A DNA stretch of 60,002 nt from Gammaproteobacteria bacterium (lineage in GTDB: Bacteria > Pseudomonadota > Gammaproteobacteria > Steroidobacterales > Foliamicaceae): positions 1 to 60,002 of the forward strand of contig JAPOTY010000040.1 of NCBI GenBank assembly GCA_026708965.1, given 5' to 3'. A model generated the notes under the pieces. The model was not told the origin of the DNA. It searched no databases and worked only from the letters and a program-made list of their open reading frames with translations. Below are positions 1 to 60,002 of the stretch, piece after piece. Both the position numbers and the translations under genes were made by a program. Position 1 is the stretch's first letter. Every line of letters begins with the position of its first letter.

Positions 1-96
1 TGCGCGTTCCCCTCTCGCGGGAGACGCATGAACCCATCCATGGGGCTTGGCGGCGGCATCCCTGCCGCCGACACTCCCGCGAGAGGGGAACGCGCA
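1..96 (+). repeat. Palindromic three-way-junction element R1
   Basis: Outer arms 1-23 and 74-96 are perfect inverted repeats ending in GGGAG/CTCCC; the element may extend past the window edge. The core 24-73 starts ACGCATGAA and folds into two hairpins: CCCAT/ATGGG (33-37 with 40-44, loop CC) and an 8 bp stem CGGCGGCA/TGCCGCCG (51-58 with 63-70, loop TCCC). Same architecture as R2-R8 with a different outer arm. It pairs head-to-head with R2, 46 bases away. No T-run follows, so it is not a standard intrinsic terminator. Confidence 0.85.
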
Positions 97-142
97 AAGA
101 GGCTCCGGCTGGCGCAGACCCCCAAGGATCGGCACCCCGCAA

Positions 143-249
143 GCCCACTGCTTGCTTCCTTCTTCCGGGAGTATCGGAGCCAAGGATGGCGGAGCAAGCT
201 ACATGGATGTATTCATGCGTCTCCCGGAAGAAGGAAGGAAGCAGTGGGC
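143..249 (-). repeat. Palindromic three-way-junction element R2
   Basis: Arms 143-171 and 221-249 match as inverted repeats at 28 of 29 positions (mismatch at 154 against 238). The core 172-220 reads in minus orientation (ends ATGCGT on the plus strand). Its first hairpin is TACAT/ATGTA (200-204 with 207-211), where R1 has CCCAT/ATGGG: a compensated change at two pairs. The second is GCCA/TGGC (179-182 with 187-190). It lies 37 bases beyond the stop codon of the downstream DUF1838 gene and forms an inverted pair with R1. Confidence 0.85.
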
Positions 250-286
250 GAATCAAAGCGCCCACCCCGGGTTCGTTCATTCCAAG

Positions 287-1210
287 TCAGTCGGTGGCGG
301 GGTTTTCCGCAGCGCGCTTGGCATCGATATGGTCCTTGAATACGGTCCATGATGTCTCCTTGGGGTTCTCGGTGCGGATAGGCGGCGGCTCGCGGTACTC
401 GGGGTAGTTGGCATCGATCTCATCCAGCATCACGGCCGGCATTTCGTCGAAACCGCTGAGGCGGATTCCGGCGGTATGAAACACCACCACGCCGGGGCGG
501 TCGCCCATCTTCATCCACGGCAGCCATTTCGACACCCGCCCCCAGGAAATGATGCGGTCCTGCGCGGCGGGAAGGTCCGCATCGAGGATTTCATCGGCCG
601 GCGATGCGCCGGTGCCGAATTCCATCGCGTGGTAGATGCCGCCCACGTACTGCTGGTAATCGCCGCCCAGCGGGTTGCTGTAGAACAACCGCGCCGCGCC
701 GCCGCCATTCATCATCAGGCCGTCCTTGAAGAAATACGACAGGGTTGCGCTGGGATTGCCGTCCTCGTCGCGGGCCCAGACCTCGCGGTAGTTGCCGGGC
801 GGATCGTTGGCCACTTGAACCACTTCAACCTCCTCGCCGGTCCAAGGATTGGCCCAGGTTCTCACCACTTCGTTGGTGTCCGGGTCCAAGTAGAGCATCA
901 GTTCCCGCGAGCGCGCCACAAAACCCAGGCCGCGCACGGGATCGTTGAGCGTTTCGCAGTGGCGGATATTCATGCCCTGCACGTTGAACAGGTGGCGGTT
1001 TTTCTCGGCGGGCTTGCGCGAGTACATCCGCCCTTCCCACCAGTAAAGCGCCGTCTCGCCGTCGTTCATCGAGCAGCGGGTTTTCATCAGCAGGCGAATC
1101 ACGTCGTCGGGATCGTCGAGGTCCAGTTGCCCGCCGTAAGCGGCGCCCGCTGCCAGCGACAACGCGGCGACCCATGCGGCCAGCCGGGATCGATTTTCGC
1201 GTGTTTTCAT
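287..1210 (-). CDS. DUF1838 family exported protein (copy A)
   Basis: 307 aa. The start at 1210 is chosen because its ATG overlaps the upstream gene's TGA as ATGA and lies 10 bases after GGAGG; an ATG three codons earlier sits directly on that ribosome binding site. An N-terminal hydrophobic segment (about residues 9-24, AALSLAAGAAYG) looks like a signal peptide. The mature part shows the DUF1838 pattern also seen in copies B and C of this window: GMNIRHC, an NPWTGEEVEV segment, a VANDP segment and a WLPWMKMGDRPG block near the C-terminus. The family has no established biochemical function. It is tandem and translationally coupled with copy B, downstream of a UbiD decarboxylase, so a role in the same catabolic process is inferred. 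Confidence 0.85.
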   Translation of the reverse strand: MKTRENRSRLAAWVAALSLAAGAAYGGQLDLDDPDDVIRLLMKTRCSMNDGETALYWWEGRMYSRKPAEKNRHLFNVQGMNIRHCETLNDPVRGLGFVARSRELMLYLDPDTNEVVRTWANPWTGEEVEVVQVANDPPGNYREVWARDEDGNPSATLSYFFKDGLMMNGGGAARLFYSNPLGGDYQQYVGGIYHAMEFGTGASPADEILDADLPAAQDRIISWGRVSKWLPWMKMGDRPGVVVFHTAGIRLSGFDEMPAVMLDEIDANYPEYREPPPIRTENPKETSWTVFKDHIDAKRAAENPATD

Positions 1211-2115
1211 TGCCGCCATTCCTCCTCAGGCTCGGTGATCGATTTGAAGTACGACCAGCTCGTCACATTGGGCCTTGGATCGTCCAAGGGCGGCGGCTCG
1301 GCGTATTCGGGATAGCGGTTGCGCAGTTCGCTGAGCAAAGGCTCGGTCAAATCGTCGATGCCCGCCACCCGCTTGCCGACGGTGGTGAAGATCATCATTC
1401 CGGGGCGGTCGCCCATCCTCATCCACGGCAGCCACTTGGAGGTGCGGGCCCAGGAAAGGCTGTAGCGCTTGAGCGTCTTCAGGTCCGGATCCAGCAGCTC
1501 GTCCTCATAGGCGTAGCCGTTGAGCATTTCCATCGCTTGATAGGTTCCGCCCACGTAGTCCTGGTAGTCGCCCGCCAGCGGGTTTTCGTAAAACAGCGTG
1601 GAGAAGCCGGTGGCCCAGACCCGGCCGTTGATGAAAGTGCCGTTGAACCGGTAGCCGCTGCCATCGGCACGGTAGGCGTAGGACGGGCCGCGCATATTCA
1701 CCGGATCGTTGGCCACATGCACCACCTCAACCTCCTCGCCGGTCCAGGGATTGGTCCAGGCGCGAAGAATTTCGTTGCTTGAGGGATCCATGTAGATCAA
1801 AATCTCGCGCGACACCGAGCGGTAGCCGTGGCCGCGTTCGGGATCCTCGAAATTCCTGCACTGGCGGATATTCATGCCCTGCACGTTGAACAGGTGGCGG
1901 TCCTTCTCGCCGGGCATGCGGCTCATGGCCCCGCCCTGCCACCAGTAAAGAACGGTCTCGCCCTCGTTCAGCGAGCAGTTCAACTTCTGCGCCAGCAAAA
2001 TGGCGTGTTCCGGTTTCGCCGGATCCAAGCGTTCGGCCGCCGGCAAAGCAGCGCTGGCCAGCGCCAGCAAGGCCACCGCTGCGGCACCCTGCGCCGGACG
2101 AAATAATGTTCGCAT
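1207..2115 (-). CDS. DUF1838 family exported protein (copy B)
   Basis: 302 aa, ATG preceded by GGGAG. Residues about 8-27 (GAAAVALLALASAALPAAE) look like a Sec signal peptide. It is clearly paralogous to the next gene: both have HLFNVQGMNIR, NPWTGEEVEVV, VANDP and WLPWM-MGDRPG blocks in the same order. Its stop codon overlaps the start of copy A (ATGA), so the two are co-translated. The 404 bases upstream, before the UbiD gene, contain palindromic elements R3 and R4. The function of the domain is unknown; two secreted paralogues side by side could form a heteromer or act on related substrates, but that is a guess. Confidence 0.85.
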   Translation of the reverse strand: MRTLFRPAQGAAAVALLALASAALPAAERLDPAKPEHAILLAQKLNCSLNEGETVLYWWQGGAMSRMPGEKDRHLFNVQGMNIRQCRNFEDPERGHGYRSVSREILIYMDPSSNEILRAWTNPWTGEEVEVVHVANDPVNMRGPSYAYRADGSGYRFNGTFINGRVWATGFSTLFYENPLAGDYQDYVGGTYQAMEMLNGYAYEDELLDPDLKTLKRYSLSWARTSKWLPWMRMGDRPGMMIFTTVGKRVAGIDDLTEPLLSELRNRYPEYAEPPPLDDPRPNVTSWSYFKSITEPEEEWRQ

Positions 2116-2235
2116 TTCAGTTTCTCCCTAGGAAGACCGGGCGAGAGCCGCAACTCCCGACCGGGGCCGCTATCCTAACCCAAGTCCTGCTCCCGCATTG
2201 CGCGCTCCTAGCTTCCAAGCGAGCCGCAGTCCCCC

Positions 2236-2343
2236 GGTTGCTCCGCCGTCCTGTTTCCCGGAGACGCCGACAAGCACATCCCTGTGGGCTCTGCGGCGGC
2301 ATCCTGCCGCCGAAGCTCCGGGAAACAGGACGGCGGAGCAACC
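2236..2343 (+). repeat. Palindromic three-way-junction element R3
   Basis: Perfect 28 bp inverted arms 2236-2263 and 2316-2343, inner end GGAG/CTCC. The core 2264-2315 folds into CACA/TGTG (2275-2278 with 2283-2286, loop TCCC) and an 8 bp hairpin CGGCGGCA/TGCCGCCG (2294-2301 with 2305-2312, loop TCC). The first stem differs from R1 by paired changes. It lies between the UbiD and DUF1838 genes, 42 bases from R4 and head-to-head with it. Confidence 0.85.
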
Positions 2344-2360
2344 TTCAGTGGCACGACCAC

Positions 2361-2389
2361 GCCAGCTAAAGCCCCGCCAGCTAAAGCCC
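2361..2389. repeat. Short tandem repeat, 14-mer twice
   Basis: GCCAGCTAAAGCCC occurs at 2361-2374 and again at 2376-2389, in the spacer between R3 and R4; the second copy overlaps the first bases of the R4 left arm. Minor feature, possibly slippage next to the palindrome. Confidence 0.7.
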
Positions 2390-2492
2390 TGTTCTTGTCC
2401 CTGCCTCGCGGGAGCGTCTGGGGCAGGATGCCCCAGCCGAGCCCCATGGATGGGTTCATGCGTCTCCCGCGAGGCAGGGACAAGAACAGGGC
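2386..2492 (-). repeat. Palindromic three-way-junction element R4
   Basis: Perfect 29 bp inverted arms 2386-2414 and 2464-2492. The core 2415-2463 is in minus orientation: 8 bp hairpin CTGGGGCA/TGCCCCAG (2418-2425 with 2429-2436, loop GGA, TCC on the other strand), then CCCAT/ATGGG (2443-2447 with 2450-2454). The GC-rich stem replaces the CGGCGGCA/TGCCGCCG of R1 and R3 with matching changes on both sides. It ends 27 bases beyond the UbiD stop codon. Confidence 0.85.
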
Positions 2493-2519
2493 GAGGGAAA
2501 GCACACAGATGGCGCCGCC

Positions 2520-3959
2520 TCAGCAAGCAGGCCAAGCATCCATCGCCGCCGAGTCCGCTAGCCGTGAGAGAAGCGCCTCGGCCCGCGCCAGCGCCGCCGC
2601 ATCCGGATGCGCCACCGGCGGCACCCCCCGACCTACGCGAAGCGTGGCATCCAAGCCCGCCTTGGACGCGGTCTTGCGGCCCGGCTCCAGCGAAGGATCG
2701 AGCAGCGAAGTCGAAAGGCCGTCCACGCGAATCAAATCGCGGTCCCATTGAAAGCGCGTGGCCAGCGCCCAGTTCACCTGCCGCGCATCGAACAAGTCGA
2801 TATCCGCATCCACGGCCACTGCGGTTTTCACGCGCCTCCAGGCGAGCGCCGCCGCCAGCGCGTCGCGCACCTCCCCGGGCGGCGCGCCGTCGAATTGCAG
2901 CAGCGCCAGAAAGCGGCGGCCATCAGCCGGAACATGCACATTAAGCAGGCGCGGCGATACCGCTTTCGCCAATGAATAGAGCCGCCCTTCCATAGCGATA
3001 TTGTCCGGAACCAGGTTGTCGGCCAAACCGGAGCCGCAATCGTGCAGCACGGCGTGCGGCCGATGCGAAATCGATAGCACTTCGCATATCGGCGCATCCA
3101 CGGCCGGCCCTAAAAATCCGGTGTATTCGGCAAACGGCCCGTCCGCACCGGTGGCGCCCGGATGCGCCAGCCCCTCGATCACGAATTCGGCATCCGCCGG
3201 AACCTTGAGGCGGTCGCCGAAATGCAGCGAGGGCGTGAGCCGCAGCGGCCCGCCCAAAAGCCCGCCGGCCGCCGGCCAGTGGCTTTCGGGATGGCCCAGC
3301 TTGACCTGCGCGGCCACGCTCACCGCCGGGTGATGGCCCACCCAAAGCGCCACCGGGCAGGGTTCGCCGCGCCCATGCCAAGCGCGCATGTTGCGGGCGT
3401 TGTGGGAATTCGGATAAGGGAACCAGGTCATGCGCCGCGCCTCCTTGATCCAGCAGCGCTGAATGGCCGAGTTATCGATGCCCGATTCGGGATCCACGGT
3501 GGTGGCGTGGGCGGCGGTGAGATACGGCCCGGGGTTGCCTTGGTGCTGCACCGTGGCCGGCAGCCGGCGCAAATCGGCCTCGCCGCCTTCCAGCACCATC
3601 GAGCGCACCGGCGCTTGCTCCGCCGGCACGGTCACCGGCGCCGCCCGCTGCTGCTGGCGCTCGGCCCACCAGGCGGCGGCGCGGCGGGAGTCGCCCAGCC
3701 CCAGCGCCGCGCATACCAGCCGCCGGCTGGCGGTGAGATTGGTGGCCAGCGAAAACGCCGCGATCCCGCCATCCGCCAGCTGCGGCTTTCGCACCCAAAC
3801 CGGCGGATAGCGCCCCGCCCGGTCCAGCGCATGCTGCAAGGCGGTGACCTCGTATTCCACCGCCAGCGGCTCCTCCACCCGCAAAACCTGCCCGCCCAGC
3901 GATTCCAGCCAGACGGCCAAGCCTGCTGAAGCGTCAATCACGCCGTTCGCGGCGCTCAT
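2520..3959 (-). CDS. UbiD family (de)carboxylase, divergent active site
   Basis: 479 aa. UbiD enzymes use prenylated FMN to (de)carboxylate aromatic or alpha,beta-unsaturated acids. Family features seen: an N-terminal alpha/beta domain, the cofactor region around NSAIQR (Arg168, equivalent to the catalytic Arg), and the GPF-E motif read here as ADGPFAEYTG (residues 272-281). The usual first Glu of E-G-P-F-x-E is Asp273; the second is Glu278. No UbiX (prenyl-FMN synthase) is in the window. It is divergent from a PaaK-like CoA ligase 230 bases away and upstream of two DUF1838 genes, which suggests a decarboxylation or carboxylation plus CoA-activation pathway. The substrate is unknown. Confidence 0.85.
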   Translation of the reverse strand: MSAANGVIDASAGLAVWLESLGGQVLRVEEPLAVEYEVTALQHALDRAGRYPPVWVRKPQLADGGIAAFSLATNLTASRRLVCAALGLGDSRRAAAWWAERQQQRAAPVTVPAEQAPVRSMVLEGGEADLRRLPATVQHQGNPGPYLTAAHATTVDPESGIDNSAIQRCWIKEARRMTWFPYPNSHNARNMRAWHGRGEPCPVALWVGHHPAVSVAAQVKLGHPESHWPAAGGLLGGPLRLTPSLHFGDRLKVPADAEFVIEGLAHPGATGADGPFAEYTGFLGPAVDAPICEVLSISHRPHAVLHDCGSGLADNLVPDNIAMEGRLYSLAKAVSPRLLNVHVPADGRRFLALLQFDGAPPGEVRDALAAALAWRRVKTAVAVDADIDLFDARQVNWALATRFQWDRDLIRVDGLSTSLLDPSLEPGRKTASKAGLDATLRVGRGVPPVAHPDAAALARAEALLSRLADSAAMDAWPAC

Positions 3960-4084
3960 CGCACCCGGCGGATAAGGAAGCGCAGCGCCAGCCGCCCCTG
4001 CGGATCAGCTGGCGGGCGAGCTCGCTGGTGGAAGGCCATGGCCAAGCGATTCTAACCGCCGGAAGGGGCCGGCCCGGCGGAGAG

Positions 4085-4096
4085 GAAACCGGTTTC
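4085..4096. promoter_or_regulatory. 12 bp perfect palindrome in divergent intergenic region
   Basis: GAAACCGGTTTC lies between the divergent UbiD gene (start 3959) and acyl-CoA ligase gene. A related GAACCCGGTTGTTC follows at 4133-4146, inside a hairpin whose 7 bp arms are 4124-4130 and 4149-4155. Position and symmetry fit an operator controlling the divergent pair; no regulator gene is adjacent. Bases 3960-4189 hold nothing else I can assign. Confidence 0.35.
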
Positions 4097-4189
4097 TTGA
4101 CCCTTCTGGCAATATCCTTGAAGCAGGGCGAAGAACCCGGTTGTTCCCCGCCCTGGAAGCGCAGCGAACGGGGAGGCGTAAAGAACCCT

Positions 4190-5572
4190 TTGAATAAGGA
4201 GCATCTGCCGGACTATTTCTCGACCGCCAATCCGGCGGCGCTGCGGCGCGAGTACCCGCTGGGCGGCGATTTCATGGAGCGTTTCGGCGGAATGAGCCGC
4301 GACGAGCTGCGCGCCATCCAAGAGGCGCGGTTCCGGCGCTGCCTGGAGCGCGCCTGGGCCACGCCGTTCTACGCCCGGCTGTGGGGCGACGCGGGGCTGG
4401 AGCCCGGCGACGTGCAAAGCCTTGATGAGCTGCCCCGGCTGCCGATCTTCTCCAAATCCGACCTCATGGACAGCGTGGAGCGCCATCCGCCGTTCGGCGA
4501 CTACCACGGCAACCGCGACGATCCGCCCGGCGTGCCGCCCGCAGGTCTGGTGATGCAAACCACCAGCGGCACCACCGGCGCGCCCCAGCCGCTCTTCTTC
4601 GGCCCGAAAAGCCGCGAGCTGCAGGCGCTGATGGTGGCGCGCGCCTGGCTGCTGCAAGGGCTGAAGAGCGCCGATATCATCCATTCCAGCTACGCGCACG
4701 GCATGGTGAACGCCGGCCATTTCGTGCGCGAGGCGGCGCTGCACTACACGCGCTCGGTGCTGCTTCCGGCCGGCGCCGGCAACGAAACGCCTTCCGCGAC
4801 CCAAGTGGCGAACATGGCGCGCTTCGGCGCTACCGTGCTGGTGGGTTTCGCCGACTACCTTCGCAAGCTGGCCGACACCGCGCGGGCCGGCGGCCTTGAG
4901 CCCGGACGCGATATCCGCATCCGCATGATCTCCTCCCACCTGGGCCTCATGCCGCGCGAGGAGCTGGCCCAAGCCTGGGCCGCCGAGGCGGTGTACGACT
5001 GGTACGGCGTGGGCGATACCGGGCTGATCGCCGCCGAAGGGCCCGATCTCGACGGCATGCATCTGATGGAGGACGCCCATTTCGTGGAAATCGTCGATCC
5101 CGCCTCGCATGCGCCGGTGGAGGAAAGCCAGCCGGGCGACCTCGTTTGCACCTGCCTCTACAAGAACGATGCCTACCCCGTTATCCGCTTCAACACCCGC
5201 GACCTGAGCGCCCGGCTGCCGGGCGGCAACCCGTTGGGCCTGCCATTCCAGCGCATCGCCGGTTTTATGGGGCGCAGCGACAATATGGTGAAATTCAAGG
5301 GCATCAATTTCTACCCGGAGGCGGCCGCCGCCGCGCTCATGGAGCTGAAGGAATATGCCGGCGACTATGTGTGCGTCCGCGAAGGGGAAAAGCTGCATAT
5401 CGAGATTGAAGCGAACCACCCTGCGCCAGCAGGCCTGGCGGACCGGATCGGCGCGCTGATTCGCGAAAGACTGGGCGTGAGAGTGCCGGTGATGCTGCGG
5501 CGGCCAGGCAGTCTGGCGGAACTCACCGGCTCGGAATCGCGCCAGAAACCACGGCGCCTGATCTCGCGCTGA
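4190..5572 (+). CDS. PaaK-like phenylacetate-CoA ligase family protein
   Basis: About 460 aa if translation begins at TTG 4190, which follows GGAGG by 13 bases. The frame is open back to 4028, but that stretch (palindrome, hairpin) looks non-coding, and ATG 4274 is a fallback. ANL-superfamily adenylation enzyme: the nucleotide-binding loop TTSGTTGAPQPLFFG (gene positions about 4558-4602), YDWYGVGDTG, and a C-terminal FMGRSDNMVKFKGINFYP block typical of PaaK-type ligases. Such enzymes activate aryl or arylacetic acids to acyl-CoA thioesters using ATP. Divergence from a UbiD gene suggests both act on the same carboxylated compound. The exact acid is not predictable. Confidence 0.8.
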   Translation: MNKEHLPDYFSTANPAALRREYPLGGDFMERFGGMSRDELRAIQEARFRRCLERAWATPFYARLWGDAGLEPGDVQSLDELPRLPIFSKSDLMDSVERHPPFGDYHGNRDDPPGVPPAGLVMQTTSGTTGAPQPLFFGPKSRELQALMVARAWLLQGLKSADIIHSSYAHGMVNAGHFVREAALHYTRSVLLPAGAGNETPSATQVANMARFGATVLVGFADYLRKLADTARAGGLEPGRDIRIRMISSHLGLMPREELAQAWAAEAVYDWYGVGDTGLIAAEGPDLDGMHLMEDAHFVEIVDPASHAPVEESQPGDLVCTCLYKNDAYPVIRFNTRDLSARLPGGNPLGLPFQRIAGFMGRSDNMVKFKGINFYPEAAAAALMELKEYAGDYVCVREGEKLHIEIEANHPAPAGLADRIGALIRERLGVRVPVMLRRPGSLAELTGSESRQKPRRLISR

Positions 5573-5646
5573 GCGCTTGCGGCGGACTTGGTGGACAATA
5601 GCAGCCTCGACTGATTGCATACGCTGTAAGCGGGAGGCATAGCCGC

Positions 5647-7833
5647 ATGAATACGCAAAACCGGACTAGGGTCGGCGCATGGACCTGCGCGGCATTGGCG
5701 AGCTTGTTCGCCGGGCAGGAGGTATTGGCCAAGGAAGGCATGTTCACGCCCGAGCAGATCCCCGGCATTGCCGAGGATCTGCGGTCGGCGGGCCTGAACC
5801 TCGCCCCGAATGCGCTCGCCGATCTCGCGGGCTTCCCGATGGGCGCGGTGATTTCGCTGGGCGGCTGCACCGCTTCGTTTGTTTCGCCGCAGGGCCTGGT
5901 GGTGACCAACCACCATTGCGCGCGCGGCTCGGTGCAGTTCAATTCCACGCCGGAGAATAACTATCTTGAAGAAGGCTTTCTGGCGGCCTCGCTGGCGGAG
6001 GAACTGCCGGGCGCGCCGGGTTCGCGCGTCTATGTGACCGTGCAGGCGGACGATATCACCGCCGAAGTGACCGGCGGGCTGGATCCGGGCCTGGCGCCGC
6101 GCGAGCGCTTCACGCAAATCGAGCAGCGCCGCAAGGCTTTGATCGGGGAATGCGAATCGGAACCTGGCTACCGCTGCCAGGCGGCCTCGTTTTTCGGCGG
6201 CCTGCAATACAAGCTCATCAAGCGGCTGGAAATCCGCGATGTGCGCCTTGTCTATGCGCCAGCCGACGCCATCGGCAAGTACGGCGGCGATATCGATAAC
6301 TGGCGCTGGCCGCGGCATACGGGCGATTTCGCCTTTTACCGCGCCTATGTGGGGCCGGACGGCCTGCCCGCCGATTTCTCGGAGGAAAACGTGCCCTACG
6401 CGCCGGGGCATTTCCTGGAGGTGTCCGCCTCCGGCTTGGAAGACGGCGATTTCGTTATGGCCATGGGCTATCCGGGACGCACTTCGCGCTATGCGCGGGG
6501 GGCCCGCGTGGCCCATACCTTCGATTGGCGGTATCCCCTGCTGGCGGGGGTGTACGGCGAATGGATCCGGGTGATTGAAGCGGCGGCGCCCGAAGGCGGC
6601 GAGGCGCGCATCCTCTACGCCTCGCGGCTGGCCAGCCTCAATAATGTGCTCAAGAATCTGAAAGGCCAGATCGACGGCGCCCGGCGCAACGGTCTGGCGG
6701 GCCGCCGCGCCCAACGCGAGGCCGAACTGGATGCCTGGATCGCCGCCGATCCGCACCGGGCCATGCTCGGCCAGGCCATAGCGGCGCTGGACGAGCTGGC
6801 CGAGGAAACCGCCGCCGAGGGCAAGCGCTTGTTCTGGTACAACAACGCCCTGCGCCCGCAATTGCTGGGCGCGGCCCTGCGCCTGAACCGCCTCGCGCAC
6901 GAAAAGCAAAAGCCCGACGCCGAGCGCGAGCGCGGCTACCAGGAGCGCGATATGGCCATGTTCCGCCAGCGCATGAGCCTCATCGACCGCCGCTACGACC
7001 CGCAGGTTGATAAAAGCGAGTGGCTGTTCTTCCTCAAGGGCTACCTGAGGCAGCCGCGGAATATGCGCGTGGCGGCGCTGGACGAGGCGCTGGGCATCAC
7101 GCCGCCCATCAGCGAAGACGAGTTGTCCGCGAAGCTCGACGCGTTCTACGCGGAAACGGCGCTGGGCAGCGCCGAGGCCCGGCTGGCGCTGATGGATGCG
7201 GACCCTGAGGCGCTCAAGGCCAGCAGCGATCCCTTCGTGCGCCTTGCCGCGGCCCTGCGCGACACGCAAATGCAGCACGAGGAAGCCGCCAAGACCCGCG
7301 CCGGCCAACGCAATCTGCTTTATCCGCAGTACATGCGGGCCATCATCAGCTGGCAGCAGTCGCAGGACCACGCGGCCTATCCGGACGCCAACTCCACGCT
7401 GCGCTTGACCTATGGCTCGGTGATGGGCGGCTCGCCGGCGGACGGCCTTTTGTACGAGCCGTTCACGCGCTTGGAAGGGATTTTGCAAAAAGATACGGGC
7501 GAGGCGCCTTTCAATTCGCCGAGCGCGCAGCTCGACCGGATCCGCGCTGGCGATTACGGCGATTATTTCCTGGAGTCGATCGGCTCGGTTCCGGTCAATT
7601 TCCTGTCCGACCTCGACTCCACCGGCGGCAATTCCGGCTCGGCCACGCTTAACGGCAACGGCAAGCTGGTGGGCCTGCTGTTCGACGGCACGCTGGAGAG
7701 CGTGAACTCGGACTGGGATTTCGATCCGCGCATGACCCGCACCATCCATGTCGATACCCGCTATATGCTCTGGGTTATGGAAAAGATCGACGGCGCTGCC
7801 GCCCTGATCGACGAAATGACCATCGTGCGCTAA
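5647..7833 (+). CDS. S46 family dipeptidyl-peptidase (DPP7-like)
   Basis: 728 aa, ATG after GGGAGG. An N-terminal signal-like segment (residues about 10-28) points to the periplasm. The chymotrypsin-fold S46 catalytic residues are visible: His in TNHHC (residues 88-91), Asp in HTGDF (Asp227) and Ser663 in TGGNSGS. Eighteen residues after that Ser, the FDG motif places Gly681 where DPP7 has Gly and the acidic-specific DPP11 has Arg, so preference for hydrophobic P1 residues is inferred. It removes dipeptides from peptide N-termini for nutrition. Length matches the family (about 700-720). Monocistronic between the ligase gene and convergent mpl. Confidence 0.92.
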   Translation: MNTQNRTRVGAWTCAALASLFAGQEVLAKEGMFTPEQIPGIAEDLRSAGLNLAPNALADLAGFPMGAVISLGGCTASFVSPQGLVVTNHHCARGSVQFNSTPENNYLEEGFLAASLAEELPGAPGSRVYVTVQADDITAEVTGGLDPGLAPRERFTQIEQRRKALIGECESEPGYRCQAASFFGGLQYKLIKRLEIRDVRLVYAPADAIGKYGGDIDNWRWPRHTGDFAFYRAYVGPDGLPADFSEENVPYAPGHFLEVSASGLEDGDFVMAMGYPGRTSRYARGARVAHTFDWRYPLLAGVYGEWIRVIEAAAPEGGEARILYASRLASLNNVLKNLKGQIDGARRNGLAGRRAQREAELDAWIAADPHRAMLGQAIAALDELAEETAAEGKRLFWYNNALRPQLLGAALRLNRLAHEKQKPDAERERGYQERDMAMFRQRMSLIDRRYDPQVDKSEWLFFLKGYLRQPRNMRVAALDEALGITPPISEDELSAKLDAFYAETALGSAEARLALMDADPEALKASSDPFVRLAAALRDTQMQHEEAAKTRAGQRNLLYPQYMRAIISWQQSQDHAAYPDANSTLRLTYGSVMGGSPADGLLYEPFTRLEGILQKDTGEAPFNSPSAQLDRIRAGDYGDYFLESIGSVPVNFLSDLDSTGGNSGSATLNGNGKLVGLLFDGTLESVNSDWDFDPRMTRTIHVDTRYMLWVMEKIDGAAALIDEMTIVR

Positions 7834-7872
7834 CGCATCCTGCGCTTGGGCGTGAGCGTTACGGTGAGCGAA

Positions 7873-9288
7873 TTATCGCCGTAGCCCGGAGTCGCCCGAG
7901 GCGCCAAAGCTGACCTCGGACAGCGCGGCGGCGAGAAGCCGCGCGCCGCCGGAAGCGCCGCTGTTGCTCATAAAAACAACCGCGTCTCCTGGTTGAGCGA
8001 AAGCGGCCGCGGCCTGCGCGGCCTCGACCGCATCGGCGCATGGCGTGAGGCGCTCCAAAGCGGAGAATTCCTCCGCCGGGTTCCATTCGAGGCTGCCGGA
8101 GGGCGCCAGCCACACATGGGCCGCGCTTTCCAGCGCGCTTGGCAGCGCCGCCAGATGGGCGCCGGAGCGCATGCTGTTGGATGCCGGTTCGAGAACCGCC
8201 AAAACGCGCCCGTAATCCTGCTTCAGCGCCTCAAGCGTGGCCCGTATCGCGCTTGGGTGGTGGGCGAAATCATCGAATAAGGCGATGCCCGGCGCGCCCT
8301 CGCCATGCGCCCCGTCTTCCGCGTAGCGGCCAAGCAATTGCAGGCGCCGGGCCGGCGGCAGAAAAGCGCCCAGCGCCTTGCAGGCCCGCTTGAGCGAAAC
8401 TCCGGCGGCATGCGCGGCCGCCAGCGCCGCCAGCGCGTTCGACAGGTTGTGGGCGCCGGGCAAGGCCAGCTCGCCGCGCGCTTCGCCGGAAAGCCCTGCG
8501 AACCGCGCCCGGGCGCCTTCGAGACGCTCGGCGCGCCACTCGGCCTGCGCTTCGGGCGCCACGGAAAAACGCTCCACCGGGGTCCAGCAGCCCATCCTGA
8601 GCAACGAGCCGATATTCGCATCGGCGCCGTTCACGATCACGCGGCCGCCGCCAGGCACGCGGCGCAACAGCAAATGGAACTGCCACAGCACCGCTTCGGG
8701 ATCGGGATAGATATCAACATGATCGTGCTCGATATTATTGATGACCACGGTGCGCGCCCGGTAATGCAGGAACTTGGCGTTCTTGTCGAAGAAGGCGGTG
8801 TCGTACTCGTCGCCCTCGATCACGAAATGCCGTCCGCCGCCCAGCCGGGCGGTGCGCCCGAAATTGCCCGGCGCCCCGCCGATCAGAAAGCCGGGATCAA
8901 GGCCCGCCTCGTGCAGCAGCCAGGCCGCCATGCTGGCGGTGGTGGTTTTGCCGTGGGTGCCGGTGACCGCGATCACCTCGCGGCCGGGCAGCACCTCGCG
9001 GCCCAGCCATTCGGGGCCCGACATGAATTTCAGATCGCTGTCCAGCAACGCCTCGATGATGGGCATGCCGCGCGACATGACATTGCCCACCAGAACCAGA
9101 TCCGGCCGCGCTTCGAGTTGCGCGGGATCGAACCCGACGACCGGATCGATCCCCAGTTCCGCAAGGCGGGTGCTCATGGGCGGCCAGGCGGCGCGGTCGG
9201 CGCCCGTTACCTGATGGCCCAGCTCGCGCGCCAAGGCCGCAAGCCCGCCCATAAAGGTTCCGCACACGCCGAGGATATGGATATGCAT
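7873..9288 (-). CDS. mpl: UDP-N-acetylmuramate:L-Ala-gamma-D-Glu-meso-DAP ligase Mpl
   Basis: 471 aa. Recycles the murein tripeptide by ligating it to UDP-MurNAc with ATP, in the cytoplasm. Mur-ligase family: an N-terminal Rossmann segment HIHILGVCGTFMGGLA, ATP-binding loop GTHGKTT (residues 110-116), an EGDEYDTAFFDKNAKF motif typical of Mpl, then the C-terminal ligase domain (FDDFAHHPSAI). The start at 9288 is set by the family N-terminus and by TGATG overlap with the stop codon of the preceding membrane-protein gene. The frame is open further upstream, but that part is a shadow of the neighbour. Confidence 0.93.
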   Translation of the reverse strand: MHIHILGVCGTFMGGLAALARELGHQVTGADRAAWPPMSTRLAELGIDPVVGFDPAQLEARPDLVLVGNVMSRGMPIIEALLDSDLKFMSGPEWLGREVLPGREVIAVTGTHGKTTTASMAAWLLHEAGLDPGFLIGGAPGNFGRTARLGGGRHFVIEGDEYDTAFFDKNAKFLHYRARTVVINNIEHDHVDIYPDPEAVLWQFHLLLRRVPGGGRVIVNGADANIGSLLRMGCWTPVERFSVAPEAQAEWRAERLEGARARFAGLSGEARGELALPGAHNLSNALAALAAAHAAGVSLKRACKALGAFLPPARRLQLLGRYAEDGAHGEGAPGIALFDDFAHHPSAIRATLEALKQDYGRVLAVLEPASNSMRSGAHLAALPSALESAAHVWLAPSGSLEWNPAEEFSALERLTPCADAVEAAQAAAAFAQPGDAVVFMSNSGASGGARLLAAALSEVSFGASGDSGLRR

Positions 9289-9818
9289 CAGGCTTGCGGA
9301 AGCTCCACGCCGATGAACTCGAACATGAAGGCGTAAACCATCAGGGAGAGAACGAAGTGGCCCAGCGCCAGCAACACGCCGCCAACCATGCTTCGGCCCG
9401 CCGCCTGCGACAGGATATTGGCCATGGCCACCAGCCACCAGGCCAGGAAGCCGAACTCGCCCGCCTGAAGAATCAGCGGGGGCTCATCGATCCGCGCCGA
9501 CAACCAGGCCAGCGGCAGCGCCGCCGCCACGATCAGCGCCTGCACGCCCACCAGGGACACCAAGGTTTGCGGCCAGCGTTCCAGCTTGCCCGCCAATTGC
9601 AGAACAAGCCTCGAATAGCCGAAAAGCAGAAGCAGTTCCAAGGCAACGCCCAGCAGCGCCCCGGCGGGGTATTGCGGAAACACCAGCAGGTTGCTGGCGA
9701 TGGAAATCGCCGCCCACGGGATCAGGCAAAGCGCCAGCATCCCTGGCGATCCCGGCAGCGAATCGGGCCCGCGCAGGCTCAGCGAAACGTAAAAAACGCG
9801 GCGAACCAGCTCAGCCAT
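9288..9818 (-). CDS. Small integral membrane protein of unknown function
   Basis: 176 aa from ATG 9818, which overlaps the end of adk by 8 bases. It has about five hydrophobic segments (around residues 27-45, 52-72, 88-105, 118-134 and 144-168), no signal peptide and no recognisable catalytic motif. The layout is reminiscent of Yip1-like small membrane proteins, but I cannot confirm a family. The order adk, this gene, mpl with overlapping junctions indicates one operon. Confidence 0.7.
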   Translation of the reverse strand: MAELVRRVFYVSLSLRGPDSLPGSPGMLALCLIPWAAISIASNLLVFPQYPAGALLGVALELLLLFGYSRLVLQLAGKLERWPQTLVSLVGVQALIVAAALPLAWLSARIDEPPLILQAGEFGFLAWWLVAMANILSQAAGRSMVGGVLLALGHFVLSLMVYAFMFEFIGVELPQA

Positions 9819-10509
9819 GGAGTTTGCCGGGCGAGGGGCCGGCGGAGTTTGCCGCAGGCGCCGTCGAATCCGCGGGCGGCAGCGCCCGCAGGATGCGCTC
9901 GAAAACCTCATCCGGCGTGCCCGCCGCATCCACGCGGCGCAGCAAGCCGGCGTAGTGCGCAAGCAGCGGGCGGGTCTGCTGCTCATAAACGGAGAGCCGG
10001 TTGGCGATGGTTTCCTCGGTGTCGTCGTCGCGCTGAATCAGTTCCCCGCCGGCGGCCCGGCTGGCGTTCAGCTCTTCGGCAGAGGAAAAGTAGATATTGA
10101 GCAGCTTGCCGGTGGCCGAACAGGTGCGCCGGCCAGTCAGCCGCTTCATCAGAACCTCGCGCGGAAGCTCCAGCATCACCACTGCGTCCAGACGCTGCCG
10201 CGAGGCGCGCAACAGTTCCTTAAGCAGCAGCGCCTGCGAAGCGCTGCGCGGAAAACCGTCGAGAATAAAGCCGCCGGAACAATCCTCCGCGCCCAGGCGC
10301 TCGCCTAAAAGCGCCATCACCAATGGGTCGGAAACCAATTCCCCGGCATCCATGGCCGCCTTGGCGCGCTTGCCCAGCGGCGTTCCCGCGGCCACTGCGG
10401 CGCGCAGCAAGTCGCCGGTGGAAACCTGGGGCCAGCCGCCGCGCGCTTCGAGCCGCCGCGCCTGCGTGCCCTTGCCCGCGCCCGGGGCGCCGAGAAACAC
10501 TATCCGCAT
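9811..10509 (-). CDS. adk: Adenylate kinase
   Basis: 232 aa. Interconverts ATP + AMP and 2 ADP in the cytoplasm. P-loop GAPGAGKGT (residues 7-15), AMP-binding STGDLLRA, DGFPRS and the LID segment with GRRTCSATGK and QRDDDTEETIANRL are all present. The LID lacks the full zinc Cys set. ATG 10509 is chosen because it fits the family N-terminus (MRIVFLGAPG) and follows CGGAGG. A proline/alanine-rich C-terminal tail of about 20 residues is beyond the usual length of about 214. First gene of the adk to mpl operon, divergent from pfp. Confidence 0.95.
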   Translation of the reverse strand: MRIVFLGAPGAGKGTQARRLEARGGWPQVSTGDLLRAAVAAGTPLGKRAKAAMDAGELVSDPLVMALLGERLGAEDCSGGFILDGFPRSASQALLLKELLRASRQRLDAVVMLELPREVLMKRLTGRRTCSATGKLLNIYFSSAEELNASRAAGGELIQRDDDTEETIANRLSVYEQQTRPLLAHYAGLLRRVDAAGTPDEVFERILRALPPADSTAPAANSAGPSPGKLHG

Positions 10510-10585
10510 CCAGTCCTCCGGGGCGATGCGCAACACCCAAGAGTGCTATCGTACACGTTCCCCCGTTCAGAAAGACCCCGCGCCC

Positions 10586-11842
10586 ATGTCCGTCACCAAC
10601 GCTCTCTACGCGCAATCCGGAGGCCCGACGGCCGTGATCAACGCCACCGCCCAGGGCGTGATCGAAGCGGCGCGCGCGGCCCGTCCCCGCCTAGGCAAAC
10701 TGTTCGCCGCCCGCAACGGCATCCTCGGGGCGCTTCACGAGCAACTGCTGGACACGGATGCGGCATCGGCCGACGAAGTGGCGGGACTGGGCGCGCGGCC
10801 CGGAAGCGCCTTCGGCACGGCGCGCTATAAGCTGGCGCCCTTCGAGGAGGACGAGCGCGAATACCGGCGGCTGATCGAGGTATTCCGGGCGCACGATATC
10901 GGCATGGTGTTCTTCAACGGCGGCAACGATTCGATGGACACGGCGCTAAAGCTGTCGCAGCTCGGCCGCCGCCTGGATTACCCGCTCGCCTGCATCGGCC
11001 TGCCGAAAACGGTCGATAACGATCTGCCGGCCACCGATTGCTGCCCGGGGTTCGGCTCGGCGGCCAAATACGTGGCCGTCTCGACGCGCGAGGCGGCGCT
11101 GGACGTGGCCGGCATGGCGCGCACTTCCACCAAGGTATTCATTCTCGAAGTGATGGGCCGCCACGCCGGCTGGATCGCGGCGGCAGGCGGGCTGGCCGGC
11201 AACGGCTTCGGCGAGCCGCCGCACATCATCCTGTTTCCCGAAGTGCCGTTCGAGCAGGAAAAGTTCCTGGCGCGGGTGCGCGAATCCGTCGAGCAGCACG
11301 AATATTGCGTGATCGTGGCCAGCGAGGGCGCGCGCTACGCCGACGGGCGATTCCTTTCGGAAGCGGGCGGCACCGACGCCTTCGGCCACAAGCAGTTAGG
11401 CGGTTTGGCTCCGGTGCTCGCCAACATGGTGCGCGAAAGCCTCGGCTACAAGCACCACTACGCCATCAGCGACTATCTGCAGCGCTCAGCCCGCCATCTG
11501 GCCTCGGCCACCGACCTGAGCCACGCCTACGCGGTCGGCGAAGCGGGCGTGAAGCGGGCGCTGGCGGGCGCCAACGCGGTGATGATCACGATCGAACGCA
11601 CCGCGAACCAGCCTTATGCTTGGACCCCCTCGTCCGCGCCCCTTGAAGAAGTGGCCAACCGCGAGAAGGAGCTGCCCCCGGAGTTCATCACGGACGACGG
11701 CTACGGCATCACCGAAGCGGCGCGAACCTACCTGCAACCGCTGATCACCGGCGAAGCCCCCCTCGCCTACCGCAACGGCCTGCCCGTTTACGCCAACCTC
11801 GACCTGCCCGAAGTCCCCTGCCGCCTGCCGCCTTTCAAGTAA
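10586..11842 (+). CDS. pfp: Pyrophosphate-dependent 6-phosphofructokinase
   Basis: 418 aa from ATG 10586; the frame is open to 10097, but that part is opposite adk. PFK family: GGNDSMDT (residues 112-119), PKTVDNDL (140-147) and MGRHAGW (190-196). In ATP-dependent enzymes the first motif has Gly where Asp115 is found here, and the second begins PGT; Asp115 and Lys141 together mark PPi as phosphoryl donor. The reaction is reversible and could serve glycolysis and gluconeogenesis. It shares a divergent 76-base region with adk, which links adenylate and PPi energetics. Confidence 0.9.
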   Translation: MSVTNALYAQSGGPTAVINATAQGVIEAARAARPRLGKLFAARNGILGALHEQLLDTDAASADEVAGLGARPGSAFGTARYKLAPFEEDEREYRRLIEVFRAHDIGMVFFNGGNDSMDTALKLSQLGRRLDYPLACIGLPKTVDNDLPATDCCPGFGSAAKYVAVSTREAALDVAGMARTSTKVFILEVMGRHAGWIAAAGGLAGNGFGEPPHIILFPEVPFEQEKFLARVRESVEQHEYCVIVASEGARYADGRFLSEAGGTDAFGHKQLGGLAPVLANMVRESLGYKHHYAISDYLQRSARHLASATDLSHAYAVGEAGVKRALAGANAVMITIERTANQPYAWTPSSAPLEEVANREKELPPEFITDDGYGITEAARTYLQPLITGEAPLAYRNGLPVYANLDLPEVPCRLPPFK

Positions 11843-11881
11843 CCCAGCCCGCCATATCGCGCCAAGGGGCGGGGAAAGGCT

Positions 11882-12172
11882 TCAGCTGCGGGATTTGAAC
11901 TGGCGGAGCTGCTCCTCGGTGGCGGGTTTCTGGTATTTCTTTTTCCAGTCCGGGTAGGGCATGCCGTAGATCCGTTCGCGCGCCTGGGCATCGGTGATGT
12001 CCAGCCCCTGCCCGGCCGCGGCTTCCGCATACCAGCGGGACAGGCAGTTGCGGCAGAAGCCGCCGACAATCATCAGGTCGATATTCTGCACATCCTTGTT
12101 GTCATCAAGATGCTTGAGAAGGCGGCGCAGCACAGCGGCATCGAGGTGGCGGCGGGTTTCCTTGTCGATCAT
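11882..12172 (-). CDS. DUF1244 family protein
   Basis: 96 aa from ATG 12172 (MIDKETRRHLDAAV). The conserved block GGFCRNCLSRWY with two Cys, followed by a Tyr/Trp-rich tail (YGMPYPDWKKKYQ), is characteristic of the small DUF1244 proteins of alpha- and gammaproteobacteria. The function is not established. It is convergent with pfp (39-base gap) and divergent from pheA. Confidence 0.85.
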   Translation of the reverse strand: MIDKETRRHLDAAVLRRLLKHLDDNKDVQNIDLMIVGGFCRNCLSRWYAEAAAGQGLDITDAQARERIYGMPYPDWKKKYQKPATEEQLRQFKSRS

Positions 12173-12362
12173 GGCGGTGCTCCTGGCGCGCCGCCCCGCA
12201 AGCCAGCCGCAATCAAGCGCAGGGGCGGGCGGCACGCGAGTTGAAGGGTGCCGGCGGAGTATACTGCCGAGCACTTTGAGCGGAGCGCCTCCGGCGCGGA
12301 GCCGCGCCGCCCGCCGCAGAGGACGCGCTGAAAAACAAGGAACTCATGGAAAGGATATTAGC

Positions 12363-13208
12363 GTGAGCATCGCTTATCAGGGCATTGCGGGCGCCTGGTC
12401 GCATCTGGCCTGCCGCGCCGTCCACCCGCAACGGGAGGCCATGCCCTGCCCGAGCTTCGAGGATGTGTTCGAGACCGTCGAGTCGGGCGGCGCTGACTTG
12501 GCCATGATCCCCATCGAGAATAATCTCGGCGGGCGGGTGGCGGATATCCACCAGCTGCTGCCGCACCAGTCGCTGCATATCGTGGCCGAGCATTTCCAGC
12601 CGGTCCGCCACGAATTGCTGGCCGTGCGCGGCGCGAGCGAGGAGCAGCTGCGGGCCGTGTACAGCCACCCCCAGGCGCTGGCGCAATGCCGGCGTTTTTT
12701 GCGCGAGCGAGGCTTGGAGCCGCGGGCGGCCAGCGATACGGCGGCGGCGGCCGAGAGAGTCGCCCAGCGGGGCGACCCGACGGTGGGCGCCATTGCGTCG
12801 CGCCTGGCCGGGGAGCTCTACCAGCTCGCCAGCCTGCGCAGCGATATTCAGGACGAATACCGCAACACCACGCGCTTCATCGTTTTGGCCAGGGAAAGGA
12901 ACGAAGCGCCGCCCGATGCCGCCGCGCGCTATATTTCCGCGCTATGGTTCCAGTTGCGCAGTGTTCCGGCGGCCCTCTACAAGGCGCTGGGCGCGTTCGC
13001 CACCAATAACGTCAACCTCACCAAGCTGGAAAGCTATATCGGCACGCAGCGCTTCGACAGGGCGCGCTTCTACGTTGAAATCGAGGGCCACGAAACGGAC
13101 GAGCCGGTGCGCTCGGCGCTTGAGGAGCTGGAGTATTTCACCGAGCTGGCGCGCCTGCTGGGCAGCTTTCCGCAGCACCAATTCCGGCGGCAGACGAACA
13201 CCCCTTAA
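12363..13208 (+). CDS. pheA: Prephenate dehydratase
   Basis: 281 aa from GTG 12363, 7 bases after AAGGA; no in-frame ATG fits. Converts prephenate to phenylpyruvate in phenylalanine synthesis. An N-terminal periplasmic-binding-like catalytic half (YQGIAGAWSHLA, PIENNLGG) carries the TRF motif at residues 170-172; a C-terminal ACT domain (from about 190) has the variant LTKLESYIG, the likely Phe-binding site for feedback control. No chorismate mutase domain, so monofunctional. A TATACT at 12260-12265 could be a -10 box, though no good -35 is spaced correctly. Confidence 0.92.
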   Translation: MSIAYQGIAGAWSHLACRAVHPQREAMPCPSFEDVFETVESGGADLAMIPIENNLGGRVADIHQLLPHQSLHIVAEHFQPVRHELLAVRGASEEQLRAVYSHPQALAQCRRFLRERGLEPRAASDTAAAAERVAQRGDPTVGAIASRLAGELYQLASLRSDIQDEYRNTTRFIVLARERNEAPPDAAARYISALWFQLRSVPAALYKALGAFATNNVNLTKLESYIGTQRFDRARFYVEIEGHETDEPVRSALEELEYFTELARLLGSFPQHQFRRQTNTP

Positions 13209-13270
13209 GATAGGCGTCCGGTCGGGAGCGCCGCTCCCCGCAGCCGTCCGGCGGAACGAATCGAGAAAGC

Positions 13271-13582
13271 ATGCATAAACTTCTTGTCACCTACACGCGG
13301 CCGAACGATATCGACGGATTCGAGAAGCACTTCCGCGAAGTGCATGCGCCGATGGTGCGCAGCATTCCGGGGCTGAAAAAGCTGGTGATCAATCGCATTA
13401 CGGGCAACGCGCTGGGGAGCCCGCCGTCGCTCTACCTGATTGCGGGGCTTCAGTTCGGCCCGAAGGAGAACTACGAGGCGGCGATGCGCTCGGAGGAGAA
13501 TATCGAGGCCGGCCGCGATGCGGTCGAGTTCTGCCGCGCCACCGGCTCGCAGATCGAGGTGCTGATCGCGCATGAGGATTGA
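13271..13582 (+). CDS. EthD family protein
   Basis: 103 aa. Small dimeric alpha-beta-barrel (ferredoxin-like) fold family first known from ether degradation. It starts MHKLLVTYTRPNDIDGFEKH and has the typical HAPMVRSIPGLKKLVIN stretch. Members are accessory or isomerase-like proteins in diverse catabolic clusters. Its stop overlaps the next gene by 11 bases, so it is coupled to the TPP enzyme; a role in the same pathway is inferred. Confidence 0.85.
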   Translation: MHKLLVTYTRPNDIDGFEKHFREVHAPMVRSIPGLKKLVINRITGNALGSPPSLYLIAGLQFGPKENYEAAMRSEENIEAGRDAVEFCRATGSQIEVLIAHED

Positions 13583-15209
13583 CGCATTAAAGATGACGGG
13601 CGGCGAGGCGCTGATGCGCTCGGTGCTGGCGCACGGCATCGATACGGTGTTCGGACTGCCGGGCGGGCAAACCTACGGACTTTTCGATGCTCTGGCGCGG
13701 CACCAGCGTCCGGTCGAGGTGATCAATTCGCGCCACGAGCAGGGCGCGGCCTACATGGCGCTGGGCTACGCGGCCTCCACCGGGCGCCCAGGCGTGTTCA
13801 GCGTGGTGCCGGGGCCGGGCGTTCTCAATGCGGGGTCCGCCCTGGTGACGGCCTACGCCACCAACTCGCGGGTGCTGTGCCTGGCCGGCCAGGTGCCGTC
13901 GCGGCATATCAACCAAGGCTGGGGCATGCTGCACGAAATCCACGACCAGCTCGGCATCCTCAAGCGCCTCACCAAGTGGGCCGAGCGGATTCCGAACGGC
14001 TCCGACGCGCCGGAAATGGTGGCCGAGGCATTCCGCCAATTGCATACCGGACGGGCGCTTCCGGTGGCGCTGGAAATGCCTCCGGACGTGATGGAGGGCG
14101 ATTGCGAGGCCACGCTGCTGGAGCCGGCATCCTCGTACGAAGCGAATAAGCCGGATCCGGATGCGCTCAAGGAAGCGGCGCGCATTCTGGGCGCCGCCCG
14201 CAACCCCGTCATCATCGCCGGCCCCGGCGCGCTGGATGCCGGAGCGGAACTCATGCGCGTGGCGGAAATGCTGCAAGCGCCCGCGGCCGCCAGCTTCAAT
14301 GCCAAGGGAGTAATCGACGAGCGGCATTACTTGGGAATCAATCTTCCGGTGGCCCACGCGCTTTGGAGCGAAGCGGACGCGGTGCTGGCGGTGGGCACCC
14401 GGTTCGCGGAACCGGAGCTGGAATGGGGTTTGGACGACGGCTTGGCGGTGGTGCGCTTGGAAGCGGACGACAGCGCCTTCAAGCGCGGGCGGGCGCCGAG
14501 CGTTGCCCTGCGCGCCGATGCCGGCGCGGGGCTGGCGGGCTTGGCGGGGGCGCTTGAGAGCGTCAACCGCAAGCGCGATTCGCGCAAGAAGGAGCTGCTG
14601 GGGCTTAAACGCCGCTTCCACCGGGAATTCGCCCGCAATAATGCGCCTCAGGTTGCGACCCTCGAAGTGGTCCGCGAGGAGCTGCCCGAAGACGGCTTCC
14701 TAGTGGACGAGGTCACGCAAATGGCCTATACGTCCTGGTTCGCGTTCCCTTCCTACCGGGCGCGGCATTTCATCAGCAGCAACTTCCAGGGCAACCTGGG
14801 CTACGGCTACCCCACGGCGCTGGGCGTGCAGGCGGCGCACCGCGACCGCAAGGTGGTGGCGTTCGCCGGCGACGGCGGCTTCCTCTACGCCGGCGCGGAA
14901 ATGGCCACCGCCGCGCGGCATGGGCTGAACGTGGTGGTGATCGTGTTCAGCAACGATGCCTACGGCAATGTGCGCCGCGACCAGGCCCAGCGATACTCAG
15001 GGCGAACGCTGGCCTCCGGGTTGACCAATCCCGACTTCAAGGCCATGGCCGAGTCGTTCGGCCTGGGCGCCTGGCGGGCCCGCACGCCCGAAGCGCTGCG
15101 CGTTGCCTTGCGTGAAGCGCTGGCGGCCAACGCGCCGGGGCTGATCGAAATGCCGGTCAGCGAAATGCCCAGCCCTTGGCCCTATCTCCTGCTGCCGCGG
15201 GTGAGGTAG
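13572..15209 (+). CDS. Thiamine diphosphate enzyme (acetolactate synthase/benzoylformate decarboxylase-like)
   Basis: 545 aa, ATG 13572 with GAGGTG 9 bases before. Three-domain TPP enzyme: PYR domain with catalytic Glu56 in SRHEQGAA, a central domain (about 195-330) and a PP domain with the TPP/Mg motif GDGG (433-436) through Asn461. The central domain lacks an evident FAD-dependent AHAS signature and no regulatory subunit gene is adjacent, so a 2-oxo-acid decarboxylase, carboligase or oxalyl-CoA-like lyase is more likely than housekeeping IlvB. Overlaps EthD upstream; its 3' end overlaps the convergent UbiD gene by 28 bases. Confidence 0.85.
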   Translation: MRIDALKMTGGEALMRSVLAHGIDTVFGLPGGQTYGLFDALARHQRPVEVINSRHEQGAAYMALGYAASTGRPGVFSVVPGPGVLNAGSALVTAYATNSRVLCLAGQVPSRHINQGWGMLHEIHDQLGILKRLTKWAERIPNGSDAPEMVAEAFRQLHTGRALPVALEMPPDVMEGDCEATLLEPASSYEANKPDPDALKEAARILGAARNPVIIAGPGALDAGAELMRVAEMLQAPAAASFNAKGVIDERHYLGINLPVAHALWSEADAVLAVGTRFAEPELEWGLDDGLAVVRLEADDSAFKRGRAPSVALRADAGAGLAGLAGALESVNRKRDSRKKELLGLKRRFHREFARNNAPQVATLEVVREELPEDGFLVDEVTQMAYTSWFAFPSYRARHFISSNFQGNLGYGYPTALGVQAAHRDRKVVAFAGDGGFLYAGAEMATAARHGLNVVVIVFSNDAYGNVRRDQAQRYSGRTLASGLTNPDFKAMAESFGLGAWRARTPEALRVALREALAANAPGLIEMPVSEMPSPWPYLLLPRVR

Positions 15210-16516
15210 TCCTCAAGCCGGATGGCGTCCAGGCCCGGCACTTGCTTGGAAACGAACTCGTCTTCCCGGCCGAAGGGCCGGGTGGCGTCCAGCCCTAACC
15301 GTCCGGCGAAGTCATCCTGGGCATCGCGGTAGAACCCGGCCCGGCCGACCACAATGCGGGCGCGCTTATCTACCCGGCCGCGGGTGATGAAGGCGTGGAT
15401 CACCGCGTTCATGTCGTGCAAATCCACATCTTCCTCCACCACGCAGCAAAGCTGGTTGTAGTCGGCGTGGCTGTCGAACACCGCATCCATCACGTCGCGG
15501 GCGTGGCCGGCGTACTGCGGGCGTATCTGCACGGTGGTGTTCATGAACGCCGGCGCGCAGGAGACGTTGACGATTCCCGGCAAACGCCGGGTCAAATCGC
15601 GGTACACGCGCGCAGCGTTGATCGCCTCAAGCGGGGCAAGGTCCTCGCGGGAACCGCACAGCAGGCTGTGGAATATCGCATCGCGCCGCCAAGCCACGCG
15701 TTCCACTTCCATAACGTGGTTTGGCGCCTCAGGAACGTAGTATCCGAGAACTTCGCCGAACGGCCCCTCGAGGCGCCTTTCCACCGGCAGGATCCGGCCC
15801 TCAATGACGACTTCGGTGGCGGCGGGAACCGGAAGGCCGGTGACCGCTCCGGAATACACGTCCACCTGTTGGCCCATCAGTTCCGCCGCCAGCGCGTACT
15901 CGTCAACTCCAGCCGGAAGATGAGTGCCGGCCGCCATAAACACCGGCGGCGGCACGCCGATCAGCAGCGCCACGGGCAGCGCCTGACCGGACTCCTCGGC
16001 ACGGCGCTGGTAGTTCGTGAGATCGTGACTGTCGCCTAAGCGCAGGCGCAGTTCCCGCGGACCGGCGTGCATCGCCCGATGAAACGACAGGTTCGGCACG
16101 CCCGTATCGGGATCGCGGGCCAGAACGATCGCGGCGGTGAAGTACGGCCCGGCATCGCGCTCATGGTAGGTGATCAACGGCAGATCGGCCAGCTGCCCCT
16201 CCTGGAGATCCCCCGGCATCAGAGCCTCCCGAGCGGGCGGCCCGACCCGGGACTCCGCAGCGTCGAGCATGCCCGCGTAGGCGGCGGCGAAAGGCCCGTC
16301 TTTTACCGGCACGAGGCTTCGCAGGCGCTCCGCGTCGGCAAACAGGTTGGTCACAACCTCAAGCCGCGTTCCCCTAACGTTTCGGAATAGGATCGGGCGG
16401 TTGCCCGCTTGCTGGGCCCGCTTAGTCACCGCCGCCAGCTCAAAGCGGGGATCGACCTCCCGCTCGGCAACCAGCAGTTCTCCGGCCTCGGCCAGCCGGT
16501 TGACCCATTCCCTCAT
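15182..16516 (-). CDS. UbiD family (de)carboxylase, canonical motif
   Basis: 444 aa from ATG 16516, whose A is the last base of the upstream MFS stop (TGATG), so the two are co-translated. Prenyl-FMN-dependent decarboxylase family: NLSFHR (Arg147), and the canonical EGPFGE motif with Glu250 and Glu255, followed by VLGYYVPE. It differs clearly from the other UbiD in this window, which has Asp at the first position. Last gene of the minus-strand run that starts at 28358. The substrate is probably imported by the coupled MFS transporter; its identity is unknown. Confidence 0.88.
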   Translation of the reverse strand: MREWVNRLAEAGELLVAEREVDPRFELAAVTKRAQQAGNRPILFRNVRGTRLEVVTNLFADAERLRSLVPVKDGPFAAAYAGMLDAAESRVGPPAREALMPGDLQEGQLADLPLITYHERDAGPYFTAAIVLARDPDTGVPNLSFHRAMHAGPRELRLRLGDSHDLTNYQRRAEESGQALPVALLIGVPPPVFMAAGTHLPAGVDEYALAAELMGQQVDVYSGAVTGLPVPAATEVVIEGRILPVERRLEGPFGEVLGYYVPEAPNHVMEVERVAWRRDAIFHSLLCGSREDLAPLEAINAARVYRDLTRRLPGIVNVSCAPAFMNTTVQIRPQYAGHARDVMDAVFDSHADYNQLCCVVEEDVDLHDMNAVIHAFITRGRVDKRARIVVGRAGFYRDAQDDFAGRLGLDATRPFGREDEFVSKQVPGLDAIRLEDYLTRGSRR

Positions 16517-17745
16517 CAAGGCGCTCTCAATGGATCGGACCAACGCGGCAAAAAAGCGGTGATCAGCGCGGCGAGGGCACAGCAGCCGGCGCCTAAAAGG
16601 AGCATAGCCGCATAGGAGCCGTTGGCATCGTAGGCCGCTCCGTAGGCCCAGGGGCCGAGCGCCGTGCCGGCCAGAAAGGCGCTGAACAGCAGGCCGTAGA
16701 TAACGGCGAAGGATTTCAGCCCGAAATAGCGTCCGGCGAGATAGGCCAGCAGATCGATTTCCGCGCCCATGCTCAGGCCCAGCAGCAAGGCCGCAGGCAC
16801 CGCAAATCCGGCGGCGTTGCCGGTGGACAGCACGGCCATTCCCGCCGCGGAAAGAAGGAACACCGCCAACGCGACGCGGGGCGCGAAGATCCGGTCGATG
16901 AGATAGCCGATCACAACCCGCGAGACCATCACGGCGATGCCCACCAGGCCCACGATCCATCCCGATTCCTCGCCCGGAATGCCCATATCGCTGAGCATCG
17001 GCTTGAAGTGCGCCAGCATCCCGTAAAGGCTGAACGACAGAAGCGCGAATACCGCCACCAGCATCCAGAACACGCCGCGAACTATTGCCTCGGGCCAAGT
17101 GTCCCCGGCCGTCCCGCCGCCGGGCTTATCGGAACCCGTCGCCGCCGCGCTTTGCGGGCGCGGCGGATCCTTGAGAAACAGGGCCACCAGCGGCGTCGCC
17201 ACGAAAATAATGATCGCGCCCAGCGCCAGGAAGCTGAAGCGCCAGCCGTAAGCGTCATTGATATGGCGAACCATGGGCGGCACGTAAGCGTAGCCGAGCC
17301 CGGCGCCCGCCATGGCCGCGCCGATGGCCAAGCCGCGGCGGCGATCGAACCAGGACGAGACGGTGCGCATATAGGGCGGGCTGTTGGCGCCGGCGCCGAG
17401 CACGCCGATCAGGATATACACGGCCAGCAGTATCCAGAGCGCGTCGAGCTGCCAGCCCAGCACGCACAGGCCGGCTCCGAGCACCAGCATCGAGGGCGCC
17501 AGCACGCGCCGGGAGCCGTAGCGGTCCACCAGTCGTCCGATGAACGGCAGGGTCGCGGCAAGACAGAGCGTGAACAGCGTCAGCGCCAGACTCATGTCGG
17601 CCCTAGCCCAGCCGAATTCCCGCTCAAGCGGCTCGATGAAAAGGCTGAAGGCGCCGTAGGCGAACTGGCCGGGGCTGGTGGACAGCCCGAAGGCCGCCAC
17701 CGCCACGATCCACCAGCGCCGCCGAGAGCTATTGCTTGCCGACAT
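16516..17745 (-). CDS. MFS transporter coupled to UbiD
   Basis: 409 aa, twelve predicted hydrophobic segments, with an MFS signature loop GRLVDRYGSRRVL between the second and third. The overall pattern, including SPGQFAYGAFSLFIEPLEREFG at the start of the protein, resembles oxalate/formate- or monocarboxylate-type antiporters, which fits import of an organic acid for the UbiD enzyme it overlaps. On the coding strand TATAGT lies 7 bases before the ATG, so the transcript could be leaderless or nearly so. Confidence 0.85.
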   Translation of the reverse strand: MSASNSSRRRWWIVAVAAFGLSTSPGQFAYGAFSLFIEPLEREFGWARADMSLALTLFTLCLAATLPFIGRLVDRYGSRRVLAPSMLVLGAGLCVLGWQLDALWILLAVYILIGVLGAGANSPPYMRTVSSWFDRRRGLAIGAAMAGAGLGYAYVPPMVRHINDAYGWRFSFLALGAIIIFVATPLVALFLKDPPRPQSAAATGSDKPGGGTAGDTWPEAIVRGVFWMLVAVFALLSFSLYGMLAHFKPMLSDMGIPGEESGWIVGLVGIAVMVSRVVIGYLIDRIFAPRVALAVFLLSAAGMAVLSTGNAAGFAVPAALLLGLSMGAEIDLLAYLAGRYFGLKSFAVIYGLLFSAFLAGTALGPWAYGAAYDANGSYAAMLLLGAGCCALAALITAFLPRWSDPLRAP

Positions 17746-17814
17746 GCGCGCATACTATATGCGGCGATCAACAGGCCGAATCCGGCCGATATCGAACACT
17801 ACAAGGATTAGGCC

Positions 17815-18729
17815 CTAGTTCATGATCTGCGGAAGCGGCGGCAGCGTGTGAATCTCAAGCACCGTCGTGACCGCCCGGGTTGACATCACCGGCACGCCGG
17901 CGCCGCGGGCGGTCTCCTCGAGCGCGGCGTGCTCGACGCTCAAGGTGTAGCGGCTGGCGGGCGCCAGCGCGAAGGCCGGGATCACCCGCCGGGCATCGGA
18001 CCAGAGCATGAAGCGCTGGCCCTGGAAAGGCCGGCCGCTGTGATCCACCTTGTAGTCGTCCTCATCGCGCAGGATCACGAAAATCATGTCATCGCAGATC
18101 TGGCGCGGATCGGCGCGGCCGGATTCGAAGGGCGTGTAATTCACCACCAGGTCCTGAACGGGGTCCACGCTGTCGAAAGCGACCTTCGCGCCGTTCTGCT
18201 CCAGCCATACGGCGGGGCCAGCCGGATACTCGCCTTCGCCAAGCCGGACGCTGATGGAAACAGGCTCATCCGCATCCGGCGGCGAGTAACGGAAGACGTA
18301 CTCCCCGTTCGGCCATTCCGCGTCCAGCGCCGCCGCGCTGTCGTAGCGGCGTCCGCCCCGCACCAGCAGAATCTGATCCTGCGTGGGCCCCATGGCCCCG
18401 CGTTGATCGGTGAAGGCCACCTCGCGCCCGTCCGGGCGGATCAGCGCGGCCTCGCCGAGCGGCGTGCCTTCCGCTAGGAAAATCTCCGAAAAGAACGAGT
18501 AGAACTGGCGTTCAGGCCTATGCTCGCCAATCTGCTCATACCCGGCATGTTTTCCGACCACGGCGAAATTCACGTCGCGCGTTTGCGCGATAGCCTGGAT
18601 TGGCGCCCAAGCTGCCGCGGTGGCGAAAATAGCCGCCAAGGCCGCAATCCATCGGCAGCCGACGACCGGCCCGCTCCTTAAGCCAAGGCCAGCTTTCCCC
18701 CCGGGCGGGGCCGGAAGCCCTTGCCCCAT
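17815..18729 (-). CDS. Exported protein of unknown function
   Basis: About 304 aa from ATG 18729; the start is uncertain. A TTG at 18783 extends the frame into the end of the TonB receptor gene, and AAGGAG at about 18677 suggests an even later start. A hydrophobic stretch ending WAPIQAIAQ reads as a signal peptide and the rest is soluble and beta-rich (paired segments about 130 and 220). No catalytic motif recognised. Lies directly downstream of a TonB receptor and upstream of the MFS-UbiD pair, so it may be a periplasmic binding or processing partner. Confidence 0.65.
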   Translation of the reverse strand: MGQGLPAPPGGKAGLGLRSGPVVGCRWIAALAAIFATAAAWAPIQAIAQTRDVNFAVVGKHAGYEQIGEHRPERQFYSFFSEIFLAEGTPLGEAALIRPDGREVAFTDQRGAMGPTQDQILLVRGGRRYDSAAALDAEWPNGEYVFRYSPPDADEPVSISVRLGEGEYPAGPAVWLEQNGAKVAFDSVDPVQDLVVNYTPFESGRADPRQICDDMIFVILRDEDDYKVDHSGRPFQGQRFMLWSDARRVIPAFALAPASRYTLSVEHAALEETARGAGVPVMSTRAVTTVLEIHTLPPLPQIMN

Positions 18730-18772
18730 AGGCTGGGGGGCTGAAAGCCCTCCGGCCAAGGACACCGCCGGA

Positions 18773-21217
18773 CTAACCGCCAAACCGATAGTTGACCTTG
18801 GCGCCCCAGATTCGCGGATTCGGACGCAGGCGGAACCCGCTAAAGCCGAAATTCTCGCCCGTTCCGGTGAAGTACACCTCGTCGGTCAGATTTTCGATAT
18901 AGCCCACGACCTCCCAGCACTCGGTCAGATGCACACCGGCGCGCAAATTGAAGATATTGGCTTCCGGGGTGCGGAACGGATGGCCGCCGACGCGGCTTGG
19001 AACCTCCGCTATCGGATTCATCTGAGTGAGCGGATCGCTATATATGGTTACGCCGCTGGTCTGCAAATAGGTCACGTCCTCGATAGTGGAGAACTGCGGG
19101 TCCTTGTAGATGTACTCCAGCCGCGCCCAGCCGTCCCATTGATCCAGCGTGAAGCGGTAATCGGTCGCCATGCTGAAGGTCAGTTCCGGGGCCCTCGGCA
19201 AAGGCTCGCCCTTGAGGTTCACGAACAGGTTGCCGCTAAGGCGCGCCACATCGTCGCTCAGGATTTCGGTATCTATCAGGCCAATGCCGCTCGTCACCGT
19301 AATATTCTCCGTCACCAGCACCGCCAGTTCCGCTTCCAAGCCTGTGGCGCGCGCCTTGCCGACATTAATCGTGAGCTCTACGTTCGAGGTGGCATCGCCC
19401 GGCACCAGGAAGAAGAAGGTCTCGAGCTGGAGGTCCTCCCAATTCAGCAGGAAGGCCGCGGCGTTGAAGCGCGCCCGTCCTTCGAATAAGTCGGACTTGA
19501 TGCCCACTTCGTAGTTGGTCAGGATTTCGGGCTCGAAGGTCTCGTTAACCGCCGAATTGTCCTCGCCGTTGCGGCCCAGCGAGAACCCGCCGGCCTTATA
19601 GCCGCGGGAAACCGTAGCGTACACCGAGGCCTCTTCCGTCAGATCGTAGGACAGCGCAAGCCGGGGCGACAAGTCGGTGAACGTGTCCTCGCCGCTGATT
19701 TCGGCAGTCGGCACCAAGTCGTTGGGCCAGCGCGGCAATCTTGGCCCTGCCGGCGATGATCCAAACGGAAGGTAGGTGTTGGTGACATCATCCGATGTGT
19801 AGCGGCCGCCCAGCGTGAGATCAAAGCGCTCGCTGATATGCCAAGTCACATCCGTGAACACCGCCAGGCTGGTCAACTCAAACCCGCTGATTTCGCAAGC
19901 CAGACAGAAAAACCCTTCGCCCCAACCCCAAACCACAGGGCCCAGGAAGGTTGGGGGCAGCGAACCGATCTCCGCATGGTCCACGCCGTCCACCACCGTG
20001 GTCGTTCCCAGCTGCACCCTGCTGTCGATTTCCTTCTCGTCGCGGGCGTAGAGCGCGCCCACGGTCCAATCAAAGGCATCGGATGTAATATCCAGGCGAA
20101 GCTCAGTGCTAAAGGAAGTGCCCTCTCGGGTCTGCTCGCGGAACACCACGTTCTCGGGCACCAAATCGTTGTCGAAGACGCGGTCGGTATCGGTATCGAT
20201 CCAGCCGGTGATCCAGCTCAGCCGGCTCGTTTCGGACATATCGCGGGCCACCTTGAGAACCGCGATCGTGGTGGTGTTGTCGTTCTTCTCGCCGATCGCG
20301 GAACGGGCGGTCTCGCTACGGTTATCGGGCCAGAAGCCGGTTCCCGGATCCACCGGGGCCAGCAGGCCTCCGGCGGCTCCGCGGAAAAGGAAAGTGGCCA
20401 CCGAGTCCGTGTCCCATACGCCGGAGGGCACGTTTTCGTCGTGGCCCTGCTGCTCGTCGCTATGCATGAGCATCAGGTCCACAGTGGTGACATCGTCGAG
20501 CAGCCAGCGCGCCGACAGGCGGCCCATGGTGTATTCGTGGCCGGAATCGCCGCCGCCGGGAACGATATTCTCCACCAGGCCGCCGGAATCCTCGTAGTAG
20601 AGCACGCCGCGCAGCATGAAGGCATCCGATAGCGGAAGGTTGACCATGGCGCTTACATCGTGCTGCTCGGCCGCGCCTTCGAAGGTCCTGGCGCCCAGGC
20701 TGACGCTGGCCTCGTACTCCGGCTGCGGCTTGCGGGTGGTGAGGTTGAGCGCGCCGCCCACGGCGTTGCGCCCGAAGTAGGTGCCCTGCGGGCCGCGCAG
20801 CACTTCGATGCGCTCCAAGTCCTGCAGCTGCGGATTGACCGTGCCCTGCCCCACCGATGCCACGCTGAATTCGTCCAGATACACGCCGATGGACTGAATG
20901 AAGGAGCTTTCGTCGGTATTGATATTGCTCACGCCGCGCATGGCGATGCTGATGCCGCGCGCGCCCACTTGGCCGTCCTCGGTATAGCTGACATTGGGCG
21001 TGAGGTCCAGATACCGGGAGGCTTCGGTCACATTGGCGAGTTCCAGCGCCTGGCCGGTAAAGGCGGTGACCGCAACCGGCACTTCCTGCAAGCTTTGCTC
21101 GCGGCGCTGGGCGGTGACGATGATTTCCTCCAGCACCATGCCGTCCTCTTGGGCCGCGGCTATTGGAGCGATCAACGAAAGAGCGAGGAAACCAGCAAAA
21201 AATCTACTTGTCTTCAT
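18773..21217 (-). CDS. TonB-dependent outer-membrane receptor
   Basis: 814 aa, ATG after GGAGGA. Signal peptide about residues 1-22 (FAGFLALSLIAPIAAAQ), then a TonB-box/plug start EEIIVTAQRREQSLQEVP, plug motifs such as VEVLRGPQGTYFGRNAVGG, and a 22-strand barrel with the C-terminal block ending WGAKVNYRFGG. It imports a ligand too large or scarce for porins using TonB energy. Position in the UbiD/MFS/DUF1838 run suggests the same substrate rather than iron. The 217 bases upstream (21218-21434) hold the receptor's leader and an imperfect palindrome. Confidence 0.93.
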   Translation of the reverse strand: MKTSRFFAGFLALSLIAPIAAAQEDGMVLEEIIVTAQRREQSLQEVPVAVTAFTGQALELANVTEASRYLDLTPNVSYTEDGQVGARGISIAMRGVSNINTDESSFIQSIGVYLDEFSVASVGQGTVNPQLQDLERIEVLRGPQGTYFGRNAVGGALNLTTRKPQPEYEASVSLGARTFEGAAEQHDVSAMVNLPLSDAFMLRGVLYYEDSGGLVENIVPGGGDSGHEYTMGRLSARWLLDDVTTVDLMLMHSDEQQGHDENVPSGVWDTDSVATFLFRGAAGGLLAPVDPGTGFWPDNRSETARSAIGEKNDNTTTIAVLKVARDMSETSRLSWITGWIDTDTDRVFDNDLVPENVVFREQTREGTSFSTELRLDITSDAFDWTVGALYARDEKEIDSRVQLGTTTVVDGVDHAEIGSLPPTFLGPVVWGWGEGFFCLACEISGFELTSLAVFTDVTWHISERFDLTLGGRYTSDDVTNTYLPFGSSPAGPRLPRWPNDLVPTAEISGEDTFTDLSPRLALSYDLTEEASVYATVSRGYKAGGFSLGRNGEDNSAVNETFEPEILTNYEVGIKSDLFEGRARFNAAAFLLNWEDLQLETFFFLVPGDATSNVELTINVGKARATGLEAELAVLVTENITVTSGIGLIDTEILSDDVARLSGNLFVNLKGEPLPRAPELTFSMATDYRFTLDQWDGWARLEYIYKDPQFSTIEDVTYLQTSGVTIYSDPLTQMNPIAEVPSRVGGHPFRTPEANIFNLRAGVHLTECWEVVGYIENLTDEVYFTGTGENFGFSGFRLRPNPRIWGAKVNYRFGG

Positions 21218-21350
21218 CTATTGTTCCTCCACGGAACTCTGCCCGAAGTACAGGGAAAGCGAAACCTAAATCATAACACCAAAGCCTTTTGGCGCGCCTG
21301 CGGCAAGCGTTGCGGGCTGCCTAACCCGACAGCCTCAAGCGCGGAATTTT

Positions 21351-21397
21351 TCGCAGTGGGATTCAAGGGGGCATCCCCCCATCCAAGGACACTGCGA
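21351..21397. repeat. Imperfect palindrome downstream of 21435 gene
   Basis: TCGCAGTG (21351-21358) pairs with CACTGCGA (21390-21397); inside are GGAT/ATCC and GGGGG/CCCCC with loop CAT. It resembles R elements in having nested stems but lacks the GGAG end and the two-hairpin core. Neither strand has a T-run in the right place for an intrinsic terminator. Confidence 0.5.
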
Positions 21398-21434
21398 GCA
21401 TGCCCCGGTGCCGCCATGCCGTTTGCCGGGGAGG

Positions 21435-22952
21435 TCATGGCGCTCCGGAGTACGCCAACCTGCCGCTTTCCGCCACTTGCAATGTTCCAGGGAATCCTTT
21501 GGATGCGCAGGGATTCCGTTGGTGCTGATTGCTTCGCGCCCGGAATTCGGGCTGGGCATCAATAGCGATCGACTCCATGTCATAGACATCATAGAACTTC
21601 ACCGTCTCATCGACCAAGCCGTCGGTATCCTGCACTCGTTGCACCACCAGCTTGCCATTGCCGGTGAAAAAGGCGCCGTTGTACCAACCCAAGTCATTTT
21701 CAGTCGGTTGATCGGGCAGCACGCTGGAAAGCTGCCGGAGCTGGGCTTCAGCATCGCTCGTGGGCAAGGCGAACACTTTCTTGCCGGTGGACGCATCAAG
21801 CACATGCAACATCGAGTCGCTGCGCTTGGCTGGCCGACCGGCCGTGCTGGCGGTTCCCGTCCTCAACAACAGCCAGGCGCCGTCCGGCGATGCGTCCTCG
21901 CGCACCGCTCTGGTGCCCACTGCGTTATCTTGGCGCCATATAGCCTGGGAAAAGCCGGCGGGCCAATCGAACCTTGCCTTCACTATCTCAAGGCTATCAG
22001 CGTTATTGGCGCCCTCATAGAAGAAATATCCCTCTTCCGAGGACAAGAAAAGGGCGCGGTCATCCAACCCCCGGTCCGGAACGCTAATCCTGCGCGGGGG
22101 TTCTTTCCCCTCCGCCTTGAAAAAATAATGCGCTCCAATCCCTCTGGAGTAGGGCCCCGAAGCAGGCTCCAGATGCACTTCTTCGTTGCCGGGCGTGTAT
22201 GACGCATGGTATGCAAGCCCGCCTTCGGGGGCCGCAAGCATCGTTCCCAGTTCGTGATGCGCCTCCGTTCCCTGGTCCAGATTCCGGATGACGAGCCGCG
22301 AAGATAAATCGCTACCCAACGGTTCCACGACGAAGTACGAGGAGCCGTCGCTTGCCACGCCCAGCAGCCAGGCGCGGTCGTTTTCATAAACCGCCGCGCC
22401 ATCCATGAAGACTCGCGCCGGCTCGCCCTCCGCAGTCAGCCGCATGCGGGATGGCGCCGGATCGAGGCCTCCAAAGCCTGCGAGAACCGGGCCATGCGGG
22501 CGCTTCCCGATCTTGATCTGAAGAGGATGGAACGGCAGTTCCCCGGTATGCAGCGCTCCCGTTTGATCCAGCACCGAGAATCGTGTCGAGTGCATGGCCG
22601 ATAACTGGGCCGGGTGGCGGGCGTTGCCGCCAAATTCCGAAATGGCCACTATGGCCAGATCCGCAGCATGGCCTTGGCCCCTCGCCATGCTGCAATCGAA
22701 ACCCGGCCTGTCGATCACTTCGGCGGGAGCCAGCTCCGTTCCCGTGACGGGCTGTTGCGCGGAGAGGGCCGACGCGGACTCCGTTTCCGAAAACGAGGGC
22801 GACCGCTCCACTTGCTCAATGGCTTCAACTTTGCCATCCGCTTCGTTCGCCGATTGATCTCGCGGCGTGCTTAAGCGCCAGACCATTAGCGATACGAAAA
22901 CCACCACAGCCAGCCCGAGAACCGGTCCGGCAACAATCCTTGGAATGCTCAC
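21435..22952 (-). CDS. Membrane-anchored periplasmic protein, unknown, possibly beta-propeller
   Basis: About 505 aa from GTG 22952 (VSIPRIVAGPVLGLAVV), chosen because it begins the single N-terminal membrane anchor; the open frame upstream is not convincing. After a Ser/Glu-rich linker (about 30-75) the protein shows repeated beta-hairpin segments such as GVASDGSSYFVVEPL, GGLAYHASYTPGNEEVHL and SPDGAWLLLRTGTAS, in the style of TolB or WD-like propellers. No enzyme motif is seen. It sits 59 bases after an MFS gene and 217 bases before the TonB receptor gene on the same strand. Confidence 0.65.
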   Translation of the reverse strand: MSIPRIVAGPVLGLAVVVFVSLMVWRLSTPRDQSANEADGKVEAIEQVERSPSFSETESASALSAQQPVTGTELAPAEVIDRPGFDCSMARGQGHAADLAIVAISEFGGNARHPAQLSAMHSTRFSVLDQTGALHTGELPFHPLQIKIGKRPHGPVLAGFGGLDPAPSRMRLTAEGEPARVFMDGAAVYENDRAWLLGVASDGSSYFVVEPLGSDLSSRLVIRNLDQGTEAHHELGTMLAAPEGGLAYHASYTPGNEEVHLEPASGPYSRGIGAHYFFKAEGKEPPRRISVPDRGLDDRALFLSSEEGYFFYEGANNADSLEIVKARFDWPAGFSQAIWRQDNAVGTRAVREDASPDGAWLLLRTGTASTAGRPAKRSDSMLHVLDASTGKKVFALPTSDAEAQLRQLSSVLPDQPTENDLGWYNGAFFTGNGKLVVQRVQDTDGLVDETVKFYDVYDMESIAIDAQPEFRARSNQHQRNPCASKGFPGTLQVAESGRLAYSGAP

Positions 22953-23011
22953 GCTACTCGACGGACTATAGCATTGCGGAAAATCAGCCCCGCTGCTTTG
23001 CCGAAAACGGG

Positions 23012-24364
23012 CTAGGCCGAGATGTCTTCCAGGCGCTCGCCGGAGCGAACGTTGATTTGCATGAGCGTGGAAAGGCCGGTGAGCAGCAGGCTGGGCAGGA
23101 CCGTTACGGTGAACGCCCATTGCCAGCCGATGCGTCCCACCAGCGCGCCCACCAGCAGCGGATAGACGGCGAAGCCCACGTTAATGCCGATTCCGGCCAC
23201 GAAAGCCACGGCGGTGGCGCGCACCCGGGTGGGGAATACCTCGGCGAGGTAGGTTTGCAGCACGGCGATCGTGCCGTAAAAGAAAAAGGTCATCGCCGCC
23301 ATCAGCCCAATATCGGCGCCAAGGCCCAGATCGAGCCAGAAAACGGCGGCGGCGATGGGAATGGCGATAAACACCCAGATCGCCACGGTGTTGCGGCGCG
23401 TCGTCACAAACTCGCCCACCGCCGAGGAGGCGATATAGCCGATGGCGCCGATGCCGTAGGAAACGCCCACGATGAGGTTGGCTTCCTCCAGCGTATGGCC
23501 GCGCACTTCGTGGAAGAAGGTGGGGAAGAAAAATGCGGTTCCGGCATAGGCGCCGCCAAAGGTGAGCGAGGCGATCCAGCCCAGCGACACGCGCCTGATA
23601 TATTGCCTGCTGAGCAGCAAAGCGATTCGGCCGCGGGCCGTCATGCCCGCTTCGGGCGCGGCTTCTTGCGCCTCCTTCTCGGCCAGGAAGCGGCGGCTTT
23701 CGGGAATGCACCAGTAGAGGACGGCGGCGATGGGAATCACCAGGAAAGCCACCATAAACAGCAGCCGCCAGCTCCCGGCCCCTTGCACCGCCTCGGCGAA
23801 AATCAGGCCCAGCGATTCGAGAAAGCCGCCAACGGCCCGGCCGATCGCCGGATTCCCCATCAGCTCGACCGCCAGCAGGCCGCCGATAAACCAGCCCAGC
23901 GGATAGCCGATCTGAAGGATTCCGGCGTTGAAGCCGCGGAATCGGGCCGGGGAGGTTTCCACCACGTATGAATTAACGATCGGCACCATGCCGGCGCACA
24001 AGCACCAGCCCGCCAAGCGCAGGAATATCAGCATGGCCAGCGTTTCCGCCAGCGAGAACAGCCCCACCATGAGCGCCGAGAGGGCCAGGAACACGCAGAA
24101 CATCGCCCGACGGCCGTAGCGGTCGGTCAGCAGCCCGGCCACCACGATGAAGAACGCGGCGGCCAGGAACGACCCCGAGAGGATGTAGCCGATTTGCTGG
24201 TCGCCGATGGCGAAGGTTTCCTTGATCGGCGGAATCGCGTAGCCGAAGAACGCCTGGTCCATATTGGCCAGCGTCCAGCCGAGCAGGCAGATGCCGAACA
24301 CCTGCAAAAAGTAGGGATTGAGCAGCGCGCGCCAGTTGGCGCGCTCGCTGGCGTGCTGCCCCAT
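23012..24364 (-). CDS. MFS transporter (metabolite:H+ symporter-like)
   Basis: 450 aa with about twelve hydrophobic segments. Family signatures: GLLTDRYGRRAMF after the second segment and PESRRFLAEKE at the start of the central loop, which match the sugar/metabolite-H+ symporter branch of MFS. The N-terminus FGICLLGWTLANMDQAFFGYAIPP is typical of organic-acid symporters. Separated by 30 bases from the MFS gene upstream, so likely co-transcribed. Substrate unknown. Confidence 0.87.
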   Translation of the reverse strand: MGQHASERANWRALLNPYFLQVFGICLLGWTLANMDQAFFGYAIPPIKETFAIGDQQIGYILSGSFLAAAFFIVVAGLLTDRYGRRAMFCVFLALSALMVGLFSLAETLAMLIFLRLAGWCLCAGMVPIVNSYVVETSPARFRGFNAGILQIGYPLGWFIGGLLAVELMGNPAIGRAVGGFLESLGLIFAEAVQGAGSWRLLFMVAFLVIPIAAVLYWCIPESRRFLAEKEAQEAAPEAGMTARGRIALLLSRQYIRRVSLGWIASLTFGGAYAGTAFFFPTFFHEVRGHTLEEANLIVGVSYGIGAIGYIASSAVGEFVTTRRNTVAIWVFIAIPIAAAVFWLDLGLGADIGLMAAMTFFFYGTIAVLQTYLAEVFPTRVRATAVAFVAGIGINVGFAVYPLLVGALVGRIGWQWAFTVTVLPSLLLTGLSTLMQINVRSGERLEDISA

Positions 24365-24394
24365 CAGTTGCTTGCCTTCCGGAGCGGGCCGGGA

Positions 24395-25762
24395 TCAGGC
24401 GGCATTTTCGGCGCGTTGCGCGGCAGCGGCAGCGCGCGATTCCTTCAGCGCCAGCCCTCCGGCTGCGGCCATCACCAGCAGATTGGCGAAGCCCACCATG
24501 ATGAAGGGCGCCGCCGGGCCGTGCCGGTCGTAGAGCACGCCGCCCAGCGCCACGAACATGAGAATGCCCAGCACGCCGCTCAGGTTGAAAGCGCCAACCA
24601 CCGTGCCGCGCGATGCCTTGGGCGCCTCGCGCCCTATCAGCGTGGTGGCGCCCCAGAAGGCGCTGATCTGCCCTGCCCCCAGCATGCACAGCAACGGAAT
24701 CGATCCCGGCGCCAGCAGGTCGTCCACGAACCACATGCCCAAATAGCCGATCGTGGACACCGTGAAGGCCACCGCCAGCGCCAGCAGCCGGTCGCGCTTC
24801 TCCAGCATGAAGCCCAGCAGCACGATCCAGACCAGGCCGGCGGCCTGCGCTATGGCGAAGGGGCGCACGCTCATCGCCTGGGCCTCGGACCCGGCCATTC
24901 CGGCGCTCTCCACCGCAAACCGGCCCCAAAGCGTGAGGAAGCTGCCCAGGATCACTAAATCGCTGCGGGCCACGAAGGCGCCCGCGTAGGCCACGGCGAT
25001 GCGCGGATTCTTGATGGCCTCGCGCACACCGGCGGTAAGCAGCTCGCGCACCGGCGGGCGCTCTTCGCGTTCGGTGGGCGTGCCGGGCTGCAAGCCCCAA
25101 GCCGCCACCACGGTCGCCACGAAGGCCACCGCCGCGATCAGGAGCAGCCCCACAGTGAGCGCCGAACCCTCGGGCAACCCGAGGCTGCCCACCACCACCC
25201 GCGCGCCGTCGCCGAACATCAGCTTGATCAGCACCACGCCCAAGCCGGTCAGCGCGCCGCTAACGGCCACCACCCGCCCGCGCGAAACTTCCTGCGGATA
25301 GTCCGCCAGGATGGTGCCGAGCATTCCCGTGGCCGCGCCAATGCCGATGGCGTACACCACCCGCGCGCCGAATAGCTGCCATATTTCGCCGACATAGGCA
25401 TGGAACACGTAACTCAGGCCCATGAAGGCCAAGCCCACCGCGTAAAGCTGGCGGCGGCCGATGCGGTCGGCGGCCACGCCCACCAAGCCGAACACGGCGA
25501 TCAGCACGAATTCCGTCCACAGCACCAAGGCGCTGATCCATTGGCCCTGATCCCTTGCGGGAATGCCGAAATTCTCGCTTAAAACATTGGTCTGAACCCC
25601 GGTGATGGCCGTGAGCAGGCCCACCGTGGTGAACGAAAGGGCGATGAACGACCAGCCATGGCCGCGGGTAAGGCCGGGCATGAACCACAGGCCGAAAAGA
25701 CGGATGCCGGACTGGTCCGGCTCAAGATCAGTCGCCGGCGCTTCGCTAATTCCGCGGGCCAT
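24395..25762 (-). CDS. MFS transporter
   Basis: 455 aa, twelve predicted membrane segments, with a VAADRIGRRQLYAVG loop after the second. N-terminal 30 residues are cytoplasmic. Clearly paralogous in style to the MFS gene at 27024-28358 (both have GxWISALVLWTEFVLIA/VAGRLVLINEIVVLS-type segment 2 and APKASRGTVVGAFN/APARGRGAVIGLFS in segment 10). Eighty-six bases after a DUF1838 gene and 30 before another MFS gene. Confidence 0.85.
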   Translation of the reverse strand: MARGISEAPATDLEPDQSGIRLFGLWFMPGLTRGHGWSFIALSFTTVGLLTAITGVQTNVLSENFGIPARDQGQWISALVLWTEFVLIAVFGLVGVAADRIGRRQLYAVGLAFMGLSYVFHAYVGEIWQLFGARVVYAIGIGAATGMLGTILADYPQEVSRGRVVAVSGALTGLGVVLIKLMFGDGARVVVGSLGLPEGSALTVGLLLIAAVAFVATVVAAWGLQPGTPTEREERPPVRELLTAGVREAIKNPRIAVAYAGAFVARSDLVILGSFLTLWGRFAVESAGMAGSEAQAMSVRPFAIAQAAGLVWIVLLGFMLEKRDRLLALAVAFTVSTIGYLGMWFVDDLLAPGSIPLLCMLGAGQISAFWGATTLIGREAPKASRGTVVGAFNLSGVLGILMFVALGGVLYDRHGPAAPFIMVGFANLLVMAAAGGLALKESRAAAAAQRAENAA

Positions 25763-25848
25763 CTGTGCATCGCTCCCCTGCCGACGTATTGGCGCAGCCC
25801 GCAGCCGGCCGGCTCTGGCCGCAGGCTATGTGAACTTGGCGCTTCCGC

Positions 25849-26865
25849 CTAGGTTTCTTCCCTCGGCGGGGCGGGCGTGCGCTCGATCGCGTACCACTCC
25901 AAGCTGGACAGGCTTGGCGTTGCCGGATCGTAGGTTTCCGGCGCGTCGAAGTACTTGGGATGGTGCTTCTCCGCGTAGTCGAGCAGCGCCCGGTCGTGAA
26001 CCTGTTCGAGATCTTCCCCTGAGCCCATGAAGCAGACGTACTGGCAAAAGCCGTCGGTTTGCCCCATCAGCATCCACGGCAGCCACGGCGTGGTGCGGTT
26101 CCACGTGCCGTGATACGGCAGGGTGGTCATTTCGGCATTCTGCAATTGCGCGCCGTCCATGTGGAAAGCGAAGAATTCGGACACCTGCACCATGGGGCCG
26201 CTGGATTCGCGCACCCATTTGGCGGGATCCAGCGCGTTCGGATAGTAGAGGTGGATATGGATTTCCATGTCGATGCGGGGGCCGCGCTGGGTCCAGGGCA
26301 GGATGAAGGGCACCTTGGGCGGCTTCTCCTCGTTGAGTCCGCCGAATTCCGGCGGCTCGGGAAAGTGTTCGCTGATCACGTAGTTGAACGGATCGTTGGC
26401 GATGGGCACCACCGGCACGGTCTCGTTGGTGTAAGGGTTCTCCCACTCCTCGAGCACCTCGCCGCTGCGAAGATCGGTGTAATAGCCCACTTCGCGCAGG
26501 ATCTTGGCGATGGAGCCGTCCTCGTTCCGCTGCAGGCGCGACACGCCGAATCCGGCGAAGCCGAACAGGTCGCGGATGGCCTCGCCGGGGCGCACACCCA
26601 TCACGTAGCCCTTGAACCAGCCGACTTTCTGCTGGCTTTCGTCGAGGTTGCCTTGGGTGCGCGCGTAGGCGATTTTGTTGCCTTCGCCCGTGCTCAGGTC
26701 CACATACGGCCCGGACAGGTAATCCTGCGGACCGGGGGCCTCTTCCGGCGGCGCCTCGCTACCGGACGGCGCGCGGTTGGCGCAGGCCCCCAAACTGAGG
26801 GCGGCGGCGCCGAATGCGCCCACGGCCCCAAAACCCTTGATGAAATCACGCCGTTGCGATCGCAT
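25849..26865 (-). CDS. DUF1838 family protein with Tat/lipoprotein signal (copy C)
   Basis: 338 aa. The N-terminus has a twin-arginine motif QRRDFIKG (residues 4-11), a hydrophobic stretch and a lipobox LGAC with Cys28, so it is predicted to be Tat-exported and lipidated. Tat export implies folding, perhaps with a cofactor, before transport. The DUF1838 landmarks are retained: NPYTNETVPV, IANDPFN, WLPWMLMGQ. It is longer and more diverged than copies A and B. Flanked by MFS genes in the same direction; a role in the uptake cluster is inferred, activity unknown. Confidence 0.85.
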   Translation of the reverse strand: MRSQRRDFIKGFGAVGAFGAAALSLGACANRAPSGSEAPPEEAPGPQDYLSGPYVDLSTGEGNKIAYARTQGNLDESQQKVGWFKGYVMGVRPGEAIRDLFGFAGFGVSRLQRNEDGSIAKILREVGYYTDLRSGEVLEEWENPYTNETVPVVPIANDPFNYVISEHFPEPPEFGGLNEEKPPKVPFILPWTQRGPRIDMEIHIHLYYPNALDPAKWVRESSGPMVQVSEFFAFHMDGAQLQNAEMTTLPYHGTWNRTTPWLPWMLMGQTDGFCQYVCFMGSGEDLEQVHDRALLDYAEKHHPKYFDAPETYDPATPSLSSLEWYAIERTPAPPREET

Positions 26866-27023
26866 GGCTGTTCCCCTTATTCAGATACTCTGGTTCCTTG
26901 CCCTGCCGCGGCCGGTTCCCTCAGCTGTTGGACCCTGCCGCCTGCGGGCGCGTAGCGGGCAAGAATAACAGCACATCGCCGTTGCGCGCCATACGGCTTG
27001 CAAGCAGCGGGCCTGAAAGGCTG

Positions 27024-28358
27024 TCAGGCCGCCTCGGCAGCCGCCTTGCGGCGCTGCGACTCCTGCCGCAGCAGGATCAAGGCCAGTAAAAACACGATCA
27101 CGTTGCCGATGCCCACCATCACGAACGGCCCGTATGCCGCCCAGTGATCGAACAGCCAGCCGCCGAAGACGCCGGAACTCATGATCCCCACAGCGCCGAA
27201 AAAGCTGAACAGGCCGATCACGGCGCCGCGGCCGCGGGCGGGCGCCTCCTTGCCGATCAGCGCGATGGCCGAAAGCTGCGCGCACATTTCGCCCATGCCG
27301 ATCAGCGCCGCGCCCAGGAACATCCAGTTGCTGATGGGATCAGGGAAGAACGGCATGGCGAGATAGCCGCAGGCGGCGAGGAACATGGCGATGGCGATGC
27401 CCGCCACGCGGTCGATCCGGTCGAGTATCGGCGCCATGATGGCCGCCCAGGGCACCGCGAACGCCTGGGCGACGATATAGAACAAAACCGCGCGCGCCTG
27501 GGCCTCCTCGCTGGACAGCCCTTGCTCTATGCCTACCTGGCGCAGCCACAGCGAGTAGAACACGCTCACCACCGCCAGATCGCCCCGCGAGACCAGCGCG
27601 CCCACGTAGGCCAGCGCCACCCGGGGGTTGCGCGCCGCCCGCCAAGCCACGCCCCAGGTCTTGAACAGCCCTTCCCGCTTCGATACCTGGGCCGGCGCCC
27701 CCGGCTTGAGGAAGATGATCAGCGCAAGGGCCACCACCAGGCAGGTGCCGGCGGCGGTCCAGAACGTGGCCCGGCCCACCATCAGCGATTCGAGGCCCAT
27801 GCCCTTGTAGAACTCGATCAGGCTGCCGGCCAATCCGTTCACCACGCTGATGCCGATTCCGTTCAGGATGAAAGCCGCCGCTTGGAAGCGGCTGCGCGAG
27901 GCCTCGTCCGGATAGTCGTTGATCACCGAAGCCAGCATGGCGGAAATGCACGCGGCGCCGAACGCGAATACGGGCCGCGCCAAGTACAGTTGCTCGGCGC
28001 TGTTGGCCAAAGGATAGAGCACGTAGCAGATGCCCACCATGCTGAAGCCCAGCGCGTACACCACCCGCCGCCCCACCCGGTCGGACAGCGTTCCCAGCAG
28101 ATAGACCGTGGACAGAACCACGATTTCGTTGATCAGAACAAGCCGGCCGGCCACCCCGCCCCACTCGCTCTCGGGAATGCCCAGATTGGTGAACAGGTAG
28201 CCCTGCTGAACGTTGATGAAGGTGAGCAGGCCGATGGAGAAGAAGGCGCCGAAGTACAGCGCGTTCACATGGCGGCTGCGCACACCCTCCTCGAGCCGCA
28301 GGGGAATGAATCCGAGCAGCCGGTAAACGCTGCCGGAAGAATCGGCTGATTGGGGCAT
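27024..28358 (-). CDS. MFS transporter
   Basis: 444 aa with about twelve membrane segments and the loop LLGTLSDRVGRRVVYALG. First gene of the minus-strand catabolic run, divergent from an isomerase-family gene with 70 bases between starts, so their promoters probably overlap. A small hairpin GGCCTGA/TCAGGCC (27010-27030) overlaps the stop codon. The 158 bases to the next gene contain nothing else recognisable. Confidence 0.85.
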   Translation of the reverse strand: MPQSADSSGSVYRLLGFIPLRLEEGVRSRHVNALYFGAFFSIGLLTFINVQQGYLFTNLGIPESEWGGVAGRLVLINEIVVLSTVYLLGTLSDRVGRRVVYALGFSMVGICYVLYPLANSAEQLYLARPVFAFGAACISAMLASVINDYPDEASRSRFQAAAFILNGIGISVVNGLAGSLIEFYKGMGLESLMVGRATFWTAAGTCLVVALALIIFLKPGAPAQVSKREGLFKTWGVAWRAARNPRVALAYVGALVSRGDLAVVSVFYSLWLRQVGIEQGLSSEEAQARAVLFYIVAQAFAVPWAAIMAPILDRIDRVAGIAIAMFLAACGYLAMPFFPDPISNWMFLGAALIGMGEMCAQLSAIALIGKEAPARGRGAVIGLFSFFGAVGIMSSGVFGGWLFDHWAAYGPFVMVGIGNVIVFLLALILLRQESQRRKAAAEAA

Positions 28359-28428
28359 GGGAACGGATACTCAACGATTTCGCCGCCAATTACAATCCCC
28401 GCATTCCCAGCGGCCCCGGAGAACCGCC

Positions 28429-29172
28429 ATGACCGACTTCCACGGCCACCGGCTCCGCATCGGCATCGCCGTGCCGTCCACCAACACTACGGTGCAGCCG
28501 GAATGCGAGCGGCTGCGTCCCCCGGGCGTGACCAACCATACCGGCCGGGTCAGCATCCGCCAGCGCCGGATCACCACCGAGAAGGATTTCCTTGAACACG
28601 TGCAGGCCATGCGCGACGGGATGGGCGGCGCCATCGACCGGGTTGCGTCCGCCCAAGTGGATCACATCATCATGGGCGTGGCCTTGGAGGCGTTCTGGGG
28701 CGGCGTCGCGCAGGCGGCGGAGCTGCAGGACAGCCTGGCAAAGCGGGCGGGCGTGGGCGTATCGATGGGCTCGACAGCCACTGCGGCCGCCCTCAAGGCG
28801 TTCGGCATCAAGAGGATCGCGGTGCTCACTCCGCACCTGCCGCGCGGCGACGAGCAGGTGCGCGATTACTTCGCCGAAGCGGGCTTCGATGTGCTCCGGC
28901 TGATTGGCCTCAAGCGCCCTTCACCGATCGAGATAGCGCACACCACCGGGGCGGAAATGCGCTCGGCCATCCGGCAACTGGACGGCCACGACGCCGAAGC
29001 CATCGTGCAGGTGGGCACCAACCTGCCGGCCATGGATATCTGCGCCGAGGCCGAGCGCTGGCTGGGCAAGCCGGTGCTGGCCATCAACGCGGTCACCTAC
29101 TGGGACGCGCTGCGCCGCTCGGGCATCGAAGACCGAATCCACGGCCACGGCCGCATCCTTGAAGATCATTGA
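28429..29172 (+). CDS. Maleate isomerase/arylmalonate decarboxylase family protein, lacking the Cys pair
   Basis: 247 aa from ATG 28429. Asp/Glu-racemase superfamily fold: RIGIAVPSTNTTVQPE at the N-terminus, MGVALEAFWGG at residues 82-92 and VQVGTNLPAMDI at about 193-204. Classical maleate isomerases and racemases place catalytic Cys in these two loops; here the positions are occupied by other residues and the only cysteines are 26 and 205. It therefore probably belongs to a non-cysteine subgroup, with chemistry unknown. Divergent from the MFS gene heading the UbiD/TonB cluster, so likely part of that pathway. Confidence 0.75.
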   Translation: MTDFHGHRLRIGIAVPSTNTTVQPECERLRPPGVTNHTGRVSIRQRRITTEKDFLEHVQAMRDGMGGAIDRVASAQVDHIIMGVALEAFWGGVAQAAELQDSLAKRAGVGVSMGSTATAAALKAFGIKRIAVLTPHLPRGDEQVRDYFAEAGFDVLRLIGLKRPSPIEIAHTTGAEMRSAIRQLDGHDAEAIVQVGTNLPAMDICAEAERWLGKPVLAINAVTYWDALRRSGIEDRIHGHGRILEDH

Positions 29173-29216
29173 GAGCCTTTGAGAGCCACATTAGAGTGGC
29201 TCTCAAAGGCTCTCAA
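29169..29216. terminator. Long perfect hairpin, probable bidirectional terminator
   Basis: Arms 29169-29189 and 29196-29216 form a perfect 21 bp stem with a 6-base loop. Each arm contains GAGAGCC twice, separated by TTT. It overlaps the stop codon of the isomerase gene and lies just beyond the convergent DUF945 gene, as expected of a shared terminator; no long T-run is present. Confidence 0.65.
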
Positions 29217-29230
29217 AGCAGCCTGGCCGC

Positions 29231-30853
29231 TCAATCCGAGGAATCCGCCGCGGCCTCCTCGGCCGGAGGGGGGCCCGGATCGTCGAAGGGCGAAGGCCCC
29301 GCAAATTCAAACGGCGATTCCCCGGGATCACCGAACGGGGAAGATGCGCCCGCCTCGCCGGACGGAGGGGGTGCCGGGCCAAGCGGCATAGGCACCGTAT
29401 TCCCGTTCAGTTCGAGCTCGCCGTTGCGCAGCGACAGGATGAACAAGTAGTCCTCGTCCTGCTCCTGCAGCAGCCCCTGCGCCAAGCCAAGGTCAAGCAG
29501 CCCCTCGCCCAACAGGTCGCGCGCCGCCAAAATCGGCATTTCGATATGCAGGAACAGATCGGCGCCGGCAAAAAACGACGCCGTATCGAGGTCCGCCGCA
29601 GCGGCGGGCAACTGCTCGCCGTCAAACGCCTGCTGAAGAGTCAATGCCAAGGTGTGCTCGCCGCTATAGGTCAGGATGGCGTCCAAGTTGAAGTACGGAC
29701 TGCCCGCCAGCAGCAGGCGCAAGGCTTCGAGCCGCTCAGGGGTCGGCTGCGGATCGGGGGGCAGCTGCGGAAGGCCGGCAACCAGCGTCGGCCGACCGTT
29801 CTCATCAATCCCCGGCGCTGGCCCTTCCGCCGCGCCGGCCTCCGCCGCCGCTTCCGAAACACGGCCAAGCTCATCGACCAGCACGAGGATCGCCTCCTCG
29901 CTGAGGCCGCCGATGCTCGCCTTCAGGCGGGCCGGCGCAAACTCCCGTCCGAGGATGTCCAGCACGTTGAAGCTCGCGCTGCTTTCAGCGGAAAAAACGC
30001 CTTCATCGGTCAGCGATGTGGCGCTTTGCGACTCGATGCCGGCCATATGCAGCACGACATCGCCGCCGGTGGATTCCAGCCGCAACGCTCCCACCGAATA
30101 CACCGAGTTTGAGTCCATGACCAGCGCGCCGTCTTCGAGGCCCTCAGGAAACTCGATGCTCTGCTCAAGGTCCGTCAGGCCAAGGCGCATGGACTCGCCT
30201 TCGCTCACGGCAACGACCTCCAAGCTTCCGAGAGACGTGTTCTGCAGCTGAAAGGAGTCAGGCCCAGCCCACTCGCCTTCGATCAGCAAGTCCTCGAACT
30301 CCAGAGAAATGCCATCCAGCGCCGCCGCCATGCCGCCTTCCCGGGATTGCCCGGACACTTCGCCCAGATCCCAAAAAAGACGCGGCGCCTCAATGCGGTT
30401 ATAGACGGTTTGACCGGAAAAAGAGCTTAGGAGCACCTCGATATCGTTGCCCGGGCCGTCCGATGCCCCGGCATCCAGCGCAATGCGTCCGCGAGCGCTA
30501 AACAGCCCTGCGCCAAAGCCCGCCGCGAAGAACACGGGGCCGTGCGCAATTTCAACGTCCGCCGCGATCGGCCCGCGCATCAGCATCTTCAGCACAGGCG
30601 GAAGGCCGGAGGCCGATGCCTCCTCAAGCGCTTCGAGCGGAACCGCGTCCGCCAGCAGGTCCCATTCGAGCCGCGCCGCGGAAGAGAACCAGCCACGCTC
30701 GTATTCGGCAATCTCCACTTGGACGCCGTAGGGCATGTTGGCAACCCGCTCCCTGAGTATCCTCTCAGTCGCCTCGCCGAAGTAACCCGCCGACGCAACG
30801 AGGCCAGCCGCAACCAGCGCAATGAGCGAAACTGCAATAACGCTCTTTTTCAT
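29231..30853 (-). CDS. DUF945 (YdgA-like) family protein
   Basis: 540 aa, ATG after GGGAGG. N-terminal signal/anchor (residues 5-23, VIAVSLIALVAAGLVASAG), then YGVQVEIAEYERGWFSS, the hallmark of the YdgA/DUF945 family, followed by long beta-rich repeats. The C-terminal 60 residues are a low-complexity Pro/Gly/Ser/Glu tail (PSFDDPGPPPAEEAAADSS-like), unusual for the family. These are periplasmic or inner-membrane-anchored proteins of unclear role. Convergent with the isomerase gene. Confidence 0.85.
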   Translation of the reverse strand: MKKSVIAVSLIALVAAGLVASAGYFGEATERILRERVANMPYGVQVEIAEYERGWFSSAARLEWDLLADAVPLEALEEASASGLPPVLKMLMRGPIAADVEIAHGPVFFAAGFGAGLFSARGRIALDAGASDGPGNDIEVLLSSFSGQTVYNRIEAPRLFWDLGEVSGQSREGGMAAALDGISLEFEDLLIEGEWAGPDSFQLQNTSLGSLEVVAVSEGESMRLGLTDLEQSIEFPEGLEDGALVMDSNSVYSVGALRLESTGGDVVLHMAGIESQSATSLTDEGVFSAESSASFNVLDILGREFAPARLKASIGGLSEEAILVLVDELGRVSEAAAEAGAAEGPAPGIDENGRPTLVAGLPQLPPDPQPTPERLEALRLLLAGSPYFNLDAILTYSGEHTLALTLQQAFDGEQLPAAAADLDTASFFAGADLFLHIEMPILAARDLLGEGLLDLGLAQGLLQEQDEDYLFILSLRNGELELNGNTVPMPLGPAPPPSGEAGASSPFGDPGESPFEFAGPSPFDDPGPPPAEEAAADSSD

Positions 30854-30888
30854 AAGAGCCTCCCTAAATGCAACCCCCGCGCATCATT

Positions 30889-30923
30889 CGATAAACCGTA
30901 TGCAAAACCAATGCGGTTTATCG
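30889..30923. promoter_or_regulatory. Inverted repeat upstream of DUF945 gene
   Basis: CGATAAACCG (30889-30898) and CGGTTTATCG (30914-30923) are perfect inverted repeats separated by 15 bases, 36 bases upstream of the DUF945 start in an AT-rich stretch (30854-31026) unlike its surroundings. It may be an operator or a 5' leader hairpin. Confidence 0.4.
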
Positions 30924-31026
30924 GCCCGAATTTTATTGTTTTGCGCCAATTTAGACTCTGGACCGCTGCCGGTCAAGTTCCGCCGAACGGGCTTGGCTCT
31001 TGGGGGTTTGAGTGGCTGTTCCCTCG

Positions 31027-32301
31027 TTACCGGATTTGTTTGAGGCGGGTCAGCACGGCGAAGCCAGCGATGAGGAGCGCCAGGATGGCGAGCACGCCGA
31101 GGCGCTGGCTGTCCAGCGCCAGAGAGGTGTAGCCCACCAGGACCGGTCCGAGAATGGCGGCGAAGCGGCCGAACATGTTGTAAAAACCGAACATCTCGGC
31201 GGTTTTCTCCGGCGGCGCCAGACGCGCGAACAGCGAGCGGCTTAAGCTCTGCACGCCGCCCTGGGCCAGGCCGATCATGGCCGCCAGCAGATAGAAATGC
31301 CAAGTTTGGCTGGCCATGCTGGCGAAAAAGGTTACGACGCAGTAGATGGCCAGCGCCACGTAGATGCAGCGACGCGGGCCGAAGCGCCGTCCCGCGAATC
31401 CGAACGCAAGGGTGGCCGGAAACCCCAAATAGTTGGTCACCAGGATAGCCAGCACCAAGTGGGAGGGCGGCAGATCGATCGCGGCCCCGAAATCGACCGC
31501 CATCTTGATGATGGTGTGGACCCCGTCGATATACAGGAAATAGGCCAGCAGAAAGAGCCATAACTGCCGATGGCGACGCGCCTCGCGCAGGGTGTTGCCC
31601 AGCCGCCGCCAGACTGCCCCCGGGGCGGCGCGGCGGGCCGGCGGGGCCGCGCGGGCGCCGCCGCGCAGCAGCGGAATGGAAAAAAGAATCCACCAGAGGC
31701 CCACCAGCAGCATGCTGATCTGCATGGCCTGAACGCCCGAAGCCAAGCCGAAGCGTTGCGGATCCACTGCCACCAGCGCGCACAGGGTAAACAGCAGGGC
31801 GCTGCCGATATAGCCGAGCGAGAAACCCAGCGAGGACACCAGGTCGTATTGCTTCGGTTCCGCCACCTCCACCAGCAGCGCGTCGTAGAACACGTTGGCG
31901 GCGGAATAGCCCAGCCAGGCCAGCACGAACAGCGCCAGCCCCCACAGCCAGCCGCCGCTGCCGGGCAGCGCCAGCAGCAGGGTGCAGGCCGCGCCGGACA
32001 GGACGCAGATGGCCAGCAGTCGGCGGCGGCGCCCGCCAGCATCGGCAAGCGCGCCCAGAATCGGCGCGGCCACCGCCAGCAATAGAGCCGCGATGCTATT
32101 GGCCGAACCCCAGAGAAAAGTGATTTCGGCGGAGGATTCGCCGCCGGTCCAGTGCTCGCGCAGCAGCAGCGGCACGAACGAGGTCATCACGATCAGGGCG
32201 AAGGCCGAGTTGGCCCAGTCGTACATCGCCCAGCGCCAAGCCTGCCCGGACACGGCCCTGAGCCATGCGAAACGGATTTTCCTTAAGGCCTTCACCCGCA
32301 T
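31027..32301 (-). CDS. UMF1-type MFS permease (Atg22-like)
   Basis: 424 aa, about twelve membrane segments. The N-terminal WAMYDWANSAFALIVMTSFV is the signature of the UMF1/Atg22-like family, whose substrates in bacteria are unknown; eukaryotic Atg22 exports amino acids from vacuoles. A NMFGRFAAILGPVLVG segment is in the C-terminal half. Seventy-six bases downstream of the uracil-DNA glycosylase gene on the same strand. Confidence 0.87.
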   Translation of the reverse strand: MRVKALRKIRFAWLRAVSGQAWRWAMYDWANSAFALIVMTSFVPLLLREHWTGGESSAEITFLWGSANSIAALLLAVAAPILGALADAGGRRRRLLAICVLSGAACTLLLALPGSGGWLWGLALFVLAWLGYSAANVFYDALLVEVAEPKQYDLVSSLGFSLGYIGSALLFTLCALVAVDPQRFGLASGVQAMQISMLLVGLWWILFSIPLLRGGARAAPPARRAAPGAVWRRLGNTLREARRHRQLWLFLLAYFLYIDGVHTIIKMAVDFGAAIDLPPSHLVLAILVTNYLGFPATLAFGFAGRRFGPRRCIYVALAIYCVVTFFASMASQTWHFYLLAAMIGLAQGGVQSLSRSLFARLAPPEKTAEMFGFYNMFGRFAAILGPVLVGYTSLALDSQRLGVLAILALLIAGFAVLTRLKQIR

Positions 32302-32377
32302 ACGCCTCCGCTCGCGAGCACGCGCAGGCGGGCTAAATCCCGCGCGGCCTTCGCCCCCCTTGGCGCAATATGCGGGT

Positions 32378-33178
32378 TCACCCGCCGCCCGCCCGCAGCG
32401 CCTCCATTTCCCGCATCGCCAGTTGCAGGTCGTCCCAAGCTTTGCGCTTCTGGCCGGGGGAACGCAATAGGTAGGCGGGGTGGTAGGTCACCAGCACCGG
32501 ACAGCTCAATCGCTCCGCATGCTTGAGCGCCCCGCGCAGCGCGCCCACCGGCTGGTCGGTGTCGAGCAGGCGCTGGGCCGCCACCGCGCCTAAGGCAACG
32601 ATCAGGCGCGGCGCGATCAGTTCGATCTGGCGGTGCAGATAGGGGATGCAGGCCGATGCCTCCTCAAGGCTGGGATTGCGGTTGCCAGGCGGGCGGCACT
32701 TGACGATATTGGCGATGTACGCCGTGTCGCGGTCGAGTCCCATGGCCCGCATCATATTGTCCAGCAGCTTGCCGGCGCGGCCCACGAAAGGCTCGCCGCG
32801 GCGGTCCTCCTCCTCGCCCGGGCCTTCGCCCACGAACATCCAATCGGCATTCGGGTTGCCCACGCCGAACACCGTCTGACGGCGGCCGGAGTGCAGCGGG
32901 CAGGCGGTGCAAGCCGCCACGGCGCTTCTCAGCGCCTCCAGCTCGGGCGGGGGCGCCGCAGGCGCCGGACTATCCTGCGCCGCGGAGTCGCCGGCAGAGG
33001 GAGACGGAGGCGGCACGGCAGCAGCCGACTCGCCAACAGGCGGAGGCGAAGTCGGCGGGGCCGCCGCCGCGGGTTCGCCGCCGGTCCGGTCCGGCGAGCG
33101 CGGCTTCCAAAGGCGCGTCCCCATCAGCTCAAGCAGATTGCGCTGAGCCGGGCTGAAGCCGTCCGGCGGCCTGCTCAT
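32378..33178 (-). CDS. Uracil-DNA glycosylase, family 4 (iron-sulfur)
   Basis: 266 aa. Excises uracil from DNA. After a Pro/Ala/Ser-rich N-terminal linker (residues 30-80), the domain shows the four [4Fe-4S] cysteines (90, 93, 161, 177), motif 1 [17 protein letters not shown] (118-134), [13 protein letters not shown], and motif 3 HPAYLLR (233-239), all typical of family 4 enzymes. The N-terminal linker of about 50 residues is extended relative to thermophile members. Followed by the UMF1 permease. Confidence 0.92.
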
Positions 33179-33214
33179 TTGCCGAAATGCCCCATGCAGG
33201 CCGCAGCTTGAGGC

Positions 33215-34012
33215 TCAGTCGGCGGGCTTGGGCATCCTGCCGCGCCGGTTCTTCCCCATCCAGCGCCACAGCAAAAGGCCCGGGCCCAGCCCCACATAAA
33301 CGCCGAACAGCGTGAAGAGCATGCGCGGCGGGTCCAGCGCGATCAGCGCGAAACATACCGGGATCGCCGCCATCTGGGTAAAGCGCAATCGGCGGTTGGC
33401 CGCAAAATGCTTGAAGCTAGGATAGGCGATGCGCACGCACATCAGCACCGCCGCCGCCAGCGTCACCAGCCCGGCGAGCATCAGCACCGGCAGCCCGCTC
33501 CACTGCGATTCCGCCGCCAGCCACACGAACCCGGCCACGAATCCCGCCGCCGCCGGACACGGCAGGCCCTCGAAATAGTTCTTGCCGCTGGTGGAGCCGC
33601 GCGCCGTGTAGCGCGCCAGGCGCAGGGCCGTCCCCACAGCGAAGAGAAAGGCGATCACCCAGCCGATCTTGTCCCAGACCCAGCCGAAATCCCCCATGTG
33701 CTTGAGGCCCCACTGGTACGTGACCACGGCGGGCGCCAAACCGAAGGCGATCACGTCGGAAAGCGAATCGTACTGCCGCCCGAACTCGGTTTCCGTTCCC
33801 GTGAGGCGGGCCACCCGACCGTCCAGCGCGTCCAGGATCATGGCCACGTACAGCGAGACCGCGGCCCGGGCGAACTCGCCGTCGGCCCCCGCGACGATGG
33901 CGTAGAACCCGGCGAAAAGCGCGGCGCTGGTGAGCAGATTGGGAAAAAGATAAATCCCGCGCTTGCGGATCTGATCCCTGCCCCTCTCGATTTTGCGGCG
34001 ATTGGCCTCCAC
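33215..34012 (-). CDS. pssA: CDP-diacylglycerol-serine O-phosphatidyltransferase
   Basis: 265 aa from GTG 34012; a TTG at 34054 is an alternative and no ribosome binding site decides between them. Integral membrane CDP-alcohol phosphatidyltransferase making phosphatidylserine. The catalytic motif D-G-x2-A-R-x8-G-x3-D-x3-D is at residues 64-86 (DGRVAR, G78, D82, D86). GIYLFPNLLTSAALFAGFYA precedes it, typical of type II PssA. About seven membrane segments follow. Divergent from proS. Confidence 0.92.
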   Translation of the reverse strand: MEANRRKIERGRDQIRKRGIYLFPNLLTSAALFAGFYAIVAGADGEFARAAVSLYVAMILDALDGRVARLTGTETEFGRQYDSLSDVIAFGLAPAVVTYQWGLKHMGDFGWVWDKIGWVIAFLFAVGTALRLARYTARGSTSGKNYFEGLPCPAAAGFVAGFVWLAAESQWSGLPVLMLAGLVTLAAAVLMCVRIAYPSFKHFAANRRLRFTQMAAIPVCFALIALDPPRMLFTLFGVYVGLGPGLLLWRWMGKNRRGRMPKPAD

Positions 34013-34111
34013 GCAAGCAAGTGTGCCACAAGCCGGTTTGGCGCGGCGGCGCAAGCAAGCGCGCCCGGGCGCGTTCCTCTACAATTGCCGCTTGCGATCC
34101 CGGACCTCACC

Positions 34112-35821
34112 ATGCGCCTTTCCAAGCTGCCCATAGCCACCCTGCGGGAGACCCCGGCGGAAGCCGAAATCGCCAGCCACCGGCTGATGCTGCGCTCCGG
34201 CATGGTGCGGCGGCTGGCATCGGGCCTGTTCACTTGGATGCCCATGGGCTGGCGCGTGGCGCGCATCGTGGAGCGCGTCACCCGCGAGGAAATGGAGCGG
34301 ATCGGGGCGCATGAAGTGCTGATGCCGGCGGTCCATCCGGCCGAGCTGTGGCGCGAGAGCGGCCGCTGGCAGGACTACGGCGACCTGCTGCTGAAGATGC
34401 GCGACCGCGGCGAGCGCGAATACTGCTTCGGCCCTACCCACGAAGAGGTCGTCACCGATATCGCCCGCCGCGAACTGAAGAGCTACCGGCAGCTGCCGGT
34501 CAGCTTCTTCCAAGTGCAAACCAAGTTCCGCGACGAGATCCGCCCGCGCTTCGGCGTGATGCGGTCGCGCGAATTCATTATGAAGGATTCCTACTCCTTC
34601 CATCTGAACGAGGAATCGCTGCGCGAGACTTACGGCCGCTACCGCGAAGCCTACAGCCGGGTATTCGAGCGCCTAGGCCTGAAGTTCCGGGTGGTGCAGG
34701 CGGATTCGGGCGAAATCGGCGGGTCGAAATCGCAGGAGTTCCATGTGCTTGCGGATTCCGGCGAAGACCTTATCGCGTGGTGCGACGGAGACGATTTCGC
34801 CGCCAACCTGGAGCTGGCGCCGGCGCTGCCGCCCGAGGGGCAGCGCGCAGCGCCGGGCGCGGCCATGAGCGAGGCGCACACGCCGGGCATGCGGACCATC
34901 CGCCAAGTTGCGGCCCACCTCGACCGGCCGCCGGAAGACTGCCTCAAGATGCTGCTGGTGAAGGCCGAGGGCGGCGGCGTGGTGGCGCTGGTGCTTTGCG
35001 GCCAGCATGAAGTCAATGAGCTGAAGGCCACCGGCCTGCCCGAAGTGGCCAAGCCCCTGCAACTGGCCAACGCCCAGGAGGTGGCCCAAGCGGCGGCCTG
35101 CCCGCCGGGTTTCCTGGGCCCCGTGGGCCTGCGCGTGAAAACCTACGTGGATCATGCCGCCGCCCACCGCGCCAATTTCGTGTGCGGCGCCAACCGGCGC
35201 GACAAGCATCTGGTGGACGTGAACTGGGGGCGCGACCTGGCGGAACCGGAAACGGCCGATTTGCGCAACGCGGTGGAAGGCGACCGGAGTCCGGGCGGCG
35301 GCGGAACGCTCAAGATCGCCCGGGGCATCGAAGTGGGCCATATCTTCCAGCTGGGCGATAAGTACAGCCGCGCCATGAACGCTGTGGTCCTAGACGAGAA
35401 CGGCGCCGAGCGGCACATGCAGATGGGCTGCTACGGCCTGGGCGTGACGCGAACGGTGGCGGCGGCCATCGAGCAGAACCACGACGAGCGCGGCATTATC
35501 TGGCCGGAAGCGATGGCGCCTTTCAGCGTGGTTCTGGTGGCGCTCAATATGGCCCGCGACGAGAATGTGCGCGCCGCTGCGGAGCAGCTGCACGAGTCGC
35601 TGCGCTCGCAGGGCGTTGAGGTGCTGTTCGATGATCGCGACGCCAGTCCCGGCGTGAAGCTGGCGGACGCCGACCTCATCGGCATTCCGCACCGGGTGGT
35701 GGTCAGCGCCCGCGGCCTCAAGCAGGGAACGCTGGAATACAAGCACCGCCGCTCGGACACGGCCGAAGACCTGGGCGCCGACGAGGCGGTCGAATTCCTC
35801 CAAGCCCGCCTCGCCCCTTAG
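34112..35821 (+). CDS. proS: Prolyl-tRNA synthetase (bacterial type)
   Basis: 569 aa from ATG 34112; the upstream open frame is antisense to pssA. Class II synthetase: GPTHEE (residues 108-113), motif 2 RPRFGVMRSREFIMKD (144-159), the YbaK-type editing insertion (about 225-405, including KMLLVKAEGGG and NWGRD), motif 3 GLGVTRTVAAAIEQ, then the anticodon-binding domain. The insertion marks the bacterial form that clears Ala-tRNAPro. Length matches E. coli (572). Element R5 follows 19 bases after the stop. Confidence 0.96.
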   Translation: MRLSKLPIATLRETPAEAEIASHRLMLRSGMVRRLASGLFTWMPMGWRVARIVERVTREEMERIGAHEVLMPAVHPAELWRESGRWQDYGDLLLKMRDRGEREYCFGPTHEEVVTDIARRELKSYRQLPVSFFQVQTKFRDEIRPRFGVMRSREFIMKDSYSFHLNEESLRETYGRYREAYSRVFERLGLKFRVVQADSGEIGGSKSQEFHVLADSGEDLIAWCDGDDFAANLELAPALPPEGQRAAPGAAMSEAHTPGMRTIRQVAAHLDRPPEDCLKMLLVKAEGGGVVALVLCGQHEVNELKATGLPEVAKPLQLANAQEVAQAAACPPGFLGPVGLRVKTYVDHAAAHRANFVCGANRRDKHLVDVNWGRDLAEPETADLRNAVEGDRSPGGGGTLKIARGIEVGHIFQLGDKYSRAMNAVVLDENGAERHMQMGCYGLGVTRTVAAAIEQNHDERGIIWPEAMAPFSVVLVALNMARDENVRAAAEQLHESLRSQGVEVLFDDRDASPGVKLADADLIGIPHRVVVSARGLKQGTLEYKHRRSDTAEDLGADEAVEFLQARLAP

Positions 35822-35840
35822 CTCAAGGCGCTTCGATCCC

Positions 35841-35941
35841 GCTTTTTTGCGCGTATTCCTCTCGCAGGAGGCGCCATCCTTGGCTTGGTTCCGCCATCCA
35901 TGGCTCCAACACTCCTGCGAGAGGAATACGCGCAAAAAAGC
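35841..35941 (+). repeat. Palindromic three-way-junction element R5
   Basis: Perfect 30 bp arms 35841-35870 and 35912-35941, ending AGGAG/CTCCT. The core 35871-35911 holds two hairpins with TCC loops: GCCA/TGGC (35873-35876 with 35881-35884) and GCCAT/ATGGC (35893-35897 with 35900-35904). The arms begin GCTTTTTT and end AAAAAAGC, the reverse polarity of a terminator. Single copy between the convergent proS and acylphosphatase genes. The arm shares about 15 bases near the core with R1 but diverges outward. Confidence 0.85.
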
Positions 35942-35999
35942 CTAGGCAGGCGAAAAGTCCTAAAAGCGCTTGGCAAACCGCCTATTGGGGCGGGTGGCG

Positions 36000-36284
36000 T
36001 CAGGCGGTTCGAAAATCGGCCAAGTGGGCCCAGTCCTGCGCCTGCTCTTCGCTCACTTGCACTTCGTCCACGCGCGCCGACGGCGGCCCTTGGCGCAGCC
36101 ACTCGCCCAGCTGCTCCACCGCTTGGGCCCCGCCCAGCGCCAGCACCACAACCTTGCCGTCGCTGGTATTCGATGCCCTGCCCTTAACCCCGAGGCGGTG
36201 GGCCATGCTGGCCGTGCTGGCGCGGAAAAACACGCCCTGAACGCGCCCGGACACGGTGTATCGCCGGCAGATTTTCTCGACCAC
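36000..36284 (-). CDS. acyP: Acylphosphatase
   Basis: 94 aa from GTG 36284, giving the usual length of about 90. Hydrolyses acyl phosphates. The motif [14 protein letters not shown] carries catalytic Arg21; Asn39 in GRASNTSDG is the second catalytic residue. Convergent with proS across R5, and divergent from wrbA with 56 bases between starts. Confidence 0.9.
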
Positions 36285-36340
36285 AGCGCATATTTTACCG
36301 GGTCCGGGCGCATTAGAATGGCTCCAAAATGGGTGATGGA

Positions 36341-36937
36341 ATGAAAATTCTGGTGGTGTATTACTCGGTGGAAGGCGCCACCGAGGCCTTGGCGCGCGCA
36401 ATAGCGCGCGGCATCGAGATGAGGCCCGGCTGCGAGGCCGTGCTGCGCACCGCTCCGCCGGTGGCCGCGCAGTCCGGGGAGGCCATGCCCAGCGTGCCCG
36501 AAAGCGGCGCGCCCTATGTGGCGAAAAACGATATCCGCGATTGCGGCGGCTTGGCGCTCGGCAGCCCCACCCGCTTCGGCGCCCCGAGCGCGCCGATCCA
36601 GCATTTCCTGGACGGGCTGGCCGCCGAGTGGCTCTCCGGCATTCTGGTCAACAAGCCCGCCGCGGTGTTCGCATCCTCTAACAGCATGCACGGCGGGCAG
36701 GAAGCCACGCTGCTGTCGCTGGCCGTTCCGCTGCTGCACCACGGCATGGTGCTGGCGGGAATCCCCTACACCCAGCCGGAGCTCCGCAAAACCACTTCCG
36801 GCGGCTCCCCTTACGGCGCCTCGCATGTCGAACGAGCCAGCGGAAACGGCCTCACTGCGGAGGAAAAAATACTTGCGGAGGCGCTCGGCCGCCGCCTTGC
36901 CTCGCTGGCGCAGGTTTTGGCGACCGCCGAAATCTGA
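36341..36937 (+). CDS. wrbA: NAD(P)H:quinone oxidoreductase WrbA
   Basis: 198 aa from ATG 36341 ([18 protein letters not shown]); an in-frame ATG four codons earlier is possible. FMN-binding flavodoxin-fold enzyme reducing quinones by two electrons. Seen: the phosphate loop [47 protein letters not shown], and C-terminal [16 protein letters not shown], all typical of WrbA. The cytoplasmic tetramer is known in the family. Confidence 0.93.
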
Positions 36938-37056
36938 TGCGGCACTATCAGCCCCGCCCGGCGCTTTACCCGTAGCAGAAACGTCAAGTATCTGTAATAC
37001 GAAAGAAAAACTTCGGGGCCAAGATAGGCGCTCGTGAGCACTGCCGGAGCTGTGAT

Positions 37057-37923
37057 TTGATCGACACCGGGGCCGGAACCCCGCCCACGCAGCTATTTCC
37101 GCGCAAGCGGCAAGCGCGGCGGAGCGGGGCCATCAGCGGGAAAGCGGCCATTCATTGCCGCACGGTGTTCCTTTCCGACACGCATATCGGCTCGCGCGGA
37201 TGCAAGGCCGACAAGCTGCTGGCATTCCTCGGACGAATCGAATGCGACACCCTCTACCTCGTGGGCGATATCCTCGATCTATGGGCGCTGCGCCGGAAGT
37301 GGTTCTGGCCTAGCGAGCACGGAAAGGTGGTGCGGCGCATCCTGTGGCTGGCTCGCGAGGGCATGCGGGTTATCTTTATCCCCGGCAACCACGACGAGGT
37401 GTTCCGATGCCTGTCCGGCGTGCGCTTCAAGGGCATTGAAATCCGCCGCGAGCACCTCTACCGCTGCCGGGACGGGCGCCGCATGCTGGTATGCCATGGC
37501 GACGAATACGATCCGGTGCAAAAGCACACCCCCTGGCTCTCGGCGCTGGGCGGGGTGCTCTATGAATGGCTGCTGCGGCTGAGCACGGCGCTGATGCGCC
37601 TGATGCGGCTGGCGGGGCTGCGCGAGCGCTCCTTGTCGGCGTGGCTGAAGCGCGTGGTCAAGCGCTTCGTATCCGGCGCCCGCAGCTATCCGGAACGGCT
37701 CGCCGCGGAGGCCCGCGGGCGCGGTCTGGACGGCGTGGTGTGCGGCCATACGCACCGGGCCGAAATCCGCATGATTGACGGCGTTTTGTATTGCAACGAC
37801 GGCGATTGGGTGGAGAGCTGCACGGCCTTGTGCGAAACCCGCGCGGGCGAACTCAAGCTGCTCTGCAACGATGATTCCAGCAAGCAATGGCCGGGGCCGA
37901 GAGCATTCAAAAAGGCGGCCTGA
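37057..37923 (+). CDS. UDP-2,3-diacylglucosamine diphosphatase-like metallophosphoesterase
   Basis: 288 aa from TTG 37057, 7 bases after GGAG; no in-frame ATG precedes the domain. The calcineurin-like metal sites are complete: SDTHIGS (Asp41, His43), VGDILDLW (Asp71), GNHDE (Asn111, His112), CHGDE (His147) and CGHTH (His231, His233). The family includes LpxH-like enzymes of lipid A synthesis, but this subgroup with KWFWPSEHGKVVRR is often paired with a GT4 glycosyltransferase, as here (11-base gap). Action on a lipid-linked sugar nucleotide or glycolipid is inferred. Confidence 0.85.
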   Translation: MIDTGAGTPPTQLFPRKRQARRSGAISGKAAIHCRTVFLSDTHIGSRGCKADKLLAFLGRIECDTLYLVGDILDLWALRRKWFWPSEHGKVVRRILWLAREGMRVIFIPGNHDEVFRCLSGVRFKGIEIRREHLYRCRDGRRMLVCHGDEYDPVQKHTPWLSALGGVLYEWLLRLSTALMRLMRLAGLRERSLSAWLKRVVKRFVSGARSYPERLAAEARGRGLDGVVCGHTHRAEIRMIDGVLYCNDGDWVESCTALCETRAGELKLLCNDDSSKQWPGPRAFKKAA

Positions 37924-37934
37924 GCGACGGCGGG

Positions 37935-38936
37935 ATGAATATCGCCTGCGTCACCGATGCTTGGAAACCGCAGGTGAACGGCGTGGTGCGAACGCTGGAG
38001 ACCGTCGCTAGGGAGGCCGAAGCGCTGGGGCACAGGATCCACATTATCCATCCCGGCCAGTTCAGGACCCTGCCCTGCCCCGGCTACCCTGAAATCCGCT
38101 TGGCCGCGGGCTGCCGGCGCGAGCTGGGCCGGCGACTGGAGGCGCTCGGCGCGAACCGCATCCATATCGCCACCGAGGGGCCGCTGGGCCTGGCAGCGCG
38201 GCGTTGGTGCCTGCGCAACAAGCAGGCGTTCACCACCTCCCTGCATACCCGTTTTCCCGAATACCTGCACGCCCGTTGCAGGCTGCCGCTCAGCTGGGGC
38301 TGGAAAGCCATGCGCTGGTTTCACGGGCCCGCGCGCGGCGTGATGGTGGCCACGCCTTCGCTGAAGCGCGAGCTGCGCGAGCGCGGCATCACCAACACCC
38401 GGTCGTGGATGCGGGGCGTGGACACCAAGCTGTTCCGGCCCGGCCTTCCAGTTCCAGCGGCGCTCGGCGATCTTCCGCGCCCGATCCTGCTGTGCGTGGG
38501 CCGCGTTTCGGTGGAGAAAAACCTGCCGGCCTTTCTTGAGCTTGAATGCCCCGGAAGCAAGGTGGTGGTGGGCGACGGTCCGCGCTTGGAAAAGTACCGC
38601 GCCCGCTACCCGCAGGCGCTGTTCACGGGCGCGAAATTCGGCGACGACCTGGCCGCTTGCTACGCTGCCGCGGATATTTTCGTTTTCCCCAGCCGCACCG
38701 ACACCTTCGGCCTGGTCATGCTGGAGGCGCTGGCCTGCGGAACGCCGGTGGCGGCCTTCCCGGTGCCGGGGCCGCAGGATGTGCTGCGCGACCCGCGCGC
38801 CGCCTCGATGGACAGCGATCTCTCCAAGGCGGCGGCGCGCGCGCTCACCTTGGATCGCGGCGACTGCCGTCGCTACGCCGAGCAGTTCGGCTGGGAGCGC
38901 TGCGCCCGCCGCTTCGTCCGCAACCTCTCTCCTTAA
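37935..38936 (+). CDS. Glycosyltransferase family 4 (mannosyltransferase-like)
   Basis: 333 aa from ATG 37935, chosen because MNIACVTDAWKPQVNGVV is the family N-terminus. GT-B fold: an N-terminal acceptor domain with HTRFPEYLHAR, and a C-terminal nucleotide-sugar domain starting PILLCVGRVSVEKNLPAFL and containing FPSRTDTFGLVMLEALACG, with Glu in the usual E-x7-E second position and Asp in the first. Resembles SqdX/PimB-type lipid glycosyltransferases. Co-transcribed with the phosphoesterase, so membrane glycolipid synthesis is likely. Confidence 0.88.
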   Translation: MNIACVTDAWKPQVNGVVRTLETVAREAEALGHRIHIIHPGQFRTLPCPGYPEIRLAAGCRRELGRRLEALGANRIHIATEGPLGLAARRWCLRNKQAFTTSLHTRFPEYLHARCRLPLSWGWKAMRWFHGPARGVMVATPSLKRELRERGITNTRSWMRGVDTKLFRPGLPVPAALGDLPRPILLCVGRVSVEKNLPAFLELECPGSKVVVGDGPRLEKYRARYPQALFTGAKFGDDLAACYAAADIFVFPSRTDTFGLVMLEALACGTPVAAFPVPGPQDVLRDPRAASMDSDLSKAAARALTLDRGDCRRYAEQFGWERCARRFVRNLSP

Positions 38937-38972
38937 CCTGCATGCGCAACTGGCCAGGAAGGCACTGCGGAA

Positions 38973-39113
38973 GCCTCTTTCGGCCCCTTCCCTGCCGGGA
39001 GACGCTGTGCGGGCCAAGCCATTGGCCCGCACTGGCTCGGTTCCGCTCTGTGCGCCAAGCCATTGGCGCACAGTGGCTCGAACGCTCCCGGCAGGGAAGG
39101 GGCCGAAAGAGGC
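38973..39113 (+). repeat. Palindromic element R6, two long identical-loop hairpins
   Basis: Perfect 29 bp arms 38973-39001 and 39085-39113 ending CGGGAG/CTCCCG. The core 39002-39084 starts ACGC and ends AACG and holds two perfect 11 bp hairpins, 39007-39017 with 39022-39032 and 39048-39058 with 39063-39073, both with loop GCCA closed by CCAA/TTGG. TGGCTCG follows each (39033-39039, 39074-39080). The hairpins differ by compensated pairs (GCGGG/CCCGC against GTGCG/CGCAC). Same outer architecture as R1-R5 with a different core. Lies between the glycosyltransferase and dapD. Confidence 0.85.
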
Positions 39114-39213
39114 GAGGAAAAAGCATTAAACTATGCGAATAGGCTCGGCGGGGATGCGATAATTACTAGGTTTGCCGCTGGATGAGCGGCGGGATTCACC
39201 TCGAGAGCTGAAC

Positions 39214-40026
39214 GTGCAAGACCTGCGCAAAATCATCGAAGCCGCGTACGAGCGCCGCGCCGAACTGTCGCCCGACAGTGCTTCCGCCGAGCTGCGCGAT
39301 GCCCTCGAGCAGGCCATCGCCCTGCTCGATAACGGCCAGGCGCGGGTGGCCGAGTCGGCCGACAGCGGCTGGCGGGTCAATGAATGGCTCAAGAAGGCCG
39401 TGCTCCTGTATTTCGCCGTGACGCCCAGCCGCGCAATGGCCGGCGGGCACGCGCGCTTCTTCGACAAGGTGCCGCTCAAATTCGACCGCAGCGATATCGG
39501 AGCATTCGGCGTGCGGGTGGTGCCGGACGCGCTGGCGCGGCGCGGGGCCTATATCGCGCCGGGCGTGGTGCTCATGCCCAGCTACGTGAATATCGGCGCC
39601 TACGTCGATAGCGGAACGCTGATCGATACTTGGGCCACGGTGGGAAGCTGCGCGCAAATCGGCCGGAACGTGCATCTTTCCGGCGGCGCCGGCATCGGCG
39701 GCGTGCTGGAGCCGCTGCAGGCCACGCCCACCATCATCGAGGACGACTGCTTTATCGGCGCGCGCTCCGAAATCGTGGAAGGCGTGGTCGTGGAGCGCGG
39801 CGCGGTCATCGCCATGGGCGTGTACATCGGCCAGAGCACCCGCATCTACCACCGCGAACGCGACGAGGTTCTGCACGGCCGGGTGCCCGCGGGCTCGGTG
39901 GTGGTGCCCGGAAGCCTGCCGGACGGCAAGAGCCGCGCGCAGCTTTACTGCGCCGTGATCGTGAAGCAGGTGGACGAACGCACCCGGCGGCGCACTTCCT
40001 TAAACGAGTTGCTGCGCGATGGCTGA
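39214..40026 (+). CDS. dapD: Tetrahydrodipicolinate N-succinyltransferase
   Basis: 270 aa from GTG 39214, chosen because [17 protein letters not shown] aligns with the known DapD N-terminus (E. coli is 274 aa); the frame is open to TTG 39172. Succinylates tetrahydrodipicolinate in the lysine/meso-DAP pathway. N-terminal helical domain ending [12 protein letters not shown], then a left-handed beta-helix of hexapeptide repeats (about 100-240; [20 protein letters not shown]). The stop overlaps dapE by 8 bases. Confidence 0.95.
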
Positions 40027-41173
40027 CAAATCCGATAAGCAAACGCTGGCGCTGGCGCTGGAACTGATGGGCCGGCGCTCGGTCACGCCGGCCGACGACG
40101 GCTGCCAGGAACTGCTCGCCGAGCTGCTGGAGGAGGTCGGCTTCAGCGTGGAGCACATGCCCTTCGGCAAGGTGTCGAACCTCTGGGCGCGCCACGGCGG
40201 CGACTCGCCCGTGCTGTGCTTCGCCGGCCATACCGATGTGGTGCCGCCCGGGCCGCTGGACGCTTGGGAGCACGATCCCTTCGAGCCCGAGCTGCGCGAC
40301 GGCTGGCTGAAGGGGCGCGGCGCCGCCGACATGAAGTCCGGCATTGCGGCAATGGTTCGCGCCGGGATCGAGTTCGCCCGCGAACGCCCCAACCACAAGG
40401 GTTCCCTGGCGTTTCTGATTACCAGCGACGAGGAAGGGCCGGCCAGGGACGGCACCCGCCGCGTGATGGACACCTTAAGCGCCCGCGACGAAACCATCGA
40501 CTGGTGCGTGGTGGGCGAGCCCTCCTGCTCGAAGCAGCTCGGAGACACCTTGCGGGTGGGGCGGCGCGGTTCGCTAAGCGCCACCATGACGGTGCGCGGC
40601 GAGCAGGGCCATGTGGCCTACCCGGCGCTGGCGCGCAACCCGATCCAGAGTTTCGCGCCGGTTCTGGCCGAAATGTACGCCACGCCGCTAGACCAAGGCA
40701 ACGAACACTTTCCGCCCACCGGCTTCCAAGTGGTGAAGCTGCATGCCGATGCCGGCGCCACCAATGTATTTCCCGGCGAGCTGGTCACGCGCTTCAACTT
40801 CCGCTTCACCAACCAGTGGAAAAGCGATCAAATCAAGGCTTGGGTGGCGGAACTGCTTGCCCGCCACGATATCGACTACGAAATCGAATGGCGGCCGGCC
40901 GGCGAGCCCTTCCTCACCGCGCGCGGCCCGCTGGTGGAAAACGCCCGCGAGATCGTGCGCGAGGAATGCGGCATCGATCCGGAGCTATCCACCGGAGGCG
41001 GCACTTCCGATGGGCGCTTCATCGCCCTGCATGGCGCCGACGTGGTGGAGTTCGGCGTCATCAACCGCACCATCCACCAAATCAACGAGCGGGTCCGCGC
41101 CAGCGACGTGACGGGCTTGAGGCGCGTCTATTCGCGCGTCATGGAGCGCTTGCTGCCGGAAAATCGGGATTAG
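40019..41173 (+). CDS. dapE: Succinyl-diaminopimelate desuccinylase
   Basis: 384 aa. Di-zinc M20 peptidase-family enzyme giving LL-diaminopimelate and succinate. Metal and catalytic residues: His71 and Asp73 in [12 protein letters not shown], Asp104 in [10 protein letters not shown], and Glu138-Glu139 in [12 protein letters not shown]. The dimerisation domain is in the middle ([19 protein letters not shown]). Translationally coupled to dapD by an 8-base overlap. Confidence 0.95.
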
Positions 41174-41247
41174 CGGCGGGTGCCGGGCCAGACCTGCATC
41201 GCCGCATCAGCGCGCCTCCCCTGGTGATGGCGCGGCGCCGGGGCGGC

Positions 41248-42051
41248 ATGATGAAGCTGGGATTCATTGGCGTCGGCGCGATCACCGAAGCGGTGGTGAC
41301 CGGGCTTTGCGAAGCGGGCGCACCAGGGCTTTCGATTCTGCTATCGCCCCGCAGCCGCGAACGCTCGCGCGCCTTGGCCGAACGCCACGCCATCGTGGAG
41401 GCGGCCGCCAGCAACCAGGAGGTGGCGAGCCGCTCGGAGCTGGTCTTCCTTGCAGTGAGGCCGCAGGTCGCGGCGGAAGTGCTGGCGGCGCTGAAATTCA
41501 GCCAAGGGCAACGGGTCGTGAGCTTTATCGCGACGCTGGACTCGGCGGAAATCGCGCGGCGCATCCGGCCCGCCGCGCTGGTCGCGCGGGTCGCGCCCGT
41601 CCCGCCGGTGGCGCAGCGCAAAGGGCCTATCGCGATGTGTCCGCCGAACGAACAGTTGGCGGAATTGTTCGGCCCGATCAGCACGCTGATCCAAGTCAGC
41701 GATGAAGCGCAACTCGATGCCTTCTTCTCGGTTTCGGCGATGATGGCCCCGTACTTCGAACTGCTGGAGTCGGTTTCGTCCTGGCTGCGCGCCCAAGGCG
41801 TGGAGGCCGCCCAGGCCGATGCCTACACAGGCTCGCTATTCAGCGCAATCGCGGTGAAATCCTCCCAGCCCGCGGGAGAAGGGTTCGCCGAACTCGTTGC
41901 CGAGCACGCAACCCGCGCCGGAATCAACGAGCAGATGCGCCGCGAACTCCTGGCCGCGGGCTTCTACGACCGCATCAAGGCCGGCCTCGACCTCATCCAA
42001 GCCCGCATGCAAGGCCGCGCCACCCTCAACGACACCCTCGAAACCCACTAA
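41248..42051 (+). CDS. proC: Pyrroline-5-carboxylate reductase family protein
   Basis: 267 aa from ATG 41248 (MMKLGFIGVGAITEAVVTG); ATG 41227 is possible. N-terminal Rossmann fold with GFIGVGAITEA, FLAVRPQVAAEVL and FIATLDSAEIARRI; the C-terminal helical dimerisation domain lacks the strong consensus of housekeeping ProC (no clear MTALSGSGPA block; here FSVSAMMAPYFELLES), so it may be a ProC-like paralogue. The last step of proline synthesis is the default guess. Follows dapE by 74 bases on the same strand. Confidence 0.75.
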   Translation: MMKLGFIGVGAITEAVVTGLCEAGAPGLSILLSPRSRERSRALAERHAIVEAAASNQEVASRSELVFLAVRPQVAAEVLAALKFSQGQRVVSFIATLDSAEIARRIRPAALVARVAPVPPVAQRKGPIAMCPPNEQLAELFGPISTLIQVSDEAQLDAFFSVSAMMAPYFELLESVSSWLRAQGVEAAQADAYTGSLFSAIAVKSSQPAGEGFAELVAEHATRAGINEQMRRELLAAGFYDRIKAGLDLIQARMQGRATLNDTLETH

Positions 42052-42198
42052 CCGAGCACGCAAACTTTCGTGTTTGCTTGAAGCGCCGATAGAAATCCGA
42101 GCGCGAAATCAGCGTGATGCCAATGCGCCATGAGGCGGATAGCGGTTACCAGAGACGGCTACGTGCAGCTTTATGCCGCCCGCCGCTAAGATCAAGGG

Positions 42199-42963
42199 TT
42201 AGAACATGTCCCAAGGGTAGTTGAGGTTGGAGTCCGCCGCAGCGAAGATTTTGCCGCCGGTGGAGGGGTCGTCGAGCGCATCGACGATCAGGCCGGCCAG
42301 GTCGCTGCGGTTGATGATGCCGAAGGCTTCGCGGTCTTCGCTCAAATAGCCGTTGCCGGTGGGCGCATCGGTGCGCAGCGCGCCCGGGCGGATGATGGTG
42401 TAATCCAGGCCGCTGGCCGCGAGGTGCTCTTCGGCCTGGGTCTTCAAGGGCAGGATCTCGCGGAGGAAAATCCGGGCCATCCACGGCGCGGCGCTATAGC
42501 TGTCGCCCGCGCCTATCGTTGTGACTAGCAGCATCCGGGCGATGCCGGCCTCGGCGGCCGCGTCGAAGATATTCGCGTTGCCCAGATAGTCGGGCCGCGG
42601 ATCGCAACTGAAGCAGCCGATGGTGGTGATCGCGGCCGTGTAGTCGCCGGCCTCGAATGCGGCGCGCACGCTGTCGGAATCAAGCGCGTCGCCCACCGCG
42701 AACTCCACGCCCAGCGGCTCCAGCCCGGAGCGGTCGGAGCTGGGCCTGACGAACGCGGTGACCCGGTCGCCGCGCGCGGCGAGCAGCTTGGCCACCTCCA
42801 GGCCGGTATTTCGGGTGCCGCCGAACAGCAGCACATGTTGGCCGCCCTCCGGCGGAGCGGCCGCCGTCATTTCGTAAACGGGGTACTGGGTGATTCGCAG
42901 CGACACTAGGACAAGCACGGCGATCACCGCCAGCAAGGCAAGAATAATGCGTTTGAATGTCAT
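42199..42963 (-). CDS. Membrane-anchored atypical SDR (NAD(P)H-binding)
   Basis: 254 aa. A hydrophobic N-terminal anchor (residues 5-23, [18 protein letters not shown]) precedes an NmrA/atypical-SDR Rossmann domain: [40 protein letters not shown] and [12 protein letters not shown]. Enzyme or redox-sensor role unknown. Convergent with proC; the 147-base gap contains a small GCAAAC/GTTTGC hairpin at 42060-42077. Divergent from rpsU, the place usually taken by tsaD in gammaproteobacteria. Confidence 0.8.
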
Positions 42964-43094
42964 GGTCGGATAATTCTCCCGAGTGTCGTGTTCCGCCCCT
43001 ATTGTCGCATCAAAACAGGCGCGGCAACATCAAGCAATTGCAATGGGGGTGGGCAATCGCTACAATCCGCCGTCCTTGCGATGAGGAACCTGAC

Positions 43095-43310
43095 TTGCCG
43101 ACCGTACGGGTAAAAGAGAACGAGATTTTTGACGCGGCCCTGCGCCGCTTCAAACGCGCCTGCGAAAAGGCCGGCATCCTGGCCGAGGTTCGTCGGCGCG
43201 AGTTCCACGAGAAGCCAACTCAGATCCGCAAGCGCCAGAAAGCGGCCGCAGTCAAGCGCCAGGCCAAACGCACCAGCCGCGAAACCAACCGCCGCCGCCG
43301 CCTCTACTAA
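43095..43310 (+). CDS. rpsU: Ribosomal protein S21
   Basis: 71 aa from TTG 43095, which follows GAGGA by 7 bases and gives exactly the E. coli length and N-terminus ([19 protein letters not shown] against MPVIKVRENEPFDVALRRF). Highly basic C-terminus ends RRRRLY. Component of the 30S platform near the anti-Shine-Dalgarno. First gene of the rpsU-dnaG-rpoD operon. The TTG start may damp its translation relative to other ribosomal proteins. Confidence 0.95.
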
Positions 43311-43440
43311 CCCCCAACTCCCGCGAGGCGGGGGATCAGCACAGAGCGAGGCAAGGGCAAGCAAAGGGCGGGGGAGCAAGCCTGACGGAAAACCTCGAGC
43401 GGCTTGGGGAAGCAGGGCGGATGGTGCAATATTCGGGATT

Positions 43441-45099
43441 ATGGCGGGGCCGATTCCGAGAGAGTTTATCGACGATCTCCTTGATCGCGCGGATATCGCT
43501 GAAATCATCGGCGAGCGCGTCAAGCTCACCCGCGCCGGACGCGAATACAAGGGCCTTTGCCCCTTTCACCAGGAAAAGACGCCGTCATTCACGGTCAGCC
43601 CGGCCAAGGGCTTTTTCCACTGCTTCGGCTGCGGCGCCCACGGCAGCGCCCTGAGTTTCCTGATGCAGCACGACCGGCTGGACTTCCCCGCCGCAGTCGA
43701 GGCGCTGGCCGATCGCTACGGCTTGGAAGTGCCGCGAACAGGGCCTTCCAGACCCTCAGGCAAGGGGCTTTACGAGTTGCTTCAGGATGCCTCGCGACAC
43801 TATATCGAACAGCTCAAAAGCCATTCAGCCGCCAAGGAATACCTACAGGGCCGCGGGCTGACCGGAGCCATCGCGCGCGATTTCGCGCTCGGCTACTCGC
43901 CTAAGGGCAACAGCCTGCTGGCCCGTTTCGGGCAAACGGAGGAGGACCGCCGCCGCCTGGTTGATGCCGGACTGGCGATCAGGAACGATTCCGGCGATCT
44001 CTACGACCGGTTCCGCGACCGCATTATGTTTCCGATCCGGGACCGCCGCGGCCGCGTCGCCAGCTTCGGCGGGCGCGCCATGGGCGAGGCGCAGCCCAAG
44101 TACATGAACGGCCCTGAAACCCCGGTATTCCACAAGGGACGAGAACTCTACGGCCTCTACGAAATGCCCCGGGGCAAGGTTCCGCAGTGCCTTCTGGTGG
44201 AAGGATATATGGACGTGATCGGGCTGGCCCAGCACGGGGTGGCGGGCGCCGTGGCTCCGCTGGGCACTGCGGTGACGCCGCGGCAGCTCACGCGGCTGTT
44301 CGGCATTGCCCCCAGCGTGGTGTTCTGTTTCGACGGCGATGCCGCAGGCCGCCGCGCCGCTGAACGCGCAATGGAGCGAACGCTCCCGGAAATGCGCGCG
44401 GGCCGGGAACTGGGGTTCGCATTTCTTCCGGAGGGGGAGGATCCGGACAGTTTCGTTCAATCCAAAGGCGCCGCCGCCTTCCGTGAAATCATCGAGCAGG
44501 CCGCGCCGATGTCCGAATTCATGATGGCGACCCTCTCGCAAAAGTGCGACATGGCCACCATTGAGGGGCGCGACCGAATGGCGGAGCGGGCGAGGCCGTT
44601 GATCGCGAAAACACCCGTTGGCGTGTACCGCGACCTGCTTTTTGCGCGTCTGGCCCAGGAGGTGGGCCTTGAGGAGGAAAGGCTGCGCCAGCTTCTGCAA
44701 GCGGCGCCGGAACGGCGCAGAACGGCGCGGCCCGTGCCGGCGCAATCCGCCGCAAGCGGACCCTTCGACACTTTGGGCGAATCCTTGGCCGGGCTGATCC
44801 TGAACTTCCCCGAACTGGCTTCCGCCAGCGAACCGCTGCCGGAACTCGATTATTTCCCGGAATCGCGCGTGGCCCTGTTCAAAGACCTGTTCGAACACGC
44901 GCGCGCCATGCCAACGGCCAATGCGGCCAAGCTGCTCGAACGCTATCGCGACCTTAAGGAACATGGGCTGATCGCCCGGCTGCTGGCCAGGAATTCCGGA
45001 CTCAATCCGCAGCAAGCGGAGCGCGAACTGAGCGGCGGCATCGAAAGGCTCGCCAAGGAGAACGCGCTGCGTCAAATGGCGGCCCGCACCCCGGACTGA
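43441..45099 (+). CDS. dnaG: DNA primase
   Basis: 552 aa from ATG 43441. Makes RNA primers for replication. Zinc-binding domain with Cys40, His43, Cys61 and Cys64 (CPFHQEKTPSFTV, FHCFGCG); RNA polymerase/Toprim core with LLVEGYMDVIGL and FDGDAAGRRAA; a C-terminal helicase-binding domain shorter than in E. coli (581 aa total there). The 130-base gap from rpsU contains CTCCCGCGAGGC, which resembles the inner arm of R4 but has no partner. Confidence 0.96.
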   Translation: MAGPIPREFIDDLLDRADIAEIIGERVKLTRAGREYKGLCPFHQEKTPSFTVSPAKGFFHCFGCGAHGSALSFLMQHDRLDFPAAVEALADRYGLEVPRTGPSRPSGKGLYELLQDASRHYIEQLKSHSAAKEYLQGRGLTGAIARDFALGYSPKGNSLLARFGQTEEDRRRLVDAGLAIRNDSGDLYDRFRDRIMFPIRDRRGRVASFGGRAMGEAQPKYMNGPETPVFHKGRELYGLYEMPRGKVPQCLLVEGYMDVIGLAQHGVAGAVAPLGTAVTPRQLTRLFGIAPSVVFCFDGDAAGRRAAERAMERTLPEMRAGRELGFAFLPEGEDPDSFVQSKGAAAFREIIEQAAPMSEFMMATLSQKCDMATIEGRDRMAERARPLIAKTPVGVYRDLLFARLAQEVGLEEERLRQLLQAAPERRRTARPVPAQSAASGPFDTLGESLAGLILNFPELASASEPLPELDYFPESRVALFKDLFEHARAMPTANAAKLLERYRDLKEHGLIARLLARNSGLNPQQAERELSGGIERLAKENALRQMAARTPD

Positions 45100-45151
45100 A
45101 ACCGCCGCCGGCCTGTATGATCGAGCACTCGCATTCTTTCGGAGCTTCGTA

Positions 45152-45565
45152 ATGGCGCAACGTATCTACTTGGGCGTGATGGCGGCGCTCTACTTCGCCT
45201 CGGCCCTCTATGCCTACCTGGACCCTGCGGCCTTGGGGCAATGGCTCGGGATCGCGTCGCTGGCCGACTCGGGCCATACCGAGATCCGCGCCACCTACGG
45301 CGGGCTGGTGCTGGGCAGCGGGCTGGTGCTGGCAGCGGGCGTGTGGTCGCGGAACTTTGCGCTGGCCGGTTTGCTGAGCACGGTTCTGGGCATGGGTTGC
45401 CTGGTGCTGACGCGGCTGGCGGCGGAGGTTTTCTCGGGCGGCCCCGGCATCGACGCGAATCAGGGCATCGTGATCGTGTTCGAGGGCGTGGCGGTGGCGC
45501 TGGCCGTGTTCTTTGCCCGCCGCGCGCTGCGCGAGAACCGCAAACTCGCCGACAGCCGCTATTGA
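45152..45565 (+). CDS. DUF4345 family membrane protein
   Basis: 137 aa, ATG 8 bases after GGAG. Four hydrophobic segments (about 5-23, 47-65, 70-92, 102-122). The stretch EIRATYGGLVLGSGLVL is typical of DUF4345 proteins. Function unknown. Unusually placed between dnaG and rpoD, on the same strand, 52 bases after dnaG and 59 before rpoD. Confidence 0.8.
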   Translation: MAQRIYLGVMAALYFASALYAYLDPAALGQWLGIASLADSGHTEIRATYGGLVLGSGLVLAAGVWSRNFALAGLLSTVLGMGCLVLTRLAAEVFSGGPGIDANQGIVIVFEGVAVALAVFFARRALRENRKLADSRY

Positions 45566-45589
45566 AGTATTGACATATGTAGGGATAAT
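45562..45589 (+). promoter_or_regulatory. Candidate sigma-70 promoter for rpoD
   Basis: TTGAAG (45562-45567), 16-base spacer, GATAAT (45584-45589), 36 bases before the rpoD start. The stretch is AT-rich against its GC-rich surroundings. A TTGACA at 45570-45575 has no well-spaced -10. It would allow rpoD transcription separately from rpsU-dnaG, as in E. coli. Confidence 0.45.
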
Positions 45590-45624
45590 TGATCGGTTAA
45601 TCTTAGCGGAGACTCCGGCCGGCC

Positions 45625-47568
45625 ATGACCGCAAATTCCACCACCCAGCGCGCTCCGCAGCGCAACTGGCTCAAGAACCTGATTTCGCTCGGGCGCCAGC
45701 GCTCGTACATTACCCATACGGACCTGACCGACCAGCTTCCCGACGAAATCGTCGAAATGGAGCAGATCGAGGAAATCATCAACGTGCTTCGCGATATGGA
45801 TATCAAGGTGTACGAGGAGGACGAGGTTCCCGACCCCGACACCTTGGCACTGTCCGAAGGCGAAGCCAGCGACGATTCCGACATGGAGGAAGCGGAGGAC
45901 GCGATCAGCGCCTTCGAGGTGGAGCTGGGCCGGACCACCGATCCGGTGCGTTTGTACATGCGCGAAATGGGTTCGGTGGAACTGCTGACCCGCGAGGGCG
46001 AAATCAGCATCGCGCGGCGAATCGAACAAAGCCGCGCGGAAATCAAGCGCCTGATGGCCTATTACCTCCCCTGCGTGAAATACTTGGCGGACCGCTTTGC
46101 GGATTGCCGGGCCGGGCAGATGAAATTAAGCGACTTGGTGGCCGGCATCATCGACCCGGACGAACCCGAGGATCTGCGTCCGGCGGCCGAACGCGATCCG
46201 GCGGAAAACGCCAACCGCAAGGCGCCGCCCGATCCGCAGGAGCTCGAGCGGCGAATGCTGGCGCTCAATGCCCAGTGCGCCCGTGTGCATCGGGCATTGC
46301 GCCGAGTGCGCGCCCAGGAACTGAAGGCCCGGTCCGACGAGGCGCCCGACCATTTCAAGCTCTCCTGCCGCAATCTGAACCATGCCCAGCAGGTGCTCGG
46401 CCGGATGCTGCTGGAACTGAAGTTCACGCCCCGGGCCTTCGACGGCATGCTCGATGCTCTGCACAGCACCATGCGGGCTCCTTCCGACGACCATGATGCC
46501 CTCTTCCCGTCGTCGGTGGCCGGATGCGAGAACCGGCTGCGCCATATCTATGTGCGTGGCGCGAAGGTTCCGGTAAAGCGCTTCAAGGACTATTTCGCCA
46601 CCGACCCCAGCAGCGACGGCTGGCTGGAGAAGATGCTCAAAAGCGAGGAGCACGGCCCCAAGCTGGCGCCCTATGCGGAAGAGGTGAGGCAGCTCACCCG
46701 ACGATTGCGCAGGCTCGAAGATAACTGCTCGCTGCCGATCAATCGCTTCAAAGCCATTCCGGCCGATGCCAGCGGTAAGCCCATGGCGCGCGGGATCAAG
46801 GAGCTGTACCGCGAAATTTCGCACAACGAGCTCAAGGCCAAGGATGCCAAGAAGGAAATGGTGGAGGCCAACTTGCGCCTGGTGATTTCGATTGCCAAGA
46901 AGTACACCAACCGCGGCCTGCAATTCAACGACCTGATCCAGGAAGGCAATATCGGCCTGATGAAGGCGGTGGATAAGTTCGAGTACCGCCGCGGCTACAA
47001 ATTCTCCACCTACGCCACTTGGTGGATCCGCCAAGCGATTACCCGCTCGATCGCCGATCAGGCGCGCACTATCCGCGTGCCGGTGCATATGATCGAAACC
47101 ATCAATAAGCTCAACCGGATCTCGCGGCAAATGCAGCAGGAGATGGGCCGGGATCCCACGCCTGAGGAATTGGCGCAACGCATGGAGATGCCGGAGGAGA
47201 AGGTCCGCAAGGTGCAGAAAATCGCCAAGCAGCCGATTTCGCTGGAAACGCCGCTGAGCGAGGATGAGGATTCGCACTTAGGCGACTTTATCGAGGACCA
47301 GAACGCCACCTCGCCCATGGATGTGGCCACCACGCGCGGGCTGGAGGAGACGATGCGCGATGTGCTGGCTTCTCTGGGGGCGCGCGAGGCCAAGGTGCTG
47401 CGGATGCGTTTCGGGATCGACATGAATACCGATCACACGCTGGAAGAAGTGGGCAAGCAGTTCGACGTGACGCGCGAGCGCATCCGGCAAATCGAGGCCA
47501 AGGCGCTGCGCAAGCTGCGCCATCCCAACCACGCCGAGCGCCTGCGAAGCTTCACCCAGGACGACTAA
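45625..47568 (+). CDS. rpoD: RNA polymerase primary sigma factor RpoD
   Basis: 647 aa. N-terminal region 1.1 ([19 protein letters not shown] to about residue 80), the acidic stretch around residues 55-90, region 1.2 [23 protein letters not shown], the proteobacterial non-conserved region (about 130-390), core regions 2-3 with [36 protein letters not shown] and [17 protein letters not shown], and region 4.2 [19 protein letters not shown]. All marks of group 1 sigma-70. Last gene of the operon; the shared terminator with R7/R8 begins 13 bases after its stop. Confidence 0.97.
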
Positions 47569-47600
47569 CCACCCCCACCCCCTCTCAAAAAGCCGGCGTT

Positions 47601-47708
47601 GCCGCTGCTGTTACCCCCGCTTCCCGGGAGACGCATAAACCCATCCCTGGGGCTCGGCGGCGGCTCCTGCCGCCGACGCTCCCGGGAAGCGGGGGTAACA
47701 GCAGCGGC
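47601..47708 (+). repeat. Palindromic three-way-junction element R7
   Basis: Perfect 30 bp arms 47601-47630 and 47679-47708 ending CGGGAG/CTCCCG. The core 47631-47678 begins ACGCATAAA: CCCA/TGGG (47640-47643 with 47648-47651, loop TCCC) and CGGCGGC/GCCGCCG (47658-47664 with 47669-47675, loop TCCT). A third copy of the arm, GCGGGGGTAACAGCAGCGGC, lies at 47867-47886 and continues pairing with the left flank to 47892. Confidence 0.85.
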
Positions 47709-47741
47709 GCACAGGCATCTCTTGCGCGGTGATCACCGTGC

Positions 47742-47848
47742 GCCGCGCTATTGGCCCTGCCTCGTGGGAGCGTCTGGGGCAGGATGCCCCAGCCGAGCCC
47801 CATGGATGGGTTTATGCGTCTCCCACGAGGCAGGGCCAATAGCGCGGC
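47742..47848 (-). repeat. Palindromic three-way-junction element R8
   Basis: Perfect 29 bp arms 47742-47770 and 47820-47848 ending TGGGAG/CTCCCA. The minus-oriented core 47771-47819 is nearly identical to R4: CTGGGGCA/TGCCCCAG (47774-47781 with 47785-47792) and CCCAT/ATGGG (47799-47803 with 47806-47810). Paired head-to-head with R7, 33 bases away; the spacer contains the palindrome CGGTGATCACCG (47727-47738). Confidence 0.85.
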
Positions 47849-47908
47849 AACGCCGGCTTTTTGAGAGCGGGGGTAACAGCAGCGGCAACGCCAGCCGTTG
47901 CGTTGCGC

Positions 47909-49582
47909 TTAAGCGGAGTAGCTGCTGCGCAAGGGGGCGATGCGGTTGAATACGAGGCCGCTGGCGGACGAATCTTCGGAATCGGGCGTAAAGTAGCCGA
48001 GCCGTTCGAACTGCCAAGTGCCGCCAACGCCCGCGCTGGCCAGCGAAGGTTCAACGCGGGCCGACGGCACCACCTCCAGCGACTCCGCATTGACTTGCTC
48101 CTCAAGCGGCGGCGAACCCGAATCGAGGTCGGGCCGCTCCACATTGAACAGCGGGCGATAGAGGCGCAACTCGGCCGGAACCGAATGCTTCGCGCTGACC
48201 CAATGGATGGTGCCCCCCACCTTGCGCCGCGCGCCCTCGCCGCCGCTTCGGGATTGCGGATCCACGCTGCAACGCAGCTCCGCCAGCTCGCCCGCCGCAT
48301 CGCGCACGACTTCATCGCAGCGAATAATGTAGGCGTTGCGCAGCCGAACCTCGCCGCCGGGGCGCAGACGGCGGAAGCGGCGCGGCGGATCCTCCATGAA
48401 ATCGGTGCTCTCGATATGGATTTCGCGCGAAAAAGGCACCAGGCGGCTGCCCATCTCGGGGCGCTGCGGATGATTGGCCGCAGGCAGTTCCTCGAAATGA
48501 TCCGAAGGCAGGTTGGCGAGGACAATCTTCAGCGGACGGGCCACCGCCATGGCCCGCGGAGCGTCGCGGTTGAGCGCCTCGCGCAGCACGCTTTCGAGCT
48601 GTTCGGCGCCGATCATCTGTTCGGAGCGCGTGACGCCGGCCCGGACGCAGAACTCGCGCAGAATTGCCGGCGGATAGCCCCGGCGGCGCAGCGCTGAGAG
48701 CGTCACTAGGCGCGGATCGTCCCAGCCGTCCACCGCCTTGAGGCGAATCAGGTCGGCCACGCGGCGCTTGCTGGTGACGGAATGGCCTAGGTTGAGGCGC
48801 CCGAACTCGTATTGCCGCGGACGGGTCTTGAGTTCCAAGCCGCAGTGATCGAGCAGCCATTCGTAGAGCGGGCGGTGATCCTCGAATTCCAGCGTGCAAA
48901 TCGAGTGGGTGATGCCTTCGAGCGCGTCGCTTAGGGTATGGGCAAAGTCGTACATCGGGAAGATGCACCAGTCCCGGCCGGTGCGCGGATGCTGCACGTG
49001 GCGCACCCGGTAGAGCACGGGGTCGCGCAGGTTGATATTGGGCGAGGCCATGTCGATCTTGGCGCGCAGCACCTGCTCGCCGTCGGCGAACTCTCCGCCG
49101 CGCATGCGCTGGAACAGATCGAGGTTTTCCGCCGGGCTGCGGTCGCGAAAGGGGCTGGGCCGGCCAGGACGGGTGAGCGTGCCGCGGTCGGCTGAAATGC
49201 GCTCGGCGGAACTGCTGTCCACGAACGCGCGACCGCTGCGGATCATATGCTCGGCGATCCCGTAAAGGCGCGGAAAATAATCGGAGGCGTGGGTGATCAG
49301 CGGCGTATTGAAGCCCAGCCAGTTCACGTCGCGGCGGATGGCGTCCACGTAGGCTTGATCCTCGGCCACGGGATTGGTGTCGTCGTAGCGCAGGTAGCAC
49401 ACGCCGCGGTTTTCCGCCGCAACGCCGAAATTAAGGCAGATGGATTTGGCATGGCCGATATGCAGGAAGCCGTTGGGCTCCGGCGGAAAGCGCGTCACCA
49501 CGCGCGCATGGCGGCCCGAGGCCAAATCCTCGGCGATGATTCTGCGGATGAAGTCCTGCGGCGGCATCTTTGAGTTCAGCAC
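47909..49582 (-). CDS. glnS: Glutaminyl-tRNA synthetase
   Basis: 557 aa from GTG 49582; ATG 49567 (MPPQDFIRRIIAEDL) is also plausible. Class I synthetase: RFPPEPNGFLHIGHAKS (HIGH at 41-44), DDTNP, and the KMSKR-loop variant VTSKR at 269-273 where E. coli has VMSKR. The tail (EVRLRNAYIIRCDEVV, IHWVSAKHSVPAELRLY) matches the two beta-barrel anticodon domains of GlnRS rather than GltX. Presence of GlnRS suggests direct Gln-tRNA charging. Convergent with rpoD. Confidence 0.96.
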   Translation of the reverse strand: MLNSKMPPQDFIRRIIAEDLASGRHARVVTRFPPEPNGFLHIGHAKSICLNFGVAAENRGVCYLRYDDTNPVAEDQAYVDAIRRDVNWLGFNTPLITHASDYFPRLYGIAEHMIRSGRAFVDSSSAERISADRGTLTRPGRPSPFRDRSPAENLDLFQRMRGGEFADGEQVLRAKIDMASPNINLRDPVLYRVRHVQHPRTGRDWCIFPMYDFAHTLSDALEGITHSICTLEFEDHRPLYEWLLDHCGLELKTRPRQYEFGRLNLGHSVTSKRRVADLIRLKAVDGWDDPRLVTLSALRRRGYPPAILREFCVRAGVTRSEQMIGAEQLESVLREALNRDAPRAMAVARPLKIVLANLPSDHFEELPAANHPQRPEMGSRLVPFSREIHIESTDFMEDPPRRFRRLRPGGEVRLRNAYIIRCDEVVRDAAGELAELRCSVDPQSRSGGEGARRKVGGTIHWVSAKHSVPAELRLYRPLFNVERPDLDSGSPPLEEQVNAESLEVVPSARVEPSLASAGVGGTWQFERLGYFTPDSEDSSASGLVFNRIAPLRSSYSA

Positions 49583-49619
49583 TCCAAGCCGGCATCCATG
49601 CGGCGGGCGCAGCGCTTCA

Positions 49620-50429
49620 TCAGGCTGCGGGGGTGTAATCGCTGACGATATCGCGGCGATGGTAAACGGGGCAGAGAAAGCGGCCAGCGGCGCGGAGGTT
49701 GGTAAGCCACCGGATGCTGGCGCCGTTCTTGCGGTTTGCCAGCACCTTCCCGGCCAGCCAGGGCGTTACCCGCTCCACCTTGTCGCCGATAATGTTATAG
49801 ACCTTGCGGGCCTGCGCCTCGCGCTTGGGGTCGCGCCCGGCCGCCAGCATCGCCATGTCGGTGATCACGATGCCGGGGCTCAGCGCGCCCACAATCACCT
49901 TGCTTCCGCGCACTTCCTTGGCCAGGGATTTCGCCATGTAGGTAATGGCGCGCTTGGTGGATCCATAGGGCGTGAGGCCCGGCGCGGTCATGCCGTTGCT
50001 GCCGAAGCCTTCGAATAAGTACACCGCGCCGCCGTTTTCCTGCTTTCGCATGCCTTCGATCGCGACCCGGCAGCCGTTGAACGAACCGGTGAGGTTTGTG
50101 TTCACAACGTCCGCCAACTCCTGGGGGCGGAGTTCCGCGACATTGGACCGCCGGTTGGTGATGCCGGCGTTATTGATCCAGATATCAACGCCGCCGAAGC
50201 GCTCGACCGCCGCGTCCCACAAGGCCTGCACGCTGGCGTAATCGCTCACGTCGCAGCCCCGGCCCAGCACTTCGCCGTGCTCCGCGAGTTCCGCGGCGGC
50301 GGCGGCGGCGCTGTCGGCGCTGCGCCCGCACACGGCCACCTGGTGGCCGCGCTTGAGGAATTCGCGCGCCATGCCTTTGCCAATGCCGCGCGTGCCGCCC
50401 GTCACCACCACTGTTTTCGCATCCGCCAT
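49620..50429 (-). CDS. Short-chain dehydrogenase/reductase
   Basis: 269 aa. NAD(P)-binding TGGTRGIG (residues 10-17), NNAG (87-89 region), and the active-site Tyr155-x3-Lys159 in YGSTKRAITY. The catalytic Ser region reads LFEGFGSNG, with Ser144 eleven residues before Tyr instead of thirteen; this and the GxGS pattern resemble the chlorophyll b reductase (NYC1/NOL) branch of SDRs. Substrate unknown. Divergent from a TonB receptor gene with 144 bases between starts. Confidence 0.85.
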   Translation of the reverse strand: MADAKTVVVTGGTRGIGKGMAREFLKRGHQVAVCGRSADSAAAAAAELAEHGEVLGRGCDVSDYASVQALWDAAVERFGGVDIWINNAGITNRRSNVAELRPQELADVVNTNLTGSFNGCRVAIEGMRKQENGGAVYLFEGFGSNGMTAPGLTPYGSTKRAITYMAKSLAKEVRGSKVIVGALSPGIVITDMAMLAAGRDPKREAQARKVYNIIGDKVERVTPWLAGKVLANRKNGASIRWLTNLRAAGRFLCPVYHRRDIVSDYTPAA

Positions 50430-50573
50430 TGAAAATCCCGCCGTTGCCCGAAACGAGCGCTAATCTATCACGCCGCTACGGATTGACGGGTACGGCCAAC
50501 CCGCCTATATTCCCCAAGCGCAACGCGCTGGCAGGAAAAGAAGCCGGCCAGCGTTCCCCACTAGGAGTTGAAA

Positions 50574-53072
50574 ATGAACCTGAATCTTTCCATACGCCTT
50601 GTTTTGGCGGTTATCGCCACGGCGCTGCTGGCGCCGATAGCCCCGGCCCAGGATGCCATCGAGGAAATTATCGTCACCGCCCGCCAGCGCGAGGAAACGC
50701 TGCGCGACGTGCCGGGAACCGTGCGGGTGCTCACCGCCGAGGATATCGAGCGCTCGGGCATTCAGCGCGCCGAGGACTTCGTGTACATGACGCCCGGCGT
50801 GTCGATCGTCGATACGGCTGAAGTGGGCGATACGCAGGTGAATATCCGCGGCATCAACGGCGCCCGCGATGCCGAGAACTCCTATGCGCTGATTGTCGAT
50901 GGCGTGCTGATGACCAATCCGGCGGCGCTGAACCGCGAATATGCGAACCTGAGCCAGATCGAAATCCTCAAGGGGCCGCAGGGCGCGCTGTACGGCCGCA
51001 ACGCCGCAGCCGGCGCCATTATCATCACCACCGACAAGCCCTCCAGCGAAACCGGCGGCTACTTCAAGGCCAGCGCCGCCGCCGACAACACCTGGCTGTA
51101 CTCCGGCGCCGTGGAGAGCGCGCTGGCCGAGGGCGTGAATTTCCGGCTGCAGGGCGATTACCGCGCCACCGACGGCTTCTACGAAAACACCTACCTCGAC
51201 CGCGACGATATCGTGGACGACTATCGCGGCTACAACCTCAATGCGCGGGTCACCTGGGATCAATCCGACGAAACGAACTGGGACTTCAAGTTCCGTTACG
51301 GAGAGGTGAGCGGGGCGTCGATCACTTTCAACGCCGCTTTCCATCTGCCGGGATTCGCGCAAGCGTTCAGCGTGCCCCAGTTCTTCGAGGACGTGAACGA
51401 CCACGAGTTCGCCTTCCAGAGCAATATCGATCCCACCAACGAGCAGGAGGCCACCGAATTTTCCGCCCGCGTCGATCATGGGCTGGGCTGGGCGGACCTG
51501 CGCGCTTGGTTCCTGTTCAGCAAGATCGACAACAACCTGAGCGCCGACGGAACCAGCGGCGCCTTCGGCTTCTTCAACACCAACCAGCACTGCCTGGATA
51601 CCACCACGGAGGCATTCAACGCCGGAGTGCGGCTGCCAGCGCCCACCTATCTGGGCGCCTCGCCCGCCTTCCCGGTGTCGCTGCTGGGCCCCTACACGCC
51701 GATCGCCTGCGACGGCACCCAGTACCAGGAACGCAAGCAGACCGACTACAGTTTCGAGCTTCGCCTTAATTCGACCAACGACGGTCCGCTCAGCTGGCTG
51801 GCCGGCGCCTACGTGCTGGACATCGACCGCGAGGTGGGCGTGAACACCGGGCTGGACCTAGGCAACGGCATCACCATGGAGCTTTACGTGCCCCAAGGCG
51901 GCAACAACCCCACCGAGCAGCTCGTGCATGACCGCTTCAGCAACCGGGTGCTGGCGGCTTTCGGCGAGCTTTCCTACGAAATCACCGAAACCACCGAGAT
52001 GTCGCTGGCATTGCGCTTCGACAGCGAGCGGCGCAAGGTGGAAAACCTAGTGCCTGTGAACGCGATGTCGCAGTACATCGATTGCGATGGCCCGCCCTAC
52101 ACCGGCGGCACGCCGATCAATCCGGGACTTTGCCCGGGACTCAATCCCGAAGGGCGTATCGCCCCCAAGGAGCGCACCTTCAGCCAGCTTCAGCCCAAGC
52201 TCTCGCTCACTTGGGACGTGGCCGAAAACTGGACGCTGTTCGGCAGCGCCGGCGTGGGCTTCAAAAGCGGCGGCTTCAACAACCAGGGCGCCAAGGCCAC
52301 CGTGGATATTTTCATCAACGGCCTTATTAACAACGTGTTCCTAGCGAACGCGGGCGCGCCGCCCCAATTGCCCGTGGGCATCAGCGACGATGTGGACAAG
52401 GAAACTTCGCTATCGCTGGAAGTGGGCGTGAAGGGCAGCCTGCTGGGCGACCGGCTGCGGCTGGAAGCCACCGCCTTCAACGTGCAGGTGGACGACATGC
52501 AGTTTTTCGAGTTCATGGTGGGGCCTTTCGGCCTGCTGCGATTGAACGGCAACGTGGATGAAGTGAGCCTGCAAGGCGCCGAAGTGGGCGCAAGCTGGGC
52601 GGTCACGGATATCCTCGACGTGTATGCCGGCTGGGGCTATGTCGATAGCGAGATCGAGGCCAACAGCGTGCGCCCGGACACGGTGGGCAATAAATCCCCC
52701 TACACGCCGGACTGGACCGCCAGCGCCGGCGCCCGCGTGGTGGTGCCGCTGGCGGGCGCTTGGCAGTTCGCCGCCTCGGCGGATGTGTCGGCGGTGGGCG
52801 AAACCTGGTTCCACGTGGTCCAGGACCAGCAGCGCGCCACGCTGTTTGAAGGCGCCGCCAGCGATTTCACGCCCACCCGGCGCGACAGCTACACGGTGCT
52901 GAACCTGCGCGCCGGCGTGGAGAACGATTGGCTTTCGGCGGTCGTGTTCGCCAAGAACGCCACCGAGGAGGTGTACCTGGAGGAAGTGATCCCGGCGCCG
53001 GAGTTCGGCGGCACCTTCATCCACCCGGCGGACCTGCGCCGCGTGGGCCTGGAACTCACCGTGCGCTTCTAA
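50574..53072 (+). CDS. TonB-dependent outer-membrane receptor
   Basis: 832 aa from ATG 50574, 6 bases after AGGAG. Signal peptide (residues about 1-25, ending APIAPAQ), plug start EEIIVTARQREETLRDVPG, QIEILKGPQGALYGRNAAAG, barrel strands and C-terminal ELTVRF. Of the class that includes uptake of carbohydrates, sterols or other organics. Divergent from the SDR, which may process the same ligand. Confidence 0.92.
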   Translation: MNLNLSIRLVLAVIATALLAPIAPAQDAIEEIIVTARQREETLRDVPGTVRVLTAEDIERSGIQRAEDFVYMTPGVSIVDTAEVGDTQVNIRGINGARDAENSYALIVDGVLMTNPAALNREYANLSQIEILKGPQGALYGRNAAAGAIIITTDKPSSETGGYFKASAAADNTWLYSGAVESALAEGVNFRLQGDYRATDGFYENTYLDRDDIVDDYRGYNLNARVTWDQSDETNWDFKFRYGEVSGASITFNAAFHLPGFAQAFSVPQFFEDVNDHEFAFQSNIDPTNEQEATEFSARVDHGLGWADLRAWFLFSKIDNNLSADGTSGAFGFFNTNQHCLDTTTEAFNAGVRLPAPTYLGASPAFPVSLLGPYTPIACDGTQYQERKQTDYSFELRLNSTNDGPLSWLAGAYVLDIDREVGVNTGLDLGNGITMELYVPQGGNNPTEQLVHDRFSNRVLAAFGELSYEITETTEMSLALRFDSERRKVENLVPVNAMSQYIDCDGPPYTGGTPINPGLCPGLNPEGRIAPKERTFSQLQPKLSLTWDVAENWTLFGSAGVGFKSGGFNNQGAKATVDIFINGLINNVFLANAGAPPQLPVGISDDVDKETSLSLEVGVKGSLLGDRLRLEATAFNVQVDDMQFFEFMVGPFGLLRLNGNVDEVSLQGAEVGASWAVTDILDVYAGWGYVDSEIEANSVRPDTVGNKSPYTPDWTASAGARVVVPLAGAWQFAASADVSAVGETWFHVVQDQQRATLFEGAASDFTPTRRDSYTVLNLRAGVENDWLSAVVFAKNATEEVYLEEVIPAPEFGGTFIHPADLRRVGLELTVRF

Positions 53073-53089
53073 TCGCGAACCGCGCAGGC

Positions 53090-54310
53090 TTACAAATCAG
53101 CGTACGGCAGCGCGGACACGCCGCCGCCCAGCGGCAGGCGGCTGTCGCCCGGATGCACAACATAGCCGGGATGCGCCTGCGCGGGCAGGCTCGCTCGAAA
53201 CGCCCGGATGGCCTTGGCCATCTCGGGCCGGGGCGTAGCGGAAAGCCTCGCCTCCAAGGGCACGAGTTGCCCGCCAACATCCACCAGCAGATCCACCTCG
53301 GATCCTGCCATCGTCCTCCAGAAGTAGAGTTGCGGCATTAGGCCCCGGTGAGCCAGCGCCTTGAAGACCTCGGCAATCATGGCCGTTTCCATAATTGCGC
53401 CGCCCATGGGCCCGGCGGCGGCGTGCCCGGCATCCTTCAGGCCTGCCAGATGGCACAAGGCACCAACATCCATGAAGTACACTTTGGGACGCTTGACCAA
53501 GCGCTTGCCCGCGCTGGCGAAATAAGGCCGAAGCACGATGATTTGATAGGTCGCCTCAAGAATGCCGATCCAAGCCTTTACGGTGTTCACCGCAATGCCC
53601 AAGTCGCGGGCCGCGTCGGTCAGGTTGAGCAGCTGCCCGCTTCGCGCCGCCAGCAACTGTAGAAAGAGGCGGTATTGAGCGAGGTCGCCAACCTGCCTCA
53701 GCATGCGCACATCGCGCTCCAGATAGGTCTGCATGTAGGCGGCATGCCAGAGATTGGCATCCCTTTCCGGCTGTGCGGAAAGTTCCGGATACCCGCCGCG
53801 CAGGAAACTTTCCCACAACTTCCCGAACATGCATGAGCCGGCGGCGACGGAACTCCGTCCAGCCTCCCAAGGAAGCGGAAGAAGCGGGCGGCTTTCCGCC
53901 TCCCGCCGCGAAAGCGGCAGCAATTGCAGCATGGCGGCGCGTCCCGCCAACGACTCGGTGACGCCGCGGGCAAGCGCAAGATTCTGCGATCCAGTCAGCA
54001 GGTACTGGCCTTTGCGTCCGCGGTTGGCATCGATCTTCTGCTTGATATAGGGAAGCAGCTGGGGACAGTGCTGCATCTCGTCAAAAATTACCGGCGGCGC
54101 ATGCGCCTCCAGAAAACCGCGAGGATCCTCAACGGCGGCCGCCTGCATATCGGGCGTATCAAGCGACGCATAACGATAGCGCCGCTGGAAAAGATGCTTG
54201 AGCAGCGTCGTTTTGCCGGACTGCCGCGGCCCGGTAAGCACCACCACAGGAAACTCCGCCGCTGCCTTTGCAACCACAGGTTCAAGAGAGCGCTCAATGT
54301 AACCTTGCAT
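53090..54310 (-). CDS. AAA (AAA_14)/DUF4143 ATPase, copy 1
   Basis: 406 aa. AAA_14 ATPase: Walker A GPRQSGKT (residues 27-34), Walker B VIFDEMQ (74-80), sensor LLTGSQN, then a winged-helix segment (DLGIAVNTVKAWIGILEATY) and a C-terminal DUF4143 domain of PD-(D/E)xK-like design. In that domain EVDLL (338-342) is kept but the E-x-K triad reads E353-A-R355. Function of the family is unknown. A near-perfect 16 bp palindrome lies upstream; the second copy is divergent. Convergent with the TonB receptor gene (17-base gap). Confidence 0.88.
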   Translation of the reverse strand: MQGYIERSLEPVVAKAAAEFPVVVLTGPRQSGKTTLLKHLFQRRYRYASLDTPDMQAAAVEDPRGFLEAHAPPVIFDEMQHCPQLLPYIKQKIDANRGRKGQYLLTGSQNLALARGVTESLAGRAAMLQLLPLSRREAESRPLLPLPWEAGRSSVAAGSCMFGKLWESFLRGGYPELSAQPERDANLWHAAYMQTYLERDVRMLRQVGDLAQYRLFLQLLAARSGQLLNLTDAARDLGIAVNTVKAWIGILEATYQIIVLRPYFASAGKRLVKRPKVYFMDVGALCHLAGLKDAGHAAAGPMGGAIMETAMIAEVFKALAHRGLMPQLYFWRTMAGSEVDLLVDVGGQLVPLEARLSATPRPEMAKAIRAFRASLPAQAHPGYVVHPGDSRLPLGGGVSALPYADL

Positions 54311-54360
54311 AGCAAACTCCAGCGTCGCGGGAAAGCAGTCCTCGCTCCCGCCAAAATAAA

Positions 54361-54395
54361 GTCGATATTATGCATTCATAATGCACAATATCGAC
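54361..54395. promoter_or_regulatory. 35 bp near-perfect palindrome upstream of DUF4143 copy 1
   Basis: Arms 54361-54376 and 54380-54395 match at 15 of 16 positions with a 3-base centre. The stretch is AT-rich and sits 50 bases upstream of the copy 1 start, where its promoter is expected, so an operator is likely. The sequence is unrelated to the other palindrome at 54482. Confidence 0.55.
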
Positions 54396-54481
54396 TAGGA
54401 AATGAGTCGATGGCGCTAACGGAAAGCCAATATCCGGTATCCCGGCAAACCGCGAAACCGGGGCCACTCCAGCGCCGACAC

Positions 54482-54543
54482 ATAACCCTAAATTCAGGCA
54501 AATTATAAAGTTTGATTTATCTTTTGACTGAATTTAGGGTTAT
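54482..54543. promoter_or_regulatory. Inverted repeat flanking promoter of DUF4143 copy 2
   Basis: ATAACCCTAAATTCAG (54482-54497) and its exact complement 54528-54543 flank 30 AT-rich bases. The right arm runs into TATAGT (54541-54546), a good -10 box that would place the transcript start at about the ATG (54554). A protein bound to both arms would loop or block the promoter. No ribosome binding site precedes the ATG. Confidence 0.55.
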
Positions 54544-54553
54544 AGTTTGTCGC

Positions 54554-55738
54554 ATGACGATCCGGCGCGATATTGCGGAGCAAGTTCTTGAATGTGCGGC
54601 GCAGTTGCCTGTGGCGACGGTTACAGGGCCCCGGCAGAGCGGCAAGACGACGCTTTGCCGGCAGCTTTTCGCCGGGCATCCGTACGTTTCGCTTGAAGAC
54701 CCGGCGATTCGGCAATTTGCCTTCAATGATCCGAAGCGGTTCCTCGGTGGCTATCCCAACGGCGCGATTCTCGATGAGGTGCAGCGGGCGCCTGAGCTTC
54801 TGTCCTACCTCCAGGGGCTGGTGGATGCCGATGCCACTCCCGGGCGTTGGATTCTGACAGGCTCCCAGAATCTCTCGTTGCTTTCCCAGGTCAGCCAATC
54901 GCTCGCCGGCAGGACAGGCATTTTCCATCTTTTGCCCTTATCGCGCCGCGAGGCCCTGCGATTTCCCAAAGCGCCGGCAACTTTGGAGGAAGCGCTGTTC
55001 ATGGGCGGCTACCCGCGCATTTTCGATCGTCAGTTGCAGCCCTCCGCATGGCTGGGCATGTACGCTGCGAGCTATCTGGAACGCGATGTGCGCCAGATTC
55101 TGAATATCGGCAATATGGCCACGTTTCAGCGCTTCATCCAGCTCGCCGCCGGACGCACCGGTCAGGCGCTGAATATCTCGGAATTGGCGGGTGATTGCGG
55201 GGTGGCCCCGGCAACCGTTGGCAACTGGCTCAGTGTGCTTGAGGCGAGTTACATCACCTTCAGGCTGCCGCCCTATTTCCGCAATATTTCAAAGCGGCTC
55301 GCAAAAACGCCCAAGCTCTACTTCTACGATACGGGGCTGGCCTGCTGGCTGCTTGGCATTCAAACGCCGGGGCAGCTGCGGCTTCACCCGCTTCGCGGCG
55401 CGCTCTTCGAGACTTGGGTAGTGTCGGAATTAGCGAAGCTGCGAACGCGGCGCGACCCGGCGCTAGCCCGGGGCATGTACTTTTATCGCGAAAAAAACGT
55501 GGGCGAGGTGGATCTTTTGCTGGAGCGCCCGCAAGGCGTGCTGCTCGTGGAGGCGAAGTCCGGCGCCACGCCCGATCCCAGCATGCTCGCCCAGCCCCGG
55601 CGCGCGCGGCGGCACTTCGACGCGACCGGCATTGCCTGCGGCATCGCCGTCGCCTACGGCGGGGACCAAGCCCACCATACGGGCGCCGGGCCTATTGTGC
55701 CTTGGCATGCGCTGGGTGGCCTTGAGGATGGCGCTTGA
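54554..55738 (+). CDS. AAA (AAA_14)/DUF4143 ATPase, copy 2
   Basis: 394 aa from ATG 54554, probably leaderless (TATAGT ends 7 bases before). Walker A GPRQSGKT (25-32), Walker B AILDEVQ (71-77), LTGSQN sensor, winged-helix segment (GVAPATVGNWLSVLEASY), and a DUF4143 domain with an intact E-V-D (318-320) and E333-A-K335. Clearly paralogous to copy 1 but far from identical, so an old duplication or separate acquisition. Role unknown; possible DNA-directed ATPase. Convergent with the HisD-like gene. Confidence 0.88.
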   Translation: MTIRRDIAEQVLECAAQLPVATVTGPRQSGKTTLCRQLFAGHPYVSLEDPAIRQFAFNDPKRFLGGYPNGAILDEVQRAPELLSYLQGLVDADATPGRWILTGSQNLSLLSQVSQSLAGRTGIFHLLPLSRREALRFPKAPATLEEALFMGGYPRIFDRQLQPSAWLGMYAASYLERDVRQILNIGNMATFQRFIQLAAGRTGQALNISELAGDCGVAPATVGNWLSVLEASYITFRLPPYFRNISKRLAKTPKLYFYDTGLACWLLGIQTPGQLRLHPLRGALFETWVVSELAKLRTRRDPALARGMYFYREKNVGEVDLLLERPQGVLLVEAKSGATPDPSMLAQPRRARRHFDATGIACGIAVAYGGDQAHHTGAGPIVPWHALGGLEDGA

Positions 55739-55767
55739 CCGGAAAGAGGGAGTCCTAGGCTGGTGAT

Positions 55768-57042
55768 TCAGCCGGCGTAGCGGCGAAGCCGGATATCGGC
55801 CTGCTCCTTGTGGCCGGCAAAGCCTTCCAGCGCGCAGAGGCGCGAGCAATACTCGCCGATCTCCACCGAGGCTTGCTCGGTGATGCGCTGGTAGGTGCAG
55901 GTTTTGATGAACTTGCCCACCCAAAGGCCGCCGGTGTAGCGCGAGGCCTTGCGGGTCGGCAGCGTGTGGTTGGTGCCGATCACCTTGTCGCCGTACGACA
56001 CGTTGGTTTCCGGTCCAAGGAACAAGGCGCCGTAGTTGCGCATATTGTCGAGAAAATACTGCGGGTTGCGGGTCATCACCTGGACATGCTCGGAGCCGAT
56101 CTCGTTGGCCTTGGCCAGCATCTCCTTTTCGCTGTCGCAAACGATCACTTGGCCGTAGTCGCGCCACGCCTGTCCGGCAATCGCCGCCGTGGGCAGAACG
56201 CCAAGCTGGCGCTCCACCTCGGTCATGGCGGCCTGCGCCAGAGCCTCGGAATTGGTCAGCAGAATGGCGGGCGAATCGGGGCCGTGCTCGGCCTGGCCGA
56301 GCAGATCCGCCGCGCACAGCTCGCCGTCCACCGAATCGTCGGCGATAATCAGCGTTTCGGTTGGGCCCGCCAGCAGATCGATGCCCACCCGCCCGAAAAG
56401 CTGCCGCTTGGCCTCGGCCACAAAGGCGTTGCCCGGCCCCACGATCATGTCCACGGATTCGATCGTGCCGGTGCCCAGAGCCATCGCGCCAATCGCCTGG
56501 ACCCCGCCTAGGCAGTAGATCTCGTCGGCGCCGGCCAAGTCCAAGGCCACCACGACCGCTGCATTGGGGGCGCCCTCAAACGGCGGAGAGGCGGCGATCA
56601 CCCGCTCCACTCCGGCCACTCTCGCCGTCACCACGCTCATGTGCGCGGAAGCCACCAGCGGATACTGGCCTCCCGGCACGTAGCAGCCCACGCTGCCGAC
56701 GGGGATATTGCGGTGCCCGAGCACCACGCCGGGACGCGTTTCAACTTCCACTTCGCTCAGCGCTTCAAGCTGAATCCGCGCAAAGTTGCGAATTTGCTCC
56801 TGGGCGAAGCGGATATCGGCGATATCCCGCGGATCCAAGCGGCGGTGGCAACCGTCGATCTCTTTGCGGCTCAGGCGAAACGAATCCGGCGACCAGCCGT
56901 CGAACTGCTGCGAATAGCGGCGAACGGCCTCGTCGCCGTTGGCCGTGATATCGCCCAATAGGTCCTCGACCGCCGACTGGATGCGCGCGTCGCGCTCATC
57001 CTGCTGCCCGGCGGCAATGCCCTTCTTCAGGTACCGAATCAT
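55768..57042 (-). CDS. HisD-family dehydrogenase (HpsN-like)
   Basis: 424 aa. Zinc- and NAD-dependent four-electron alcohol-to-acid oxidation family. The expected zinc ligands Gln250, His253, Asp352 and His411, and catalytic Glu318-His319, are all present. [20 protein letters not shown] and [19 protein letters not shown] resemble the sulfopropanediol dehydrogenase (HpsN) branch, not biosynthetic HisD, and no his genes are nearby. It lies 42 bases downstream of the stop... of the TonB receptor start side: the receptor gene follows it on the same strand, so co-transcription is likely. Substrate unknown. Confidence 0.85.
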
Positions 57043-57084
57043 CGGACCGGGTCCGGGGCTTTCAGCCCACGAGCCGCGGATTGG

Positions 57085-59430
57085 CTAGAAGCTGTAGTTT
57101 ATGCTCACGCCAAAGTGGCGGCCGCGGTTGAGGTTGGCCAACTGGGCATACGGGAAGGTGTTGTTGCCCGTGGTCTGATCGAAACGGGCGAAGCGGCGCA
57201 GGTCGCGGAAGCGGAACGAGCCGGCCAGCGTCAGATCATCGAGGATATTGTTCACGTAGGCAGTCAGCCGCCAGTTCCCGCTTTCCATGCCCGCGCGCAG
57301 GTTCCACTTGTATTCCCAGCCCAAGTAGGACAGGTTGTAGATTTCCGACCAGCGCTCGCCGATCATGTTCAGATCGCTGCGGGCGAAGAAATCCCAGTCG
57401 TTGAACGCCTCCGGCCTGTTGTAGTCCACCGAAAGCTGAACCTGCCAGTCCGGATAGCGGTACGGCTCGTTGCCGGCCAGATCCGGGTCCACGCCCAGTT
57501 GCGGCGCGAAGGTTTCTTCCACGAAGAATTTGTACTCGGGATCCGCGAAGGCGACGGAACCGGACAACAGCCATTGCTCCGACACCGCGAAGCTGGACTC
57601 CAGCTCGAATCCGTACACCTCCGTCTCGCCGGCGTTGGTGGTGATTTGCGAATCCTGCCCTTGGTTGTCGAGGAAGGTCTGGCGGATCTGCTGGTCCGAC
57701 CAGTCGAGGTAGTACACGGCCGCATTCAGCAGCAGCCGCCCGTCCATCAACAGGCTCTTGACCCCGGCTTCATAATTCCAGATGGTTTCCTCTTTCACGG
57801 TGGGGGAGATGCCGAGCCTTTCCGCGGTCGCGCGGTTATTGAAGAACCCGGGCTTGTTGCCCTGCGAAACCACGCCGTAGAGGGTCATGTCCTCGTTGGG
57901 CTTGTAATCGACGATGAAGCGCGGCAGGGTGCGCTCGAAGCTCTCGGTATCGAAGGCGAACGCGTCGATATTCTTGCTGGAGCCCAGGCGCGGGATATCG
58001 GCGGGCAGCTGCGGGTTGAACTCGGCGGTGGACTCGAGCACATCGTCCTCCTGCCAGCGCACATCCAAGCCTAGGGCGAGCCGCTCGGTGAGGCTGTAGG
58101 TGATGCTGCCGAAAACCGATAGGTTCTCGATATGGCGGGAGGTCTCAGCGCGACCGTGGGGGCGGCTGGCCGTGAGCCGCAGGTTGCGCGCCAGGATATC
58201 GTGCTCGTAGTACGAGACGCCGGCAAAGGCCGAAAGCTTTTCGGATCCCGGGGCCCTCACCTTGAATTGCAGGCTCATGTCCTGAAAGCCGGTCCAGTTC
58301 CTGTTCGCTTCCACCAAGCCCACGCTGCCGAACACCAGCCCGCCCCTGCGGCCGAGGCCGTTGGGAAGGCCGATGCTGTCGCTGTAACTGGCATCAAGAA
58401 TGGCGCCGACCGTTTGCTGGTTGGTGCCGGCGCGAAGCTCGAATTCCCAGTCGTTGGGGGCGGTGAAATCCAATTGGGCCGTATAGCGGCGCGTGATCTG
58501 GATCTGCCCAGCCGGGAGGCCGAAACGCTCTTCGACGCGCTTGTTGTTCTGCGCGACCGTATCCACATCGTCCGGGAGCTTGCCGCAAATATAGCCCAAG
58601 GGGATGGTGGAGTTATAGAAAAGGCAGTTGTCCAGCGATGAGGGCAGGCTGGTGGTGGGCGGCGGGCCGTCATCGTCTTCGGCCCAGGATGCGAATAAAG
58701 CAAGCGCGAGGCTCTCTGTGGGTTCCCACAGGAGCTTGCCGGAAACAGCCCTGGATTTCTCATTGCCGATGGTGGCGTTGTCCTCCATGGCGGCCACGTT
58801 CTTCCATTCGCCGCCGAAGTTGTAGGAGCGCAAGCTCACCATGGCTTTCAGCGTGTCCTGGTTAAACAGCGGGCCGGAAACGGTCAAGGCGACATCGGAG
58901 CGGCTATGATCGCCGAGATCCAAATTGGCATCGATTTCCAGTTCGTCGCCAGGCGTTTTAGTGATGTAGTTCACCGCGCCGCCAAAAGTGGCGCGGCCGA
59001 ACAGGGCGGATTGGGGGCCTTTGAGCACCTCCACCCGTTCGATATTGTTGAAGCCGAAAGTGGCCGCGGTGCCAAGAACAAAGAATCCGTCCACGAACAC
59101 GGAGGAATTCTGGCGGTCAACCACCGGCGTGTTCACGACCAAGCCGCGGAAATACGGATTGGAGTCGCGCCCGCCCACGTTTTCGGTGTAGAAGCCGGGC
59201 GTGTAGTCGGACAGATCGAGGATATTATCGACGCCGCGGTCGTAGATATCCTCGTTGGTCAGCGCCGTTACCGTGAGCGGCAAATCCTGCAGGTTCTCTT
59301 CCCGTTTCCGGGCGGTAACGATGATCTCCTCCAGAGCGAGTTCCTGCGCGAATGCAGGTGCGGAATAGTAGGAAAAGGCAATCAATGCTGCGCCCGCTAT
59401 AGACGCGAGCAGCGCGGCTTTTCTTGTCAT
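57085..59430 (-). CDS. TonB-dependent outer-membrane receptor
   Basis: About 781 aa from ATG 59430 (MTRKAALLASIAGAALIAF); ATG 59445 or an earlier start is possible. Signal peptide ending APAFAQE, plug start EEIIVTARKREENLQDLP, VEVLKGPQSALFGRATFGG, and C-terminal HFGVSINYSF. It is transcribed toward the HisD-like gene 42 bases further on, so substrate uptake and oxidation may be linked. Upstream lies the rRNA operon terminator. Confidence 0.92.
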   Translation of the reverse strand: MTRKAALLASIAGAALIAFSYYSAPAFAQELALEEIIVTARKREENLQDLPLTVTALTNEDIYDRGVDNILDLSDYTPGFYTENVGGRDSNPYFRGLVVNTPVVDRQNSSVFVDGFFVLGTAATFGFNNIERVEVLKGPQSALFGRATFGGAVNYITKTPGDELEIDANLDLGDHSRSDVALTVSGPLFNQDTLKAMVSLRSYNFGGEWKNVAAMEDNATIGNEKSRAVSGKLLWEPTESLALALFASWAEDDDGPPPTTSLPSSLDNCLFYNSTIPLGYICGKLPDDVDTVAQNNKRVEERFGLPAGQIQITRRYTAQLDFTAPNDWEFELRAGTNQQTVGAILDASYSDSIGLPNGLGRRGGLVFGSVGLVEANRNWTGFQDMSLQFKVRAPGSEKLSAFAGVSYYEHDILARNLRLTASRPHGRAETSRHIENLSVFGSITYSLTERLALGLDVRWQEDDVLESTAEFNPQLPADIPRLGSSKNIDAFAFDTESFERTLPRFIVDYKPNEDMTLYGVVSQGNKPGFFNNRATAERLGISPTVKEETIWNYEAGVKSLLMDGRLLLNAAVYYLDWSDQQIRQTFLDNQGQDSQITTNAGETEVYGFELESSFAVSEQWLLSGSVAFADPEYKFFVEETFAPQLGVDPDLAGNEPYRYPDWQVQLSVDYNRPEAFNDWDFFARSDLNMIGERWSEIYNLSYLGWEYKWNLRAGMESGNWRLTAYVNNILDDLTLAGSFRFRDLRRFARFDQTTGNNTFPYAQLANLNRGRHFGVSINYSF

Positions 59431-59521
59431 AACAGCAAGTCCCATTTGATCCCAACGAACAGGAACCTTACCCCAAAGCGCCTGTCGAATCAAAATGACA
59501 AGCGGCGTGCGAACGGCCAAT

Positions 59522-59557
59522 CAAAAAAACCGCCCCGGCGCATATGCGCCGGGGCGG
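59522..59557 (-). terminator. Intrinsic terminator of the rRNA operon
   Basis: A perfect 28-base palindrome, 59530-59557 (CCGCCCCGGCGC on one side), followed on the minus strand by a run of seven T (complement of A at 59523-59529). Textbook rho-independent terminator, 10 bases past the 5S 3' end. Confidence 0.93.
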
Positions 59558-59567
59558 CGGGATGAGA

Positions 59568-59685
59568 TGCCTGGCGGTGACCTACTCTCGCGCGGGGAGG
59601 CCCCGAACTACCATCGGCGCTGGACGTTTTCACTTCCGAGTTCGGAATGGAATCGGGTGGGACCCGTCCGCTATTGCCACCAGGC
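59568..59685 (-). rRNA. rrf: 5S ribosomal RNA
   Basis: About 118 bases. The minus strand begins GCCTGGTGGCAATAGCGG and ends AGGTCACCGCCAGGC, pairing as helix I. The internal CCCGATTCCATTCCGAACTC, AAGTGAAA and GCCGATGGTAGT stretches match bacterial 5S. Ends are estimated from helix I. Confidence 0.95.
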
Positions 59686-59778
59686 GAAAAAGATGGCGCG
59701 TCCCTGTTTTATAAGGGACGCGCCCAGAATTGTTCCATGCATTGCTCGTTGAACCTTAGGAAATGCTTCGGTGTGACG

Positions 59779-60002
<224 letters not shown>

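What the first reader, a model, noticed from the sequence alone, without database searches (positions are those of the whole stretch)
1..47848. Family of covarying, locus-specific palindromes that fold as three-way junctions
Eight intergenic elements (1-96, 143-249, 2236-2343, 2386-2492, 35841-35941, 38973-39113, 47601-47708, 47742-47848) share one architecture: 23-30 bp outer stem (perfect in seven, one mismatch in one), inner end GGAG/CTCC, and a core with two hairpins. The outer arm sequences differ from locus to locus, yet left and right always match. Inner stems also change in pairs: CCCAT/ATGGG against TACAT/ATGTA or CACA/TGTG, and CGGCGGCA/TGCCGCCG against CTGGGGCA/TGCCCCAG, while loops (ATCC type) stay. 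Ordinary dispersed repeats keep their sequence; here the structure is kept and the sequence is not. Either the folded DNA or RNA is selected, or a process such as template switching or conversion keeps rewriting one arm from the other. I do not recognise it as REP, ERIC, attC or any named family.
Basis: seen in the sequence. Interest (0 to 1): 0.88.

Follow-up and report, generated by a model that had tools for sequence, protein, structure and literature searches.

The report
Mobile hairpins with co-changing arms
A group of related bacteria carries many short hairpin-shaped DNA repeats whose two arms keep changing together, most likely because DNA copying keeps rewriting one arm from the other, which shows that matched changes in a stem need not mean that its shape is useful.

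Summary
The eight elements are real (E1 is cut by the contig start). They belong to a repeat family with 98 core-motif places in this genome and motif hits in all eight same-genus genomes. Found by core motif, 192 of 208 copies have matching arms; swapped arms match in 35 of 3000.

At orthologous sites the arms change in place, in pairs: taking per site the comparison least favourable to pairing, 17 sites show 25 paired and 8 one-sided differences, where independence predicts 0.65 and 56. The paired rate is 0.05-0.10 per position by choice of pairs, against 0.075-0.085 in flanks. Of 29 paired changes, 16 cannot pass through G.U. In a few copies the core is inverted between its arms. This fits template switching inside the hairpin; selection for the fold is not needed, though not excluded.

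The elements are dispersed, present or absent at orthologous sites, and form doublets in fixed orientation: REPIN-like mobile repeats. No Y1 (REP) transposase was found in nine genomes; the mobiliser is unknown. Verdict: new variant of a known kind, with unusually clear natural evidence of arm rewriting.

The parts
1..103 (+). E1, element cut at its 5' end by the contig start (reader gave 1-96); core in + orientation; doublet with E2
   Evidence: sister copies with the 30 bp arm in L005, L127, L129
143..249 (-). E2, arms 29 bp with 1 mismatch; hairpin 1 TACATCCATGTA
   Evidence: similar copies in L005, L099, L100, L107, L127, L130
2236..2343 (+). E3, perfect 28 bp arms, core sub-type ACGCCGACAAGCACATCC
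2386..2492 (-). E4, perfect 29 bp arms; 96% identical over exactly the palindrome to L124, whose flanks lie in the opposite orientation
35841..35941 (+). E5, perfect 30 bp arms, short core with two small hairpins
38973..39113 (+). E6, perfect 29 bp arms; both core hairpins lengthened by a nested hairpin with CCAAGCCATTGG; flank motifs score as inverted relative to the core
47601..47708 (+). E7, perfect 30 bp arms; doublet with E8
47742..47848 (-). E8, perfect 29 bp arms; doublet with E7
47578..47605 (.). left flank and first bases of E7; its inverted copy (96% complementary) is 47844-47871, right of E8: template-switch-like footprint
47866..47895 (.). second, overlapping inverted copy, of 47592-47621 (flank plus outer left arm of E7, 97% complementary)

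Best explanation
A genus-restricted family of short, non-autonomous mobile palindromic repeats. One unit is about 130 nt: roughly 12 nt of weakly conserved left flank, a 27-31 bp outer stem, a conserved core (mostly 39-50 nt, longer with nested hairpins) with two small hairpins, the matching stem, and roughly 12 nt of right flank. After insertion the outer stem evolves in place by template switching during DNA synthesis. A point mutation in one arm makes a mismatch; when the hairpin forms on single-stranded DNA at a fork, the polymerase copies the other arm, so the mutation is either erased or copied into its partner. Arms stay near-perfect while drifting near the rate of the surrounding DNA, and matched arms that differ from locus to locus arise without selection for the fold. 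The same process would explain inverted cores and the inverted copies of flanking DNA beside E7/E8. Shown: the family, presence/absence at orthologous sites, paired change in place, its rate, scarcity of G.U in the outer stem, a few inverted cores. Inferred: the polymerase mechanism, neutrality of the arms, and whatever moves the element.
For: Paired change in place. All 23 ortholog pairs with both flanks aligned to within 60 nt and at least 70% arm identity (not independent): 29 paired, 12 single, 1 other in 638 positions; independence predicts 0.68 and 67.9. One pair per site, 17 sites: 25 paired, 8 single, 1 other of 464 with the choice least favourable to pairing, or 25, 6, 1 of 468 with the first listed; predicted 0.65 and 56, 0.60 and 54. 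All 27 close pairs: 77, 14, 3 of 754; predicted 3.35 and 154. Paired rate per position 0.045 (23 pairs), 0.054 (17 sites), 0.102 (27 pairs) against 0.075, 0.075, 0.085 in 600 bp flanks. Of 29 paired changes, 16 are transversions. 3 of 1680 outer-stem cells in 60 palindrome-found copies are G.U. Mismatches over 242 copies: 22 G.T, 31 A.C, 45 other of 98. Core inverted relative to flanks: L099 and L124 are clear also by homology that ends exactly at the palindrome; E6 and a G004 copy by motif score. Within G000, sub-families against a consensus: 136 paired, 18 single over 60 memberships of 58 elements. An unrelated repeat behaves alike: 7 copies with varied arms, 0-1 mismatches each. Mobility: 10 sites between G005 and G006 where the other species has 17 nt or less in place. 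Template switching at quasipalindromes is established in E. coli (PMC7202029, abstract and part 1 of 4 read), arm homogenisation with spacer inversion in yeast (PMC8604942, abstract and passages).
Against: No mutational event was watched; the mechanism is inferred from patterns. Against the nearest 80 bp (0.115-0.137) the paired rate is lower (0.045-0.102), so some constraint is possible, and the core is slower still (0.030-0.049). Some orthologous sites carry quite different arms and cores (G004_L017/G005_L156/G006_L194; G000_L131/G005_L158), which could be replacement. Of the 19 copies scored as inverted, most lack a good motif in either orientation, and the motif model was fitted with flipping allowed. 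No mobiliser was found, and inserts bring 1-91 nt of extra sequence on either side of unknown origin. SbcD reaches the cut-off in 0 of 9 genomes (3 have weak matches; 8 of 14 controls pass), but strong SbcC is also rare outside the genus (2 of 69), so this does not explain the restriction to the genus. A proteobacterial survey described found repeat regions more conserved than their surroundings.
Confidence: 0.72

Rival explanations
1. The folded form, as RNA or single-stranded DNA, is selected; arms covary through ordinary compensatory substitutions.
For: Strong covariation; the core keeps at least two TCC in 229 of 240 copies, read as GGA on the other strand; placement by an ORF heuristic: 64 convergent, 92 tandem, 9 divergent, 9 at an edge, 39 called inside an ORF and 22 not classed, of 235, against 7, 25 and 7 gene pairs in the window; core and arms change more slowly than the nearest 80 bp.
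Against: Compensatory evolution under strong constraint should be much slower than the flanks (inference), yet the paired rate is 0.6-1.2 times the 600 bp flank rate. G.U is scarce in the outer stem (3 of 1680 cells) although RNA selection tolerates it; 16 of 29 paired changes are transversions. No Rfam match in the window; no terminator-like site in 47500-48000.
Confidence: 0.14
2. Arms are reset only during transposition: the element moves as a folded single strand, mismatches are repaired in the hairpin, and differing arms at one site mean repeated insertion or replacement.
For: Different arms and cores at the same orthologous intergenic site; turnover at the E7/E8 site; doublets in fixed order, 23 of 25 adjacent pairs +- and 2 ++.
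Against: Several orthologs differ by one paired change while flanks align to within 10 nt of the palindrome, so the same insertion seems to have changed in place (G002_L016/G006_L200, G005_L019/G006_L145, G005_L035/G006_L195).
Confidence: 0.12
3. It is a REP/REPIN family mobilised by a Y1 (RAYT) transposase that was missed or lost.
For: Copy number, placement and doublets resemble REPINs; compensatory changes in REPIN hairpins are reported (PMC3116915, section 10 part 1 read).
Against: PF01797 in 0 of 9 genus genomes, one of them a single contig, while the control rang in 5 of 14 known genomes; no GTAG motif in the flank profile; unit about 130 nt with the variable stem outside and the conserved part inside.
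Confidence: 0.08
4. Assembly artefact at hairpins.
For: Seven of 98 places lie within 30 bp of a contig start, so the repeats break this assembly.
Against: The single-contig genome G004 shows 28 copies, 12 mismatches in 834 arm bp; copies with arms were seen in nine genomes of the genus.
Confidence: 0.02

Closest known systems
REPINs / REP elements with RAYT (PMC3116915: passages and section 10 part 1; PMC8266576: passages)
   Same: High copy number, hairpin-forming, doublets in fixed orientation; compensatory changes in the REPIN hairpin are reported
   Different: No Y1_Tnp in nine genomes; no GTAG motif in the flank profile; variable stem outside and conserved core inside; about 130 nt; arms seen here to change in place
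CGTC-tagged REPs (PMC3733652: abstract and passages)
   Same: No dedicated transposase known; REPs there lie mainly downstream of genes; many copies here have CGTC beside hairpin 2 on the opposite strand
   Different: 20-40 bp with 8-9 bp stems beginning with A-T pairs and mostly an unpaired CCA tail; here a 27-31 bp outer stem and a two-hairpin core
Quasipalindrome template switching in E. coli (PMC7202029: abstract and part 1) and yeast (PMC8604942: abstract and passages)
   Same: Mismatched arms are made perfect; arm homogenisation and spacer inversion
   Different: Known there from reporters and single genes; here a dispersed family with many copies per genome changes this way between species
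Perfect inverted repeats in nematomorph mitochondrial genes (PMC6649704: passages)
   Same: Arms change between species but stay identical; a conversion mechanism was proposed
   Different: Those lie in coding mitochondrial DNA
Template-switch origin of RNA hairpins (PMC8794818: abstract and discussion)
   Same: Proposes that stem covariation can be mutational
   Different: There the evidence for upkeep of short stems is called circumstantial; here stems are about 30 bp, with orthologs and a rate comparison

Membership tests
REP/REPIN | Y1 (RAYT) transposase in the genome | tested here: not met
   PF01797: 0 of 9 genus genomes; control rang in 5 of 14 known genomes
REP/REPIN | GTAG-type tetranucleotide beside the hairpin foot | tested here: not met
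   flank profile of 168 of 223 copies..YYC|palindrome|TYNMG..
REP/REPIN | high copy, mostly extragenic, doublets in fixed orientation | tested here: met
   98 core-motif places; 23 of 25 adjacent pairs +-; placement by a rough ORF heuristic that called 39 of 235 inside an ORF
CGTC REP | 8-9 bp stem beginning with A-T pairs, CCA tail, 20-40 bp | tested here: not met
   sequences compared by eye with the description
MITE | terminal inverted repeats conserved between copies | tested here: not met
   outer arms on average 43-51% identical between copies of one genome, inner GGAG excluded
MITE | target-site duplication | tested here: inconclusive
   none seen by eye at 10 clean occupied/empty sites; no formal test
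Integron attC | outer simple sites RYYYAAC/GTTRRRY (recalled) | tested here: not met
   flank profile shows no such end; no integrase search was made
Rfam structured RNA | match to a curated covariance model | tested here: not met
   only 5S and LSU rRNA reached the gathering score in the window
Retroelement | reverse transcriptase (RVT_1) in the host genomes | tested here: not met
   found in 4 of 9 genomes (G001, G003, G005, G007); absent in G000, which has most motif hits, and in G002, G004, G006, G008
Template-switch-maintained inverted repeat | paired changes in place exceeding one-sided changes | tested here: met
   25 against 8 at 17 sites, least favourable choice; predicted 0.65 against 56
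Template-switch-maintained inverted repeat | spacer inversion between arms | tested here: met
   two copies clear by motif and homology (L099, L124), two more by motif score; 19 of 189 strong score calls in all, most weak
Template-switch-maintained inverted repeat | observed conversion of a mismatch by the polymerase | not testable with these tools
   needs a reporter or mutation-accumulation experiment

The most novel reading that the evidence does not exclude
The element multiplies by a hairpin-copying process of its own: each cycle of spreading or repair is primed within the folded single strand and makes a new copy from one arm, so that rewriting of the arms is the replication mechanism and not a side effect. 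Mobility would then need no Y1, RVT_1 or TIR-recognising transposase, only the cell's replication fork and perhaps an unknown protein that binds the conserved hairpin loops.
Probability: 0.17. Interest if true: 0.88.

Novelty: new variant of a known kind. Interest (0 to 1): 0.62.

Why it matters
Stem covariation is the standard sign of a functional fold. Here about 30 bp stems covary almost perfectly in some two hundred copies, yet the pattern in orthologous pairs fits a copy-or-erase process that needs no selection. The family is a natural assay for template-switch mutagenesis in bacteria and a warning case for covariation-based discovery of structured RNA. It also raises the question of how a palindromic repeat spreads without the REP transposase.

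Tried and rejected
RAYT/IS200-type mobilisation: PF01797 absent in 9 of 9 genus genomes. Retro-element: RVT_1 absent in 5 of 9, among them the genome with most motif hits. Transposon with cargo: inverted palindrome pairs of another family flank genes in G005 and G003, but among the ORFs listed there I saw no transposase by eye (no family search was made), so this was dropped. Phage spread: no exact core match in the viral collection; plasmids were not searched. Other genera: two of 30 non-genus genomes have a single one-mismatch hit; the one fetched (L018) shows no palindrome; the other was not fetched. Truncated copies pointing to a direction of copying: about nine left-half copies in G000, one probable right half (L122); all 32 exact right-half hits lie at known copies (compared by eye; its 27 one-mismatch hits were not sorted, control 19). 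The searches differ in reach, so only suggestive. SbcCD loss as the cause: not specific, since strong SbcC matches are rare in the order (2 of 69, one more intermediate); the cut-off of that model was met by only 1 of 14 controls. CsrA-like GGA loops on the opposite strand: a recalled resemblance, not tested.

Mended on checking: the first ortholog table (38 paired, 5 single, 1 other in 528; predicted 1.09 and 76.5; paired rate 0.072, flanks 0.075) used 19 hand-chosen pairs. It left out six of the 23 pairs, with 3 paired and 7 single changes, and added two with 12 paired and none single, one of them below 70% arm identity. One search repeats the count without hand choice, and its figures replace those.

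Literature: absence of this family in print rests on searches of an open-licence library only. PMC3820800 was seen as a search listing only; PMC5941160 is not held and is known only from a reference; the proteobacterial survey described is cited there by number.
Full report
WHAT IS THERE. All eight elements are present at the given coordinates. Seven have perfect arms; E2 has one mismatch. E1 is cut by the start of the contig: the window is G000:C47 from base 1, and its right arm continues to 103 and reads as the 30 bp arm of sister copies. E4, E5 and E6, folded as single-stranded DNA, form one long stem with a branched end, z-scores -11 to -15. In the window only 5S and LSU rRNA reach an Rfam gathering score.

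HOW MANY, AND WHERE. The motif GGGAGACGCATGAACCCATC with up to 3 mismatches has 98 places in the 2.47 Mb genome and none when read backwards. A shorter motif hits all eight other genomes of the genus, 4 to 51 places each, and 2 of 30 other genomes of the order, one place each. The exact 20-mer occurs in 21 stretches of the genome collection, all titled MAG Gammaproteobacteria (records of the window's own genome may be left out there), and in none of the viral collection. I fetched the listed places of G000, those listed for G005, 27 of 32 listed for G006 and 30 of 32 of G004, and only single or incidental loci of the other five. From these, 242 oriented elements with arms of at least 16 bp were extracted. 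That extraction requires paired arms, so a control was made: 208 copies found by a 16-mer of the core, 192 with at least 22 of 26 arm positions matching, against 35 of 3000 with arms swapped between copies. Of the other 16, two score 21, and the 14 listed are mostly left-half copies, with a false hit, fused copies and others.

ANATOMY. Outer arms are mostly 27-31 bp, pyrimidine-rich on the 5' side, ending inside in a nearly invariant GGAG/CTCC. Cores are mostly 48-50 nt, with 18 of 39-41 nt and longer ones up to 83 nt carrying nested hairpins. Outside the palindrome about 14 nt left and 12 nt right are weakly conserved..YYC| and |TYNMG.. (168 of 223 copies). In 515 aligned copy pairs of G000, homology ends less than 20 nt left of the palindrome in 456 and less than 20 nt right in 415; the long exceptions I looked at belong to composite doublets. 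The unit is thus about 130 nt. Adjacent copies within 300 bp are in +- order in 23 of 25 cases and ++ in 2 (E7/E8, also +-, were left out). By a rough ORF heuristic 64 lie between convergent, 92 between tandem and 9 between divergent genes; 9 were at an edge, 39 called inside an ORF, 22 not classed, of 235; the window's own gene pairs are 7, 25 and 7.

COVARIATION. On 60 diverse copies, all chosen from palindrome-found ones, 25 of 28 outer pairs and 9 of 13 core pairs change on both sides; 761 cells show such change against 194 in shuffles and 116-146 in slid structures; the number of pair types, 90, does not exceed the shuffles (96.2). 3 of 1680 outer-stem cells are G.U. Mismatches in the 242 copies are 22 G.T, 31 A.C and 45 others, no wobble excess on either strand. 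Hairpin 2 is unpaired at three positions in 22-30 of 60 copies; core pairs, unlike the outer stem, do show G.U (8, 7 and 2 cells).

CHANGE IN PLACE. Cross-species pairs with both flanks matching number 66; 27 have both flanks aligned to within 60 nt of the element, and 23 of these keep at least 70% arm identity. Those 23 (not independent) show 29 paired, 12 single and 1 other change in 638 positions; 16 of the 29 are transversions. Reduced to one pair per site, 17 sites give 25 paired, 8 single and 1 other of 464 with the choice least favourable to pairing, where independence predicts 0.65 and 56; all 27 close pairs give 77, 14 and 3 of 754. A hand-chosen table of 19 pairs (38 paired, 5 single) leaned towards pairing and is not used. 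Paired rates are 0.045 (23 pairs), 0.054 (17 sites) and 0.102 (27 pairs) per position; the 600 bp flanks 0.075, 0.075 and 0.085; the nearest 80 bp 0.119, 0.116 and 0.137; the core 0.030, 0.036 and 0.049. A neutral model in which each one-sided mutation is soon erased or copied with equal chance predicts a paired rate equal to the mutation rate (inference); the data are near the flank rate and below the nearest-flank rate, so some constraint is not excluded. With 1.4% mismatched positions (2.4%), resolution would be about 80-140 times faster than point mutation per site (inference). Within G000, five sub-families compared with a consensus show 136 paired and 18 single differences (60 memberships, 58 distinct elements).

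OTHER FOOTPRINTS. By a motif score fitted with flipping allowed, 19 of 189 strong calls have the core inverted relative to the flanks; most of these score low both ways. Two are clear: L099 and L124 match other copies (L124 matches E4 of the window) over exactly the palindrome while their flanks lie the other way round; E6 and a G004 copy score well by motif alone. Beside E8 lie two overlapping inverted copies of the left flank and outer arm of E7 (47844-47871 and 47866-47895). An unrelated repeat of the genus, with core AGGTTTTTAGAGGACGGAACGTCCTCGTTTCC, gave 14 hits: 7 copies with 30-34 bp arms that differ between most copies but carry 0-1 mismatches each, 3 without arms by the script, and 4 skipped because their context repeated one already counted.

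MOBILITY. Between G005 and G006, 16 of 67 element rows with both flanks found were flagged empty; on inspection 10 sites are clean (17 nt or less in place), one of them holding two elements; the others are partial or doubtful. At three sites a third species shares the empty or nearly empty state (3264, 4312, 48659). Inserts carry 1-91 nt of extra sequence on either side, and no target duplication was seen by eye. No Y1 transposase was found in nine genomes, and RVT_1 is missing from the genome with most motif hits. ExoVII is present in all nine; SbcD reaches the cut-off in none, with weak matches in three, but strong SbcC is rare across the order too, so loss of SbcCD is at most a permissive background.

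READING. The best account is a non-autonomous mobile hairpin, REPIN-like in behaviour but failing REP membership on transposase and tag, whose stem is rewritten in place by template switching. This process is established in E. coli reporters and in yeast, including spacer inversion, and was proposed for the upkeep of RNA stems and of nematomorph mitochondrial palindromes. Compensatory changes in REPIN hairpins were noted before. What seems new, within the searches made, is a dispersed bacterial family in which coupling is seen in place between species, near the flank rate, with the wobble and rate arguments against selection as its main cause. Selection on the core and partly on the arms, replacement at some sites and the identity of the mobiliser remain open.

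Noticed in passing
L050:9017-9108, L050:13281-13372, L064:1306-1397, L068:10401-10626: A second, unrelated repeat with core AGGTTTTTAGAGGACGGAACGTCCTCGTTTCC and arms that vary between copies but match within a copy; pattern hits in six of nine genus genomes, none in G000, G004 and G008; the two G006 hits had no arms.
   Followed up: partly
L051:17114-17286 and 18555-18727; L066:13320-13492 and 15836-16008: A third palindrome family (core with GTCGCGAAGTGG or near it) occurs as inverted pairs on both sides of a gene block in G005 and G003.
   Followed up: partly
G000 contig starts C6, C24, C27, C32, C33, C44, C47: Seven of 98 core-motif places lie within 30 bp of a contig start, so the repeats break the assembly.
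   Followed up: no
L006, L086, L087: Left-half copies directly followed by a full copy with a similar left arm, as if synthesis had restarted at the element.
   Followed up: partly
L093, near 1464-1530: Two half elements of different core types fused at their hairpin loops.
   Followed up: no
L074, L078, L080, L082, L131, L133, L034, L039: A nested hairpin module (GGGACATC or GGGATATC loop, varying stem) sits at the tip of hairpin 2 in copies with different arms, and is present or absent at orthologous sites (L019/L039, L034/L027).
   Followed up: no
window:54360-54543: A/T-rich stretch with two inverted repeats.
   Followed up: no
window:59569-60002: 5S and the end of 23S rRNA on the minus strand.
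   Followed up: no
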